DNA from: Venturia oleaginea
Taxonomy: Eukaryota > Ascomycota > Dothideomycetes > Venturiales > Venturiaceae
DNA length: 64,000 nucleotides
Direction: 5' to 3'
NCBI GenBank assembly: GCA_013176395.1
Contig: JABMLP010000005.1
Location: forward strand, 124,001-188,000
Shown: in pieces, positions 1 through 64,000 of the stretch
How the letters are laid out: the number at the start of each line of letters is the position of its first letter
How positions within the stretch are numbered: position 1 is the stretch's first letter
Notes under the pieces: generated by a model
The model's database searches: none
The model's input: the letters and a program-made list of their open reading frames with translations, nothing else
What the model was told of the DNA's origin: nothing
Made by a program: the position numbers and the translations under genes

Positions 1-79
1 CAAATCCAAACGCAAAGTGTACACTAAGAACTCCCACCATCCATCATATTCCTCACAGTGCTCAAGTCAAAGGCAAAGC

Positions 80-389
80 TGTAAGAGTTCAACCCTCAAA
101 GGTGTTTCGCAAGTGAGGGAAGACAGCTTTTATTTCAAGTATCTAAGTACAGAGAAGAAAGTGTAAATACAGGAAGGATAGCTCGTATAAATAATCCTCC
201 TCTTACAATAGATCCTTCTAGAAAGTATCTTTAAATGGAAACGTGACAGCTTGCGAAATAGAACATGGCAGCTTGCGAAATAGAACATGACAGCTTGCAA
301 AATAGAACATGACAGCTTGCAGAATAACAAGAGAACAATTGGAAATCCAGTCATGGATAAGCTAGAGAGAAGGATTCCATCCCTTAACA
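80..389 (-). repeat. A1 left LTR (3' LTR of the element), 310 bp
   Basis: It begins TGTAAGAG and ends CTTAACA on the + strand, giving TG..CA termini. It contains a 22-bp tandem repeat (units at 245-266, 267-288, 289-310, then a partial unit). On the - strand it has a TATTTATAC TATA-like box, followed about 45 nt later by a pyrimidine-rich stretch and GTACTTAGATA. Confidence 0.95.
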
Positions 390-3300
390 TTATCCCCTCC
401 CCCCCTCTCTTGTAGATCGATGTGAGCGTAGTCTCTGAGGGCGTAGTATAGGTCCGTCGTTTTCAAGAACGTTGCCGTAGGCACTTTCAAAAGCGTCCAG
501 AGCTGTAGTTTGTTGGAGTTCGCTAAGGGGTTCCCACGTAGGATCAACGTAGCCTACCCACTTAACTAAGACTTCTCGTGTTTGTTGTCGACCTCGCCGG
601 CGCCATCTTGCGGCTAGAATAGCCTCGATACCGTATTCCTCGTCTCCTTGTTCAGTTACTATAGGAGGCGGCTGTGTATTATCTTGTATTTGTGAAGGTA
701 GGGGATCTGTGCCAGCTCTCCTAAGTAAAGACGTATGAAATCGGTTGTGGATTCCTCTGGGTGTATCAAGCTCGTAAGACATTGAGTTGATAACTCGTGT
801 AACTGTATACTTCCCATGAATCCAGTCTAGTTTCTTACAAGGACGTAGGGTTTTTACGTTCTTTAGGTTGAGCCAGACTTTGTCTCCCACTTTAAAAGAG
901 TCAGCCGGAGCACGATCTCTATTAGAGTAGTATTCTTGCTGTTGCTGAGCTGATACCATTGACGTTTCTGCCCATTCTTGTGCGTCCTTCAATTTTGCTA
1001 CAAGATCTTGTGCTTTTTCTTTTGGATTCTCAGGGGTTTTCTGGGGAGCTTCAACAGTTCCTATATGCTCAATGTTATAACCGTGGGTTAAGAAGAAAGG
1101 CGATAGGCCCGTAGCTTGGTTTGGTCTATTATCGAGGCATATTTGAGCAATAGGCAGGAGCTCAACCCAGTCGTCCTGACTAAATGTACAGAACTTACGT
1201 AGATAGGCTTCAACTTCTTGATTTCTTCTTTCCGTAGATCCATCAGTCTCAGGGTGATACGCTGTAGAGAGTCTTCTCTCTATCTTAAGAAGGTGACAAA
1301 CTTCTTTCCAGAAAGCATTAACAAATTGCGTGTCCCTATCTGAGACTAGAGATCTAGGAAGCCAGTGTAATCTTACGTAGTTCTGCATAAATAGTTTTGC
1401 AAATCCTTCAGCTCCAAACTGTTCTTTAGGCACTGGGAACAGGATAGTTCCTTTACCCAAGCGGTCAGTAATAACGCAGAGTCTTGTGCATCTTTGGCTC
1501 TCTGGTAATTCGACTATGAAGTCTACTGAAATATCTTGCCAGATACGGCTAGGGACAGGAAGAGGTTTAAGTAAACCTTTCTTTTTGTCTCGCCAGACTG
1601 AAGTTCTTCCGCAGACGTCACAATTGCGTATAAACTGACGTATATCTTGAGCAAATCCCGGCCAGTAGAACTGTCTGGAGAGAATAGCAATAGTAGCTTC
1701 TCGTCCAGGATGCCCTGATAGGACTGAATCGTGTATTTCTTGAATTACTCCTGTTAAGAGAGGCTCGTAGGAGGGCAACCAGATTCGGTCTCTATAGTAG
1801 AGCTGGTTGTTTTCGACTTTACAATCTCCTATAGAAGTAGGAACCTTTAGCTTAGATGGGAACTGCCTATCTTGCTTTAGAACGCTTTGGAAAATACGTC
1901 TGTAGTCTAGATCTCCTTCGAGTGCAGTTTCCCATCTATCCCTTAGATCACCTGAGAGAAAGGGATTTTGTATAAAGGGGATAGGTTCTTTGTCTACTTC
2001 TTGAGCATTTTCTTGGGCAGCTTCTTCTCTTGCAGGAGTCTTATCCTCTAGAACGTTAATCCAAAGCTTTGGAGGTAATAACGTTCTAGTTCTTTCAACG
2101 ATTCTTGGGTCTTGAATATCCTTTGGGAGATCTTGATCCCTTCGAGTTAAGGCGTCTGGAACTACAGATTCAGAGCCTGGGCGATAGCCTAGTTTGAAGT
2201 TAAACTTAGCTAGTATCTGCGCCCATCTCATTTGCCTTTCATTTAGTTCCCTTTTTACCATAAACTTCTCAAGGTTCTTGTGATCTGTGAGGATAATGAA
2301 TGGCTTACTTAGGCTTAGTAGCTCGCTAGTCCAATGGACTAGAGCTTTGACTATAGCCATAAGTTCTTTGTCGTGGATATCATAATTGCATTCGGCTGGC
2401 AAGTGCTTAGTAGAGAAGAAAGCACATGGTTTCCAGTTACCTAGCTCATCTTTTTGACTAAGTACTGCTCCGGAAGCCCAGCCTGAAGCATCAGGTTCTA
2501 CTCGCGTAGGCTTATCTTCATCAAGTGCAGACAGGACAGGTTCTTTGCAAAACTCTGCCTTAAGTTTTTGAAAAGATTCTTCTTGCTCCTTTCCCCATAA
2601 AAATGGAGTATTCTTCTTTGTAAGGCGAACCAGAGGCTCCCTTATTGTTGAGTTATCTTTTACAAAGTCACGGTAGAAGTTTGTAAAGCCTAGGAAGCCA
2701 CGTACTCCTCGTAGAGTAGTAGGACGTTCCCATTCTTTAATTGCTTTGATCTTCTCCGGATCCATGTGTAGGCCCGTTTCAGTATCTATAACGAAGCCTA
2801 GATACTTGACTCGTTTGGTATTAAACTCGCACTTCCGAATATCAAGGTATAACCCAGCGTTAAGGCAGCTTTGAAGTATCTTTTCAGTCTTTTCTTCATG
2901 GTCTTTAAGGTTCTTTGAAGAGTATATTACTATATCGTCTAGATAAGCTGAGCAGAACTCGTCTAGGTATCGTCGAAGGATATAGTTTATATACCGTTGA
3001 AAAGACGCAGGTGCACCGGTTAAGCCAAAGGGAGTAACTAGCCATTCAAATAGACCATATCTAGTTCGAAAGGCAGTTTTGAACTCATCTCCCGTTGCGA
3101 TTCGAATCTTGTGGAAGGCAGCATTTACATCAAGCTTACTAAGATACTTAGCACGAGCTAAGGTTAGTAAAGTCTCTTTTACTAACGGTAGCGGGTACCT
3201 ATCCTTTCGAGTAATTGCGTTTAAGGCTCGGTAGTCTACGCAAAAGCGTAAGCCCCCTCCTGGTTTCTTCACAAAGAGAACTGGAGACGCAGCAACTGAT

Positions 3301-4175
3301 TTACTCTCTCGGATAAAGCCTTTATCTAGTAGCTCTGTAAGAGTCCTTCGCAAAACAAGGAGTTGTTCTCGACCCATACCATATAGAGGTCCCCAAGGAA
3401 GTGGTTTTCCTTCTTCTATAGGTATTTCGTGATCAATCCCAGGGCGATGCGGTGGTAGTCTCTCGGCCCTTTTAGGATCAAAGACAGCAGCGTACTTATG
3501 AAACCTCTTAGGTAGCAATTCCAGTATTTGCTCTGTTGTCAAAGGGACTTTCGGCTTCAAGGCAATATCAATATCTCGAAGAGTAACAGCAAATACTCTA
3601 GACGCGTCTTTGATTTTCTCAAGTGTAGAAGTGACAAGGCGGTGGAATCTTACGGGCGCTACTTGTTGTATATCAAGTTTGTCTTCAAATTTAGCATCGC
3701 GAATGCTAATCCCGTTTGCAAAGGTAAGAGTACCTTTAGATTCATTGATAACGGCTTTGGTGTCCTTGAGAAAAGGCCTGCCTAGTAGAAGATCCTCAAA
3801 TTGTCCCGGGACTATATAAGCAAAAGCGTTGCATATAAGTCCCCCTAAATCTAGGTTCAACTTCGCAATTTTTGTCACTTGGGTCTGTCCTTCTTCCTTA
3901 AGAACTCCACCTATAGTACGCGGACTAATAGGGAGTACTTCAAGGTCCATCTGCGAAGCTTTCTCCTCGTTTATTGATGCGTAGCAGCTAGATCCATTAT
4001 CAAGGAGAGTTTTAAGAGAGTATATATCGTTCACTATAGTATTTGTGTAGAAAAGGCGGGAGAGCATCTTGGGTCTGAACTGCTCCCATTCTTTTTCTAT
4101 CCGAGAACGGTGTGAATCAGTGTCTTTGTTCGAATTCAAAATACTATTTACTCTCTCAATTGACTCCTTTGACAA
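390..4175 (-). CDS. pol: A1 Pol polyprotein: PR-RT-RNaseH-IN-chromodomain
   Basis: The frame has 1,261 codons counted from a TTG at 4175 and stays open upstream to 4250. There is no ATG at the front, so Pol is probably made by -1 frameshifting from Gag. Numbering from the TTG: retropepsin-like motif LLDNGSS (D59) with LLLGRPFL following; RT about 240-430 with D349 and YLDD 411-414; RNase H about 555-680 with D562, E604 and D631; integrase zinc domain H815, H822, C852, C855; catalytic triad D885, D946, E982 with exact D-35-E spacing; chromodomain about 1181-1235 ending in KWVGY..PTWEP. This is the order of Ty3/gypsy chromoviruses. Pol copies element RNA into DNA and integrates it; a chromodomain usually guides integration to marked chromatin. 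The protease has DNG where DSG or DTG is usual. Confidence 0.95.
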   Translation of the reverse strand: MSKESIERVNSILNSNKDTDSHRSRIEKEWEQFRPKMLSRLFYTNTIVNDIYSLKTLLDNGSSCYASINEEKASQMDLEVLPISPRTIGGVLKEEGQTQVTKIAKLNLDLGGLICNAFAYIVPGQFEDLLLGRPFLKDTKAVINESKGTLTFANGISIRDAKFEDKLDIQQVAPVRFHRLVTSTLEKIKDASRVFAVTLRDIDIALKPKVPLTTEQILELLPKRFHKYAAVFDPKRAERLPPHRPGIDHEIPIEEGKPLPWGPLYGMGREQLLVLRRTLTELLDKGFIRESKSVAASPVLFVKKPGGGLRFCVDYRALNAITRKDRYPLPLVKETLLTLARAKYLSKLDVNAAFHKIRIATGDEFKTAFRTRYGLFEWLVTPFGLTGAPASFQRYINYILRRYLDEFCSAYLDDIVIYSSKNLKDHEEKTEKILQSCLNAGLYLDIRKCEFNTKRVKYLGFVIDTETGLHMDPEKIKAIKEWERPTTLRGVRGFLGFTNFYRDFVKDNSTIREPLVRLTKKNTPFLWGKEQEESFQKLKAEFCKEPVLSALDEDKPTRVEPDASGWASGAVLSQKDELGNWKPCAFFSTKHLPAECNYDIHDKELMAIVKALVHWTSELLSLSKPFIILTDHKNLEKFMVKRELNERQMRWAQILAKFNFKLGYRPGSESVVPDALTRRDQDLPKDIQDPRIVERTRTLLPPKLWINVLEDKTPAREEAAQENAQEVDKEPIPFIQNPFLSGDLRDRWETALEGDLDYRRIFQSVLKQDRQFPSKLKVPTSIGDCKVENNQLYYRDRIWLPSYEPLLTGVIQEIHDSVLSGHPGREATIAILSRQFYWPGFAQDIRQFIRNCDVCGRTSVWRDKKKGLLKPLPVPSRIWQDISVDFIVELPESQRCTRLCVITDRLGKGTILFPVPKEQFGAEGFAKLFMQNYVRLHWLPRSLVSDRDTQFVNAFWKEVCHLLKIERRLSTAYHPETDGSTERRNQEVEAYLRKFCTFSQDDWVELLPIAQICLDNRPNQATGLSPFFLTHGYNIEHIGTVEAPQKTPENPKEKAQDLVAKLKDAQEWAETSMVSAQQQQEYYSNRDRAPADSFKVGDKVWLNLKNVKTLRPCKKLDWIHGKYTVTRVINSMSYELDTPRGIHNRFHTSLLRRAGTDPLPSQIQDNTQPPPIVTEQGDEEYGIEAILAARWRRRGRQQTREVLVKWVGYVDPTWEPLSELQQTTALDAFESAYGNVLENDGPILRPQRLRSHRSTREGGRG
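393..411 (-). other. Polypurine tract of A1 (plus-strand primer)
   Basis: On the - strand this is a 19-base uninterrupted purine run with a G-rich core, three bases from the LTR. It also encodes the last residues of Pol (EGGRG), and the Pol TAA stop (390-392) directly abuts the LTR. The same arrangement occurs at 8738, 19337, 27731, 36083 and 46679. Confidence 0.85.
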
Positions 4176-4222
4176 TTTTGCTCTATCTACTCTACGCCTC
4201 CATCCACGACTTTGGATAGAGG

Positions 4223-4250
4223 CTACTCTTTTTCCGAGTAGTCCTCTTCT
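4223..4250 (-). promoter_or_regulatory. Gag/Pol -1 frameshift window
   Basis: Pol is in the -1 frame relative to Gag. The last upstream stop in the Pol frame is at 4251-4253 and the Gag stop is at 4223-4225, so slippage must happen in this 28-nt overlap. It contains GGAAAAAGAG (Gag frame GAA AAA GAG TAG), where the AAA-decoding tRNA can re-pair with AAA one base back. It is not a textbook X XXY YYZ heptamer. Ribosomal frameshifting is inferred, not shown. Confidence 0.6.
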
Positions 4251-5245
4251 TCAACTTCTTCATTCTCCTCAGTGGTTCCTTTGGCCCTTTTTGAACCAAG
4301 TTGCGTGACTCTTTCTACCTCTGTATCCAACCAGCAGTCTTTCATTCTATGGCCGGCCTTCCCACAGCGTAAGCAGAGGTTATTTGCCTTCCTATATTCA
4401 TAGGCTTTAGACGAAATTTTTAACTTGTTTACGCGTGTAGGCTCCCAGTCCATAGCGTTCAGATCTTTAAAAGACTTCTCTTTATCTCTGAATCGTAACT
4501 TATCTTCTGAGGAAGAGAGCATCTTTGCTGTAGTGATTTGCATACTTGTATTCAAAAGATCGGACACAAACTGCTGGTAGGAGGTACTCTGAGATTGGCC
4601 TATTCTCTGGTTTCGCAGCTCTTGATTTATTGCTTTGTGTAGAAATGCAATTTTAACAGCGTCAGGCCAAGTCATTCCTCCAGCATTAGCAAGAGTGGTT
4701 TCAAAACGGGGAAGAAAAGAGAAGAAGGGTTCTTTCTCTTTTTGTTTGATTGTGGACAGGCTTACAGTAGCTCTTTGTTGTTGTACTGGATCGCCATAGA
4801 AGTTGTCCATATACTGTAACAATTTCTGTCCCGTTTTATCTTCCTCTGGAGCTGTCTTTACGTAGGCCAGAGTAGCCTGAGCTGCGGAGCCTCGTAGAGA
4901 GGAGAAGATGTAGGCAAATTGGTTCCTACTATCCCCTATAGATTCTGCGTCTATCTCCAACTTCATCCTTGCTTGTTGAAACCACTGAGCCCATTCAGAA
5001 CGCTTGCCATCAAATTCTTGGAGCTTAGGAAGTACAGCTTTCTTCCTATGTATTCTGTCTTTTTGTGAATTCTTAGTCTCTTGTCCTTCTACTACGTTCT
5101 CAGAGCGAGTAGTGTTAGGCAAGATTGTAAGAATACGCGTAATAGCATCGTTCTGAATGGCTAGTTGATGTTGTAATGCTGCCATAGCTTCTTGTAGGGC
5201 TTGGGGTTCTTGAGGAACTCTTTGTTCCTGATCTTCTCCTTCCAT
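4223..5245 (-). CDS. gag: A1 Gag polyprotein with CCHC zinc knuckle
   Basis: 340 residues from an ATG 14 bases after a short run of stops in the leader. A glutamine-rich, probably coiled N-terminus (about 1-45) precedes a retrotransposon Gag region (about 75-240, with QWFQQARMKL and YMDNFYGDP stretches). A nucleocapsid knuckle follows at 291-304, of the form C-x2-C-x4-H-x4-C, and then an acidic tail. Gag assembles the particle and binds element RNA. The stop at 4223-4225 lies 27 nt inside the Pol frame, so a -1 slip in this short overlap would fuse the two. B1-B3 carry a stop at W267 that removes the knuckle; this copy does not. Confidence 0.93.
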   Translation of the reverse strand: MEGEDQEQRVPQEPQALQEAMAALQHQLAIQNDAITRILTILPNTTRSENVVEGQETKNSQKDRIHRKKAVLPKLQEFDGKRSEWAQWFQQARMKLEIDAESIGDSRNQFAYIFSSLRGSAAQATLAYVKTAPEEDKTGQKLLQYMDNFYGDPVQQQRATVSLSTIKQKEKEPFFSFLPRFETTLANAGGMTWPDAVKIAFLHKAINQELRNQRIGQSQSTSYQQFVSDLLNTSMQITTAKMLSSSEDKLRFRDKEKSFKDLNAMDWEPTRVNKLKISSKAYEYRKANNLCLRCGKAGHRMKDCWLDTEVERVTQLGSKRAKGTTEENEEVEEEDYSEKE

Positions 5246-5908
5246 ATTTTCACCTATGAGAGATAATAGAGAGCACTACTATACACACTCCTAGGCTCTA
5301 CTCTAGAGATTTGCTAGGCAGTATAGAGTCAATGCCTATTAGTATAGGAAGGTGACTATAGAATCCCAGAAGGATTTTTACACTATAGTCCGCTCTGCAA
5401 TCCTTATTACTAAGGACAGAGCTCCCAGGGACTGTGAAGGCCAAGTGTATTAAATCTCTCTTCCTAGCTCTTTCTTTCCTCAGCTTATTACAGCTTCAAC
5501 TCCTAAGACTACGCTGTCTTAGGATGACCTGCCCTTGCTTCTTGGAGATTCCAGCACGTTCTAGAAAATCTCAGTTTGAATTCTCTTGAATTCCCTTTTT
5601 GGATTGGCCCTTTCGGTTGGCCCTTGCTTCTTGGAGATTCTAGCACCTTCTAGAAAATCTCAGCTTAAATTCTCTTGAATTCCCTTTTTGTTTGGCCCTT
5701 GAGGTTGGCCCTTGAAGTTGGCCTTTGAGGTTGGCCCTTGCTTCTTGAGTTAGGACAAGTGTCCTCTTCTTGAAATTCCTTTCTGTTTGGCACTTGAGGT
5801 TGGCCCTCGCTTCTTGGATTAGGACAAGTGTCCTCTTCTTGAAATTCCTTTTTGGAGCTTGCTCTCTGTGAGCCTTTCTTCCTTTGTAAGACTGAGGTAC
5901 TTAGATAA
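5246..5908 (-). other. A1 untranslated leader with repeats and hairpins
   Basis: 663 bp between the 5' LTR and gag. It contains two copies of a segment with CTTGCTTCTTGGAGATTC (5532-5602, 5624-5689) and two copies of a segment centred on AGGACAAGTGTCCT (about 5749-5793, 5811-5853). There is a 9-bp hairpin TCCTAAGAC/GTCTTAGGA (5501-5524) and a CTCTG/CAGAG stem enclosing CCTT/AAGG near 5393-5421. Leaders of retroelements hold packaging signals; that role is inferred. Small frames in this region are low-complexity translations of the repeats, not genes. Confidence 0.6.
5897..5907 (-). other. Primer-binding region of A1, self-priming type
   Basis: One base inside the 5' LTR boundary, the - strand reads TATCTAAGTAC. 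There is no TGG complementary to a tRNA 3' end. This 11-mer is the exact complement of GTACTTAGATA within the same LTR (5969-5979, - strand), located where transcription is expected to start. Tf1 and sushi-type elements prime from an 11-nt 5' end of their own mRNA folded onto the PBS, so the same mechanism is likely here. Confidence 0.7.
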
Positions 5909-6218
5909 TGTAAGAGTTCAACCCTCAAAGGTGTTTCGCAAGTGAGGGAAGACAGCTTTTATTTCAAGTATCTAAGTACAGAGAAGAAAGTGTAAATACA
6001 GGAAGGATAGCTCGTATAAATAATCCTCCTCTTACAATAGATCCTTCTAGAAAGTATCTTTAAATGGAAACGTGACAGCTTGCGAAATAGAACATGGCAG
6101 CTTGCGAAATAGAACATGACAGCTTGCAAAATAGAACATGACAGCTTGCAGAATAACAAGAGAACAATTGGAAATCCAGTCATGGATAAGCTAGAGAGAA
6201 GGATTCCATCCCTTAACA
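5909..6218 (-). repeat. A1 right LTR (5' LTR of the element), 310 bp
   Basis: Matches the left LTR across its length by eye, with the same 22-bp repeat count (three full units plus a partial). It is followed by aaagc (6219-6223), the right half of the target duplication. It supplies the new stop codon and last nine codons of the adjoining peroxidase gene. Confidence 0.95.
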
Positions 6219-7632
6219 AAAGCACACCCCAGATTAGTCAACGTCGGTCCCAACTTCGTCAACACAAAACTCAACGCATCGACAGTCGGCGTGATAACCC
6301 CGTTCAATCCAGACGGAATACTCTGCGCAGCAAGTTGATAAAGAAGACAACTAGCCGTAGCAGTGTTAGGCGCAGCGACCAATTTTCCATCTTGGATGAA
6401 AGCGCCGAAATTGAGCAGGTCGAAACCGCCGTTGCCCGTGGCGCCACCGAAGAGGACGGGGTGCTCGAGGTACATTGCCAAGATTTCGGCGGTGACGTCG
6501 TTGTTTGTGTACTAAACGTAAATTGTCAGAACGGTGGGCATTTGGAAAGGGGCTGGGAGATACGTACAGGAGCGACACGGTTGGTCCATCTGTCGGGATC
6601 TTCTCTTGACCGTTGAAGGTGTAAGAGCCATCTGATTGTTGCTCGGCACCGAAGAAAGATGAAATGGTCGCTTCGTCTGGAGTGTAATTTGGTCCGGATG
6701 GCATGAGCTCGTAGAGGAAGGAAGCAGCCCCATAAAGTAGTAGGGAAAGTGGTCCGAAGTAAAAGTTCGGGTTCTCAGCAAGAGATTGGTTGTATCGTTG
6801 AGCGCGGTACAGAGAGAGGCCATCGCGGTCATAGTTGCCACCAGTTGTGGCATGCATCATTCTATATAACGTGCCGTTGAAGTTATAATTGTCACCATTG
6901 TGGGTGAAATAGTCATTTCGAGTAAGAGATGAGTCGGCCTCGAATTTGTTGTGACCATCCAAGCCGGGTTCAGACCCAGTCAATGCGGGGTTAACAGATG
7001 TGCGAGTTGTAGCATCGCATCCAATGGAAAGTTTCTCCGTAACAAGATCTCCATCAGTGAGCGTGAGACCAAGGAGCGCTAGAAGATTGGCAAGATCGTA
7101 ACCAACGTTGTAAACGTTTTGCTGAGCGTCGACAAGCTCATTATATGTCACGACACCATCGCGAGAAAGAAATCCGTGATTGGCGGCGGCATTGAGTCCT
7201 GGGCAAGGTCCTCGAATGTCCTATTAGGGTCAGTCATGTTTGCCATATTCGATAGAGGACAAGACAAACGTTTGGGCCAGGCGCAATGAACTGGTGGTCG
7301 GTATCACCATCGGCTGGGACTTTGTAGCCGCCTGTTGGTGATCAGTAAAAGATCAATTATCAGAGCCGTAAGACAGACGTACCTTTTCCTGTTCCTTGAC
7401 TTCCATTCTTTGCACCGCCATATGGGTACCTATCGGAAATGCCAACAGCAGGAACGTGGTTGGCGTTGAAGGGGCAGGTGGCAGCACTGCCTGGGCCATT
7501 CGTGGTTTGTTGGCGTTTCGCTCTTCTAGCACCGCCGAAGAGACTGCTGTCCACGCCCTGCATCTCAGACACGAGTGGGAAAGAGAGGGCTCCCTCGGCT
7601 AGGATACTTGCGAAGAGGAGTGGGTACTTCAT
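6191..7632 (-). pseudogene. Heme-thiolate peroxidase, U1 copy: frameshifted, C-terminus replaced by LTR
   Basis: Exons on the - strand: 7383-7632, 7270-7331, 6568-7220, and 6512 downward into the LTR (stop 6191-6193). Compared with U2 two defects are visible. First, one G is missing from the GGGG run near 6596, which shifts exon 3 after EKIP and destroys the reading through the third splice site. Second, element A1 inserted after the codon for Ala in GCA, so the last four residues (LPLT) are replaced by FVKGWNPSL from the LTR. The native terminator is moved more than 6 kb away. The frameshift is a homopolymer change and might be a sequencing error; the insertion is certain. See the U2 copy for the enzyme itself. 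Confidence 0.85.
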
Positions 7633-8426
7633 GATGATTGCGAAACGAGGTTGTGATTGGGGCAAGATGATCAAGGAGGAAAAATGAAGAATGATCATGG
7701 TCATAAAGGAAGATGGGACAAGCACTCTTTATACATGAATGGTAATCGAAGAACTCGTCCAATAATACTCCCCTTCGTCAACTGAAGATCATAACGCTAA
7801 ACCTTGGACTATGCCTAGCAGGGTAAAAACCCAGGATTTCGATCAACCTGATTGATAAAAAGTCCCTGTCGCTTTTTAACGCTTGTAATCTTCATTTGAC
7901 GGAGGGGAGTACCGAGAGGCCAAAACAAGAGTGTAGAAGACCCACTTCCCCATACTGCGGCAGCGCCATCCACCCACCCACCAAGGTCGCTCCTGTTAAT
8001 GTACCAGGAAACCAGAGAGGCGATCATCTTCGAGCAAAAATTGAGATATCGACGGTGTCAGTATCCGATTGCTGTGATGAAGAAACAAGCAAGCCGTCAA
8101 TTCTAGCTGCGGGGGTCGTACCATTGATCAATGATGACCTCCAAATATCTTGAAAAAGAATTGAACGATTGTAGAACAGAGGACCCTACAATCATTACAA
8201 TATGTATGAACGATTCGAATAACAGAAAAATCCGGAAATAAGACAGAGGTGAGGGCCATGTGCCTTGTCGCTAAGACAGAGATGAGTTGGCCCATCTTTG
8301 AAGGAGCAACTAAAGTCGAAGATCATAGAGCACGATTTAAAACCCCAATCATCTCATTCGTCGACTGCGTTGAAGACCCTGCGGTAGCCTTGGAGTGAAA
8401 GTTCTGTATGGGGAAAAATCAGCGGG
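7633..8426 (-). promoter_or_regulatory. Peroxidase promoter region, U1
   Basis: 794 bp between the peroxidase ATG and element B1. A TATAAAG box on the - strand (7727-7733) lies about 95 bp before the ATG at 7632. This supports that ATG and argues against an in-frame ATG at 7725, which overlaps the box. The same region recurs at 18232-19025, 34978-35771 and 45574-46367 (TATA at 18326, 35072, 45668). I see no gene in it; the short frames are not conserved-looking. The LTR element sits upstream and reads in the same direction. Confidence 0.6.
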
Positions 8427-8737
8427 TGTAAGAGTTCAACCCTCAAAGGTGTTTCGCAAGTGAGAGAAGACTGCTTGTATTTCAAAGTATCTAAGTACAG
8501 AGAAGAAAGTGTAAATACAGGAAGGATAGCTCGTATAAATAATCCTCCTCTTACAATAGATCCTTCTAGAAAGTATCTTTAAATGGAAACGTGACAGCTT
8601 GCGAAATAGAACATGGCAGCTTGCGAAATAGAACATGACAGCTTGCAAAATAGAACATGACAGCTTGCAGAATAACAAGAGAACAATTGGAAATCCAGTC
8701 ATGGATAAGCTAGAGAGAAGGATTCCATCCCTTAACA
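8427..8737 (-). repeat. B1 left LTR, 311 bp, B type
   Basis: Differs from the A1 LTR by GAGAGAAGACTGCTTGTATTTCAAAG in place of GAGGGAAGACAGCTTTTATTTCAAG (+ strand). It has three full 22-bp units plus a partial. It is the same type as both LTRs of B4 and the solo LTR at 50437. Confidence 0.93.
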
Positions 8738-11700
8738 TTATCCCCTCCCCCCCTCTCTTGTAGATCGATGTGAGCGTAGTCTCTGAGGGCGTAGTATAGG
8801 TCCGTCGTTTTCAAGAACGTTGCCGTAGGCACTTTCAAAAGCGTCCAGAGCTGTAGTTTGTTGGAGTTCGCTAAGGGGTTCCCACGTAGGATCAACGTAG
8901 CCTACCCACTTAACTAAGACTTCTCGTGTTTGTTGTCGACCTCGCCGGCGCCATCTTGCGGCTAGAATAGCCTCGATACCGTATTCCTCGTCTCCTTGTT
9001 CAGTTACTATAGGAGGCGGCTGTGTATTATCTTGTATTTGTGAAGGTAGGGGATCTGTGCCAGCTCTCCTAAGTAAAGACGTATGAAATCGGTTGTGGAT
9101 TCCTCTGGGTGTATCAAGCTCGTAAGACATTGAGTTGATAACTCGTGTAACTGTATACTTCCCATGAATCCAGTCTAGTTTCTTACAAGGACGTAGGGTT
9201 TTTACGTTCTTTAGGTTGAGCCAGACTTTGTCTCCCACTTTAAAAGAGTCAGCCGGAGCACGATCTCTATTAGAGTAGTATTCTTGCTGTTGCTGAGCTG
9301 ATACCATTGACGTTTCTGCCCATTCTTGTGCGTCCTTCAATTTTGCTACAAGATCTTGTGCTTTTTCTTTTGGATTCTCAGGGGTTTTCTGGGGAGCTTC
9401 AACAGTTCCTATATGCTCAATGTTATAACCGTGGGTTAAGAAGAAAGGCGATAGGCCCGTAGCTTGGTTTGGTCTATTATCGAGGCATATTTGAGCAATA
9501 GGCAGGAGCTCAACCCAGTCGTCCTGACTAAATGTACAGAACTTACGTAGATAGGCTTCAACTTCTTGATTTCTTCTTTCCGTAGATCCATCAGTCTCAG
9601 GGTGATACGCTGTAGAGAGTCTTCTCTCTATCTTAAGAAGGTGACAAACTTCTTTCCAGAAAGCATTAACAAATTGCGTGTCCCTATCTGAGACTAGAGA
9701 TCTAGGAAGCCAGTGTAATCTTACGTAGTTCTGCATAAATAGTTTTGCAAATCCTTCAGCTCCAAACTGTTCTTTAGGCACTGGGAACAGGATAGTTCCT
9801 TTACCCAAGCGGTCAGTAATAACGCAGAGTCTTGTGCATCTTTGGCTCTCTGGTAATTCGACTATGAAGTCTACTGAAATATCTTGCCAGATACGGCTAG
9901 GGACAGGAAGAGGTTTAAGTAAACCTTTCTTTTTGTCTCGCCAGACTGAAGTTCTTCCGCAGACGTCACAATTGCGTATAAACTGACGTATATCTTGAGC
10001 AAATCCCGGCCAGTAGAACTGTCTGGAGAGAATAGCAATAGTAGCTTCTCGTCCAGGATGCCCTGATAGGACTGAATCGTGTATTTCTTGAATTACTCCT
10101 GTTAAGAGAGGCTCGTAGGAGGGCAACCAGATTCGGTCTCTATAGTAGAGCTGGTTGTTTTCGACTTTACAATCTCCTATAGAAGTAGGAACCTTTAGCT
10201 TAGATGGGAACTGCCTATCTTGCTTTAGAACGCTTTGGAAAATACGTCTGTAGTCTAGATCTCCTTCGAGTGCAGTTTCCCATCTATCCCTTAGATCACC
10301 TGAGAGAAAGGGATTTTGTATAAAGGGGATAGGTTCTTTGTCTACTTCTTGAGCATTTTCTTGGGCAGCTTCTTCTCTTGCAGGAGTCTTATCCTCTAGA
10401 ACGTTAATCCAAAGCTTTGGAGGTAATAACGTTCTAGTTCTTTCAACGATTCTTGGGTCTTGAATATCCTTTGGGAGATCTTGATCCCTTCGAGTTAAGG
10501 CGTCTGGAACTACAGATTCAGAGCCTGGGCGATAGCCTAGTTTGAAGTTAAACTTAGCTAGTATCTGCGCCCATCTCATTTGCCTTTCATTTAGTTCCCT
10601 TTTTACCATAAACTTCTCAAGGTTCTTGTGATCTGTGAGGATAATGAATGGCTTACTTAGGCTTAGTAGCTCGCTAGTCCAATGGACTAGAGCTTTGACT
10701 ATAGCCATAAGTTCTTTGTCGTGGATATCATAATTGCATTCGGCTGGCAAGTGCTTAGTAGAGAAGAAAGCACATGGTTTCCAGTTACCTAGCTCATCTT
10801 TTTGACTAAGTACTGCTCCGGAAGCCCAGCCTGAAGCATCAGGTTCTACTCGCGTAGGCTTATCTTCATCAAGTGCAGACAGGACAGGTTCTTTGCAAAA
10901 CTCTGCCTTAAGTTTTTGAAAAGATTCTTCTTGCTCCTTTCCCCATAAAAATGGAGTATTCTTCTTTGTAAGGCGAACCAGAGGCTCCCTTATTGTTGAG
11001 TTATCTTTTACAAAGTCACGGTAGAAGTTTGTAAAGCCTAGGAAGCCACGTACTCCTCGTAGAGTAGTAGGACGTTCCCATTCTTTAATTGCTTTGATCT
11101 TCTCCGGATCCATGTGTAGGCCCGTTTCAGTATCTATAACGAAGCCTAGATACTTGACTCGTTTGGTATTAAACTCGCACTTCCGAATATCAAGGTATAA
11201 CCCAGCGTTAAGGCAGCTTTGAAGTATCTTTTCAGTCTTTTCTTCATGGTCTTTAAGGTTCTTTGAAGAGTATATTACTATATCGTCTAGATAAGCTGAG
11301 CAGAACTCGTCTAGGTATCGTCGAAGGATATAGTTTATATACCGTTGAAAAGACGCAGGTGCACCGGTTAAGCCAAAGGGAGTAACTAGCCATTCAAATA
11401 GACCATATCTAGTTCGAAAGGCAGTTTTGAACTCATCTCCCGTTGCGATTCGAATCTTGTGGAAGGCAGCATTTACATCAAGCTTACTAAGATACTTAGC
11501 ACGAGCTAAGGTTAGTAAAGTCTCTTTTACTAACGGTAGCGGGTACCTATCCTTTCGAGTAATTGCGTTTAAGGCTCGGTAGTCTACGCAAAAGCGTAAG
11601 CCCCCTCCTGGTTTCTTCACAAAGAGAACTGGAGACGCAGCAACTGATTTACTCTCTCGGATAAAGCCTTTATCTAGTAGCTCTGTAAGAGTCCTTCGCA

Positions 11701-12523
11701 AAACAAGGAGTTGTTCTCGACCCATACCATATAGAGGTCCCCAAGGAAGTGGTTTTCCTTCTTCTATAGGTATTTCGTGATCAATCCCAGGGCGATGCGG
11801 TGGTAGTCTCTCGGCCCTTTTAGGATCAAAGACAGCAGCGTACTTATGAAACCTCTTAGGTAGCAATTCCAGTATTTGCTCTGTTGTCAAAGGGACTTTC
11901 GGCTTCAAGGCAATATCAATATCTCGAAGAGTAACAGCAAATACTCTAGACGCGTCTTTGATTTTCTCAAGTGTAGAAGTGACAAGGCGGTGGAATCTTA
12001 CGGGCGCTACTTGTTGTATATCAAGTTTGTCTTCAAATTTAGCATCGCGAATGCTAATCCCGTTTGCAAAGGTAAGAGTACCTTTAGATTCATTGATAAC
12101 GGCTTTGGTGTCCTTGAGAAAAGGCCTGCCTAGTAGAAGATCCTCAAATTGTCCCGGGACTATATAAGCAAAAGCGTTGCATATAAGTCCCCCTAAATCT
12201 AGGTTCAACTTCGCAATTTTTGTCACTTGGGTCTGTCCTTCTTCCTTAAGAACTCCACCTATAGTACGCGGACTAATAGGGAGTACTTCAAGGTCCATCT
12301 GCGAAGCTTTCTCCTCGTTTATTGATGCGTAGCAGCTAGATCCATTATCAAGGAGAGTTTTAAGAGAGTATATATCGTTCACTATAGTATTTGTGTAGAA
12401 AAGGCGGGAGAGCATCTTGGGTCTGAACTGCTCCCATTCTTTTTCTATCCGAGAACGGTGTGAATCAGTGTCTTTGTTCGAATTCAAAATACTATTTACT
12501 CTCTCAATTGACTCCTTTGACAA
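8738..12523 (-). CDS. pol: B1 Pol polyprotein, open
   Basis: 1,261 codons, with the same protein as A1 Pol over all domains (protease, RT with YLDD, RNase H, integrase D-35-E, chromodomain). No breaks seen. Because gag in this element stops at codon 267, upstream of the frameshift window, a Gag-Pol fusion could only be made by reading through that stop. The catalytic frame is therefore open but probably not expressed from this copy on its own. Confidence 0.93.
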   Translation of the reverse strand: MSKESIERVNSILNSNKDTDSHRSRIEKEWEQFRPKMLSRLFYTNTIVNDIYSLKTLLDNGSSCYASINEEKASQMDLEVLPISPRTIGGVLKEEGQTQVTKIAKLNLDLGGLICNAFAYIVPGQFEDLLLGRPFLKDTKAVINESKGTLTFANGISIRDAKFEDKLDIQQVAPVRFHRLVTSTLEKIKDASRVFAVTLRDIDIALKPKVPLTTEQILELLPKRFHKYAAVFDPKRAERLPPHRPGIDHEIPIEEGKPLPWGPLYGMGREQLLVLRRTLTELLDKGFIRESKSVAASPVLFVKKPGGGLRFCVDYRALNAITRKDRYPLPLVKETLLTLARAKYLSKLDVNAAFHKIRIATGDEFKTAFRTRYGLFEWLVTPFGLTGAPASFQRYINYILRRYLDEFCSAYLDDIVIYSSKNLKDHEEKTEKILQSCLNAGLYLDIRKCEFNTKRVKYLGFVIDTETGLHMDPEKIKAIKEWERPTTLRGVRGFLGFTNFYRDFVKDNSTIREPLVRLTKKNTPFLWGKEQEESFQKLKAEFCKEPVLSALDEDKPTRVEPDASGWASGAVLSQKDELGNWKPCAFFSTKHLPAECNYDIHDKELMAIVKALVHWTSELLSLSKPFIILTDHKNLEKFMVKRELNERQMRWAQILAKFNFKLGYRPGSESVVPDALTRRDQDLPKDIQDPRIVERTRTLLPPKLWINVLEDKTPAREEAAQENAQEVDKEPIPFIQNPFLSGDLRDRWETALEGDLDYRRIFQSVLKQDRQFPSKLKVPTSIGDCKVENNQLYYRDRIWLPSYEPLLTGVIQEIHDSVLSGHPGREATIAILSRQFYWPGFAQDIRQFIRNCDVCGRTSVWRDKKKGLLKPLPVPSRIWQDISVDFIVELPESQRCTRLCVITDRLGKGTILFPVPKEQFGAEGFAKLFMQNYVRLHWLPRSLVSDRDTQFVNAFWKEVCHLLKIERRLSTAYHPETDGSTERRNQEVEAYLRKFCTFSQDDWVELLPIAQICLDNRPNQATGLSPFFLTHGYNIEHIGTVEAPQKTPENPKEKAQDLVAKLKDAQEWAETSMVSAQQQQEYYSNRDRAPADSFKVGDKVWLNLKNVKTLRPCKKLDWIHGKYTVTRVINSMSYELDTPRGIHNRFHTSLLRRAGTDPLPSQIQDNTQPPPIVTEQGDEEYGIEAILAARWRRRGRQQTREVLVKWVGYVDPTWEPLSELQQTTALDAFESAYGNVLENDGPILRPQRLRSHRSTREGGRG

Positions 12524-12570
12524 TTTTGCTCTATCTACTCTACGCCTCCATCCACGACTTTGGATAGAGG

Positions 12571-13593
12571 CTACTCTTTTTCCGAGTAGTCCTCTTCTTC
12601 AACTTCTTCATTCTCCTCAGTGGTTCCTTTGGCCCTTTTTGAACCAAGTTGCGTGACTCTTTCTACCTCTGTATCCAACCAGCAGTCTTTCATTCTATGG
12701 CCGGCCTTCCCACAGCGTAAGCAGAGGTTATTTGCCTTCCTATATTCATAGGCTTTAGACGAAATTTTTAACTTGTTTACGCGTGTAGGCTCCTAGTCCA
12801 TAGCGTTCAGATCTTTAAAAGACTTCTCTTTATCTCTGAATCGTAACTTATCTTCTGAGGAAGAGAGCATCTTTGCTGTAGTGATTTGCATACTTGTATT
12901 CAAAAGATCGGACACAAACTGCTGGTAGGAGGTACTCTGAGATTGGCCTATTCTCTGGTTTCGCAGCTCTTGATTTATTGCTTTGTGTAGAAATGCAATT
13001 TTAACAGCGTCAGGCCAAGTCATTCCTCCAGCATTAGCAAGAGTGGTTTCAAAACGGGGAAGAAAAGAGAAGAAGGGTTCTTTCTCTTTTTGTTTGATTG
13101 TGGACAGGCTTACAGTAGCTCTTTGTTGTTGTACTGGATCGCCATAGAAGTTGTCCATATACTGTAACAATTTCTGTCCCGTTTTATCTTCCTCTGGAGC
13201 TGTCTTTACGTAGGCCAGAGTAGCCTGAGCTGCGGAGCCTCGTAGAGAGGAGAAGATGTAGGCAAATTGGTTCCTACTATCCCCTATAGACTCTGCGTCT
13301 ATCTCCAACTTCATCCTTGCTTGTTGAAACCACTGAGCCCATTCAGAACGCTTGCCATCAAATTCTTGGAGCTTAGGAAGTACAGCTTTCTTCCTATGTA
13401 TTCTGTCTTTTTGTGAATTCTTAGTCTCTTGTCCTTCTACTACGTTCTCAGAGCGAGTAGTGTTAGGCAAGATTGTAAGAATACGCGTAATAGCATCGTT
13501 CTGAATGGCTAGTTGATGTTGTAATGCTGCCATAGCTTCTTGTAGGGCTTGGGGTTCTTGAGGAACTCTTTGTTCCTGATCTTCTCCTTCCAT
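12571..13593 (-). pseudogene. gag: B1 gag, nonsense mutation at codon 267
   Basis: The frame starts as in A1 but codon 267 reads TAG (12793-12795) where A1 and B4 have TGG. The product would end at ..LNAMD, losing the CCHC knuckle, the acidic tail and access to the -1 frameshift window. The same substitution is in B2 and B3, so it was present in element C before amplification. It is a G-to-A change, not a homopolymer error. Confidence 0.9.
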
Positions 13594-14256
13594 ATTTTTA
13601 CCTATGAGAGATAATAGAGAGCACTACTATACACACTCCTAGGCTCTACTCTAGAGATTTGCTAGGCAGTATAGAGTCAATGCCTATTAGTATAGGAAGG
13701 TGACTATAGAATCCCAGAAGGATTTTTACACTATAGTCCGCTCTGCAATCCTTATTACTAAGGACAGAGCTCCCAGGGACTGTGAAGGCCAAGTGTATTA
13801 AATCTCTCTTCCTAGCTCTTTCTTTCCTCAGCTTATTACAGCTTCAACTCCTAAGACTACGCTGTCTTAGGATGACCTGCCCTTGCTTCTTGGAGATTCC
13901 AGCACGTTCTAGAAAATCTCAGTTTGAATTCTCTTGAATTCCCTTTTTGGATTGGCCCTTTCGGTTGGCCCTTGCTTCTTGGAGATTCTAGCACCTTCTA
14001 GAAAATCTCAGCTTAAATTCTCTTGAATTCCCTTTTTGTTTGGCCCTTGAGGTTGGCCCTTGAAGTTGGCCTTTGAGGTTGGCCCTTGCTTCTTGAGTTA
14101 GGACAAGTGTCCTCTTCTTGAAATTCCTTTCTGTTTGGCCCTTGAGGTTGGCCCTCGCTTCTTGGATTAGGACAAGTGTCCTCTTCTTGAAATTCCTTTT
14201 TGGAGCTTGCTCTCTGTGAGCCTTTCTTCCTTTGTAAGACTGAGGTACTTAGATAA

Positions 14257-14588
14257 TGTAAGAGTTCAACCCTCAAAGGTGTTTCGCAAGTGAGGGAAGA
14301 CAGCTTATATTTCAAGTATCTCAGTACAGAGAAGAAAGTGTAAGTACAGGAAGGATAGCTAGTATATATAATCCTCCTCTTACAATAGATCCTTCTAGAA
14401 AGTATCTTTAAATGGAAACGTGACAGCTTGCAAAATAGAACATGGCAGCTTGCGAAATAGAACATGACAGCTTGCAAAATAGAACATGACAGCTTGCAAA
14501 ATAGAACATGACAGCTTGCAGAATAACAAGAGAACAATTGGAAATCCAGTCATGGATAAGCTAGAGAGAAGGATTCCATCCCTTAACA
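14257..14588 (-). repeat. B1 right LTR, 332 bp, C type, joined to GH45
   Basis: Four full 22-bp units plus a partial, and several private differences (ATCTCAGTAC, GTAAGTACAGG, CTAGTATATATAATCC). The ATCTCAGTAC change breaks one of the 11 pairs expected for self-priming. Its last base joins directly to the GH45 signal-peptide codons, and it carries the in-frame ATG (14552) used in the GH45 call. Confidence 0.93.
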
Positions 14589-15392
14589 CCCTCCTACTCA
14601 TAGCTCTCCTGACACTTACTGTCACCGCGGCCCCCGGCACCTCGACTCACTACTGGGACTGCTGCATGGTAGATTCGTAGCTCCAGTGACAACTGCTCAA
14701 CTAACACGCCCCAGCCCTCCTGCGCCTGGCCAAACATAGCCCCAGTTACAAACCCCGTCCGCGTCTGCGGCGTGAACGACAAATGGCTGTCCGAAAACAG
14801 CACACAGAACTCCTGCGTCTACGCCCCAAACCAGCGTCCCAACATACCCACCGAAGAAGCTGTCTGGGGTGATGCCTTTACATGTCGTAATACCTCTCCA
14901 TGGGCCGTCAGCGACCAACTCGCTTACGGATTCGCTGCCGTCAAGGTAGGATGGAAGAATCAGTGGGACACTTGGTGATTTTATCTCTGCTCAATTTATG
15001 AAGAAAGTACACGTGCTAACTTCCCACAAAGCTGCTCATGCTACCACCTAAAATTCACCTCCACCGCCCTCGCCGGCAAAACCATGATCGTTCAAGCAAC
15101 AAACACCGGCACCGACCTCATCGACAACCAATTCGACATCATGATTCCCGGCGGCGGCGTCGGACTCTTCGGCAACCACGCTTGTGAACAGCAGTGGGGT
15201 AAAATCGACATGGGAGACCAGTATGGTGGGTTCAAGAGGAGGGAGATGTGTGATCAACTGCCACCCTCTTGGAGAGATGGCTGTTATTTGCGATTCGACT
15301 GGTATGAGAATGTGGGGAATCCGACTGTAGATTGGTATGAGGTGGCTTGTCCAAAAGAGTTGACGGATTTAACTGGATGTAAGAGGACTTGA
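14552..15392 (+). CDS. GH45 endoglucanase (cellulase), copy 1, with LTR-derived N-terminus
   Basis: Exons 14552-14668, 14715-14974, 15032-15392; 245 residues. Family-45 endo-beta-1,4-glucanases cleave cellulose outside the cell. Visible hallmarks: THYWDCC with catalytic D36, the joined WDTCCSCY motif, and NQFDIMIPGGGVG with catalytic D161, plus many paired cysteines. No cellulose-binding module or linker is present. Both introns have GT..AG ends and CTAAC branch sites. Splicing the second intron from GTGATT at 14975 restores the family CCxCY motif and fixes that donor. The native start is lost: the LTR ends at 14588. An LTR ATG at 14552 is in frame and adds MDKLERRIPSLN ahead of the hydrophobic core TLLLIALLTLTVTAA, still a plausible signal peptide. 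Whether this chimeric start is used is inference; otherwise the gene is 5'-truncated. Confidence 0.85.
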
Positions 15393-16803
15393 TCGATGAT
15401 TTTAAGTGAATTGTTGGTGGTTGTGGTCAGCGAGGACGAAGACGGCAAGAGCTGGAGACCGCTAATAGGACGTTGAGACATTTTCCTGGCCATGGAAATC
15501 ATCTAGATTGAAAGAGCTGAGTCAGGCTTTATGAGATGATATTGAAATGTTCAATCTGGCCTTTTGTAATACGCAATCTACTCACATCATGAAGACGAAG
15601 CTGCCAGTGATAGAAATTCCGCCATCCATCGCTATTTCCCCGGGTGGCGAGAAAAAGTAAATCTAGTTGTCCCGATGGACCGTTTTTTTGCTGGTTCTTC
15701 CCCATATCCGTAATAACTAATCCGTTCATCCCGCCGACTGAATACAATCCCATCCCAACGCCCTCTCAGTCCCGAACAATCCTTAATATCTAAAAGAAGA
15801 AGCAGGAAAGGCACACCTCCCAACTTCTCGCGAGGATATGGGAAATTATAAAAGGCAGGTTAATCTACAAAATATTGGAAGAAGAATACGAAGCTAAATG
15901 GATAGAAGTTATATGATCGGGCTGAGTGGTGTACATTATACGGTTTGGATATTTTAAGAGGTATATAGTTAGAATTCATATTTTCAAGGATCGTTGGTAA
16001 AATAATATTAATTCTCATGATAAGTTTTGGTAACGTTAGGAGTAGGGAACAGTTCGTTTTGCGCGGTAATTTAATATACAATCGGAATATGTCAGCGACC
16101 TGAATATTACAGACGCATAGTTGATCAACACTTGTGCTCATGGTCGTTGCTACTGCATTAGAACTCTGATCATCCGATGGAGAGCGTGAACGAGTTTTCG
16201 GTGTTGAAAAAACTCGGTAGAGATTTCGTAGTGGATGATGGAGAGCTGTGTGGAAGCATACACAACTGTGCCTTTAGTAGGAGGAAGGGAATGCAATCCA
16301 GTGAAGAGACACGTATTGTCCAACGAGGGTGGAAGTGTGTCAAAGTCCAAAGTTGTTGATGTAGTTGCTAAGACACGCCTAGAATAGGGAGATCTAGGCA
16401 AGGTTCGTGGGTCGAGCCGCTGGCTTGCTACCTTGCCCTGAGCAGCTTCGACGACGCTTCGACGACTCTTCACCAACTCTTCAAGAACCAATTTTTCATC
16501 CTTCCTTCACGATTCCATCGTCCACTGCGAAGTCTGTTAGTCCAGTTGACCAGCTCTTCCATTAATTTCACTCGCCAGTTCGGCTCAGCATCCATCGCAA
16601 AGACCATCGAAAGTCACGAATCCACGAAGATACACACACATGAGGCAGTTGAATGTTGAGGGTTGCATGATGCATTGAAGAACAAGAATTGGCAGTACAC
16701 TTAAATGCTTTGAATCTGGTCCAAAAGTACATCTAGTCTATCCAAATCCAAACGCAAAGTGTACACTAAGAACTCCCACCATCCATCATATTCCTCACAG
16801 TGC
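15393..16803. other. Convergent intergenic spacer GH45/peroxidase
   Basis: 1.4 kb between the GH45 stop and the peroxidase stop, continuing across the U1/U2 coordinate boundary. AT-rich around 15850-16150. It should hold both 3' ends and poly(A) sites. Short frames on both strands show no domain, intron pattern or codon signal I trust. Identical spacers lie at 25992-27415 and 42706-44145. Confidence 0.6.
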
Positions 16804-18231
16804 TCAAGTCAAAGGCAAAGCACACCCCAGATTAGTCAACGTCGGTCCCAACTTCGTCAACACAAAACTCAACGCATCGACAGTCGGCGTGATAACCCCG
16901 TTCAATCCAGACGGAATACTCTGCGCAGCAAGTTGATAAAGAAGACAACTAGCCGTAGCAGTGTTAGGCGCAGCGACCAATTTTCCATCTTGGATGAAAG
17001 CGCCGAAATTGAGCAGGTCGAAACCGCCGTTGCCCGTGGCGCCACCGAAGAGGACGGGGTGCTCGAGGTACATTGCCAAGATTTCGGCGGTGACGTCGTT
17101 GTTTGTGTACTAAACGTAAATTGTCAGAACGGTGGGCATTTGGAAAGGGGCTGGGAGATACGTACAGGAGCGACACGGTTGGTCCATCTGTCGGGGATCT
17201 TCTCTTGACCGTTGAAGGTGTAAGAGCCATCTGATTGTTGCTCGGCACCGAAGAAAGATGAAATGGTCGCTTCGTCTGGAGTGTAATTTGGTCCGGATGG
17301 CATGAGCTCGTAGAGGAAGGAAGCAGCCCCATAAAGTAGTAGGGAAAGTGGTCCGAAGTAAAAGTTCGGGTTCTCAGCAAGAGATTGGTTGTATCGTTGA
17401 GCGCGGTACAGAGAGAGGCCATCGCGGTCATAGTTGCCACCAGTTGTGGCATGCATCATTCTATATAACGTGCCGTTGAAGTTATAATTGTCACCATTGT
17501 GGGTGAAATAGTCATTTCGAGTAAGAGATGAGTCGGCCTCGAATTTGTTGTGACCATCCAAGCCGGGTTCAGACCCAGTCAATGCGGGGTTAACAGATGT
17601 GCGAGTTGTAGCATCGCATCCAATGGAAAGTTTCTCCGTAACAAGATCTCCATCAGTGAGCGTGAGACCAAGGAGCGCTAGAAGATTGGCAAGATCGTAA
17701 CCAACGTTGTAAACGTTTTGCTGAGCGTCGACAAGCTCATTATATGTCACGACACCATCGCGAGAAAGAAATCCGTGATTGGCGGCGGCATTGAGTCCTG
17801 GGCAAGGTCCTCGAATGTCCTATTAGGGTCAGTCATGTTTGCCATATTCGATAGAGGACAAGACAAACGTTTGGGCCAGGCGCAATGAACTGGTGGTCGG
17901 TATCACCATCGGCTGGGACTTTGTAGCCGCCTGTTGGTGATCAGTAAAAGATCAATTATCAGAGCCGTAAGACAGACGTACCTTTTCCTGTTCCTTGACT
18001 TCCATTCTTTGCACCGCCATATGGGTACCTATCGGAAATGCCAACAGCAGGAACGTGGTTGGCGTTGAAGGGGCAGGTGGCAGCACTGCCTGGGCCATTC
18101 GTGGTTTGTTGGCGTTTCGCTCTTCTAGCACCGCCGAAGAGACTGCTGTCCACGCCCTGCATCTCAGACACGAGTGGGAAAGAGAGGGCTCCCTCGGCTA
18201 GGATACTTGCGAAGAGGAGTGGGTACTTCAT
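16804..18231 (-). CDS. Secreted heme-thiolate peroxidase (HPO/UPO superfamily), U2 copy, intact
   Basis: Four exons on the - strand (17982-18231, 17869-17930, 17166-17819, 16804-17109) separated by introns of 51, 49 and 56 bp; 423 residues. The start MKYPLLFASIL gives a signal peptide and lies downstream of a TATA box. The superfamily signature is present: PCP at 109-111 with C110 as proximal heme ligand in DIRGPCPGLNAAANHG, E198-A199-D200 in FEADSSLTR, and R246 with E253 seven residues later, the spacing of UPO catalytic residues. These enzymes use hydrogen peroxide for oxygenation or halogenation of organic substrates. EAD replaces the usual EGD (UPO) or EHD (chloroperoxidase), so the exact activity is open. 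The stop is 16804-16806. This copy shows the empty site (aaagc once) for element A. Confidence 0.9.
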
Positions 18232-19025
18232 GATGATTGCGAAACGAGGTTGTGATTGGGGCAAGATGATCAAGGAGGAAAAATGAAGAATGATCATGGT
18301 CATAAAGGAAGATGGGACAAGCACTCTTTATACATGAATGGTAATCGAAGAACTCGTCCAATAATACTCCCCTTCGTCAACTGAAGATCATAACGCTAAA
18401 CCTTGGACTATGCCTAGCAGGGTAAAAACCCAGGATTTCGATCAACCTGATTGATAAAAAGTCCCTGTCGCTTTTTAACGCTTGTAATCTTCATTTGACG
18501 GAGGGGAGTACCGAGAGGCCAAAACAAGAGTGTAGAAGACCCACTTCCCCATACTGCGGCAGCGCCATCCACCCACCCACCAAGGTCGCTCCTGTTAATG
18601 TACCAGGAAACCAGAGAGGCGATCATCTTCGAGCAAAAATTGAGATATCGACGGTGTCAGTATCCGATTGCTGTGATGAAGAAACAAGCAAGCCGTCAAT
18701 TCTAGCTGCGGGGGTCGTACCATTGATCAATGATGACCTCCAAATATCTTGAAAAAGAATTGAACGATTGTAGAACAGAGGACCCTACAATCATTACAAT
18801 ATGTATGAACGATTCGAATAACAGAAAAATCCGGAAATAAGACAGAGGTGAGGGCCATGTGCCTTGTCGCTAAGACAGAGATGAGTTGGCCCATCTTTGA
18901 AGGAGCAACTAAAGTCGAAGATCATAGAGCACGATTTAAAACCCCAATCATCTCATTCGTCGACTGCGTTGAAGACCCTGCGGTAGCCTTGGAGTGAAAG
19001 TTCTGTATGGGGAAAAATCAGCGGG

Positions 19026-19336
19026 TGTAAGAGTTCAACCCTCAAAGGTGTTTCGCAAGTGAGAGAAGACTGCTTGTATTTCAAAGTATCTAAGTACAGA
19101 GAAGAAAGTGTAAATACAGGAAGGATAGCTCGTATAAATAATCCTCCTCTTACAATAGATCCTTCTAGAAAGTATCTTTAAATGGAAACGTGACAGCTTG
19201 CGAAATAGAACATGGCAGCTTGCGAAATAGAACATGACAGCTTGCAAAATAGAACATGACAGCTTGCAGAATAACAAGAGAACAATTGGAAATCCAGTCA
19301 TGGATAAGCTAGAGAGAAGGATTCCATCCCTTAACA
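19026..19336 (-). repeat. B2 left LTR, 311 bp, B type
   Basis: Same as B1 left LTR by eye. It follows the peroxidase promoter directly after gcggg. Confidence 0.92.
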
Positions 19337-22300
19337 TTATCCCCTCCCCCCCTCTCTTGTAGATCGATGTGAGCGTAGTCTCTGAGGGCGTAGTATAGGT
19401 CCGTCGTTTTCAAGAACGTTGCCGTAGGCACTTTCAAAAGCGTCCAGAGCTGTAGTTTGTTGGAGTTCGCTAAGGGGTTCCCACGTAGGATCAACGTAGC
19501 CTACCCACTTAACTAAGACTTCTCGTGTTTGTTGTCGACCTCGCCGGCGCCATCTTGCGGCTAGAATAGCCTCGATACCGTATTCCTCGTCTCCTTGTTC
19601 AGTTACTATAGGAGGCGGCTGTGTATTATCTTGTATTTGTGAAGGTAGGGGATCTGTGCCAGCTCTCCTAAGTAAAGACGTATGAAATCGGTTGTGGATT
19701 CCTCTGGGTGTATCAAGCTCGTAAGACATTGAGTTGATAACTCGTGTAACTGTATACTTCCCATGAATCCAGTCTAGTTTCTTACAAGGACGTAGGGTTT
19801 TTACGTTCTTTAGGTTGAGCCAGACTTTGTCTCCCACTTTAAAAGAGTCAGCCGGAGCACGATCTCTATTAGAGTAGTATTCTTGCTGTTGCTGAGCTGA
19901 TACCATTGACGTTTCTGCCCATTCTTGTGCGTCCTTCAATTTTGCTACAAGATCTTGTGCTTTTTCTTTTGGATTCTCAGGGGTTTTCTGGGGAGCTTCA
20001 ACAGTTCCTATATGCTCAATGTTATAACCGTGGGTTAAGAAGAAAGGCGATAGGCCCGTAGCTTGGTTTGGTCTATTATCGAGGCATATTTGAGCAATAG
20101 GCAGGAGCTCAACCCAGTCGTCCTGACTAAATGTACAGAACTTACGTAGATAGGCTTCAACTTCTTGATTTCTTCTTTCCGTAGATCCATCAGTCTCAGG
20201 GTGATACGCTGTAGAGAGTCTTCTCTCTATCTTAAGAAGGTGACAAACTTCTTTCCAGAAAGCATTAACAAATTGCGTGTCCCTATCTGAGACTAGAGAT
20301 CTAGGAAGCCAGTGTAATCTTACGTAGTTCTGCATAAATAGTTTTGCAAATCCTTCAGCTCCAAACTGTTCTTTAGGCACTGGGAACAGGATAGTTCCTT
20401 TACCCAAGCGGTCAGTAATAACGCAGAGTCTTGTGCATCTTTGGCTCTCTGGTAATTCGACTATGAAGTCTACTGAAATATCTTGCCAGATACGGCTAGG
20501 GACAGGAAGAGGTTTAAGTAAACCTTTCTTTTTGTCTCGCCAGACTGAAGTTCTTCCGCAGACGTCACAATTGCGTATAAACTGACGTATATCTTGAGCA
20601 AATCCCGGCCAGTAGAACTGTCTGGAGAGAATAGCAATAGTAGCTTCTCGTCCAGGATGCCCTGATAGGACTGAATCGTGTATTTCTTGAATTACTCCTG
20701 TTAAGAGAGGCTCGTAGGAGGGCAACCAGATTCGGTCTCTATAGTAGAGCTGGTTATTTTCGACTTTACAATCTCCTATAGAAGTAGGAACCTTTAGCTT
20801 AGATGGGAACTGCCTATCTTGCTTTAGAACGCTTTGGAAAATACGTCTGTAGTCTAGATCTCCTTCGAGTGCAGTTTCCCATCTATCCCTTAGATCACCT
20901 GAGAGAAAGGGATTTTGTATAAAGGGGATAGGTTCTTTGTCTACTTCTTGAGCATTTTCTTGGGCAGCTTCTTCTCTTGCAGGAGTCTTATCCTCTAGAA
21001 CGTTAATCCAAAGCTTTGGAGGTAATAACGTTCTAGTTCTTTCAACGATTCTTGGGTCTTGAATATCCTTTGGGAGATCTTGATCCCTTCGAGTTAAGGC
21101 GTCTGGAACTACAGATTCAGAGCCTGGGCGATAGCCTAGTTTGAAGTTAAACTTAGCTAGTATCTGCGCCCATCTCATTTGCCTTTCATTTAGTTCCCTT
21201 TTTACCATAAACTTCTCAAGGTTCTTGTGATCTGTGAGGATAATGAATGGCTTACTTAGGCTTAGTAGCTCGCTAGTCCAATGGACTAGAGCTTTGACTA
21301 TAGCCATAAGTTCTTTGTCGTGGATATCATAATTGCATTCGGCTGGCAAGTGCTTAGTAGAGAAGAAAGCACATGGTTTCCAGTTACCTAGCTCATCTTT
21401 TTGACTAAGTACTGCTCCGGAAGCCCAGCCTGAAGCATCAGGTTCTACTCGCGTAGGCTTATCTTCATCAAGTGCAGACAGGACAGGTTCTTTGCAAAAC
21501 TCTGCCTTAAGTTTTTGAAAAGATTCTTCTTGCTCCTTTCCCCATAAAAATGGAGTATTCTTCTTTGTAAGGCGAACCAGAGGCTCCCTTATTGTTGAGT
21601 TATCTTTTACAAAGTCACGGTAGAAGTTTGTAAAGCCTAGGAAGCCACGTACTCCTCGTAGAGTAGTAGGACGTTCCCATTCTTTAATTGCTTTGATCTT
21701 CTCCGGATCCATGTGTAGGCCCGTTTCAGTATCTATAACGAAGCCTAGATACTTGACTCGTTTGGTATTAAACTCGCACTTCCGAATATCAAGGTACAAC
21801 CCAGCGTTAAGGCAGCTTTGAAGTATCTTTTCAGTCTTTTCTTCATGGTCTTTAAGGTTCTTTGAAGAGTATATTACTATATCGTCTAGATAAGCTGAGC
21901 AGAACTCGTCTAGGTATCGTCGAAGGATATAGTTTATATACCGTTGAAAAGACGCAGGTGCACCGGTTAAGCCAAAGGGAGTAACTAGCCATTCAAATAG
22001 ACCATATCTAGTTCGAAAGGCAGTTTTGAACTCATCTCCCGTTGCGATTCGAATCTTGTGGAAGGCAGCATTTACATCAAGCTTACTAAGATACTTAGCA
22101 CGAGCTAAGGTTAGTAAAGTCTCTTTTACTAACGGTAGCGGGTACCTATCCTTTCGAGTAATTGCGTTTAAGGCTCGGTAGTCTACGCAAAAGCGTAAGC
22201 CCCCTCCTGGTTTCTTCACAAAGAGAACTGGAGACGCAGCAACTGATTTACTCTCTCGGATAAAGCCTTTATCTAGTAGCTCTGTAAGAGTCCTTCGCAA

Positions 22301-23122
22301 AACAAGGAGTTGTTCTCGACCCATACCATATAGAGGTCCCCAAGGAAGTGGTTTTCCTTCTTCTATAGGTATTTCGTGATCAATCCCAGGGCGATGCGGT
22401 GGTAGTCTCTCGGCCCTTTTAGGATCAAAGACAGCAGCGTACTTATGAAACCTCTTAGGTAGCAATTCCAGTATTTGCTCTGTTGTCAAAGGGACTTTCG
22501 GCTTCAAGGCAATATCAATATCTCGAAGAGTAACAGCAAATACTCTAGACGCGTCTTTGATTTTCTCAAGTGTAGAAGTGACAAGGCGGTGGAATCTTAC
22601 GGGCGCTACTTGTTGTATATCAAGTTTGTCTTCAAATTTAGCATCGCGAATGCTAATCCCGTTTGCAAAGGTAAGAGTACCTTTAGATTCATTGATAACG
22701 GCTTTGGTGTCCTTGAGAAAAGGCCTGCCTAGTAGAAGATCCTCAAATTGTCCCGGGACTATATAAGCAAAAGCGTTGCATATAAGTCCCCCTAAATCTA
22801 GGTTCAACTTCGCAATTTTTGTCACTTGGGTCTGTCCTTCTTCCTTAAGAACTCCACCTATAGTACGCGGACTAATAGGGAGTACTTCAAGGTCCATCTG
22901 CGAAGCTTTCTCCTCGTTTATTGATGCGTAGCAGCTAGATCCATTATCAAGGAGAGTTTTAAGAGAGTATATATCGTTCACTATAGTATTTGTGTAGAAA
23001 AGGCGGGAGAGCATCTTGGGTCTGAACTGCTCCCATTCTTTTTCTATCCGAGAACGGTGTGAATCAGTGTCTTTGTTCGAATTCAAAATACTATTTACTC
23101 TCTCAATTGACTCCTTTGACAA
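19337..23122 (-). CDS. pol: B2 Pol polyprotein, open
   Basis: 1,261 codons with every catalytic motif listed for A1 unchanged. As in B1, the upstream gag stop at codon 267 would prevent normal -1 frameshift expression. The PPT-encoded tail and the TAA abutting the LTR (19337-19339) are preserved. Confidence 0.93.
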   Translation of the reverse strand: MSKESIERVNSILNSNKDTDSHRSRIEKEWEQFRPKMLSRLFYTNTIVNDIYSLKTLLDNGSSCYASINEEKASQMDLEVLPISPRTIGGVLKEEGQTQVTKIAKLNLDLGGLICNAFAYIVPGQFEDLLLGRPFLKDTKAVINESKGTLTFANGISIRDAKFEDKLDIQQVAPVRFHRLVTSTLEKIKDASRVFAVTLRDIDIALKPKVPLTTEQILELLPKRFHKYAAVFDPKRAERLPPHRPGIDHEIPIEEGKPLPWGPLYGMGREQLLVLRRTLTELLDKGFIRESKSVAASPVLFVKKPGGGLRFCVDYRALNAITRKDRYPLPLVKETLLTLARAKYLSKLDVNAAFHKIRIATGDEFKTAFRTRYGLFEWLVTPFGLTGAPASFQRYINYILRRYLDEFCSAYLDDIVIYSSKNLKDHEEKTEKILQSCLNAGLYLDIRKCEFNTKRVKYLGFVIDTETGLHMDPEKIKAIKEWERPTTLRGVRGFLGFTNFYRDFVKDNSTIREPLVRLTKKNTPFLWGKEQEESFQKLKAEFCKEPVLSALDEDKPTRVEPDASGWASGAVLSQKDELGNWKPCAFFSTKHLPAECNYDIHDKELMAIVKALVHWTSELLSLSKPFIILTDHKNLEKFMVKRELNERQMRWAQILAKFNFKLGYRPGSESVVPDALTRRDQDLPKDIQDPRIVERTRTLLPPKLWINVLEDKTPAREEAAQENAQEVDKEPIPFIQNPFLSGDLRDRWETALEGDLDYRRIFQSVLKQDRQFPSKLKVPTSIGDCKVENNQLYYRDRIWLPSYEPLLTGVIQEIHDSVLSGHPGREATIAILSRQFYWPGFAQDIRQFIRNCDVCGRTSVWRDKKKGLLKPLPVPSRIWQDISVDFIVELPESQRCTRLCVITDRLGKGTILFPVPKEQFGAEGFAKLFMQNYVRLHWLPRSLVSDRDTQFVNAFWKEVCHLLKIERRLSTAYHPETDGSTERRNQEVEAYLRKFCTFSQDDWVELLPIAQICLDNRPNQATGLSPFFLTHGYNIEHIGTVEAPQKTPENPKEKAQDLVAKLKDAQEWAETSMVSAQQQQEYYSNRDRAPADSFKVGDKVWLNLKNVKTLRPCKKLDWIHGKYTVTRVINSMSYELDTPRGIHNRFHTSLLRRAGTDPLPSQIQDNTQPPPIVTEQGDEEYGIEAILAARWRRRGRQQTREVLVKWVGYVDPTWEPLSELQQTTALDAFESAYGNVLENDGPILRPQRLRSHRSTREGGRG

Positions 23123-23169
23123 TTTTGCTCTATCTACTCTACGCCTCCATCCACGACTTTGGATAGAGG

Positions 23170-24192
23170 CTACTCTTTTTCCGAGTAGTCCTCTTCTTCA
23201 ACTTCTTCATTCTCCTCAGTGGTTCCTTTGGCCCTTTTTGAACCAAGTTGCGTGACTCTTTCTACCTCTGTATCCAACCAGCAGTCTTTCATTCTATGGC
23301 CGGCCTTCCCACAGCGTAAGCAGAGGTTATTTGCCTTCCTATATTCATAGGCTTTAGACGAAATTTTTAACTTGTTTACGCGTGTAGGCTCCTAGTCCAT
23401 AGCGTTCAGATCTTTAAAAGACTTCTCTTTATCTCTGAATCGTAACTTATCTTCTGAGGAAGAGAGCATCTTTGCTGTAGTGATTTGCATACTTGTATTC
23501 AAAAGATCGGACACAAACTGCTGGTAGGAGGTACTCTGAGATTGGCCTATTCTCTGGTTTCGCAGCTCTTGATTTATTGCTTTGTGTAGAAATGCAATTT
23601 TAACAGCGTCAGGCCAAGTCATTCCTCCAGCATTAGCAAGAGTGGTTTCAAAACGGGGAAGAAAAGAGAAGAAGGGTTCTTTCTCTTTTTGTTTGATTGT
23701 GGACAGGCTTACAGTAGCTCTTTGTTGTTGTACTGGATCGCCATAGAAGTTGTCCATATACTGTAACAATTTCTGTCCCGTTTTATCTTCCTCTGGAGCT
23801 GTCTTTACGTAGGCCAGAGTAGCCTGAGCTGCGGAGCCTCGTAGAGAGGAGAAGATGTAGGCAAATTGGTTCCTACTATCCCCTATAGACTCTGCGTCTA
23901 TCTCCAACTTCATCCTTGCTTGTTGAAACCACTGAGCCCATTCAGAACGCTTGCCATCAAATTCTTGGAGCTTAGGAAGTACAGCTTTCTTCCTATGTAT
24001 TCTGTCTTTTTGTGAATTCTTAGTCTCTTGTCCTTCTACTACGTTCTCAGAGCGAGTAGTGTTAGGCAAGATTGTAAGAATACGCGTAATAGCATCGTTC
24101 TGAATGGCTAGTTGATGTTGTAATGCTGCCATAGCTTCTTGTAGGGCTTGGGGTTCTTGAGGAACTCTTTGTTCCTGATCTTCTCCTTCCAT
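23170..24192 (-). pseudogene. gag: B2 gag, nonsense at codon 267
   Basis: TAG at 23392-23394 in place of the TGG of A1 and B4. The residues before it (1-266) match B1. The sequence beyond the stop, including the CCHC codons, is still unbroken in frame. Confidence 0.9.
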
Positions 24193-24855
24193 ATTTTTAC
24201 CTATGAGAGATAATAGAGAGCACTACTATACACACTCCTAGGCTCTACTCTAGAGATTTGCTAGGCAGTATAGAGTCAATGCCTATTAGTATAGGAAGGT
24301 GACTATAGAATCCCAGAAGGATTTTTACACTATAGTCCGCTCTGCAATCCTTATTACTAAGGACAGAGCTCCCAGGGACTGTGAAGGCCAAGTGTATTAA
24401 ATCTCTCTTCCTAGCTCTTTCTTTCCTCAGCTTATTACAGCTTCAACTCCTAAGACTACGCTGTCTTAGGATGACCTGCCCTTGCTTCTTGGAGATTCCA
24501 GCACGTTCTAGAAAATCTCAGTTTGAATTCTCTTGAATTCCCTTTTTGGATTGGCCCTTTCGGTTGGCCCTTGCTTCTTGGAGATTCTAGCACCTTCTAG
24601 AAAATCTCAGCTTAAATTCTCTTGAATTCCCTTTTTGTTTGGCCCTTGAGGTTGGCCCTTGAAGTTGGCCTTTGAGGTTGGCCCTTGCTTCTTGAGTTAG
24701 GACAAGTGTCCTCTTCTTGAAATTCCTTTCTGTTTGGCCCTTGAGGTTGGCCCTCGCTTCTTGGATTAGGACAAGTGTCCTCTTCTTGAAATTCCTTTTT
24801 GGAGCTTGCTCTCTGTGAGCCTTTCTTCCTTTGTAAGACTGAGGTACTTAGATAA

Positions 24856-25187
24856 TGTAAGAGTTCAACCCTCAAAGGTGTTTCGCAAGTGAGGGAAGAC
24901 AGCTTATATTTCAAGTATCTCAGTACAGAGAAGAAAGTGTAAGTACAGGAAGGATAGCTAGTATATATAATCCTCCTCTTACAATAGATCCTTCTAGAAA
25001 GTATCTTTAAATGGAAACGTGACAGCTTGCAAAATAGAACATGGCAGCTTGCGAAATAGAACATGACAGCTTGCAAAATAGAACATGACAGCTTGCAAAA
25101 TAGAACATGACAGCTTGCAGAATAACAAGAGAACAATTGGAAATCCAGTCATGGATAAGCTAGAGAGAAGGATTCCATCCCTTAACA
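24856..25187 (-). repeat. B2 right LTR, 332 bp, C type, joined to GH45
   Basis: Four full 22-bp units plus a partial; same private differences as the B1 right LTR. It provides ATG 25151 for the second GH45 copy. Confidence 0.92.
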
Positions 25188-25991
25188 CCCTCCTACTCAT
25201 AGCTCTCCTGACACTTACTGTCACCGCGGCCCCCGGCACCTCGACTCACTACTGGGACTGCTGCATGGTAGATTCGTAGCTCCAGTGACAACTGCTCAAC
25301 TAACACGCCCCAGCCCTCCTGCGCCTGGCCAAACATAGCCCCAGTTACAAACCCCGTCCGCGTCTGCGGCGTGAACGACAAATGGCTGTCCGAAAACAGC
25401 ACACAGAACTCCTGCGTCTACGCCCCAAACCAGCGTCCCAACATACCCACCGAAGAAGCTGTCTGGGGTGATGCCTTTACATGTCGTAATACCTCTCCAT
25501 GGGCCGTCAGCGACCAACTCGCTTACGGATTCGCTGCCGTCAAGGTAGGATGGAAGAATCAGTGGGACACTTGGTGATTTTATCTCTGCTCAATTTATGA
25601 AGAAAGTACACGTGCTAACTTCCCACAAAGCTGCTCATGCTACCACCTAAAATTCACCTCCACCGCCCTCGCCGGCAAAACCATGATCGTTCAAGCAACA
25701 AACACCGGCACCGACCTCATCGACAACCAATTCGACATCATGATTCCCGGCGGCGGCGTCGGACTCTTCGGCAACCACGCTTGTGAACAGCAGTGGGGTA
25801 AAATCGACATGGGAGACCAGTATGGTGGGTTCAAGAGGAGGGAGATGTGTGATCAACTGCCACCCTCTTGGAGAGATGGCTGTTATTTGCGATTCGACTG
25901 GTATGAGAATGTGGGGAATCCGACTGTAGATTGGTATGAGGTGGCTTGTCCAAAAGAGTTGACGGATTTAACTGGATGTAAGAGGACTTGA
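25151..25991 (+). CDS. GH45 endoglucanase, copy 2, with LTR-derived N-terminus
   Basis: Exons 25151-25267, 25314-25573, 25631-25991. I see no difference from copy 1: both catalytic aspartates, the CCSCY motif, the two introns and the C-terminal GCKRT with its cysteine are kept. The LTR-supplied start is again in frame, as it must be because the junction was copied with the unit. Role and caveats are as for copy 1: an extracellular cellulase if the chimeric signal peptide is used. Confidence 0.85.
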
Positions 25992-27415
25992 TCGATGATT
26001 TTAAGTGAATTGTTGGTGGTTGTGGTCAGCGAGGACGAAGACGGCAAGAGCTGGAGACCGCTAATAGGACGTTGAGACATTTTCCTGGCCATGGAAATCA
26101 TCTAGATTGAAAGAGCTGAGTCAGGCTTTATGAGATGATATTGAAATGTTCAATCTGGCCTTTTGTAATACGCAATCTACTCACATCATGAAGACGAAGC
26201 TGCCAGTGATAGAAATTCCGCCATCCATCGCTATTTCCCCGGGTGGCGAGAAAAAGTAAATCTAGTTGTCCCGATGGACCGTTTTTTTGCTGGTTCTTCC
26301 CCATATCCGTAATAACTAATCCGTTCATCCCGCCGACTGAATACAATCCCATCCCAACGCCCTCTCAGTCCCGAACAATCCTTAATATCTAAAAGAAGAA
26401 GCAGGAAAGGCACACCTCCCAACTTCTCGCGAGGATATGGGAAATTATAAAAGGCAGGTTAATCTACAAAATATTGGAAGAAGAATACGAAGCTAAATGG
26501 ATAGAAGTTATATGATCGGGCTGAGTGGTGTACATTATACGGTTTGGATATTTTAAGAGGTATATAGTTAGAATTCATATTTTCAAGGATCGTTGGTAAA
26601 ATAATATTAATTCTCATGATAAGTTTTGGTAACGTTAGGAGTAGGGAACAGTTCGTTTTGCGCGGTAATTTAATATACAATCGGAATATGTCAGCGACCT
26701 GAATATTACAGACGCATAGTTGATCAACACTTGTGCTCATGGTCGTTGCTACTGCATTAGAACTCTGATCATCCGATGGAGAGCGTGAACGAGTTTTCGG
26801 TGTTGAAAAAACTCGGTAGAGATTTCGTAGTGGATGATGGAGAGCTGTGTGGAAGCATACACAACTGTGCCTTTAGTAGGAGGAAGGGAATGCAATCCAG
26901 TGAAGAGACACGTATTGTCCAACGAGGGTGGAAGTGTGTCAAAGTCCAAAGTTGTTGATGTAGTTGCTAAGACACGCCTAGAATAGGGAGATCTAGGCAA
27001 GGTTCGTGGGTCGAGCCGCTGGCTTGCTACCTTGCCCTGAGCAGCTTCGACGACGCTTCGACGACTCTTCACCAACTCTTCAAGAACCAATTTTTCATCC
27101 TTCCTTCACGATTCCATCGTCCACTGCGAAGTCTGTTAGTCCAGTTGACCAGCTCTTCCATTAATTTCACTCGCCAGTTCGGCTCAGCATCCATCGCAAA
27201 GACCATCGAAAGTCACGAATCCACGAAGATACACACACATGAGGCAGTTGAATGTTGAGGGTTGCATGATGCATTGAAGAACAAGAATTGGCAGTACACT
27301 TAAATGCTTTGAATCTGGTCCAAAAGTACATCTAGTCTATCCAAATCCAAACGCAAAGTGTACACTAAGAACTCCCACCATCCATCATATTCCTCACAGT
27401 GCTCAAGTCAAAGGC
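25992..27415. other. Convergent spacer, U2 to U3
   Basis: Copy of 15393-16803 up to the aaagc target duplication of A3. It ends with the severed 3' end of the U3 peroxidase: the last codons LPLT and stop now lie left of A3, around 27403-27420. The corresponding severed piece of the U1 gene is at 62-79. No gene seen. Confidence 0.6.
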
Positions 27416-27420
27416 AAAGC

Positions 27421-27730
27421 TGTAAGAGTTCAACCCTCAAAGGTGTTTCGCAAGTGAGGGAAGACAGCTTTTATTTCAAGTATCTAAGTACAGAGAAGAA
27501 AGTGTAAATACAGGAAGGATAGCTCGTATAAATAATCCTCCTCTTACAATAGATCCTTCTAGAAAGTATCTTTAAATGGAAACGTGACAGCTTGCGAAAT
27601 AGAACATGGCAGCTTGCGAAATAGAACATGACAGCTTGCAAAATAGAACATGACAGCTTGCAGAATAACAAGAGAACAATTGGAAATCCAGTCATGGATA
27701 AGCTAGAGAGAAGGATTCCATCCCTTAACA
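27421..27730 (-). repeat. A3 left LTR, 310 bp
   Basis: Same sequence as the A1 LTRs by eye, with TG..CA ends and three full 22-bp units. It is immediately preceded by aaagc. Confidence 0.94.
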
Positions 27731-30700
27731 TTATCCCCTCCCCCCCTCTCTTGTAGATCGATGTGAGCGTAGTCTCTGAGGGCGTAGTATAGGTCCGTCG
27801 TTTTCAAGAACGTTGCCGTAGGCACTTTCAAAAGCGTCCAGAGCTGTAGTTTGTTGGAGTTCGCTAAGGGGTTCCCACGTAGGATCAACGTAGCCTACCC
27901 ACTTAACTAAGACTTCTCGTGTTTGTTGTCGACCTCGCCGGCGCCATCTTGCGGCTAGAATAGCCTCGATACCGTATTCCTCGTCTCCTTGTTCAGTTAC
28001 TATAGGAGGCGGCTGTGTATTATCTTGTATTTGTGAAGGTAGGGGATCTGTGCCAGCTCTCCTAAGTAAAGACGTATGAAATCGGTTGTGGATTCCTCTG
28101 GGTGTATCAAGCTCGTAAGACATTGAGTTGATAACTCGTGTAACTGTATACTTCCCATGAATCCAGTCTAGTTTCTTACAAGGACGTAGGGTTTTTACGT
28201 TCTTTAGGTTGAGCCAGACTTTGTCTCCCACTTTAAAAGAGTCAGCCGGAGCACGATCTCTATTAGAGTAGTATTCTTGCTGTTGCTGAGCTGATACCAT
28301 TGACGTTTCTGCCCATTCTTGTGCGTCCTTCAATTTTGCTACAAGATCTTGTGCTTTTTCTTTTGGATTCTCAGGGGTTTTCTGGGGAGCTTCAACAGTT
28401 CCTATATGCTCAATGTTATAACCGTGGGTTAAGAAGAAAGGCGATAGGCCCGTAGCTTGGTTTGGTCTATTATCGAGGCATATTTGAGCAATAGGCAGGA
28501 GCTCAACCCAGTCGTCCTGACTAAATGTACAGAACTTACGTAGATAGGCTTCAACTTCTTGATTTCTTCTTTCCGTAGATCCATCAGTCTCAGGGTGATA
28601 CGCTGTAGAGAGTCTTCTCTCTATCTTAAGAAGGTGACAAACTTCTTTCCAGAAAGCATTAACAAATTGCGTGTCCCTATCTGAGACTAGAGATCTAGGA
28701 AGCCAGTGTAATCTTACGTAGTTCTGCATAAATAGTTTTGCAAATCCTTCAGCTCCAAACTGTTCTTTAGGCACTGGGAACAGGATAGTTCCTTTACCCA
28801 AGCGGTCAGTAATAACGCAGAGTCTTGTGCATCTTTGGCTCTCTGGTAATTCGACTATGAAGTCTACTGAAATATCTTGCCAGATACGGCTAGGGACAGG
28901 AAGAGGTTTAAGTAAACCTTTCTTTTTGTCTCGCCAGACTGAAGTTCTTCCGCAGACGTCACAATTGCGTATAAACTGACGTATATCTTGAGCAAATCCC
29001 GGCCAGTAGAACTGTCTGGAGAGAATAGCAATAGTAGCTTCTCGTCCAGGATGCCCTGATAGGACTGAATCGTGTATTTCTTGAATTACTCCTGTTAAGA
29101 GAGGCTCGTAGGAGGGCAACCAGATTCGGTCTCTATAGTAGAGCTGGTTGTTTTCGACTTTACAATCTCCTATAGAAGTAGGAACCTTTAGCTTAGATGG
29201 GAACTGCCTATCTTGCTTTAGAACGCTTTGGAAAATACGTCTGTAGTCTAGATCTCCTTCGAGTGCAGTTTCCCATCTATCCCTTAGATCACCTGAGAGA
29301 AAGGGATTTTGTATAAAGGGGATAGGTTCTTTGTCTACTTCTTGAGCATTTTCTTGGGCAGCTTCTTCTCTTGCAGGAGTCTTATCCTCTAGAACGTTAA
29401 TCCAAAGCTTTGGAGGTAATAACGTTCTAGTTCTTTCAACGATTCTTGGGTCTTGAATATCCTTTGGGAGATCTTGATCCCTTCGAGTTAAGGCGTCTGG
29501 AACTACAGATTCAGAGCCTGGGCGATAGCCTAGTTTGAAGTTAAACTTAGCTAGTATCTGCGCCCATCTCATTTGCCTTTCATTTAGTTCCCTTTTTACC
29601 ATAAACTTCTCAAGGTTCTTGTGATCTGTGAGGATAATGAATGGCTTACTTAGGCTTAGTAGCTCGCTAGTCCAATGGACTAGAGCTTTGACTATAGCCA
29701 TAAGTTCTTTGTCGTGGATATCATAATTGCATTCGGCTGGCAAGTGCTTAGTAGAGAAGAAAGCACATGGTTTCCAGTTACCTAGCTCATCTTTTTGACT
29801 AAGTACTGCTCCGGAAGCCCAGCCTGAAGCATCAGGTTCTACTCGCGTAGGCTTATCTTCATCAAGTGCAGACAGGACAGGTTCTTTGCAAAACTCTGCC
29901 TTAAGTTTTTTGAAAAGATTCTTCTTGCTCCTTTCCCCATAAAAATGGAGTATTCTTCTTTGTAAGGCGAACCAGAGGCTCCCTTATTGTTGAGTTATCT
30001 TTTACAAAGTCACGGTAGAAGTTTGTAAAGCCTAGGAAGCCACGTACTCCTCGTAGAGTAGTAGGACGTTCCCATTCTTTAATTGCTTTGATCTTCTCCG
30101 GATCCATGTGTAGGCCCGTTTCAGTATCTATAACGAAGCCTAGATACTTGACTCGTTTGGTATTAAACTCGCACTTCCGAATATCAAGGTATAACCCAGC
30201 GTTAAGGCAGCTTTGAAGTATCTTTTCAGTCTTTTCTTCATGGTCTTTAAGGTTCTTTGAAGAGTATATTACTATATCGTCTAGATAAGCTGAGCAGAAC
30301 TCGTCTAGGTATCGTCGAAGGATATAGTTTATATACCGTTGAAAAGACGCAGGTGCACCGGTTAAGCCAAAGGGAGTAACTAGCCATTCAAATAGACCAT
30401 ATCTAGTTCGAAAGGCAGTTTTGAACTCATCTCCCGTTGCGATTCGAATCTTGTGGAAGGCAGCATTTACATCAAGCTTACTAAGATACTTAGCACGAGC
30501 TAAGGTTAGTAAAGTCTCTTTTACTAACGGTAGCGGGTACCTATCCTTTCGAGTAATTGCGTTTAAGGCTCGGTAGTCTACGCAAAAGCGTAAGCCCCCT
30601 CCTGGTTTCTTCACAAAGAGAACTGGAGACGCAGCAACTGATTTACTCTCTCGGATAAAGCCTTTATCTAGTAGCTCTGTAAGAGTCCTTCGCAAAACAA

Positions 30701-31517
30701 GGAGTTGTTCTCGACCCATACCATATAGAGGTCCCCAAGGAAGTGGTTTTCCTTCTTCTATAGGTATTTCGTGATCAATCCCAGGGCGATGCGGTGGTAG
30801 TCTCTCGGCCCTTTTAGGATCAAAGACAGCAGCGTACTTATGAAACCTCTTAGGTAGCAATTCCAGTATTTGCTCTGTTGTCAAAGGGACTTTCGGCTTC
30901 AAGGCAATATCAATATCTCGAAGAGTAACAGCAAATACTCTAGACGCGTCTTTGATTTTCTCAAGTGTAGAAGTGACAAGGCGGTGGAATCTTACGGGCG
31001 CTACTTGTTGTATATCAAGTTTGTCTTCAAATTTAGCATCGCGAATGCTAATCCCGTTTGCAAAGGTAAGAGTACCTTTAGATTCATTGATAACGGCTTT
31101 GGTGTCCTTGAGAAAAGGCCTGCCTAGTAGAAGATCCTCAAATTGTCCCGGGACTATATAAGCAAAAGCGTTGCATATAAGTCCCCCTAAATCTAGGTTC
31201 AACTTCGCAATTTTTGTCACTTGGGTCTGTCCTTCTTCCTTAAGAACTCCACCTATAGTACGCGGACTAATAGGGAGTACTTCAAGGTCCATCTGCGAAG
31301 CTTTCTCCTCGTTTATTGATGCGTAGCAGCTAGATCCATTATCAAGGAGAGTTTTAAGAGAGTATATATCGTTCACTATAGTATTTGTGTAGAAAAGGCG
31401 GGAGAGCATCTTGGGTCTGAACTGCTCCCATTCTTTTTCTATCCGAGAACGGTGTGAATCAGTGTCTTTGTTCGAATTCAAAATACTATTTACTCTCTCA
31501 ATTGACTCCTTTGACAA
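27731..31517 (-). pseudogene. pol: A3 pol, one-base insertion between RT and RNase H
   Basis: The frame is split by an extra T in a T run near 29906 (T6 against T5 in other copies), just after the EESFQK codons. The N-terminal part (29901-31517) holds protease and RT; the C-terminal part (27731-29743 from an internal start) holds most of RNase H, integrase and chromodomain. If real, this copy cannot make full Pol. The change is a homopolymer indel, so read error is possible. All other motifs match A1. Confidence 0.88.
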
Positions 31518-31564
31518 TTTTGCTCTATCTACTCTACGCCTCCATCCACGACTTTGGATAGAGG

Positions 31565-32587
31565 CTACTCTTTTTCCGAGTAGTCCTCTTCTTCAACTTC
31601 TTCATTCTCCTCAGTGGTTCCTTTGGCCCTTTTTGAACCAAGTTGCGTGACTCTTTCTACCTCTGTATCCAACCAGCAGTCTTTCATTCTATGGCCGGCC
31701 TTCCCACAGCGTAAGCAGAGGTTATTTGCCTTCCTATATTCATAGGCTTTAGACGAAATTTTTAACTTGTTTACGCGTGTAGGCTCCCAGTCCATAGCGT
31801 TCAGATCTTTAAAAGACTTCTCTTTATCTCTGAATCGTAACTTATCTTCTGAGGAAGAGAGCATCTTTGCTGTAGTGATTTGCATACTTGTATTCAAAAG
31901 ATCGGACACAAACTGCTGGTAGGAGGTACTCTGAGATTGGCCTATTCTCTGGTTTCGCAGCTCTTGATTTATTGCTTTGTGTAGAAATGCAATTTTAACA
32001 GCGTCAGGCCAAGTCATTCCTCCAGCATTAGCAAGAGTGGTTTCAAAACGGGGAAGAAAAGAGAAGAAGGGTTCTTTCTCTTTTTGTTTGATTGTGGACA
32101 GGCTTACAGTAGCTCTTTGTTGTTGTACTGGATCGCCATAGAAGTTGTCCATATACTGTAACAATTTCTGTCCCGTTTTATCTTCCTCTGGAGCTGTCTT
32201 TACGTAGGCCAGAGTAGCCTGAGCTGCGGAGCCTCGTAGAGAGGAGAAGATGTAGGCAAATTGGTTCCTACTATCCCCTATAGATTCTGCGTCTATCTCC
32301 AACTTCATCCTTGCTTGTTGAAACCACTGAGCCCATTCAGAACGCTTGCCATCAAATTCTTGGAGCTTAGGAAGTACAGCTTTCTTCCTATGTATTCTGT
32401 CTTTTTGTGAATTCTTAGTCTCTTGTCCTTCTACTACGTTCTCAGAGCGAGTAGTGTTAGGCAAGATTGTAAGAATACGCGTAATAGCATCGTTCTGAAT
32501 GGCTAGTTGATGTTGTAATGCTGCCATAGCTTCTTGTAGGGCTTGGGGTTCTTGAGGAACTCTTTGTTCCTGATCTTCTCCTTCCAT
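31565..32587 (-). CDS. gag: A3 Gag polyprotein, intact
   Basis: 340 residues with the CCHC knuckle and acidic tail, the same as A1 Gag. Codon 267 is TGG. The frameshift window is preserved, so Gag and the protease-RT part of Pol could still be produced. Confidence 0.92.
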   Translation of the reverse strand: MEGEDQEQRVPQEPQALQEAMAALQHQLAIQNDAITRILTILPNTTRSENVVEGQETKNSQKDRIHRKKAVLPKLQEFDGKRSEWAQWFQQARMKLEIDAESIGDSRNQFAYIFSSLRGSAAQATLAYVKTAPEEDKTGQKLLQYMDNFYGDPVQQQRATVSLSTIKQKEKEPFFSFLPRFETTLANAGGMTWPDAVKIAFLHKAINQELRNQRIGQSQSTSYQQFVSDLLNTSMQITTAKMLSSSEDKLRFRDKEKSFKDLNAMDWEPTRVNKLKISSKAYEYRKANNLCLRCGKAGHRMKDCWLDTEVERVTQLGSKRAKGTTEENEEVEEEDYSEKE

Positions 32588-33251
32588 ATTTTCACCTATG
32601 AGAGATAATAGAGAGCACTACTATACACACTCCTAGGCTCTACTCTAGAGATTTGCTAGGCAGTATAGAGTCAATGCCTATTAGTATAGGAAGGTGACTA
32701 TAGAATCCCAGAAGGATTTTTACACTATAGTCCGCTCTGCAATCCTTATTACTAAGGACAGAGCTCCCAGGGACTGTGAAGGCCAAGTGTATTAAATCTC
32801 TCTTCCTAGCTCTTTCTTTCCTCAGCTTATTACAGCTTCAACTCCTAAGACTACGCTGTCTTAGGATGACCTGCCCTTGCTTCTTGGAGATTCCTAGCAC
32901 GTTCTAGAAAATCTCAGTTTGAATTCTCTTGAATTCCCTTTTTGGATTGGCCCTTTCGGTTGGCCCTTGCTTCTTGGAGATTCTAGCACCTTCTAGAAAA
33001 TCTCAGCTTAAATTCTCTTGAATTCCCTTTTTGTTTGGCCCTTGAGGTTGGCCCTTGAAGTTGGCCTTTGAGGTTGGCCCTTGCTTCTTGAGTTAGGACA
33101 AGTGTCCTCTTCTTGAAATTCCTTTCTGTTTGGCACTTGAGGTTGGCCCTCGCTTCTTGGATTAGGACAAGTGTCCTCTTCTTGAAATTCCTTTTTGGAG
33201 CTTGCTCTCTGTGAGCCTTTCTTCCTTTGTAAGATTGAGGTACTTAGATAA

Positions 33252-33563
33252 TGTAAGAGTTCAACCCTCAAAGGTGTTTCGCAAGTGAGGGAAGACATGC
33301 TTGTATTTCAAAGTATCTAAGTACAGAGAAGAAAGTGTAAATACAGGAAGGATAGCTCGTATAAATAATCCTCCTCTTACAATAGATCCTTCTAGAAAGT
33401 ATCTTTAAATGGAAACGTGACAGCTTGCGAAATAGAACATGGCAGCTTGCGAAATAGAACATGACAGCTTGCAAAATAGAACATGACAGCTTGCAGAATA
33501 ACAAGAGAACAATTGGAAATCCAGTCATGGATAAGCTAGAGAGAAGGATTCCATCCCTTAACA
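33252..33563 (-). repeat. A3 right LTR, 312 bp, mosaic
   Basis: Reads GTGAGGGAAGACATGCTTGTATTTCAAAG, combining the A-type GAGGG with the B-type TGCTTGTATTTCAAAG. The left LTR of the same element is pure A type, so the two LTRs are no longer matched. The 11-nt self-priming complement TATCTAAGTAC is kept. aaagc follows. Confidence 0.92.
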
Positions 33564-34977
33564 AAAGCACACCCCAGATTAGTCAACGTCGGTCCCAACT
33601 TCGTCAACACAAAACTCAACGCATCGACAGTCGGCGTGATAACCCCGTTCAATCCAGACGGAATACTCTGCGCAGCAAGTTGATAAAGAAGACAACTAGC
33701 CGTAGCAGTGTTAGGCGCAGCGACCAATTTTCCATCTTGGATGAAAGCGCCGAAATTGAGCAGGTCGAAACCGCCGTTGCCCGTGGCGCCACCGAAGAGG
33801 ACGGGGTGCTCGAGGTACATTGCCAAGATTTCGGCGGTGACGTCGTTGTTTGTGTACTAAACGTAAATTGTCAGAACGGTGGGCATTTGGAAAGGGCTGG
33901 GAGATACGTACAGGAGCGACACGGTTGGTCCATCTGTCGGGGATCTTCTCTTGACCGTTGAAGGTGTAAGAGCCATCTGATTGTTGCTCGGCACCGAAGA
34001 AAGATGAAATGGTCGCTTCGTCTGGAGTGTAATTTGGTCCGGATGGCATGAGCTCGTAGAGGAAGGAAGCAGCCCCATAAAGTAGTAGGGAAAGTGGTCC
34101 GAAGTAAAAGTTCGGGTTCTCAGCAAGAGATTGGTTGTATCGTTGAGCGCGGTACAGAGAGAGGCCATCGCGGTCATAGTTGCCACCAGTTGTGGCATGC
34201 ATCATTCTATATAACGTGCCGTTGAAGTTATAATTGTCACCATTGTGGGTGAAATAGTCATTTCGAGTAAGAGATGAGTCGGCCTCGAATTTGTTGTGAC
34301 CATCCAAGCCGGGTTCAGACCCAGTCAATGCGGGGTTAACAGATGTGCGAGTTGTAGCATCGCATCCAATGGAAAGTTTCTCCGTAACAAGATCTCCATC
34401 AGTGAGCGTGAGACCAAGGAGCGCTAGAAGATTGGCAAGATCGTAACCAACGTTGTAAACGTTTTGCTGAGCGTCGACAAGCTCATTATATGTCACGACA
34501 CCATCGCGAGAAAGAAATCCGTGATTGGCGGCGGCATTGAGTCCTGGGCAAGGTCCTCGAATGTCCTATTAGGGTCAGTCATGTTTGCCATATTCGATAG
34601 AGGACAAGACAAACGTTTGGGCCAGGCGCAATGAACTGGTGGTCGGTATCACCATCGGCTGGGACTTTGTAGCCGCCTGTTGGTGATCAGTAAAAGATCA
34701 ATTATCAGAGCCGTAAGACAGACGTACCTTTTCCTGTTCCTTGACTTCCATTCTTTGCACCGCCATATGGGTACCTATCGGAAATGCCAACAGCAGGAAC
34801 GTGGTTGGCGTTGAAGGGGCAGGTGGCAGCACTGCCTGGGCCATTCGTGGTTTGTTGGCGTTTCGCTCTTCTAGCACCGCCGAAGAGACTGCTGTCCACG
34901 CCCTGCATCTCAGACACGAGTGGGAAAGAGAGGGCTCCCTCGGCTAGGATACTTGCGAAGAGGAGTGGGTACTTCAT
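33536..34977 (-). CDS. Heme-thiolate peroxidase, U3 copy, C-terminus exchanged with LTR
   Basis: Exons 34728-34977, 34615-34676, 33912-34565, 33536-33856; introns 51, 49 and 55 bp (one G fewer in intron 3). The reading frame is unbroken through PCP, EAD and the R/E pair. Element A3 replaces the last four residues (LPLT) with FVKGWNPSL, giving 428 residues with a stop in the LTR (33536-33538). All catalytic residues are far from the change, so the protein may still work. 3'-end formation must now use LTR sequence. That is an inference, since no transcript data are available. Confidence 0.82.
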
Positions 34978-35771
34978 GATGATTGCGAAACGAGGTTGTG
35001 ATTGGGGCAAGATGATCAAGGAGGAAAAATGAAGAATGATCATGGTCATAAAGGAAGATGGGACAAGCACTCTTTATACATGAATGGTAATCGAAGAACT
35101 CGTCCAATAATACTCCCCTTCGTCAACTGAAGATCATAACGCTAAACCTTGGACTATGCCTAGCAGGGTAAAAACCCAGGATTTCGATCAACCTGATTGA
35201 TAAAAAGTCCCTGTCGCTTTTTAACGCTTGTAATCTTCATTTGACGGAGGGGAGTACCGAGAGGCCAAAACAAGAGTGTAGAAGACCCACTTCCCCATAC
35301 TGCGGCAGCGCCATCCACCCACCCACCAAGGTCGCTCCTGTTAATGTACCAGGAAACCAGAGAGGCGATCATCTTCGAGCAAAAATTGAGATATCGACGG
35401 TGTCAGTATCCGATTGCTGTGATGAAGAAACAAGCAAGCCGTCAATTCTAGCTGCGGGGGTCGTACCATTGATCAATGATGACCTCCAAATATCTTGAAA
35501 AAGAATTGAACGATTGTAGAACAGAGGACCCTACAATCATTACAATATGTATGAACGATTCGAATAACAGAAAAATCCGGAAATAAGACAGAGGTGAGGG
35601 CCATGTGCCTTGTCGCTAAGACAGAGATGAGTTGGCCCATCTTTGAAGGAGCAACTAAAGTCGAAGATCATAGAGCACGATTTAAAACCCCAATCATCTC
35701 ATTCGTCGACTGCGTTGAAGACCCTGCGGTAGCCTTGGAGTGAAAGTTCTGTATGGGGAAAAATCAGCGGG

Positions 35772-36082
35772 TGTAAGAGTTCAACCCTCAAAGGTGTTTC
35801 GCAAGTGAGAGAAGACTGCTTGTATTTCAAAGTATCTAAGTACAGAGAAGAAAGTGTAAATACAGGAAGGATAGCTCGTATAAATAATCCTCCTCTTACA
35901 ATAGATCCTTCTAGAAAGTATCTTTAAATGGAAACGTGACAGCTTGCGAAATAGAACATGGCAGCTTGCGAAATAGAACATGACAGCTTGCAAAATAGAA
36001 CATGACAGCTTGCAGAATAACAAGAGAACAATTGGAAATCCAGTCATGGATAAGCTAGAGAGAAGGATTCCATCCCTTAACA
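35772..36082 (-). repeat. B3 left LTR, 311 bp, B type
   Basis: Same as B1 and B2 left LTRs by eye. Confidence 0.92.
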
Positions 36083-39000
36083 TTATCCCCTCCCCCCCTC
36101 TCTTGTAGATCGATGTGAGCGTAGTCTCTGAGGGCGTAGTATAGGTCCGTCGTTTTCAAGAACGTTGCCGTAGGCACTTTCAAAAGCGTCCAGAGCTGTA
36201 GTTTGTTGGAGTTCGCTAAGGGGTTCCCACGTAGGATCAACGTAGCCTACCCACTTAACTAAGACTTCTCGTGTTTGTTGTCGACCTCGCCGGCGCCATC
36301 TTGCGGCTAGAATAGCCTCGATACCGTATTCCTCGTCTCCTTGTTCAGTTACTATAGGAGGCGGCTGTGTATTATCTTGTATTTGTGAAGGTAGGGGATC
36401 TGTGCCAGCTCTCCTAAGTAAAGACGTATGAAATCGGTTGTGGATTCCTCTGGGTGTATCAAGCTCGTAAGACATTGAGTTGATAACTCGTGTAACTGTA
36501 TACTTCCCATGAATCCAGTCTAGTTTCTTACAAGGACGTAGGGTTTTTACGTTCTTTAGGTTGAGCCAGACTTTGTCTCCCACTTTAAAAGAGTCAGCCG
36601 GAGCACGATCTCTATTAGAGTAGTATTCTTGCTGTTGCTGAGCTGATACCATTGACGTTTCTGCCCATTCTTGTGCGTCCTTCAATTTTGCTACAAGATC
36701 TTGTGCTTTTTCTTTTGGATTCTCAGGGGTTTTCTGGGGAGCTTCAACAGTTCCTATATGCTCAATGTTATAACCGTGGGTTAAGAAGAAAGGCGATAGG
36801 CCCGTAGCTTGGTTTGGTCTATTATCGAGGCATATTTGAGCAATAGGCAGGAGCTCAACCCAGTCGTCCTGACTAAATGTACAGAACTTACGTAGATAGG
36901 CTTCAACTTCTTGATTTCTTCTTTCCGTAGATCCATCAGTCTCAGGGTGATACGCTGTAGAGAGTCTTCTCTCTATCTTAAGAAGGTGACAAACTTCTTT
37001 CCAGAAAGCATTAACAAATTGCGTGTCCCTATCTGAGACTAGAGATCTAGGAAGCCAGTGTAATCTTACGTAGTTCTGCATAAATAGTTTTGCAAATCCT
37101 TCAGCTCCAAACTGTTCTTTAGGCACTGGGAACAGGATAGTTCCTTTACCCAAGCGGTCAGTAATAACGCAGAGTCTTGTGCATCTTTGGCTCTCTGGTA
37201 ATTCGACTATGAAGTCTACTGAAATATCTTGCCAGATACGGCTAGGGACAGGAAGAGGTTTAAGTAAACCTTTCTTTTTGTCTCGCCAGACTGAAGTTCT
37301 TCCGCAGACGTCACAATTGCGTATAAACTGACGTATATCTTGAGCAAATCCCGGCCAGTAGAACTGTCTGGAGAGAATAGCAATAGTAGCTTCTCGTCCA
37401 GGATGCCCTGATAGGACTGAATCGTGTATTTCTTGAATTACTCCTGTTAAGAGAGGCTCGTAGGAGGGCAACCAGATTCGGTCTCTATAGTAGAGCTGGT
37501 TGTTTTCGACTTTACAATCTCCTATAGAAGTAGGAACCTTTAGCTTAGATGGGAACTGCCTATCTTGCTTTAGAACGCTTTGGAAAATACGTCTGTAGTC
37601 TAGATCTCCTTCGAGTGCAGTTTCCCATCTATCCCTTAGATCACCTGAGAGAAAGGGATTTTGTATAAAGGGGATAGGTTCTTTGTCTACTTCTTGAGCA
37701 TTTTCTTGGGCAGCTTCTTCTCTTGCAGGAGTCTTATCCTCTAGAACGTTAATCCAAAGCTTTGGAGGTAATAACGTTCTAGTTCTTTCAACGATTCTTG
37801 GGTCTTGAATATCCTTTGGGAGATCTTGATCCCTTCGAGTTAAGGCGTCTGGAACTACAGATTCAGAGCCTGGGCGATAGCCTAGTTTGAAGTTAAACTT
37901 AGCTAGTATCTGCGCCCATCTCATTTGCCTTTCATTTAGTTCCCTTTTTACCATAAACTTCTCAAGGTTCTTGTGATCTGTGAGGATAATGAATGGCTTA
38001 CTTAGGCTTAGTAGCTCGCTAGTCCAATGGACTAGAGCTTTGACTATAGCCATAAGTTCTTTGTCGTGGATATCATAATTGCATTCGGCTGGCAAGTGCT
38101 TAGTAGAGAAGAAAGCACATGGTTTCCAGTTACCTAGCTCATCTTTTTGACTAAGTACTGCTCCGGAAGCCCAGCCTGAAGCATCAGGTTCTACTCGCGT
38201 AGGCTTATCTTCATCAAGTGCAGACAGGACAGGTTCTTTGCAAAACTCTGCCTTAAGTTTTTGAAAAGATTCTTCTTGCTCCTTTCCCCATAAAAATGGA
38301 GTATTCTTCTTTGTAAGGCGAACCAGAGGCTCCCTTATTGTTGAGTTATCTTTTACAAAGTCACGGTAGAAGTTTGTAAAGCCTAGGAAGCCACGTACTC
38401 CTCGTAGAGTAGTAGGACGTTCCCATTCTTTAATTGCTTTGATCTTCTCCGGATCCATGTGTAGGCCCGTTTCAGTATCTATAACGAAGCCTAGATACTT
38501 GACTCGTTTGGTATTAAACTCGCACTTCCGAATATCAAGGTATAACCCAGCGTTAAGGCAGCTTTGAAGTATCTTTTCAGTCTTTTCTTCATGGTCTTTA
38601 AGGTTCTTTGAAGAGTATATTACTATATCGTCTAGATAAGCTGAGCAGAACTCGTCTAGGTATCGTCGAAGGATATAGTTTATATACCGTTGAAAAGACG
38701 CAGGTGCACCGGTTAAGCCAAAGGGAGTAACTAGCCATTCAAATAGACCATATCTAGTTCGAAAGGCAGTTTTGAACTCATCTCCCGTTGCGATTCGAAT
38801 CTTGTGGAAGGCAGCATTTACATCAAGCTTACTAAGATACTTAGCACGAGCTAAGGTTAGTAAAGTCTCTTTTACTAACGGTAGCGGGTACCTATCCTTT
38901 CGAGTAATTGCGTTTAAGGCTCGGTAGTCTACGCAAAAGCGTAAGCCCCCTCCTGGTTTCTTCACAAAGAGAACTGGAGACGCAGCAACTGATTTACTCT

Positions 39001-39868
39001 CTCGGATAAAGCCTTTATCTAGTAGCTCTGTAAGAGTCCTTCGCAAAACAAGGAGTTGTTCTCGACCCATACCATATAGAGGTCCCCAAGGAAGTGGTTT
39101 TCCTTCTTCTATAGGTATTTCGTGATCAATCCCAGGGCGATGCGGTGGTAGTCTCTCGGCCCTTTTAGGATCAAAGACAGCAGCGTACTTATGAAACCTC
39201 TTAGGTAGCAATTCCAGTATTTGCTCTGTTGTCAAAGGGACTTTCGGCTTCAAGGCAATATCAATATCTCGAAGAGTAACAGCAAATACTCTAGACGCGT
39301 CTTTGATTTTCTCAAGTGTAGAAGTGACAAGGCGGTGGAATCTTACGGGCGCTACTTGTTGTATATCAAGTTTGTCTTCAAATTTAGCATCGCGAATGCT
39401 AATCCCGTTTGCAAAGGTAAGAGTACCTTTAGATTCATTGATAACGGCTTTGGTGTCCTTGAGAAAAGGCCTGCCTAGTAGAAGATCCTCAAATTGTCCC
39501 GGGACTATATAAGCAAAAGCGTTGCATATAAGTCCCCCTAAATCTAGGTTCAACTTCGCAATTTTTGTCACTTGGGTCTGTCCTTCTTCCTTAAGAACTC
39601 CACCTATAGTACGCGGACTAATAGGGAGTACTTCAAGGTCCATCTGCGAAGCTTTCTCCTCGTTTATTGATGCGTAGCAGCTAGATCCATTATCAAGGAG
39701 AGTTTTAAGAGAGTATATATCGTTCACTATAGTATTTGTGTAGAAAAGGCGGGAGAGCATCTTGGGTCTGAACTGCTCCCATTCTTTTTCTATCCGAGAA
39801 CGGTGTGAATCAGTGTCTTTGTTCGAATTCAAAATACTATTTACTCTCTCAATTGACTCCTTTGACAA
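36083..39868 (-). CDS. pol: B3 Pol polyprotein, open
   Basis: 1,261 codons matching A1 Pol in all domains. Expression is doubtful because gag upstream has both a frameshift and the codon-267 stop. Confidence 0.93.
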   Translation of the reverse strand: MSKESIERVNSILNSNKDTDSHRSRIEKEWEQFRPKMLSRLFYTNTIVNDIYSLKTLLDNGSSCYASINEEKASQMDLEVLPISPRTIGGVLKEEGQTQVTKIAKLNLDLGGLICNAFAYIVPGQFEDLLLGRPFLKDTKAVINESKGTLTFANGISIRDAKFEDKLDIQQVAPVRFHRLVTSTLEKIKDASRVFAVTLRDIDIALKPKVPLTTEQILELLPKRFHKYAAVFDPKRAERLPPHRPGIDHEIPIEEGKPLPWGPLYGMGREQLLVLRRTLTELLDKGFIRESKSVAASPVLFVKKPGGGLRFCVDYRALNAITRKDRYPLPLVKETLLTLARAKYLSKLDVNAAFHKIRIATGDEFKTAFRTRYGLFEWLVTPFGLTGAPASFQRYINYILRRYLDEFCSAYLDDIVIYSSKNLKDHEEKTEKILQSCLNAGLYLDIRKCEFNTKRVKYLGFVIDTETGLHMDPEKIKAIKEWERPTTLRGVRGFLGFTNFYRDFVKDNSTIREPLVRLTKKNTPFLWGKEQEESFQKLKAEFCKEPVLSALDEDKPTRVEPDASGWASGAVLSQKDELGNWKPCAFFSTKHLPAECNYDIHDKELMAIVKALVHWTSELLSLSKPFIILTDHKNLEKFMVKRELNERQMRWAQILAKFNFKLGYRPGSESVVPDALTRRDQDLPKDIQDPRIVERTRTLLPPKLWINVLEDKTPAREEAAQENAQEVDKEPIPFIQNPFLSGDLRDRWETALEGDLDYRRIFQSVLKQDRQFPSKLKVPTSIGDCKVENNQLYYRDRIWLPSYEPLLTGVIQEIHDSVLSGHPGREATIAILSRQFYWPGFAQDIRQFIRNCDVCGRTSVWRDKKKGLLKPLPVPSRIWQDISVDFIVELPESQRCTRLCVITDRLGKGTILFPVPKEQFGAEGFAKLFMQNYVRLHWLPRSLVSDRDTQFVNAFWKEVCHLLKIERRLSTAYHPETDGSTERRNQEVEAYLRKFCTFSQDDWVELLPIAQICLDNRPNQATGLSPFFLTHGYNIEHIGTVEAPQKTPENPKEKAQDLVAKLKDAQEWAETSMVSAQQQQEYYSNRDRAPADSFKVGDKVWLNLKNVKTLRPCKKLDWIHGKYTVTRVINSMSYELDTPRGIHNRFHTSLLRRAGTDPLPSQIQDNTQPPPIVTEQGDEEYGIEAILAARWRRRGRQQTREVLVKWVGYVDPTWEPLSELQQTTALDAFESAYGNVLENDGPILRPQRLRSHRSTREGGRG

Positions 39869-39915
39869 TTTTGCTCTATCTACTCTACGCCTCCATCCAC
39901 GACTTTGGATAGAGG

Positions 39916-40937
39916 CTACTCTTTTTCCGAGTAGTCCTCTTCTTCAACTTCTTCATTCTCCTCAGTGGTTCCTTTGGCCCTTTTTGAACCAAGTTGCGTG
40001 ACTCTTTCTACCTCTGTATCCAACCAGCAGTCTTTCATTCTATGGCCGGCCTTCCCACAGCGTAAGCAGAGGTTATTTGCCTTCCTATATTCATAGGCTT
40101 TAGACGAAATTTTTAACTTGTTTACGCGTGTAGGCTCCTAGTCCATAGCGTTCAGATCTTTAAAAGACTTCTCTTTATCTCTGAATCGTAACTTATCTTC
40201 TGAGGAAGAGAGCATCTTTGCTGTAGTGATTTGCATACTTGTATTCAAAAGATCGGACACAAACTGCTGGTAGGAGGTACTCTGAGATTGGCCTATTCTC
40301 TGGTTTCGCAGCTCTTGATTTATTGCTTTGTGTAGAAATGCAATTTTAACAGCGTCAGGCCAAGTCATTCCTCCAGCATTAGCAAGAGTGGTTTCAAAAC
40401 GGGGAAGAAAAGAGAAGAAGGGTTCTTTCTCTTTTGTTTGATTGTGGACAGGCTTACAGTAGCTCTTTGTTGTTGTACTGGATCGCCATAGAAGTTGTCC
40501 ATATACTGTAACAATTTCTGTCCCGTTTTATCTTCCTCTGGAGCTGTCTTTACGTAGGCCAGAGTAGCCTGAGCTGCGGAGCCTCGTAGAGAGGAGAAGA
40601 TGTAGGCAAATTGGTTCCTACTATCCCCTATAGACTCTGCGTCTATCTCCAACTTCATCCTTGCTTGTTGAAACCACTGAGCCCATTCAGAACGCTTGCC
40701 ATCAAATTCTTGGAGCTTAGGAAGTACAGCTTTCTTCCTATGTATTCTGTCTTTTTGTGAATTCTTAGTCTCTTGTCCTTCTACTACGTTCTCAGAGCGA
40801 GTAGTGTTAGGCAAGATTGTAAGAATACGCGTAATAGCATCGTTCTGAATGGCTAGTTGATGTTGTAATGCTGCCATAGCTTCTTGTAGGGCTTGGGGTT
40901 CTTGAGGAACTCTTTGTTCCTGATCTTCTCCTTCCAT
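39916..40937 (-). pseudogene. gag: B3 gag, frameshift plus nonsense
   Basis: One T is missing from the T5 run near 40433 (T4 here), which shifts the frame after codon 169 or so (..STIKQK) and ends the product about 190 residues in. TAG at 40138-40140 is the stop shared with B1 and B2. The frameshift is a homopolymer change and may be a sequencing error; the nonsense change is not. Confidence 0.88.
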
Positions 40938-41599
40938 ATTTTTACCTATGAGAGATAATAGAGAGCACTACTATACACACTCCTAGGCTCTACTCTAGAG
41001 ATTTGCTAGGCAGTATAGAGTCAATGCCTATTAGTATAGGAAGGTGACTATAGAATCCCAGAAGGATTTTTACACTATAGTCCGCTCTGCAATCCTTATT
41101 ACTAAGGACAGAGCTCCCAGGGACTGTGAAGGCCAAGTGTATTAAATCTCTCTTCCTAGCTCTTTCTTTCCTCAGCTTATTACAGCTTCAACTCCTAAGA
41201 CTACGCTGTCTTAGGATGACCTGCCCTTGCTTCTTGGAGATTCCAGCACGTTCTAGAAAATCTCAGTTTGAATTCTCTTGAATTCCCTTTTGGATTGGCC
41301 CTTTCGGTTGGCCCTTGCTTCTTGGAGATTCTAGCACCTTCTAGAAAATCTCAGCTTAAATTCTCTTGAATTCCCTTTTTGTTTGGCCCTTGAGGTTGGC
41401 CCTTGAAGTTGGCCTTTGAGGTTGGCCCTTGCTTCTTGAGTTAGGACAAGTGTCCTCTTCTTGAAATTCCTTTCTGTTTGGCCCTTGAGGTTGGCCCTCG
41501 CTTCTTGGATTAGGACAAGTGTCCTCTTCTTGAAATTCCTTTTTGGAGCTTGCTCTCTGTGAGCCTTTCTTCCTTTGTAAGACTGAGGTACTTAGATAA

Positions 41600-41931
41600 T
41601 GTAAGAGTTCAACCCTCAAAGGTGTTTCGCAAGTGAGGGAAGACAGCTTATATTTCAAGTATCTCAGTACAGAGAAGAAAGTGTAAGTACAGGAAGGATA
41701 GCTAGTATATATAATCCTCCTCTTACAATAGATCCTTCTAGAAAGTATCTTTAAATGGAAACGTGACAGCTTGCAAAATAGAACATGGCAGCTTGCGAAA
41801 TAGAACATGACAGCTTGCAAAATAGAACATGACAGCTTGCAAAATAGAACATGACAGCTTGCAGAATAACAAGAGAACAATTGGAAATCCAGTCATGGAT
41901 AAGCTAGAGAGAAGGATTCCATCCCTTAACA
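41600..41931 (-). repeat. B3 right LTR, 332 bp, C type, joined to GH45
   Basis: Same as the right LTRs of B1 and B2; ATG 41895 is in frame with GH45. Confidence 0.92.
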
Positions 41932-42705
41932 CCCTCCTACTCATAGCTCTCCTGACACTTACTGTCACCGCGGCCCCCGGCACCTCGACTCACTACTGGG
42001 ACTGCTGCATGGTAGATTCGTAGCTCCAGTGACAACTGCTCAACTAACACGCCCCAGCCCTCCTGCGCCTGGCCAAACATAGCCCCAGTTACAAACCCCG
42101 TCCGCGTCTGCGGCGTGAACGACAAATGGCTGTCCGAAAACAGCACACAGAACTCCTGCGTCTACGCCCCAAACCAGCGTCCCAACATACCCACCGAAGA
42201 AGCTGTCTGGGGTGATGCCTTTACATGTCGTAATACCTCTCCATGGGCCGTCAGCGACCAACTCGCTTACGGATTCGCTGCCGTCAAGGTAGGATGGAAG
42301 AATCAGTGGGACACTTGGTGATTTTATCTCTGCTCAATTTATGAAGAAAGTACACGTGCTAACTTCCCACAAAGCTGCTCATGCTACCACCTAAAATTCA
42401 CCTCCACCGCCCTCGCCGGCAAAACCATGATCGTTCAAGCAACAAACACCGGCACCGACCTCATCGACAACCAATTCGACATCATGATTCCCGGCGGCGG
42501 CGTCGGACTCTTCGGCAACCACGCTTGTGAACAGCAGTGGGGTAAAATCGACATGGGAGACCAGTATGGTGGGTTCAAGAGGAGGGAGATGTGTGATCAA
42601 CTGCCACCCTCTTGGAGAGATGGCTGTTATTTGCGATTCGACTGGTATGAGAATGTGGGGAATCCGACTGTAGATTGGTATGAGGTGGCTTGTCCAAAGA
42701 GTTGA
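41895..42705 (+). pseudogene. GH45 endoglucanase, copy 3, frameshift at C-terminus
   Basis: Exons 41895-42011, 42058-42317, 42375-42705. One A is missing from the AAAA run near 42698, so the protein ends ..VACPKS in place of CPKELTDLTGCKRT, losing about ten residues and one cysteine. Both catalytic aspartates and the CCSCY motif are still present, so if the change is real the enzyme could be partly functional. As a homopolymer indel it may be a base-calling error. LTR-derived start as in the other copies. Confidence 0.8.
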
Positions 42706-44145
42706 CGGATTTAACTGGATGTAAGAGGACTTGATCGATGATTTTAAGTGAATTGTTGGTGGTTGTGGTCAGCGAGGACGAAGACGGCAAGAGCTGGAGA
42801 CCGCTAATAGGACGTTGAGACATTTTCCTGGCCATGGAAATCATCTAGATTGAAAGAGCTGAGTCAGGCTTTATGAGATGATATTGAAATGTTCAATCTG
42901 GCCTTTTGTAATACGCAATCTACTCACATCATGAAGACGAAGCTGCCAGTGATAGAAATTCCGCCATCCATCGCTATTTCCCCGGGTGGCGAGAAAAAGT
43001 AAATCTAGTTGTCCCGATGGACCGTTTTTTTGCTGGTTCTTCCCCATATCCGTAATAACTAATCCGTTCATCCCGCCGACTGAATACAATCCCATCCCAA
43101 CGCCCTCTCAGTCCCGAACAATCCTTAATATCTAAAAGAAGAAGCAGGAAAGGCACACCTCCCAACTTCTCGCGAGGATATGGGAAATTATAAAAGGCAG
43201 GTTAATCTACAAAATATTGGAAGAAGAATACGAAGCTAAATGGATAGAAGTTATATGATCGGGCTGAGTGGTGTACATTATACGGTTTGGATATTTTAAG
43301 AGGTATATAGTTAGAATTCATATTTTCAAGGATCGTTGGTAAAATAATATTAATTCTCATGATAAGTTTTGGTAACGTTAGGAGTAGGGAACAGTTCGTT
43401 TTGCGCGGTAATTTAATATACAATCGGAATATGTCAGCGACCTGAATATTACAGACGCATAGTTGATCAACACTTGTGCTCATGGTCGTTGCTACTGCAT
43501 TAGAACTCTGATCATCCGATGGAGAGCGTGAACGAGTTTTCGGTGTTGAAAAAACTCGGTAGAGATTTCGTAGTGGATGATGGAGAGCTGTGTGGAAGCA
43601 TACACAACTGTGCCTTTAGTAGGAGGAAGGGAATGCAATCCAGTGAAGAGACACGTATTGTCCAACGAGGGTGGAAGTGTGTCAAAGTCCAAAGTTGTTG
43701 ATGTAGTTGCTAAGACACGCCTAGAATAGGGAGATCTAGGCAAGGTTCGTGGGTCGAGCCGCTGGCTTGCTACCTTGCCCTGAGCAGCTTCGACGACGCT
43801 TCGACGACTCTTCACCAACTCTTCAAGAACCAATTTTTCATCCTTCCTTCACGATTCCATCGTCCACTGCGAAGTCTGTTAGTCCAGTTGACCAGCTCTT
43901 CCATTAATTTCACTCGCCAGTTCGGCTCAGCATCCATCGCAAAGACCATCGAAAGTCACGAATCCACGAAGATACACACACATGAGGCAGTTGAATGTTG
44001 AGGGTTGCATGATGCATTGAAGAACAAGAATTGGCAGTACACTTAAATGCTTTGAATCTGGTCCAAAAGTACATCTAGTCTATCCAAATCCAAACGCAAA
44101 GTGTACACTAAGAACTCCCACCATCCATCATATTCCTCACAGTGC
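42706..44145. other. Convergent spacer, U3 to U4
   Basis: Third copy of the GH45/peroxidase intergenic region, continuing to the intact stop of the U4 peroxidase gene. No gene seen. Confidence 0.6.
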
Positions 44146-45573
44146 TCAAGTCAAAGGCAAAGCACACCCCAGATTAGTCAACGTCGGTCCCAACTTCGTC
44201 AACACAAAACTCAACGCATCGACAGTCGGCGTGATAACCCCGTTCAATCCAGACGGAATACTCTGCGCAGCAAGTTGATAAAGAAGACAACTAGCCGTAG
44301 CAGTGTTAGGCGCAGCGACCAATTTTCCATCTTGGATGAAAGCGCCGAAATTGAGCAGGTCGAAACCGCCGTTGCCCGTGGCGCCACCGAAGAGGACGGG
44401 GTGCTCGAGGTACATTGCCAAGATTTCGGCGGTGACGTCGTTGTTTGTGTACTAAACGTAAATTGTCAGAACGGTGGGCATTTGGAAAGGGGCTGGGAGA
44501 TACGTACAGGAGCGACACGGTTGGTCCATCTGTCGGGGATCTTCTCTTGACCGTTGAAGGTGTAAGAGCCATCTGATTGTTGCTCGGCACCGAAGAAAGA
44601 TGAAATGGTCGCTTCGTCTGGAGTGTAATTTGGTCCGGATGGCATGAGCTCGTAGAGGAAGGAAGCAGCCCCATAAAGTAGTAGGGAAAGTGGTCCGAAG
44701 TAAAAGTTCGGGTTCTCAGCAAGAGATTGGTTGTATCGTTGAGCGCGGTACAGAGAGAGGCCATCGCGGTCATAGTTGCCACCAGTTGTGGCATGCATCA
44801 TTCTATATAACGTGCCGTTGAAGTTATAATTGTCACCATTGTGGGTGAAATAGTCATTTCGAGTAAGAGATGAGTCGGCCTCGAATTTGTTGTGACCATC
44901 CAAGCCGGGTTCAGACCCAGTCAATGCGGGGTTAACAGATGTGCGAGTTGTAGCATCGCATCCAATGGAAAGTTTCTCCGTAACAAGATCTCCATCAGTG
45001 AGCGTGAGACCAAGGAGCGCTAGAAGATTGGCAAGATCGTAACCAACGTTGTAAACGTTTTGCTGAGCGTCGACAAGCTCATTATATGTCACGACACCAT
45101 CGCGAGAAAGAAATCCGTGATTGGCGGCGGCATTGAGTCCTGGGCAAGGTCCTCGAATGTCCTATTAGGGTCAGTCATGTTTGCCATATTCGATAGAGGA
45201 CAAGACAAACGTTTGGGCCAGGCGCAATGAACTGGTGGTCGGTATCACCATCGGCTGGGACTTTGTAGCCGCCTGTTGGTGATCAGTAAAAGATCAATTA
45301 TCAGAGCCGTAAGACAGACGTACCTTTTCCTGTTCCTTGACTTCCATTCTTTGCACCGCCATATGGGTACCTATCGGAAATGCCAACAGCAGGAACGTGG
45401 TTGGCGTTGAAGGGGCAGGTGGCAGCACTGCCTGGGCCATTCGTGGTTTGTTGGCGTTTCGCTCTTCTAGCACCGCCGAAGAGACTGCTGTCCACGCCCT
45501 GCATCTCAGACACGAGTGGGAAAGAGAGGGCTCCCTCGGCTAGGATACTTGCGAAGAGGAGTGGGTACTTCAT
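44146..45573 (-). CDS. Heme-thiolate peroxidase, U4 copy, intact
   Basis: Exons 45324-45573, 45211-45272, 44508-45161, 44146-44451; 423 residues, with no difference from the U2 protein that I can find. Native LPLT end and stop (44146-44148). This copy sits at the edge of the array. Its promoter (45574-46367) is followed by B4, which still has its target duplication, so it is probably closest to the ancestral gene. Role as for U2: secreted peroxide-dependent heme-thiolate enzyme. Confidence 0.9.
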
Positions 45574-46367
45574 GATGATTGCGAAACGAGGTTGTGATTG
45601 GGGCAAGATGATCAAGGAGGAAAAATGAAGAATGATCATGGTCATAAAGGAAGATGGGACAAGCACTCTTTATACATGAATGGTAATCGAAGAACTCGTC
45701 CAATAATACTCCCCTTCGTCAACTGAAGATCATAACGCTAAACCTTGGACTATGCCTAGCAGGGTAAAAACCCAGGATTTCGATCAACCTGATTGATAAA
45801 AAGTCCCTGTCGCTTTTTAACGCTTGTAATCTTCATTTGACGGAGGGGAGTACCGAGAGGCCAAAACAAGAGTGTAGAAGACCCACTTCCCCATACTGCG
45901 GCAGCGCCATCCACCCACCCACCAAGGTCGCTCCTGTTAATGTACCAGGAAACCAGAGAGGCGATCATCTTCGAGCAAAAATTGAGATATCGACGGTGTC
46001 AGTATCCGATTGCTGTGATGAAGAAACAAGCAAGCCGTCAATTCTAGCTGCGGGGGTCGTACCATTGATCAATGATGACCTCCAAATATCTTGAAAAAGA
46101 ATTGAACGATTGTAGAACAGAGGACCCTACAATCATTACAATATGTATGAACGATTCGAATAACAGAAAAATCCGGAAATAAGACAGAGGTGAGGGCCAT
46201 GTGCCTTGTCGCTAAGACAGAGATGAGTTGGCCCATCTTTGAAGGAGCAACTAAAGTCGAAGATCATAGAGCACGATTTAAAACCCCAATCATCTCATTC
46301 GTCGACTGCGTTGAAGACCCTGCGGTAGCCTTGGAGTGAAAGTTCTGTATGGGGAAAAATCAGCGGG

Positions 46368-46678
46368 TGTAAGAGTTCAACCCTCAAAGGTGTTTCGCAA
46401 GTGAGAGAAGACTGCTTGTATTTCAAAGTATCTAAGTACAGAGAAGAAAGTGTAAATACAGGAAGGATAGCTCGTATAAATAATCCTCCTCTTACAATAG
46501 ATCCTTCTAGAAAGTATCTTTAAATGGAAACGTGACAGCTTGCGAAATAGAACATGGCAGCTTGCGAAATAGAACATGACAGCTTGCAAAATAGAACATG
46601 ACAGCTTGCAGAATAACAAGAGAACAATTGGAAATCCAGTCATGGATAAGCTAGAGAGAAGGATTCCATCCCTTAACA
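46368..46678 (-). repeat. B4 left LTR, 311 bp, B type
   Basis: TG..CA ends, three full 22-bp units plus a partial; preceded by gcggg. Confidence 0.93.
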
Positions 46679-49600
46679 TTATCCCCTCCCCCCCTCTCTT
46701 GTAGATCGATGTGAGCGTAGTCTCTGAGGGCGTAGTATAGGTCCGTCGTTTTCAAGAACGTTGCCGTAGGCACTTTCAAAAGCGTCCAGAGCTGTAGTTT
46801 GTTGGAGTTCGCTAAGGGGTTCCCACGTAGGATCAACGTAGCCTACCCACTTAACTAAGACTTCTCGTGTTTGTTGTCGACCTCGCCGGCGCCATCTTGC
46901 GGCTAGAATAGCCTCGATACCGTATTCCTCGTCTCCTTGTTCAGTTACTATAGGAGGCGGCTGTGTATTATCTTGTATTTGTGAAGGTAGGGGATCTGTG
47001 CCAGCTCTCCTAAGTAAAGACGTATGAAATCGGTTGTGGATTCCTCTGGGTGTATCAAGCTCGTAAGACATTGAGTTGATAACTCGTGTAACTGTATACT
47101 TCCCATGAATCCAGTCTAGTTTCTTACAAGGACGTAGGGTTTTTACGTTCTTTAGGTTGAGCCAGACTTTGTCTCCCACTTTAAAAGAGTCAGCCGGAGC
47201 ACGATCTCTATTAGAGTAGTATTCTTGCTGTTGCTGAGCTGATACCATTGACGTTTCTGCCCATTCTTGTGCGTCCTTCAATTTTGCTACAAGATCTTGT
47301 GCTTTTTCTTTTGGATTCTCAGGGGTTTTCTGGGGAGCTTCAACAGTTCCTATATGCTCAATGTTATAACCGTGGGTTAAGAAGAAAGGCGATAGGCCCG
47401 TAGCTTGGTTTGGTCTATTATCGAGGCATATTTGAGCAATAGGCAGGAGCTCAACCCAGTCGTCCTGACTAAATGTACAGAACTTACGTAGATAGGCTTC
47501 AACTTCTTGATTTCTTCTTTCCGTAGATCCATCAGTCTCAGGGTGATACGCTGTAGAGAGTCTTCTCTCTATCTTAAGAAGGTGACAAACTTCTTTCCAG
47601 AAAGCATTAACAAATTGCGTGTCCCTATCTGAGACTAGAGATCTAGGAAGCCAGTGTAATCTTACGTAGTTCTGCATAAATAGTTTTGCAAATCCTTCAG
47701 CTCCAAACTGTTCTTTAGGCACTGGGAACAGGATAGTTCCTTTACCCAAGCGGTCAGTAATAACGCAGAGTCTTGTGCATCTTTGGCTCTCTGGTAATTC
47801 GACTATGAAGTCTACTGAAATATCTTGCCAGATACGGCTAGGGACAGGAAGAGGTTTAAGTAAACCTTTCTTTTTGTCTCGCCAGACTGAAGTTCTTCCG
47901 CAGACGTCACAATTGCGTATAAACTGACGTATATCTTGAGCAAATCCCGGCCAGTAGAACTGTCTGGAGAGAATAGCAATAGTAGCTTCTCGTCCAGGAT
48001 GCCCTGATAGGACTGAATCGTGTATTTCTTGAATTACTCCTGTTAAGAGAGGCTCGTAGGAGGGCAACCAGATTCGGTCTCTATAGTAGAGCTGGTTGTT
48101 TTCGACTTTACAATCTCCTATAGAAGTAGGAACCTTTAGCTTAGATGGGAACTGCCTATCTTGCTTTAGAACGCTTTGGAAAATACGTCTGTAGTCTAGA
48201 TCTCCTTCGAGTGCAGTTTCCCATCTATCCCTTAGATCACCTGAGAGAAAGGGATTTTGTATAAAGGGGATAGGTTCTTTGTCTACTTCTTGAGCATTTT
48301 CTTGGGCAGCTTCTTCTCTTGCAGGAGTCTTATCCTCTAGAACGTTAATCCAAAGCTTTGGAGGTAATAACGTTCTAGTTCTTTCAACGATTCTTGGGTC
48401 TTGAATATCCTTTGGGAGATCTTGATCCCTTCGAGTTAAGGCGTCTGGAACTACAGATTCAGAGCCTGGGCGATAGCCTAGTTTGAAGTTAAACTTAGCT
48501 AGTATCTGCGCCCATCTCATTTGCCTTTCATTTAGTTCCCTTTTTACCATAAACTTCTCAAGGTTCTTGTGATCTGTGAGGATAATGAATGGCTTACTTA
48601 GGCTTAGTAGCTCGCTAGTCCAATGGACTAGAGCTTTGACTATAGCCATAAGTTCTTTGTCGTGGATATCATAATTGCATTCGGCTGGCAAGTGCTTAGT
48701 AGAGAAGAAAGCACATGGTTTCCAGTTACCTAGCTCATCTTTTTGACTAAGTACTGCTCCGGAAGCCCAGCCTGAAGCATCAGGTTCTACTCGCGTAGGC
48801 TTATCTTCATCAAGTGCAGACAGGACAGGTTCTTTGCAAAACTCTGCCTTAAGTTTTTGAAAAGATTCTTCTTGCTCCTTTCCCCATAAAAATGGAGTAT
48901 TCTTCTTTGTAAGGCGAACCAGAGGCTCCCTTATTGTTGAGTTATCTTTTACAAAGTCACGGTAGAAGTTTGTAAAGCCTAGGAAGCCACGTACTCCTCG
49001 TAGAGTAGTAGGACGTTCCCATTCTTTAATTGCTTTGATCTTCTCCGGATCCATGTGTAGGCCCGTTTCAGTATCTATAACGAAGCCTAGATACTTGACT
49101 CGTTTGGTATTAAACTCGCACTTCCGAATATCAAGGTATAACCCAGCGTTAAGGCAGCTTTGAAGTATCTTTTCAGTCTTTTCTTCATGGTCTTTAAGGT
49201 TCTTTGAAGAGTATATTACTATATCGTCTAGATAAGCTGAGCAGAACTCGTCTAGGTATCGTCGAAGGATATAGTTTATATACCGTTGAAAAGACGCAGG
49301 TGCACCGGTTAAGCCAAAGGGAGTAACTAGCCATTCAAATAGACCATATCTAGTTCGAAAGGCAGTTTTGAACTCATCTCCCGTTGCGATTCGAATCTTG
49401 TGGAAGGCAGCATTTACATCAAGCTTACTAAGATACTTAGCACGAGCTAAGGTTAGTAAAGTCTCTTTTACTAACGGTAGCGGGTACCTATCCTTTCGAG
49501 TAATTGCGTTTAAGGCTCGGTAGTCTACGCAAAAGCGTAAGCCCCCTCCTGGTTTCTTCACAAAGAGAACTGGAGACGCAGCAACTGATTTACTCTCTCG

Positions 49601-50780
49601 GATAAAGCCTTTATCTAGTAGCTCTGTAAGAGTCCTTCGCAAAACAAGGAGTTGTTCTCGACCCATACCATATAGAGGTCCCCAAGGAAGTGGTTTTCCT
49701 TCTTCTATAGGTATTTCGTGATCAATCCCAGGGCGATGCGGTGGTAGTCTCTCGGCCCTTTTAGGATCAAAGACAGCAGCGTACTTATGAAACCTCTTAG
49801 GTAGCAATTCCAGTATTTGCTCTGTTGTCAAAGGGACTTTCGGCTTCAAGGCAATATCAATATCTCGAAGAGTAACAGCAAATACTCTAGACGCGTCTTT
49901 GATTTTCTCAAGTGTAGAAGTGACAAGGCGGTGGAATCTTACGGGCGCTACTTGTTGTATATCAAGTTTGTCTTCAAATTTAGCATCGCGAATGCTAATC
50001 CCGTTTGCAAAGGTAAGAGTACCTTTAGATTCATTGATAACGGCTTTGGTGTCCTTGAGAAAAGGCCTGCCTAGTAGAAGATCCTCAAATTGTCCCGGGA
50101 CTATATAAGCAAAAGCGTTGCATATAAGTCCCCCTAAATCTAGGTTCAACTTCGCAATTTTTGTCACTTGGGTCTGTCCTTCTTCCTTAAGAACTCCACC
50201 TATAGTACGCGGACTAATAGGGAGTACTTCAAGGTCCATCTGCGAAGCTTTCTCCTCGTTTATTGATGCGTAGCAGCTAGATCCATTATCAAGGAGAGTT
50301 TTAAGAGAGTATATATCGTTCACTATAGTATTTGTGTAGAAAAGGCGGGAGAGCATCTTGGGTCTGAACTGCTCCCATTCTTTTTCTATCCGAGAACGGT
50401 GTGAATCAGTGTCTTTGTTCGAATTCAAAATACTATTGTTAAGGGATGGAATCCTTCTCTCTAGCTTATCCATGACTGGATTTCCAATTGTTCTCTTGTT
50501 ATTCTGCAAGCTGTCATGTTCTATTTTGCAAGCTGTCATGTTCTATTTCGCAAGCTGCCATGTTCTATTTCGCAAGCTGTCACGTTTCCATTTAAAGATA
50601 CTTTCTAGAAGGATCTATTGTAAGAGGAGGATTATTTATACGAGCTATCCTTCCTGTATTTACACTTTCTTCTCTGTACTTAGATACTTTGAAATACAAG
50701 CAGTCTTCTCTCACTTGCGAAACACCTTTGAGGGTTGAACTCTTACAACTATTTACTCTCTCAATTGACTCCTTTGACAA
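46679..50780 (-). pseudogene. pol: B4 pol, interrupted by solo LTR near the N-terminus
   Basis: Codons 1-11 (50753-50780 and the target duplication) are separated from codon 12 onward (46679-50436) by the inserted LTR. The remaining 1,250 codons with protease, RT, RNase H, integrase and chromodomain are open. By chance the antisense strand of the LTR continues the pol frame, so a 1,286-codon frame begins inside the LTR. The link to gag through the -1 window is lost, so normal Gag-Pol cannot be made from this copy. Confidence 0.9.
50437..50747 (+). repeat. Solo LTR (B type) inserted in B4 pol, opposite orientation
   Basis: 311 bp reading TGTTAAGGG..CTCTTACA on the + strand, flanked by the 5-bp target duplication actat (50432-50436 and 50748-50752). 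B1-B3 have the uninterrupted site with actat once. There is no internal sequence, so LTR-LTR recombination deleted the body of a later insertion. It is the reverse complement of the B4 LTRs. Confidence 0.93.
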
Positions 50781-50827
50781 TTTTGCTCTATCTACTCTAC
50801 GCCTCCATCCACGACTTTGGATAGAGG

Positions 50828-51850
50828 CTACTCTTTTTCCGAGTAGTCCTCTTCTTCAACTTCTTCATTCTCCTCAGTGGTTCCTTTGGCCCTTTTTGAA
50901 CCAAGTTGCGTGACTCTTTCTACCTCTGTATCCAACCAGCAGTCTTTCATTCTATGGCCGGCCTTCCCACAGCGTAAGCAGAGGTTATTTGCCTTCCTAT
51001 ATTCATAGGCTTTAGACGAAATTTTTAACTTGTTTACGCGTGTAGGCTCCCAGTCCATAGCGTTCAGATCTTTAAAAGACTTCTCTTTATCTCTGAATCG
51101 TAACTTATCTTCTGAGGAAGAGAGCATCTTTGCTGTAGTGATTTGCATACTTGTATTCAAAAGATCGGACACAAACTGCTGGTAGGAGGTACTCTGAGAT
51201 TGGCCTATTCTCTGGTTTCGCAGCTCTTGATTTATTGCTTTGTGTAGAAATGCAATTTTAACAGCGTCAGGCCAAGTCATTCCTCCAGCATTAGCAAGAG
51301 TGGTTTCAAAACGGGGAAGAAAAGAGAAGAAGGGTTCTTTCTCTTTTTGTTTGATTGTGGACAGGCTTACAGTAGCTCTTTGTTGTTGTACTGGATCGCC
51401 ATAGAAGTTGTCCATATACTGTAACAATTTCTGTCCCGTTTTATCTTCCTCTGGAGCTGTCTTTACGTAGGCCAGAGTAGCCTGAGCTGCGGAGCCTCGT
51501 AGAGAGGAGAAGATGTAGGCAAATTGGTTCCTACTATCCCCTATAGACTCTGCGTCTATCTCCAACTTCATCCTTGCTTGTTGAAACCACTGAGCCCATT
51601 CAGAACGCTTGCCATCAAATTCTTGGAGCTTAGGAAGTACAGCTTTCTTCCTATGTATTCTGTCTTTTTGTGAATTCTTAGTCTCTTGTCCTTCTACTAC
51701 GTTCTCAGAGCGAGTAGTGTTAGGCAAGATTGTAAGAATACGCGTAATAGCATCGTTCTGAATGGCTAGTTGATGTTGTAATGCTGCCATAGCTTCTTGT
51801 AGGGCTTGGGGTTCTTGAGGAACTCTTTGTTCCTGATCTTCTCCTTCCAT
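50828..51850 (-). CDS. gag: B4 Gag polyprotein, intact
   Basis: 340 residues with TGG at codon 267 and the CCHC knuckle. It shares the GACTCTGCG variant and the TTTTTACC leader variant with B1-B3 rather than with A1, so B and C are sister copies distinct from A. Gag alone could be expressed. Confidence 0.92.
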   Translation of the reverse strand: MEGEDQEQRVPQEPQALQEAMAALQHQLAIQNDAITRILTILPNTTRSENVVEGQETKNSQKDRIHRKKAVLPKLQEFDGKRSEWAQWFQQARMKLEIDAESIGDSRNQFAYIFSSLRGSAAQATLAYVKTAPEEDKTGQKLLQYMDNFYGDPVQQQRATVSLSTIKQKEKEPFFSFLPRFETTLANAGGMTWPDAVKIAFLHKAINQELRNQRIGQSQSTSYQQFVSDLLNTSMQITTAKMLSSSEDKLRFRDKEKSFKDLNAMDWEPTRVNKLKISSKAYEYRKANNLCLRCGKAGHRMKDCWLDTEVERVTQLGSKRAKGTTEENEEVEEEDYSEKE

Positions 51851-52513
51851 ATTTTTACCTATGAGAGATAATAGAGAGCACTACTATACACACTCCTAGG
51901 CTCTACTCTAGAGATTTGCTAGGCAGTATAGAGTCAATGCCTATTAGTATAGGAAGGTGACTATAGAATCCCAGAAGGATTTTTACACTATAGTCCGCTC
52001 TGCAATCCTTATTACTAAGGACAGAGCTCCCAGGGACTGTGAAGGCCAAGTGTATTAAATCTCTCTTCCTAGCTCTTTCTTTCCTCAGCTTATTACAGCT
52101 TCAACTCCTAAGACTACGCTGTCTTAGGATGACCTGCCCTTGCTTCTTGGAGATTCCAGCACGTTCTAGAAAATCTCAGTTTGAATTCTCTTGAATTCCC
52201 TTTTTGGATTGGCCCTTTCGGTTGGCCCTTGCTTCTTGGAGATTCTAGCACCTTCTAGAAAATCTCAGCTTGAATTCTCTTGAATTCCCTTTTTGTTTGG
52301 CCCTTGAGGTTGGCCCTTGAAGTTGGCCTTTGAGGTTGGCCCTTGCTTCTTGAGTTAGGACAAGTGTCCTCTTCTTGAAATTCCTTTCTGTTTGGCCCTT
52401 GAGGTTGGCCCTCGCTTCTTGGATTAGGACAAGTGTCCTCTTCTTGAAATTCCTTTTTGGAGCTTGCTCTCTGTGAGCCTTTCTTCCTTTGTAAGATTGA
52501 GGTACTTAGATAA

Positions 52514-52824
52514 TGTAAGAGTTCAACCCTCAAAGGTGTTTCGCAAGTGAGAGAAGACTGCTTGTATTTCAAAGTATCTAAGTACAGAGAAGAAAGTGTA
52601 AATACAGGAAGGATAGCTCGTATAAATAATCCTCCTCTTACAATAGATCCTTCTAGAAAGTATCTTTAAATGGAAACGTGACAGCTTGCGAAATAGAACA
52701 TGGCAGCTTGCGAAATAGAACATGACAGCTTGCAAAATAGAACATGACAGCTTGCAGAATAACAAGAGAACAATTGGAAATCCAGTCATGGATAAGCTAG
52801 AGAGAAGGATTCCATCCCTTAACA
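52514..52824 (-). repeat. B4 right LTR (5' LTR), 311 bp, B type
   Basis: Matches the B4 left LTR and is followed by gcggg (52825-52829). The self-priming complement TATCTAAGTAC is present. It marks the end of the array. Confidence 0.93.
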
Positions 52825-52829
52825 GCGGG

Positions 52830-55600
52830 GGATGAACAGGTGATTTCCTCTGGGGCCCGGAACACCAAAAGCTTCAGTTGGATGCTTGTTACGGCCCGAT
52901 CTAAGTGATGCAACCAACCTCAATGGTCAAAGACGGAGGACCGAGGCATAGGATGCGGGGAACGCTAAATTTGAAGATCGATGACCTTAGTGCAGAAGAT
53001 TTGTGGCGGCATTCTGAAAACAGCAGGCCTTCAGACCCCAGAATGGAGACAGTGGCGGGTATGTTGTTGATCAGATCTAAAAGGGATAGTTAGGGGACCT
53101 GGTCTCCTGACAAAATTAAACTCAGGCTAATTACCTGATGGTGTGCAAATCTTGATTCTAAATTGACCTCAGAGCAAGGAGGGTTTCAGATCAACACACG
53201 TCTGGCTGGATCTCGTCGCCGCACTAATACAAGGACCATAGATGCGATTCAAGAGAACCTTCCCGAGTAGGCAACTTGATGTGCTGCTCAGGTTGGTAGT
53301 ATGGGAGATGTGAAACTTGAAAAAAGAATTAGAGCCTGGTCAGCCTGTCCTCGCGCGCGCAAAGTCTCGACCTCGAGTGCTAGTAAGATGGGTTGATACT
53401 TTCGACGATGCAAGTTTTAGACTTGCATTTGTTGCTTCCATGGCACATATCAAAGCTCTCCATGATCTTGTAGATCCCAAGCAGGTAGTTCTGCTTCATA
53501 TGTTTTAGCGACTCGTGACTGACGGATGGGAGGGACATTTTCTTTGAACAACGCGATGACGCTCTTCTTCACTAATTCACCGGCACCTAGCCACACGGCC
53601 ATATTGCAGAAAACAGGTTCTTTCGTACATAGTCATATCGGTAATATTTGGCTTGAAATTGAGTTCAATTTCAAGCGATTGGCGGGCTTTTGGCGAAGCT
53701 TCTTGCCATATAGGGTTTCTGTAGGCCTCGTAAGCGCTAGGGCCATACAAATGCCTACAGAGCCCCTGTACGGCTAGAAATCCAAGCACAGCGAAAAGGT
53801 CTATGTAAAGCGATAAATACATGGGATGGTGGGTGGGTGCACGATTGCAACACCACGACGAAATGACGAGAGACGCAAGGACGACGGTACGAACTTGATG
53901 AAGGAAAGAGTATGTCAGAACAGAGAGAGAAACAGCCTATAAGTAGGATGTTGCGGATACGATGCAATAAGGACTTCGTCCCGTCGGCGTCGAGTGCGAT
54001 TCCATTTACGAAAAACCACTCATCTTCAATCTCATAACAGTTGGGCGAGCACAAAATCCGCACCCGGGAGGCAATGGAAGATCGTGCAGGTTATTGCGAA
54101 GGTTAGATGGAGAAAGTAACTCAAGATTGGTAGGTTGATCAGCTGCTCATGGAATTGGTTGATTCTTCCATCGCCCCTACCACTTTGCAGTTAAAAGCCA
54201 TTCGACGATAATGTTTGGAAGACAATGCTAAGCGAGTTCCACAACGGGCATAGATACAGGGTAGATTCGATTCCGAAGTGATCCCTCAGGCAAACTTTTG
54301 TTCCAAATGGAACGTGGAGTTGGAGATTGGAAAACCACGTGACTTTGATTGATGGAAAATCGCGAATTCGAAAGACAGCTGGACCGTGATTGTTCCGTTG
54401 CGAGATTAAGTATGGTGAGATTCTGGAGGACTGTTTGCATCTTGACCTGGACATCAGTATTGAGAACCTCTAACTGGAGCTGGGCATATCCGGTCCCTTG
54501 GACAGTAGAAGGAAACTGAACTTACAGCACCGCTGTGGTGCCAGCACCAACACGACATTTCAGAACCAAACCTGACGTCTCGCTCTGCCTGTTATTTTCA
54601 TGAAAGGATGCACCAGAATCCCCATCTGCAAACGAGCGTGTTTCTTAGGAGTGACAAAAATGCAATATGGGATCAATTGCACCACTTCAATGGGTCAAAC
54701 TCTGGGAAGAACGAGCGTTCTGGGCGACATATCCGAAGAAATCCTTGCTCTCTCTTATCATGCAATACGAATGCAATATATGCTCCAAGGCGCATTTGTA
54801 CCCCAGCTAAGGTTTCGATACTTGAGGATGCCGGCATGCCAACATGTAAACGCAGCCATACATTGCAACGACCTTAACCTCCTCAATCTTGCAGGTACGT
54901 CTGTCCGAAAGCGAATAATATCATCGGCCCGTATCGCCAGACACATTACGGGTAATAGGCGTATGTCATGGAGGTGGGAGGAGAGGCATAGGGACGTTTG
55001 ACGAATTGGAAAAGAGTTGCTCATCAACACGAGATCCCAATCCATCCAAATCTTCTTTGCGATGAGCATGAATTCCCAGGTTCTCAGAATCATCCCACTA
55101 TTTCCAGTACTCGTACTGACGTGGTGGATTATGCCGTTACTTATGTCTTCATCGCAGGATATCAAGCAGACTTTTCATTAAAACTTCTGCTCAATACCAT
55201 GCTCTGCCAAAAATCGACAACATAACAATGCAAATACAACCCGGATTTTTTTTTACCCTGAATCCTCTAGTCGCGCTTGAGATCTACTATTTGTGGTGAG
55301 AGCGAAAGCTTTGATCGATGGCAGGACATATCTATTCCCACGGTAAGGCTTCTTTGAGTACAAGCTTATTTCTCCGGCTTTGCCAAAGACAAAGTTCTGG
55401 CAAGGCCGTATACAATTCAAGGTCGAGTACCAGGGGAATACCGAGAAGACCTATAGCCAAACCTCAGCTATCTATAAAAATTATCGCTAGCTAAACAGTT
55501 TGATTTTTTTCTTTGTGTGTCTTCTAGAGAAGTTATAAGCAAATAGCTTATTCAATATAAGTTATTAGTAGATTATCAAAGAAAGAAAACTAAACTAGAG
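52830..55600. other. Single-copy flank, no recognisable gene
   Basis: 2.8 kb that originally lay upstream of the peroxidase gene before B inserted. Short frames occur on both strands. The best-looking is 53755-54063 (-), which begins MRILCSPNCYEIEDEWFFVNG, reads like protein for about 30 residues and then becomes low quality; it may be a gene remnant or a first exon. I cannot assign it. The frame 53577-53822 (-) has a hydrophobic start but no known motif. Confidence 0.4.
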
Positions 55601-55683
55601 AAGCTAGTAGTTCTTACAGATCACCTCAAGGCTGAAGAGCAGGAAGGCAGGACTCGCAAAGAATGGTTGGATGATAAGAAGTG
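55570..55683 (+). pseudogene. Short coding remnant, possible end of a transposon ORF
   Basis: About 35 codons ending KEWLDDKK at a TGA (55681-55683), lysine- and glutamate-rich, closed upstream by a stop. It directly precedes a region with an LTR-like look (TATATA at about 55898, TG..CA limits unclear, ending near 55990). It could be the 3' end of a degraded retroelement. No family motif is visible. Confidence 0.2.
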
Positions 55684-56169
55684 AAGTTATTGCTAGGACT
55701 GATAATGGAGGGGAATCCTTCGGGCGCACAGGATGAGACGACTGGTGCGACGGAGTCAGTCCTAAAGGAGAATAGTACGTGCAGGAGTCACGTGATATTC
55801 CTACAGTTCCCACAGTTCTTGGCAGTGCCCGCAGATTTAAAGGTGTGGGAAGAGCCAAGAGGTGTGGGAATACACCTTGGCACCCAGAACCAGAAAGGTA
55901 TATAGGGAGGACGTTGGACGGACTTTCCTTTCTCTCTTCATGATTATCTCATGTTATGTTTCTCACATAGGATCTTCTTCAACCTACTACAGTAACGACC
56001 TTGTCACGGCGAGTAAAAGAGGTCATAGACAGGTCTATTAGGTAGAGAAGAATCTACTCCGGCGACTCGTAGAAGTCGCGCCTTAGCCACATGTGGCCGT
56101 GCGCGCCTCGCTAAGACCACAAAGTCACGTGACTGCAAGACCGCCATGCCATGCCTTCACAGACCTTTT

Positions 56170-57447
56170 ACTTAGATACAATAAAAACAGCACACACAGC
56201 GAGAACTCAATTTTTGGAATTTACAGAAGTATCATCTAAAGATCATCAAAACACCTCTGCCAGTGGCCGCTCCGGCCTCTAGAGGCCATCGCGCGTCCCT
56301 CAGCGTCGATGAGATACCTCTAGAGTCGCCGTCGCGGCCACGGCATAGCAAGCACACGAATACATAAGCAAGCTACACGAACGATGCGTCCACCAAAGAC
56401 AACAGCAACCATCTAGTCACTATCTCCCGGCTAGTCCATCACCCCAGATGACACTGCAACGCTTCGAGTCGACGAGTCACCGCTAGAACGGCAATACCTT
56501 CAACACAACCCAAACACCAGACGCCCGGTGTGCAACAATCGGCACCACACACCACTGCAACGACTAGACAACCTCTCCCAACGTCTTGGCAAACCGTCCT
56601 GCTACAAGCTGATGTCCAGAGCCTTGAGCCTCTCCCCAAACTGTTGCGTCCCAGTCATGGCATTGGCAAGAGTAGGTGCGCGACACAGTAAGCAGTAAGG
56701 ACGTATAGAAGGAGCTTATTGGCGGCAAATCCCCTCCCTACAAGCCAACAGATGTAGCCTTGAGCCTCTCCCCAGACTGTTGCGTCCCAGTTATAGCATT
56801 GGCAAGAGTAGGAGCGCGATATAGCAAGTAGGGAGAGCGACTAGCAGCAGGTAGGCTCCGACTATAAGACGGCAGGTCTATAGCACGATCGACGCCATAC
56901 AATACGGCAGCTACCAGACAGCCTCGTCTACTGGCATACCCGGAGTATCACACCCAAGCAGCGAAATCACGACTACGATGGTTACTATTGTCTCCAGCAT
57001 CACACAACCAAGTACACTGCCGCATAGGAATCTGGTGTGAGGCAACTTTCACAAGCAGAAACATACTTAGAGAACCCATTGGCCTTGAGGGATAAGGCGA
57101 AACAGATAGACAAAGCTGAGCATTAGAGGGAGACTGTAGGTAGAAGGATAGCGAAACACGAGGCATTGCCTCTTAAGTCTACATAGCACAGATATACTAG
57201 CAGAGTAACCAGTATCTACAAGAGCCCGCGGGCATTTGGAGATACTGGTTAGGGGAAAGGGGGGAGGACCGAGGGGACAGCTGGTCTTGTTTCAGTGAAC
57301 GGGGCGAAGTGGGGCGCGGTGGATTATATAATCTATCACGTGTCGGCTGTCTGATGAAGTCCTCCTAACCGGACATAGCTGCGTGATTAAGCGGCTGCAA
57401 CCGAGTAGGATAAAATCAATCAATCAATCAATCAACTTAGATACAAT
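56170..57447 (+). mobile_element. Non-LTR-like insertion with 13-bp target duplication and (caat)n tail
   Basis: ACTTAGATACAAT occurs at 56170-56182 and again at 57435-57447. The 1,252 bp between them end in a short (caat)n simple repeat (about 57416-57434) directly before the second copy. Variable-length target duplication plus a 3' simple-repeat tail is the signature of target-primed reverse transcription. No ORF of useful length is present, so it is a 5'-truncated LINE or a non-autonomous SINE-like element. It contains a direct repeat of about 75 bp (56621-56695 and 56757-56831) and a 10-bp hairpin (57208-57217/57240-57249). Confidence 0.65.
56621..56831 (+). repeat. Imperfect direct repeat, 136-bp spacing
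   Basis: GCCTTGAGCCTCTCCCCA and the following 55 or so bases occur at 56621-56695 and 56757-56831. Most differences are C/T or G/A transitions. It lies inside the non-LTR-like insertion. Confidence 0.7.
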
Positions 57448-57944
57448 CAAGCACAAGTCATATGCACACGAAGCAAGCCCACACCCAACCTTCATACTAA
57501 CCGACAAGCGTTCAGGATTGATCTGAGGATCAAATCGGTTAGACGACAATTGAATTGGGAGATACATCGGACGGCTAGGATCTAGTGAGCCTCCAAAGAA
57601 CCTGAGCAAGGGAAGGTACTGTCACAGGCTATGGCCTAGATTGTGGTTCTCGGCTATGCCCTCAACCTTTGGAAACTTCTGGAAGATTCCACAGCCCCAC
57701 CACCACTGATTATAAAACCATGTATTCTAGTCTTTCTCTCTTTTCTTCAAGTTTGGGAATACTCGTCAATCGGGAAAGTCAATTGAAAAACATATCGACT
57801 ACGCCTCTCACAGGTACTTAAGGTAAGTACTTCCAGACTGATATTGCCCTTACCCCAAACCCGCGGACCAGAACAAGAGAACACAGATGTCAAGAAGGTC
57901 TTGACATAATCAACTGTGTTGAGAAACGAGTTCCCCGTAACACC

Positions 57945-58003
57945 CTACTGTACGGATTAACCAAATCCAGCTAGATTACTTTGAGTCATAGCCTCTGCGT
58001 AAC
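57945..58003 (-). repeat. 59-bp dispersed inverted repeat, copy 1
   Basis: The reverse complement matches 63191-63249 with three mismatches, all transitions. The sequence (GTTACGCAGAGGCTATG..) may be the end of an LTR: a related TGTTACACAGAGG lies just beyond at about 58028-58042 (-). Confidence 0.75.
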
Positions 58004-58045
58004 AAGAATGAACCACACGTGATCTTACACCTCTGTGTAACAATC

Positions 58046-59350
58046 AACCAATCACAAGGAAATAGAGTGGCACGCATTTGAATGCACATGAATGCAATCA
58101 AATACATCCGAATACAAACGAATACATGTCCACATGGCAGTATCCGTAACTCCAATTGAGTAAAAACTAGTTGATCAACGTAGTTGGCTAACTAATTGGA
58201 TCGCTTATTAAACGCTGGGCCGCCAATACATTACCTTGGCGTACTATAGTAGATTAGAATTGCAGGCGTTACTCATATATACTACTGGAAATTGGAGCCG
58301 CAATAGAAACTCATCCAGAATAGTTTTTCCGGTTGGTGCTCGGCCCGCCCCCGCCCCCGCCTCCAAATCAGTAACTGGATTATGAGGCAGTACTATGTAT
58401 AGTTCTTGGCTACTGATATATCAATTTAGCGTAGATCAAAACTGCGGGCTTTACGTAGTCAGTCGGTCAGAGGAGGTGGAGATTAGTAGAGGACGATATC
58501 GATGAAGTCCACTGGAGCAAAATCGTAAACACCACCATTTGGCTCCATCAAACTGAGAAATGCGTTCCACCGGCCTTGCCTGTATCTTAGGACACCTTTT
58601 ATGGTAAGCATTCATCCCGAATACTGATTGCTCGTCTCTTCAACTCAAAAACTCACAGCCTCGTAGCACCCTCGTAGCACCCTCGAGTGCCAACCAGAAC
58701 CGCGGTTGCTGCAACCCCAAAAATGGTTCAGCTTGGAAACCGGATGCTACGGACAAGTGTTGTCTCCAACTCATAAGCACTAAGGCGGTAGATGGAGGTG
58801 ATGGGACTGGAAGAAACGTCGTAAGCCTAAGATTTCATACTGTTACTATCGTTTTGCTCCAACCTCGCTGGCATGAATCGATCGCTGATCTTTGTTGTTT
58901 CTATTGTTCTTATTTAGTGTTCTCTGCCCGATAACAAAATTTTCAATTACTCGGGGTGTTGCGAAGCCGAGGGGAAATATTTCAAAACTCCGGATTGGAG
59001 AGCTTGCGGTCTCAAGAAGTAAGGATTTGGTATGCGTTTGATCGCGGCGGACTAAGATTAATATTTGACAGGAATCCTGGCCAACCACCATAAATGGGGT
59101 CCAATTGAGCTTCAACTGAGCCAAATGGTACGGAACTCCAATGAGAGTTTCAATGTGCCGAACGTGATGGTACAATTGAGGGTGCAGGAGAGCTGCGAGA
59201 ACACAGCTTGGTCGAAGTTGATCGTAAAACGAGAAAGATATCAGTAAAAGAGGAAATTGACGAGCTTACACAGTGAAAAAGATATTTTCGCGTCGCACAG
59301 TAACCTCCATCCCATACCATAATTCCCATCGAGCAGAATCAAGATTCCTC
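58046..59350. other. Unassigned single-copy DNA
   Basis: No gene recognised. A G-rich run on the - strand at 58342-58364 (GGCGGGGGCGGGGGCGGG) is notable but has only three long G tracts. Short frames at 58846-59175 (-) and 59065-59247 (+) lack support. Confidence 0.4.
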
Positions 59351-59358
59351 CACATCTC

Positions 59359-60087
59359 TTACCAGCGCCGATGTCCCACCTTTCCTGACGATCCCTTTAC
59401 ATCCCCGTCATCCTTCAAGTACAACTGCAAAAGCTTCTCCTTCAGCATCGCAATGGTCTCATCTTTGTCTCTCATAGCTCTTTTATGGTCGTAGCGGTGC
59501 GATCGATGCTCAGAAGAGAGACTTCGAGGACTCTCACTTCCTATAGCTTGACACATTGGCATTTTTCCGTTCGGCGTGGGTTGTTGTGGCGGAGTGGTAG
59601 CTTGTGAGCTCAAATAAGAGTGCTGCGATGATGGTTCTGTTATAGCAGTGAGATCCTCGTAGCATGATTCGTGTTGTGCTATGCGAGATTCTTCGCTTGT
59701 TGATGTTTCACTATGTGCGACGTGTCCGTGGCAGGATCCGTTTTTGTCGTCGAGTCTTTGTAGTATCTGAACTCTGCCGTTTTCGCGTTCGTTGCTTTTT
59801 CGCACCATACTCTTGCCGTTCTTTCATTGGTAACTACTGTCATGTACGAGAATCTCTAATATTGCGACATCTTGAATTTCGCTAATCTTCTGGAAACAGT
59901 GAATGGTATGATCGAGCTCTGCGTTTGGTGTTGTAGTCAATGTGGAATCGTATGCAACCGTCTTCCGCATTGTGATGTCTTGCAGAACTCTTCGGCAAAA
60001 AAGGCACCTGCCTTCACAAAGCATTCTTTCTCCATCACTCTCTCGAAGACTTGCTTTATTGCCCTTTGAGGTAACGAAGTTTCGCAT
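59359..60087 (-). CDS. Hypothetical protein, two in-frame parts separated by one stop
   Basis: 60087-59824 encodes 87 residues with a cysteine cluster LCEGRCLFC. After a TGA and 15 bases the same frame continues from 59808 to 59359 for 149 residues: serine/threonine- and glutamine-rich, then a charged helical segment near the end (HKRAMRDKDETIAMLKEKLL) that could form a coiled coil. The composition is more protein-like than neighbouring frames. The stop might be removed by a very short intron beginning GTACAT (about 36-38 nt, below the usual minimum), or it may be a real nonsense mutation. No family recognised. Confidence 0.3.
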
Positions 60088-60966
60088 ATGATCGAGCTAC
60101 CAAAGTCGTCAAAGGGCCAGCCGAGAGTCCGGCACGCTTGGAAGATTGCCTTCGCGGTTGTCTGTCTCTATGGACCGATCTATTTCTGCTAACAAGATAC
60201 ACGGCAAGACTCTAAGAGTCCTAAAGGCGAACCACCATCTTTGATTGTGCTTGAACGATATTGAGATGAGGAGTGACGACACGTCACCCGGGCGTTGAAA
60301 CAACATGTTATGCCTATTTCCCATGCCCTGGGAGCTCTCAACTCACTATTTCACACGTTTATTCCCGCGCAGAGTGTATTCGATAGATGTGAAGGGATCC
60401 AAAGGACAGGCTGTACCAAGGACGACGTACAAGGCGTGAGCGGCCGGCAAGTGGAAAGGCTGGCATGCGAAGCTGCATGAAGCAGAATGCCAACTTCTCA
60501 ATCAGTCCGTAGGGCGAGCTAGACAAATCCGAGGAGAAAAACCCAGCGAAAGAGGACGTGTATGAACATTGAGCAAGACGATGAGCGCCTGAGGTGTCCT
60601 TGGAGTTGTTTGCATCGATGGTGAAAATCTTGAAGTGGAAAAGATCGATCGATCTTAATTAGAATTGCGCTTAGCCACACGACGCGCCGTGCCGTCCAAT
60701 GTCACGTGATACTGGCATTGGATGGATGGACGGATTCAATACACCCGTCGGGCCAGTATGGCTCCAGGGGGACACTACCGATTGTCTATTATACATTGTT
60801 TCCAACTGTCAACTCTCCCTTCATTTCAAGCCCAAACATTTATTTTTGTATAGCATCTTTTCAACATACTGAATCATCAAATTGACCAAAACTCCAGAAA
60901 CAACAACAAAAACGAAAGGCGCAACTTACCGTTGGCCAATAGACTGATGGGATCAGATATTGGCGG

Positions 60967-61601
60967 TTAGTAAAAAGGGGGTATCGGATCTAGGATTGCT
61001 GCTTGCATGGGTACTATCTTGATGAGTGAGTCCACATGCCCGGAGTTGGTTTTGGTTTTGGTTTCGGTTTTGGTAGAGACTACCGTCTCTCGGCTGAATC
61101 GTTTGGTAGCATCTACGAACGCAATTGTCGCTCGTACTGCTGCTACATCTGGCGTCCATTTTGGACCATCGATCATTTCTCCTCTTCTGTTTGTAAGTGT
61201 TGAGCGGCCTCCTAACAGATAGGAGACGTCGCTCCTTGGCTCGGTCGCTTCTCGCAAGAGCCGTCGTTGCTCGCTCCATCGTTTGCAATCGAGTAGGAAA
61301 TGCTGCACGCTTTCCACAACTCCGCATTCTTCGCACAATGGTGATTCCGCCGCTCCGATTCGGTTCAGGTACTTTTTCAGCCGACAGTGAGACGTTGGTA
61401 ATTGAGCTAGTAATTGAGCCTCCGTTTTGGATAGCTGATTGTAGATGGTGCGCGTGTGTTTTCCAGGGATGGCAGCATCAATAGATTTAGTGAATCTCCC
61501 TCCTCGCAGTGGTTTGTAGCTTGGTTGACAGCTCTTCTTTGCTTGCCTAATCAGTGCTGAGCGTGATGCTGGCACTCCAGCCTCCGACCTTCATTTAATG
61601 C
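60967..61601 (-). pseudogene. Tad-type non-LTR retrotransposon, C-terminal fragment of ORF2
   Basis: About 200 residues open from just after a TGA. The segment LLAQLPTSHCRLKKYLNRIG followed by C-x2-C-x8-H-x4-C (PLCEECG..HFLLDC) and KRW is the conserved C-terminal zinc motif that follows RNase H in fungal Tad/LINE ORF2 proteins. Endonuclease, RT and RNase H are absent, so this is a 5'-truncated copy, as usual for LINEs. It runs on the - strand, with its 3' end toward 60960. Confidence 0.75.
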
Positions 61602-61604
61602 ACA

Positions 61605-62020
61605 ACCTCTCTTCTTAATCTCTTCCTATCAATACGCCCATTGTGGACTCGAACTTTCGATACACTGTCGCTGAAATAAACGCATTCAATGCTAGGTCCC
61701 TGGAATCGATATCGATAGCTCCAGGTCTCTGGCGATTGAAACAAGCGGAACTGACAGGAATTTATGGCTCTCTGCATCGAGCTGAAAGAGAATGATGTCG
61801 ACAGTCTACCCATAATATCCAGCGAGACGGCGGAACTGGGTCTATCGTCCGTCCGCATTCGAAGCCTAATTCAAGGGTTAATTCACAGTCATCAACTATC
61901 ATTACAGGGACAAACTCGAAGCCCTCTAATCGACCCCTACCAAACATCCAGTGCTTATGGGACAATGCTCCTTTTCTCTGTGTCCGAGAATCTCCACAAC
62001 TCTTCCTCTCACGTCTTGGC
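61605..62020. other. Unassigned DNA beside LINE fragment
   Basis: Overlapping short frames on both strands (for example 61762-61965, -, and 61764-62030, +). None shows a motif. No gene called. Confidence 0.4.
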
Positions 62021-62026
62021 CCCGTG

Positions 62027-62402
62027 CTAGCGACTCCGACTGCGTACGGCGTTAAGCTCTAAGCCATCCCACCAAGCTTCTACAATCGCTTCAGGAGTAT
62101 CACTTGGACAAACCTTCTCGCTAGACCCAACTCGCACATCATGTTGAGCAACATGCCAAAGTAGATGGTTTACACATCTGTTAAGTCTCGTGCAACCAGG
62201 CCAAAAGAGAACCTCTTTACCAATCATTTGATATAGAGGCAATATCAGGCCATTCAACAGTTCGCGGCGAGGACGACTTAGGCCAGGGCGACTCGGCGGG
62301 AAGGCTTCTATCCGACGTCGGATTGCAGCGTATATTCTGGCATCCGCCGTATAGTCTGTCACGCTCGCCGGTAGTTTGGTAGTAATAGTTTGGAAGGACT
62401 AA
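62027..62402 (-). CDS. Hypothetical ORF, unrecognised
   Basis: About 120 codons open after a TAG, containing LPASVTDYTADARIYAAI, RRELLNGLILPLYQMIG and LNRCVNHLLWHVAQHDVRVG. Codon pattern and composition look protein-like, and the only in-frame start near the front is a GTG, so it is probably an exon or a fragment. I do not recognise the family. It may be a degraded repeat-borne gene given its neighbours. Confidence 0.25.
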
Positions 62403-63190
62403 GGTCACGTAAAATTAAGACTTGGCGCGCTAAATCGCGTGCCGTAGCGTAGAGCCTTAGATTCTAACGTTATCTCGAGCTTTAAATCAATCTTAGCTAG
62501 TTAATTAGCAGTAGTAATCAGATTTTACGTGGTATGTAATGGCTGCGGTGCCGTGTGCCCACAATCTCTATCTACAATCGCAAAAACCCAACTCTCTGGG
62601 ATGAAAAAGCCTCTCGGATCTATCCTGAGCGGAATCCATACGATGCGTAAGGGGGCCATCAACGGTCCGGTCCCTTCGCTATCTTGACGTCTCTCGACTT
62701 GGCCGTACACCTTCTCTTACTATGCCCCTTACTTTACTACACGGGTCATCTATTCTACTCCCGCCAGTATAGCTCCTCTACGGCTCCTAAGCCGTGCCCT
62801 CGACCTAAAATCTGCTGTCGTTTCACATAAGAACCGTCATGTACGGATATTTCCTATCCCCCGTATATACCATGCCTTAACCTGCCGAGGTCCGTTGTCC
62901 CCCCAACTCACATCACCAGAATACCCTCCTACCCTTAACCTGCCCTTTTTCTCCCTATCACCCCTGCCCTTTATCCCTGTACCGGGGGTGGTCCTACTCC
63001 TCTCCGCTCACTTTTCGATGTTACCCCGCCCTTTTTCCTTCTCCTCCTGCCTTTTACCTTCTCTATTCCGCTCACTTTTCGATGTTGCCCTGCCCTTTAT
63101 CCTCCAGCTCCTGTTGCGGCCCCTTTGGACTCTCGCGCCATCGTTGGTGTTAGGTGAGGTGATGTCTCTTCAGACTATTGCGTAGTAGGT
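62403..63190. other. Pyrimidine-rich non-coding stretch
   Basis: 62880-63180 is strongly C/T-rich on the + strand and contains CCGCTCACTTTTCGATGTT twice (63004-63022 and 63068-63086). No gene or RNA recognised. Confidence 0.45.
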
Positions 63191-63249
63191 GTTACGCAGA
63201 GGCTATGGCTCAAAGTAATCTAGCTGGATTTGGCTAATCCATACAGTAG
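63191..63249 (+). repeat. 59-bp dispersed inverted repeat, copy 2
   Basis: Inverted partner of 57945-58003. No terminal inverted repeat or target duplication could be recognised around it. Confidence 0.75.
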
Positions 63250-63487
63250 AGTTCAAGTGGTTCGGGGCGACAATATCGTATTAAACAAGCGAAGCGAAGT
63301 CTACAAGATATGAGAGTCGTGCATTGTGCTAAGTAACTAAAAGCAATAGCGAAGTAACCGGCTGATGACTGTACACCCACAATCATCGATTTTTCGGACT
63401 ATTGCATACATGATTACGACGATTGCAATTAATGTATGTTCAATGACTTTTACATACATACAATTCTGTAGCAATCAACACAATTAA

Positions 63488-64000
63488 TATAGTTATTGTC
63501 AACACAGCGAAGGGCAACTTACCGTGCAAACTTCTGCTCAAAAACCCGATTTCAGCAACACCAACAACCTCAAATTACACCTATGGCAACACTATTATCA
63601 AGCCAGGCTCTGTCCCAGTGCTCTCAAACCTCTTGCACCTGAAGATATCCCTCTCTATCCAACGCTCCAGCTTGGAATGACTTTCGAGACTCTTGAGGAA
63701 GCCAAAAACCTCATTACCGACGCGATTGCGGCCGCAAATGAGTCTTTCAACGTTAAGAACAGCAAGCCTCAGTTCTGGAAAATTGAATGCCGTGGTTGTG
63801 AGAAGCATACATGCCATTTCGCAATACGGGTAGCCCTTGTAGACAAGCCAAAGGAGTGGAAGTTACGACAACTTAAGAAGCATACGTGTCCCTCCCAGTG
63901 TCATATTGGCTGGCAGCGCGTTCATTCAGTCAAATATCTCGCTCGAAACCACTTCGATATCGTCGCCAATAATCGCAAACTCCCCTCGAAATTCGTACAA
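63488..64000 (+). CDS. MULE-type transposase, N-terminal DNA-binding part, cut by window edge
   Basis: Open frame from just after a TAA at 63485 to the window end; the first in-frame ATG is 63677. Protein-like sequence begins before it (PEDIPLYPTLQLGMTFETLEEA), so the true start is probably upstream or behind an intron. The segment FETLEEAKNLI..FWKIECRGC..HTCHFAIRV..EWKLRQLKKHTC has the layout of the zinc-binding (WRKY/GCM1-like, FAR1-like) domain at the front of Mutator-like transposases: a C-x2-C pair, basic strands, then H-x-C. The DDE catalytic domain would lie beyond 64000. Terminal inverted repeats were not found. Confidence 0.6.

Follow-up and report, generated by a model that had tools for sequence, protein, structure and literature searches.

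The locus analysed here raises the question of how a gene pair, encoding a GH45 cellulase and a heme-thiolate peroxidase (HTP), came to be repeated between retrotransposons, and whether the repetition means adaptation. The window, which is the whole stretch of 64,000 nucleotides analysed, was compared with itself. It contained a 23.1-kb direct repeat at an offset of 27,341 with 99.94% identity, and 10.6-kb repeats with identities of 99.94-99.97%. Given these lengths and identities, chance is negligible, and the four near-identical units of the original prediction were confirmed. Four copies of a 4.4-kb segment carrying GH45 and HTP alternated with 6.2-kb Ty3/gypsy copies on contig C45 (Table 1). 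The segments lay head to tail in direct arrangement, as looked for under nonallelic homologous recombination (NAHR) between LTR elements. The left ends of B1, B2, B3, and E (8427, 19026, 35772, and 46368) were spaced by 10,599, 16,746, and 10,596 bp. The predicted spacings of 10,599 and about 10.6 kb were thus reproduced, and that of 16,743 was off by 3. An array extent of 1-52824 had also been proposed. Its right end was correct, with native flank from 52825. Its left end was not, because the array spans C45:115661-176824 (window -8339 to 52824) and exceeds the window. The expected LTR retrotransposon borders were found as one Ty3/gypsy element at each end, X on the left and E on the right; together with A and the B elements, these two belonged to one single family.

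Table 1. Positions of array features. Coordinates are those of the window unless C45 is given.
Feature	Position	Strand	Remarks
Element X (leftmost)	C45:115661-121846		Array start, left of window; flanks ATAGG/CCCTC
Segment 1, GH45 half	C45:121847-124078		Left of window; segment 1 cut by window edge
Element A1	80..6218	-	6,139-bp Ty3/gypsy in segment 1 near HTP 3' end; TSD AAAGC both sides
Segment 1, right half	6219..8426	-	Holds HTP copy 1
HTP copy 1	~6219-7632	-	Position transferred from copy 2; ends in LTR-encoded residues
Hybrid element B1	8427..14588	-	Flanks GCGGG/CCCTC
GH45 copy 2 as present	14552..15392	+	ATG at 14552 within LTR, in frame into signal-peptide codons at 14589
Segment 2, complete, without A	14589..19025	.	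4,437 bp
HTP copy 2 (PF01328)	16804..18231	-	Open; convergent with GH45; PCP motif
Hybrid element B2	19026..25187	-	E/P junctions as in B1; joins the two dimers
Segment 3, left half	25188..27420	+	GH45 copy 3
GH45 copy 3	in 25188..27420	+	5' end removed by element, as copy 2
Element A2	27421..33563	-	Same insertion as A1, TSD AAAGC
Segment 3, right half	33564..35771	-	HTP copy 3
HTP copy 3	~33564-34977	-	Position transferred from copy 2; C-terminal residues altered by A2
Hybrid element B3	35772..41931	-	Versus B1: 0 substitutions, 2 indels
Segment 4, without A	41932..46367	.	GH45 copy 4 and HTP copy 4
GH45 copy 4	41932-42734		Carried over from copy 2; 1-base deletion in A run near 3' end
HTP copy 4	44146-45573		Carried over from copy 2
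Border element E	46368..52824	-	Original right-hand insertion; TSD GCGGG both sides
Solo LTR inside E	50437..50747	+	Opposite orientation; own TSD ACTAT
Native right flank of segment, outside array	52825..64000	.

The elements gave profile matches above cut-off, in order, to RVT_1, RNase H, and Integrase_H2C2. Those to rve (23.5 bits against a cut-off of 32.6) and Chromo (24.3 against 25.1) lay below. Reverse transcriptase, RNase H, an integrase after it, LTRs, and 5-bp target-site duplications (TSDs) identified the elements as Ty3/gypsy chromoviruses, with a chromodomain that is borderline because of its score. The two LTRs of A1 (80-389 and 5909-6218) were identical over 310/310 positions, and those of E (46368-46678 and 52514-52824) over 311/311. 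A2 differed from A1 by 2 substitutions and 4 indels, and its right and left LTRs were not alike. As predicted, A was at the identical base in units 1 and 3, with AAAGC on both sides, and segments 2 and 4 were uninterrupted. Two independent A insertions were rejected because A1 and A2 shared the base and the TSD.

All three B elements (3/3) had GCGGG/CCCTC flanks and unlike LTRs of 311 and 332 bp, whereas E had GCGGG/GCGGG flanks and identical LTRs. The left LTR of B1 (8427-8737) was of E type, and its right LTR (14257-14588) was of the type of another insertion, P. Diagnostic sites were counted after conflicts between E and C26b_2 (e.g. 5173), columns gapped in B1, and private changes had been excluded; the exclusion of B1 gaps also removed an insertion in the left LTRs. 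In each B element, 8/8 sites in the left part (positions 39-177) were of E type and 12/12 in the right part were of P type, the latter comprising 11 sites from 4368 to 6006 and a 22-bp indel. There was a single switch from E to P per element, between the two diagnostic blocks. B1, B2, and B3 are hybrids, with the left LTR and flank of E (GCGGG) and the right LTR and flank of P (CCCTC).

The unamplified states were found elsewhere in the genome. C26:100578-105015 and C31:78088-82525 were empty at both the P and E sites. C26:275824-292575 (C26b) had one segment with P-type and E-type elements around it in the same orientation, and represented the unamplified state with rearranged outer sides. 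P was represented through C26b_1 only. The left flank of C26b_1 was GTTGG, and its left half therefore stems from a nested element and is not P's own. The right side of C26b was foreign sequence (GGAGT), and its segment differed from segment 2 by 21 indel bases and 3 substitutions, so that C26b may be poorly assembled. An inverted element at this locus, C26b_inv, had GGAAT on both sides by eye; it was left out of the 11 tabulated elements. The outer borders of the array itself were a right one (E) with matching TSD and a left one (X) with unlike flanks. X is not the donor of P. Its right LTR and that of the B elements, which equalled the C26b_1 right LTR at 100%, shared 98.5% identity, and the flanks of X did not match (ATAGG/CCCTC). 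The left border must therefore be assumed to have undergone an exchange later on.

We infer the succession of events, and the route by which recombination took place, as follows. Two like-oriented Ty3/gypsy elements would have come to lie 4.4 kb from each other, with P inserted into GH45 at codon 14 and E into the sequence upstream of HTP, at a distance of 794 bp. Nonallelic homologous recombination of P with E would then have given a tandem duplication of the segment, with an E/P hybrid element where the two copies meet. This may have been unequal crossing over, involving either sister DNA or homologous DNA, or repair with an equivalent result. The third element, A, would have inserted in a single segment near the HTP 3' end. 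When E and P recombined again, the whole A-bearing dimer may have been duplicated, so that of the four segments only 1 and 3 carry A. That P and E recombined, that A inserted next, and that the A-bearing dimer was then duplicated is very probable. The original prediction of tandem duplication, A insertion, and dimer duplication was thereby supported and sharpened. B1 equalled B3 by substitutions, and B2, the dimer junction, departed from both at element positions 1731 and 2772, which is consistent with this order; the order of the two events depends on these two substitutions. E and C26b_2 conflicted at site 5173 and the A2 LTRs were unlike, and therefore gene conversion or mutation also took place.

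The array segments also raised the question of assembly. All four were 0 substitutions and 1-2 indel bases apart, and the indels sat in short homopolymers, like long-read errors. An assembler caught in a loop through 6-kb elements that are nearly identical, and so writing out the segment too many times, would give this picture. However, a loop would reuse the right LTR of X, not one that equals C26b_1. In addition, A was present in 2/4 segments, and both B2 substitutions were alleles found in the family. Allele 2772C occurred in at least 11 of the 99 other matches listed (best 100 of 123), and 1731A in 62 of the 100 matches listed (best 100 of 135, counted by hand); both counts are lower bounds. 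That this element forms regular arrays on three further contigs also argued against an artefact, although a systematic one would yield them too. We therefore consider an assembly artefact improbable. Uncollapsed haplotypes were rejected on a thin, single-gene check, in which RPB2 had one match and one weaker match on another contig. RIP was rejected since the segments had no substitutions between them; its indices were calculated for window pieces only, without genome background.

The consequences for the two genes were different. The GH45 translation matched PF02015 at 146.5 bits, above cut-off, and contained YWDCC and FDIMIPGGGVG, the GH45 motifs with both catalytic Asp residues. The exons of copy 2 were 14589-14668, 14715-14974, and 15032-15392 (splice sites by eye), and the product was judged by eye to be secreted. 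In 4/4 array copies, P had removed the native promoter, the ATG, and the first 13 codons. The proposed multiplied dosage of a secreted cellulase was thus not supported, with copy 4 bearing a 1-base deletion as well.

The LTR supplied an in-frame ATG for GH45, which could point to a cellulase re-driven by antisense LTR transcription, started in the LTR into the signal peptide, and amplified. The LTR ends of X, B1, B2, B3, and C26b_1 read MDKLERRIPSLN in frame into TLLLIALLTL, and the hydrophobic core and entire catalytic domain were retained. However, a frame matches by chance one time in three, and the deletion in copy 4 lies near the 3' end. The elements are also coded on the opposite strand, and an LTR-started GH45 therefore needs an antisense promoter. 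We regard such a new start as unlikely. Still less likely is the wider reading that one recently active gypsy family builds 10.0-10.6 kb tandem arrays genome-wide and at GH45 made its LTR the gene start, amplifying an LTR-started secreted cellulase with the peroxidase. If true, gene capture and gene amplification would be the work of one element.

HTP was identified as Peroxidase_2 by PF01328 above cut-off and the PCP heme-ligand motif. Copy 2 had four exons (18231-17982, 17930-17869, 17819-17166, and 17109-16804; splice sites by eye). Copies 1 and 3 had 1-base deletions, within a coding G run and in an intron, respectively. As a likely result, HTP is present in four copies, and so is GH45, the latter lacking its own promoter and start. 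Multiplied dosage of the gene pair therefore failed for GH45 and is possible for HTP, which retained its native upstream sequence over 794 bp, with the ends of copies 1 and 3 replaced by A and with the coding deletion in copy 1.

The array may have been kept because selection favoured additional secreted peroxidase (and cellulase). The retained HTP upstream sequence, the open frame in segment 2, and the absence of substitutions among the segments fit this idea, but recent origin predicts high identity equally. In addition, GH45 was severed from its promoter and ATG in all array copies, and the same element formed regular arrays on C11, C15, and C34, where GH45 and HTP were absent; the cargo edge on C11 adjoined another retroelement. 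These arrays indicated an element-driven process. Adaptive amplification is thus rather unlikely, and the array looks more like element-driven copying than proven adaptation, because the same element removed the GH45 start.

The segment belonged to a larger block of about 40 kb, parts of which occurred in four places at high identity. The right flank C45:176823-189564 was 99.9% identical to C26:100584-87839, and pieces were also on C31. One right-flank genome search omitted C26a, which another comparison recovered; the genome search lists are lower bounds, and one gave the first of 638 matches only. The dispersed copies might suggest a Starship-like giant mobile element with the array as part of its cargo history. 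However, 0/11 DUF3435 matches genome-wide lay in or beside the blocks, and no DUF3435 captain was found at a block end. Where the block ended lay common transposon sequence, in the form of a MULE and a 0.45-kb repeat. A Starship is highly improbable, and the GH45/HTP pair is best explained as part of a segmental duplication that is dispersed in the genome of this Venturia-type fungus. GH45 matched Venturia effusa at 81%, and a 987-residue stretch of RPB2 was 97% identical to Venturia inaequalis. HTP matches (best 120 of 612) alone pointed to Helotiales, those of GH45 and RPB2 to Venturia, and the Helotiales origin was rejected.

The papers listed by literature searches included no report of this GH45/HTP array locus. 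One assembly shows the amplification steps together, as an empty site, a flanked single segment, and an array, and the nested A insertion dates the second round. The locus also calls for caution. Multiplied secreted-enzyme genes are not adaptation per se, since the element behind the amplification deprived one gene of the pair of its start.

The mechanism is already known from yeast Ty elements. As described in the report on re-replication-induced gene amplification (RRIGA) in Saccharomyces cerevisiae (PMC3536649), the LTR-bounded head-to-tail copies at the original locus and the inter-unit hybrid sequences fitting NAHR resemble the C45 array. In contrast, the C45 array is natural, is in a filamentous fungus, has a small repeat unit (the element plus 4.4 kb), and shows no sign of re-replication. 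A second round is marked by a later insertion nested in the array, and the genome also has loci that are empty or hold a single segment. EnCYP51 of Erysiphe necator shares the raised gene copy number. In that report (PMC4298948), one duplication boundary coincided with a gypsy fragment, no homologous repeats were detected to explain the duplication, and dose and field association were shown. At C45, in contrast, explanatory repeats were found. Tandem duplication of effector candidates in E. necator shares the transposon-rich setting, the tandem copies, and the plant-associated fungus; there, transposon recombination was proposed from association in the part of the source consulted (PMC10470754). 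The mechanism is often inferred in this way, whereas at C45 it is legible from the hybrid junctions and target sites, which support recombination directly.

Self-comparison and mapping against C45:84001-198000 (the window spans C45:124001-188000, and its coordinates are C45 coordinates minus 124000) gave, from left to right, a left border element X, segment 1 with element A1 inside, junction element B1, segment 2, B2, segment 3 with A2 inside, B3, segment 4 and a right border element E. Each segment was 4,437 bp long, with GH45 on the + strand and the heme-thiolate peroxidase gene (HTP) on the - strand, convergent. The four segments showed 0 substitutions and 1-2 indel bases per pair. All array elements were members of a single Ty3/gypsy family, about 6.1 kb in length and with its coding strand on -. 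Reverse transcriptase, RNase H and integrase zinc-binding domains were above the cut-off; the chromodomain was narrowly below it and the integrase core far below. Inside E lay a solo LTR in inverted orientation, bordered by an ACTAT duplication. The originally described four-unit array with A in alternate units was thus confirmed and extended.

Coordinates of array borders, other element arrays and block copies
Feature	Location	Strand	Detail
X, left border element	C45:115661-121846	-	mapping
E, right border element	C45:170368-176824	-	self-comparison, mapping
Array	C11:1114613-1147118	same-strand	spacings 10,472 / 10,485 / 10,481
Array	C34:149156-180257	same-strand	spacings 10,011 / 10,012 / 10,011
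Array	C15:1041633-1062435	same-strand	spacing 10,389 twice
Pair	C18:662044-673582	same-strand	spacing 10,471
Pair	C27:286223-297758	same-strand	spacing 10,468
Block copy, much of it	C31:49336-117042		
Block copy, left part and segment	C26:246467-292575		
Block copy, segment and 12.7-kb right flank	C45 (flank 176823-189564)		

The junction elements were hybrids. Target duplications, tabulated for 11 elements of the family, matched in four (A1, A2, E and C31_1) and were unlike in seven. B1, B2 and B3 had GCGGG, the site of E, at the left and CCCTC, the site of the GH45-side insertion P, at the right. The LTR pair within each was unequal, with lengths of 311 and 332 bp and with 8 substitutions plus 23 gap bases between the two. 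In the element alignment, all three were of E type at 8/8 diagnostic sites on the left and of P type at 12/12 features on the right, namely 11 sites plus one indel of 22 bp. The P-type reference was C26b_1, an element beside a single segment on C26, and its right LTR was 100% identical to that of B1. Because the left half of C26b_1 was derived from a nested element in this alignment, P's own left half was not represented in the comparison. At C26:275340-275840, a further member of the same family had inserted into P: an LTR is followed by roughly 100 bp of element interior and then by a second element, and what lies beyond resembles a recombinant of the two.

Element X is distinct from P: it had a different version of the LTRs, its flanks were unmatched and the sequence to its left was not block sequence, so that a later exchange at the left border must be assumed. 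The adjoining C45:114444-115646 was a repeat about 1.2 kb long that is scattered over many places at 94-97%, and the left border was therefore untraceable to a single locus.

A1 and A2 shared the insertion base and the AAAGC duplication, and are one insertion that was copied. The right LTR of A2 (window 33252-33563) carried E-type letters and differed from its left LTR by 1 substitution and 2 gap bases, as after LTR-to-LTR gene conversion. Duplication of an A-bearing dimer would make B1 and B3 descend from a single hybrid and would leave B2 as a hybrid of its own. B1 and B3 showed 0 substitutions and 2 indels, and B1 and B2 differed by 2 substitutions, at element positions 1731 and 2772. By pattern search, the B2 allele 2772C occurred in 11 of the 99 other family matches listed and 1731A in 62 of the 100 family matches listed, counted by hand. 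Both were found in other family copies, which made sequencing errors unlikely. This pattern, from two sites only, supports what would be two separate recombination events. The originally proposed order of tandem duplication, A insertion and duplication of the 27.3-kb dimer was supported by the shared A site, by B1 and B3 being equal in substitutions and by the distinct B2.

Further stages were present in the same genome. A block at C26:87839-128142, about 40 kb long, recurred partially in three further places, with identities of 99.85-99.98% in the longer compared pieces and 99.4% in the second C26 segment. The block carried GH45, HTP and an MFS transporter gene. The P and E sites were both empty in the segments at C26:100578-105015 and C31:78088-82525. 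At C26:275824-292575, a single segment was flanked by one P-type and one E-type element, with foreign sequence on the right side, and the array stage was present on C45. The segment copy there (C26:282007-286436) differed from segment 2 by 21 indel bases and 3 substitutions, as if unpolished, and this locus may be weakly supported. Contig C26 began with telomere repeats. The block ended in transposon sequence, including a MULE. It was not recognisable as a Starship, since none of the 11 DUF3435 genome matches was nearby.

The assembly comprised 46.08 Mb in 61 contigs. An RPB2-domain search gave two matches; the strong one lay on C2, and the weak C14 match was taken for a paralogue. Judged by this one gene, the assembly was not obviously doubled. 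RPB2 was 97% identical to that of Venturia inaequalis over a 987-residue stretch, and GH45 was 81% identical to that of V. effusa, which places the organism in Venturia or near it.

The P insertion point was GH45 codon 14. The native start was kept in the empty C26 copy and removed in all four array segments, and the multiplied cellulase dosage suggested originally was thus not supported. The LTR end provided an ATG in frame with the remaining signal peptide. This may be chance, and GH45 started there would need transcription opposite to the element sense. HTP retained 794 bp from its ATG to the E-type left end, as measured in segment 2. Its last residues were replaced by A in segments 1 and 3 (segment 1 was translated; segment 3 had the same junction). 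Deletions of 1 base in HTP copy 1 (a coding G run), HTP copy 3 (an intron) and GH45 copy 4 (an A run) may be sequencing errors. Genome searches gave 10 exon-level GH45 matches, 7 in segment copies and 3 in another gene on C22, and 20 exon-level peroxidase matches, 7 of them in segment copies. The best named matches of HTP (window 16804-18231) were from Leotiomycetes (70-75%) and Tothia; GH45 was closest to Venturia. No Venturia protein was named among the 120 of 612 HTP matches listed, and HTP may have been lost in sequenced Venturia or may be uncommon there.

Two pattern searches inside the element (100 of 123 and 100 of 135 matches listed, so that counts are lower bounds) placed equidistant same-strand copies with periods of 10.0-10.5 kb on at least five other contigs. 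Genome-wide domain searches gave no GH45 or Peroxidase_2 match inside these arrays; C11 and C34 each had one other peroxidase match, distant from the array. Their cargo was sampled by two 350-base pieces beside array elements. The C11 piece matched C45:221244-221582 at 99% identity across 339 bases, shortly upstream of frames matching aspartyl protease, RNase H and reverse transcriptase. The C34 piece had no match among the sequences compared. Because arrays lacking both genes occurred elsewhere, array formation seems to be characteristic of the element and not specific to the gene pair, with the other cargo sampled by those two pieces. Adaptation, as put forward for the copy number, is not needed to explain the array.

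The C45 array was a clean natural example of an already known retroelement-bounded amplification. Transposon-linked tandem duplication was discussed for a plant-pathogenic fungus (PMC10470754), adaptive copy number was also discussed (PMC4298948), and Ty-bounded head-to-tail amplification with hybrid junctions was described in yeast (PMC3536649). Head-to-tail copies and hybrid junctions were common to the Ty-type amplification and the C45 array.
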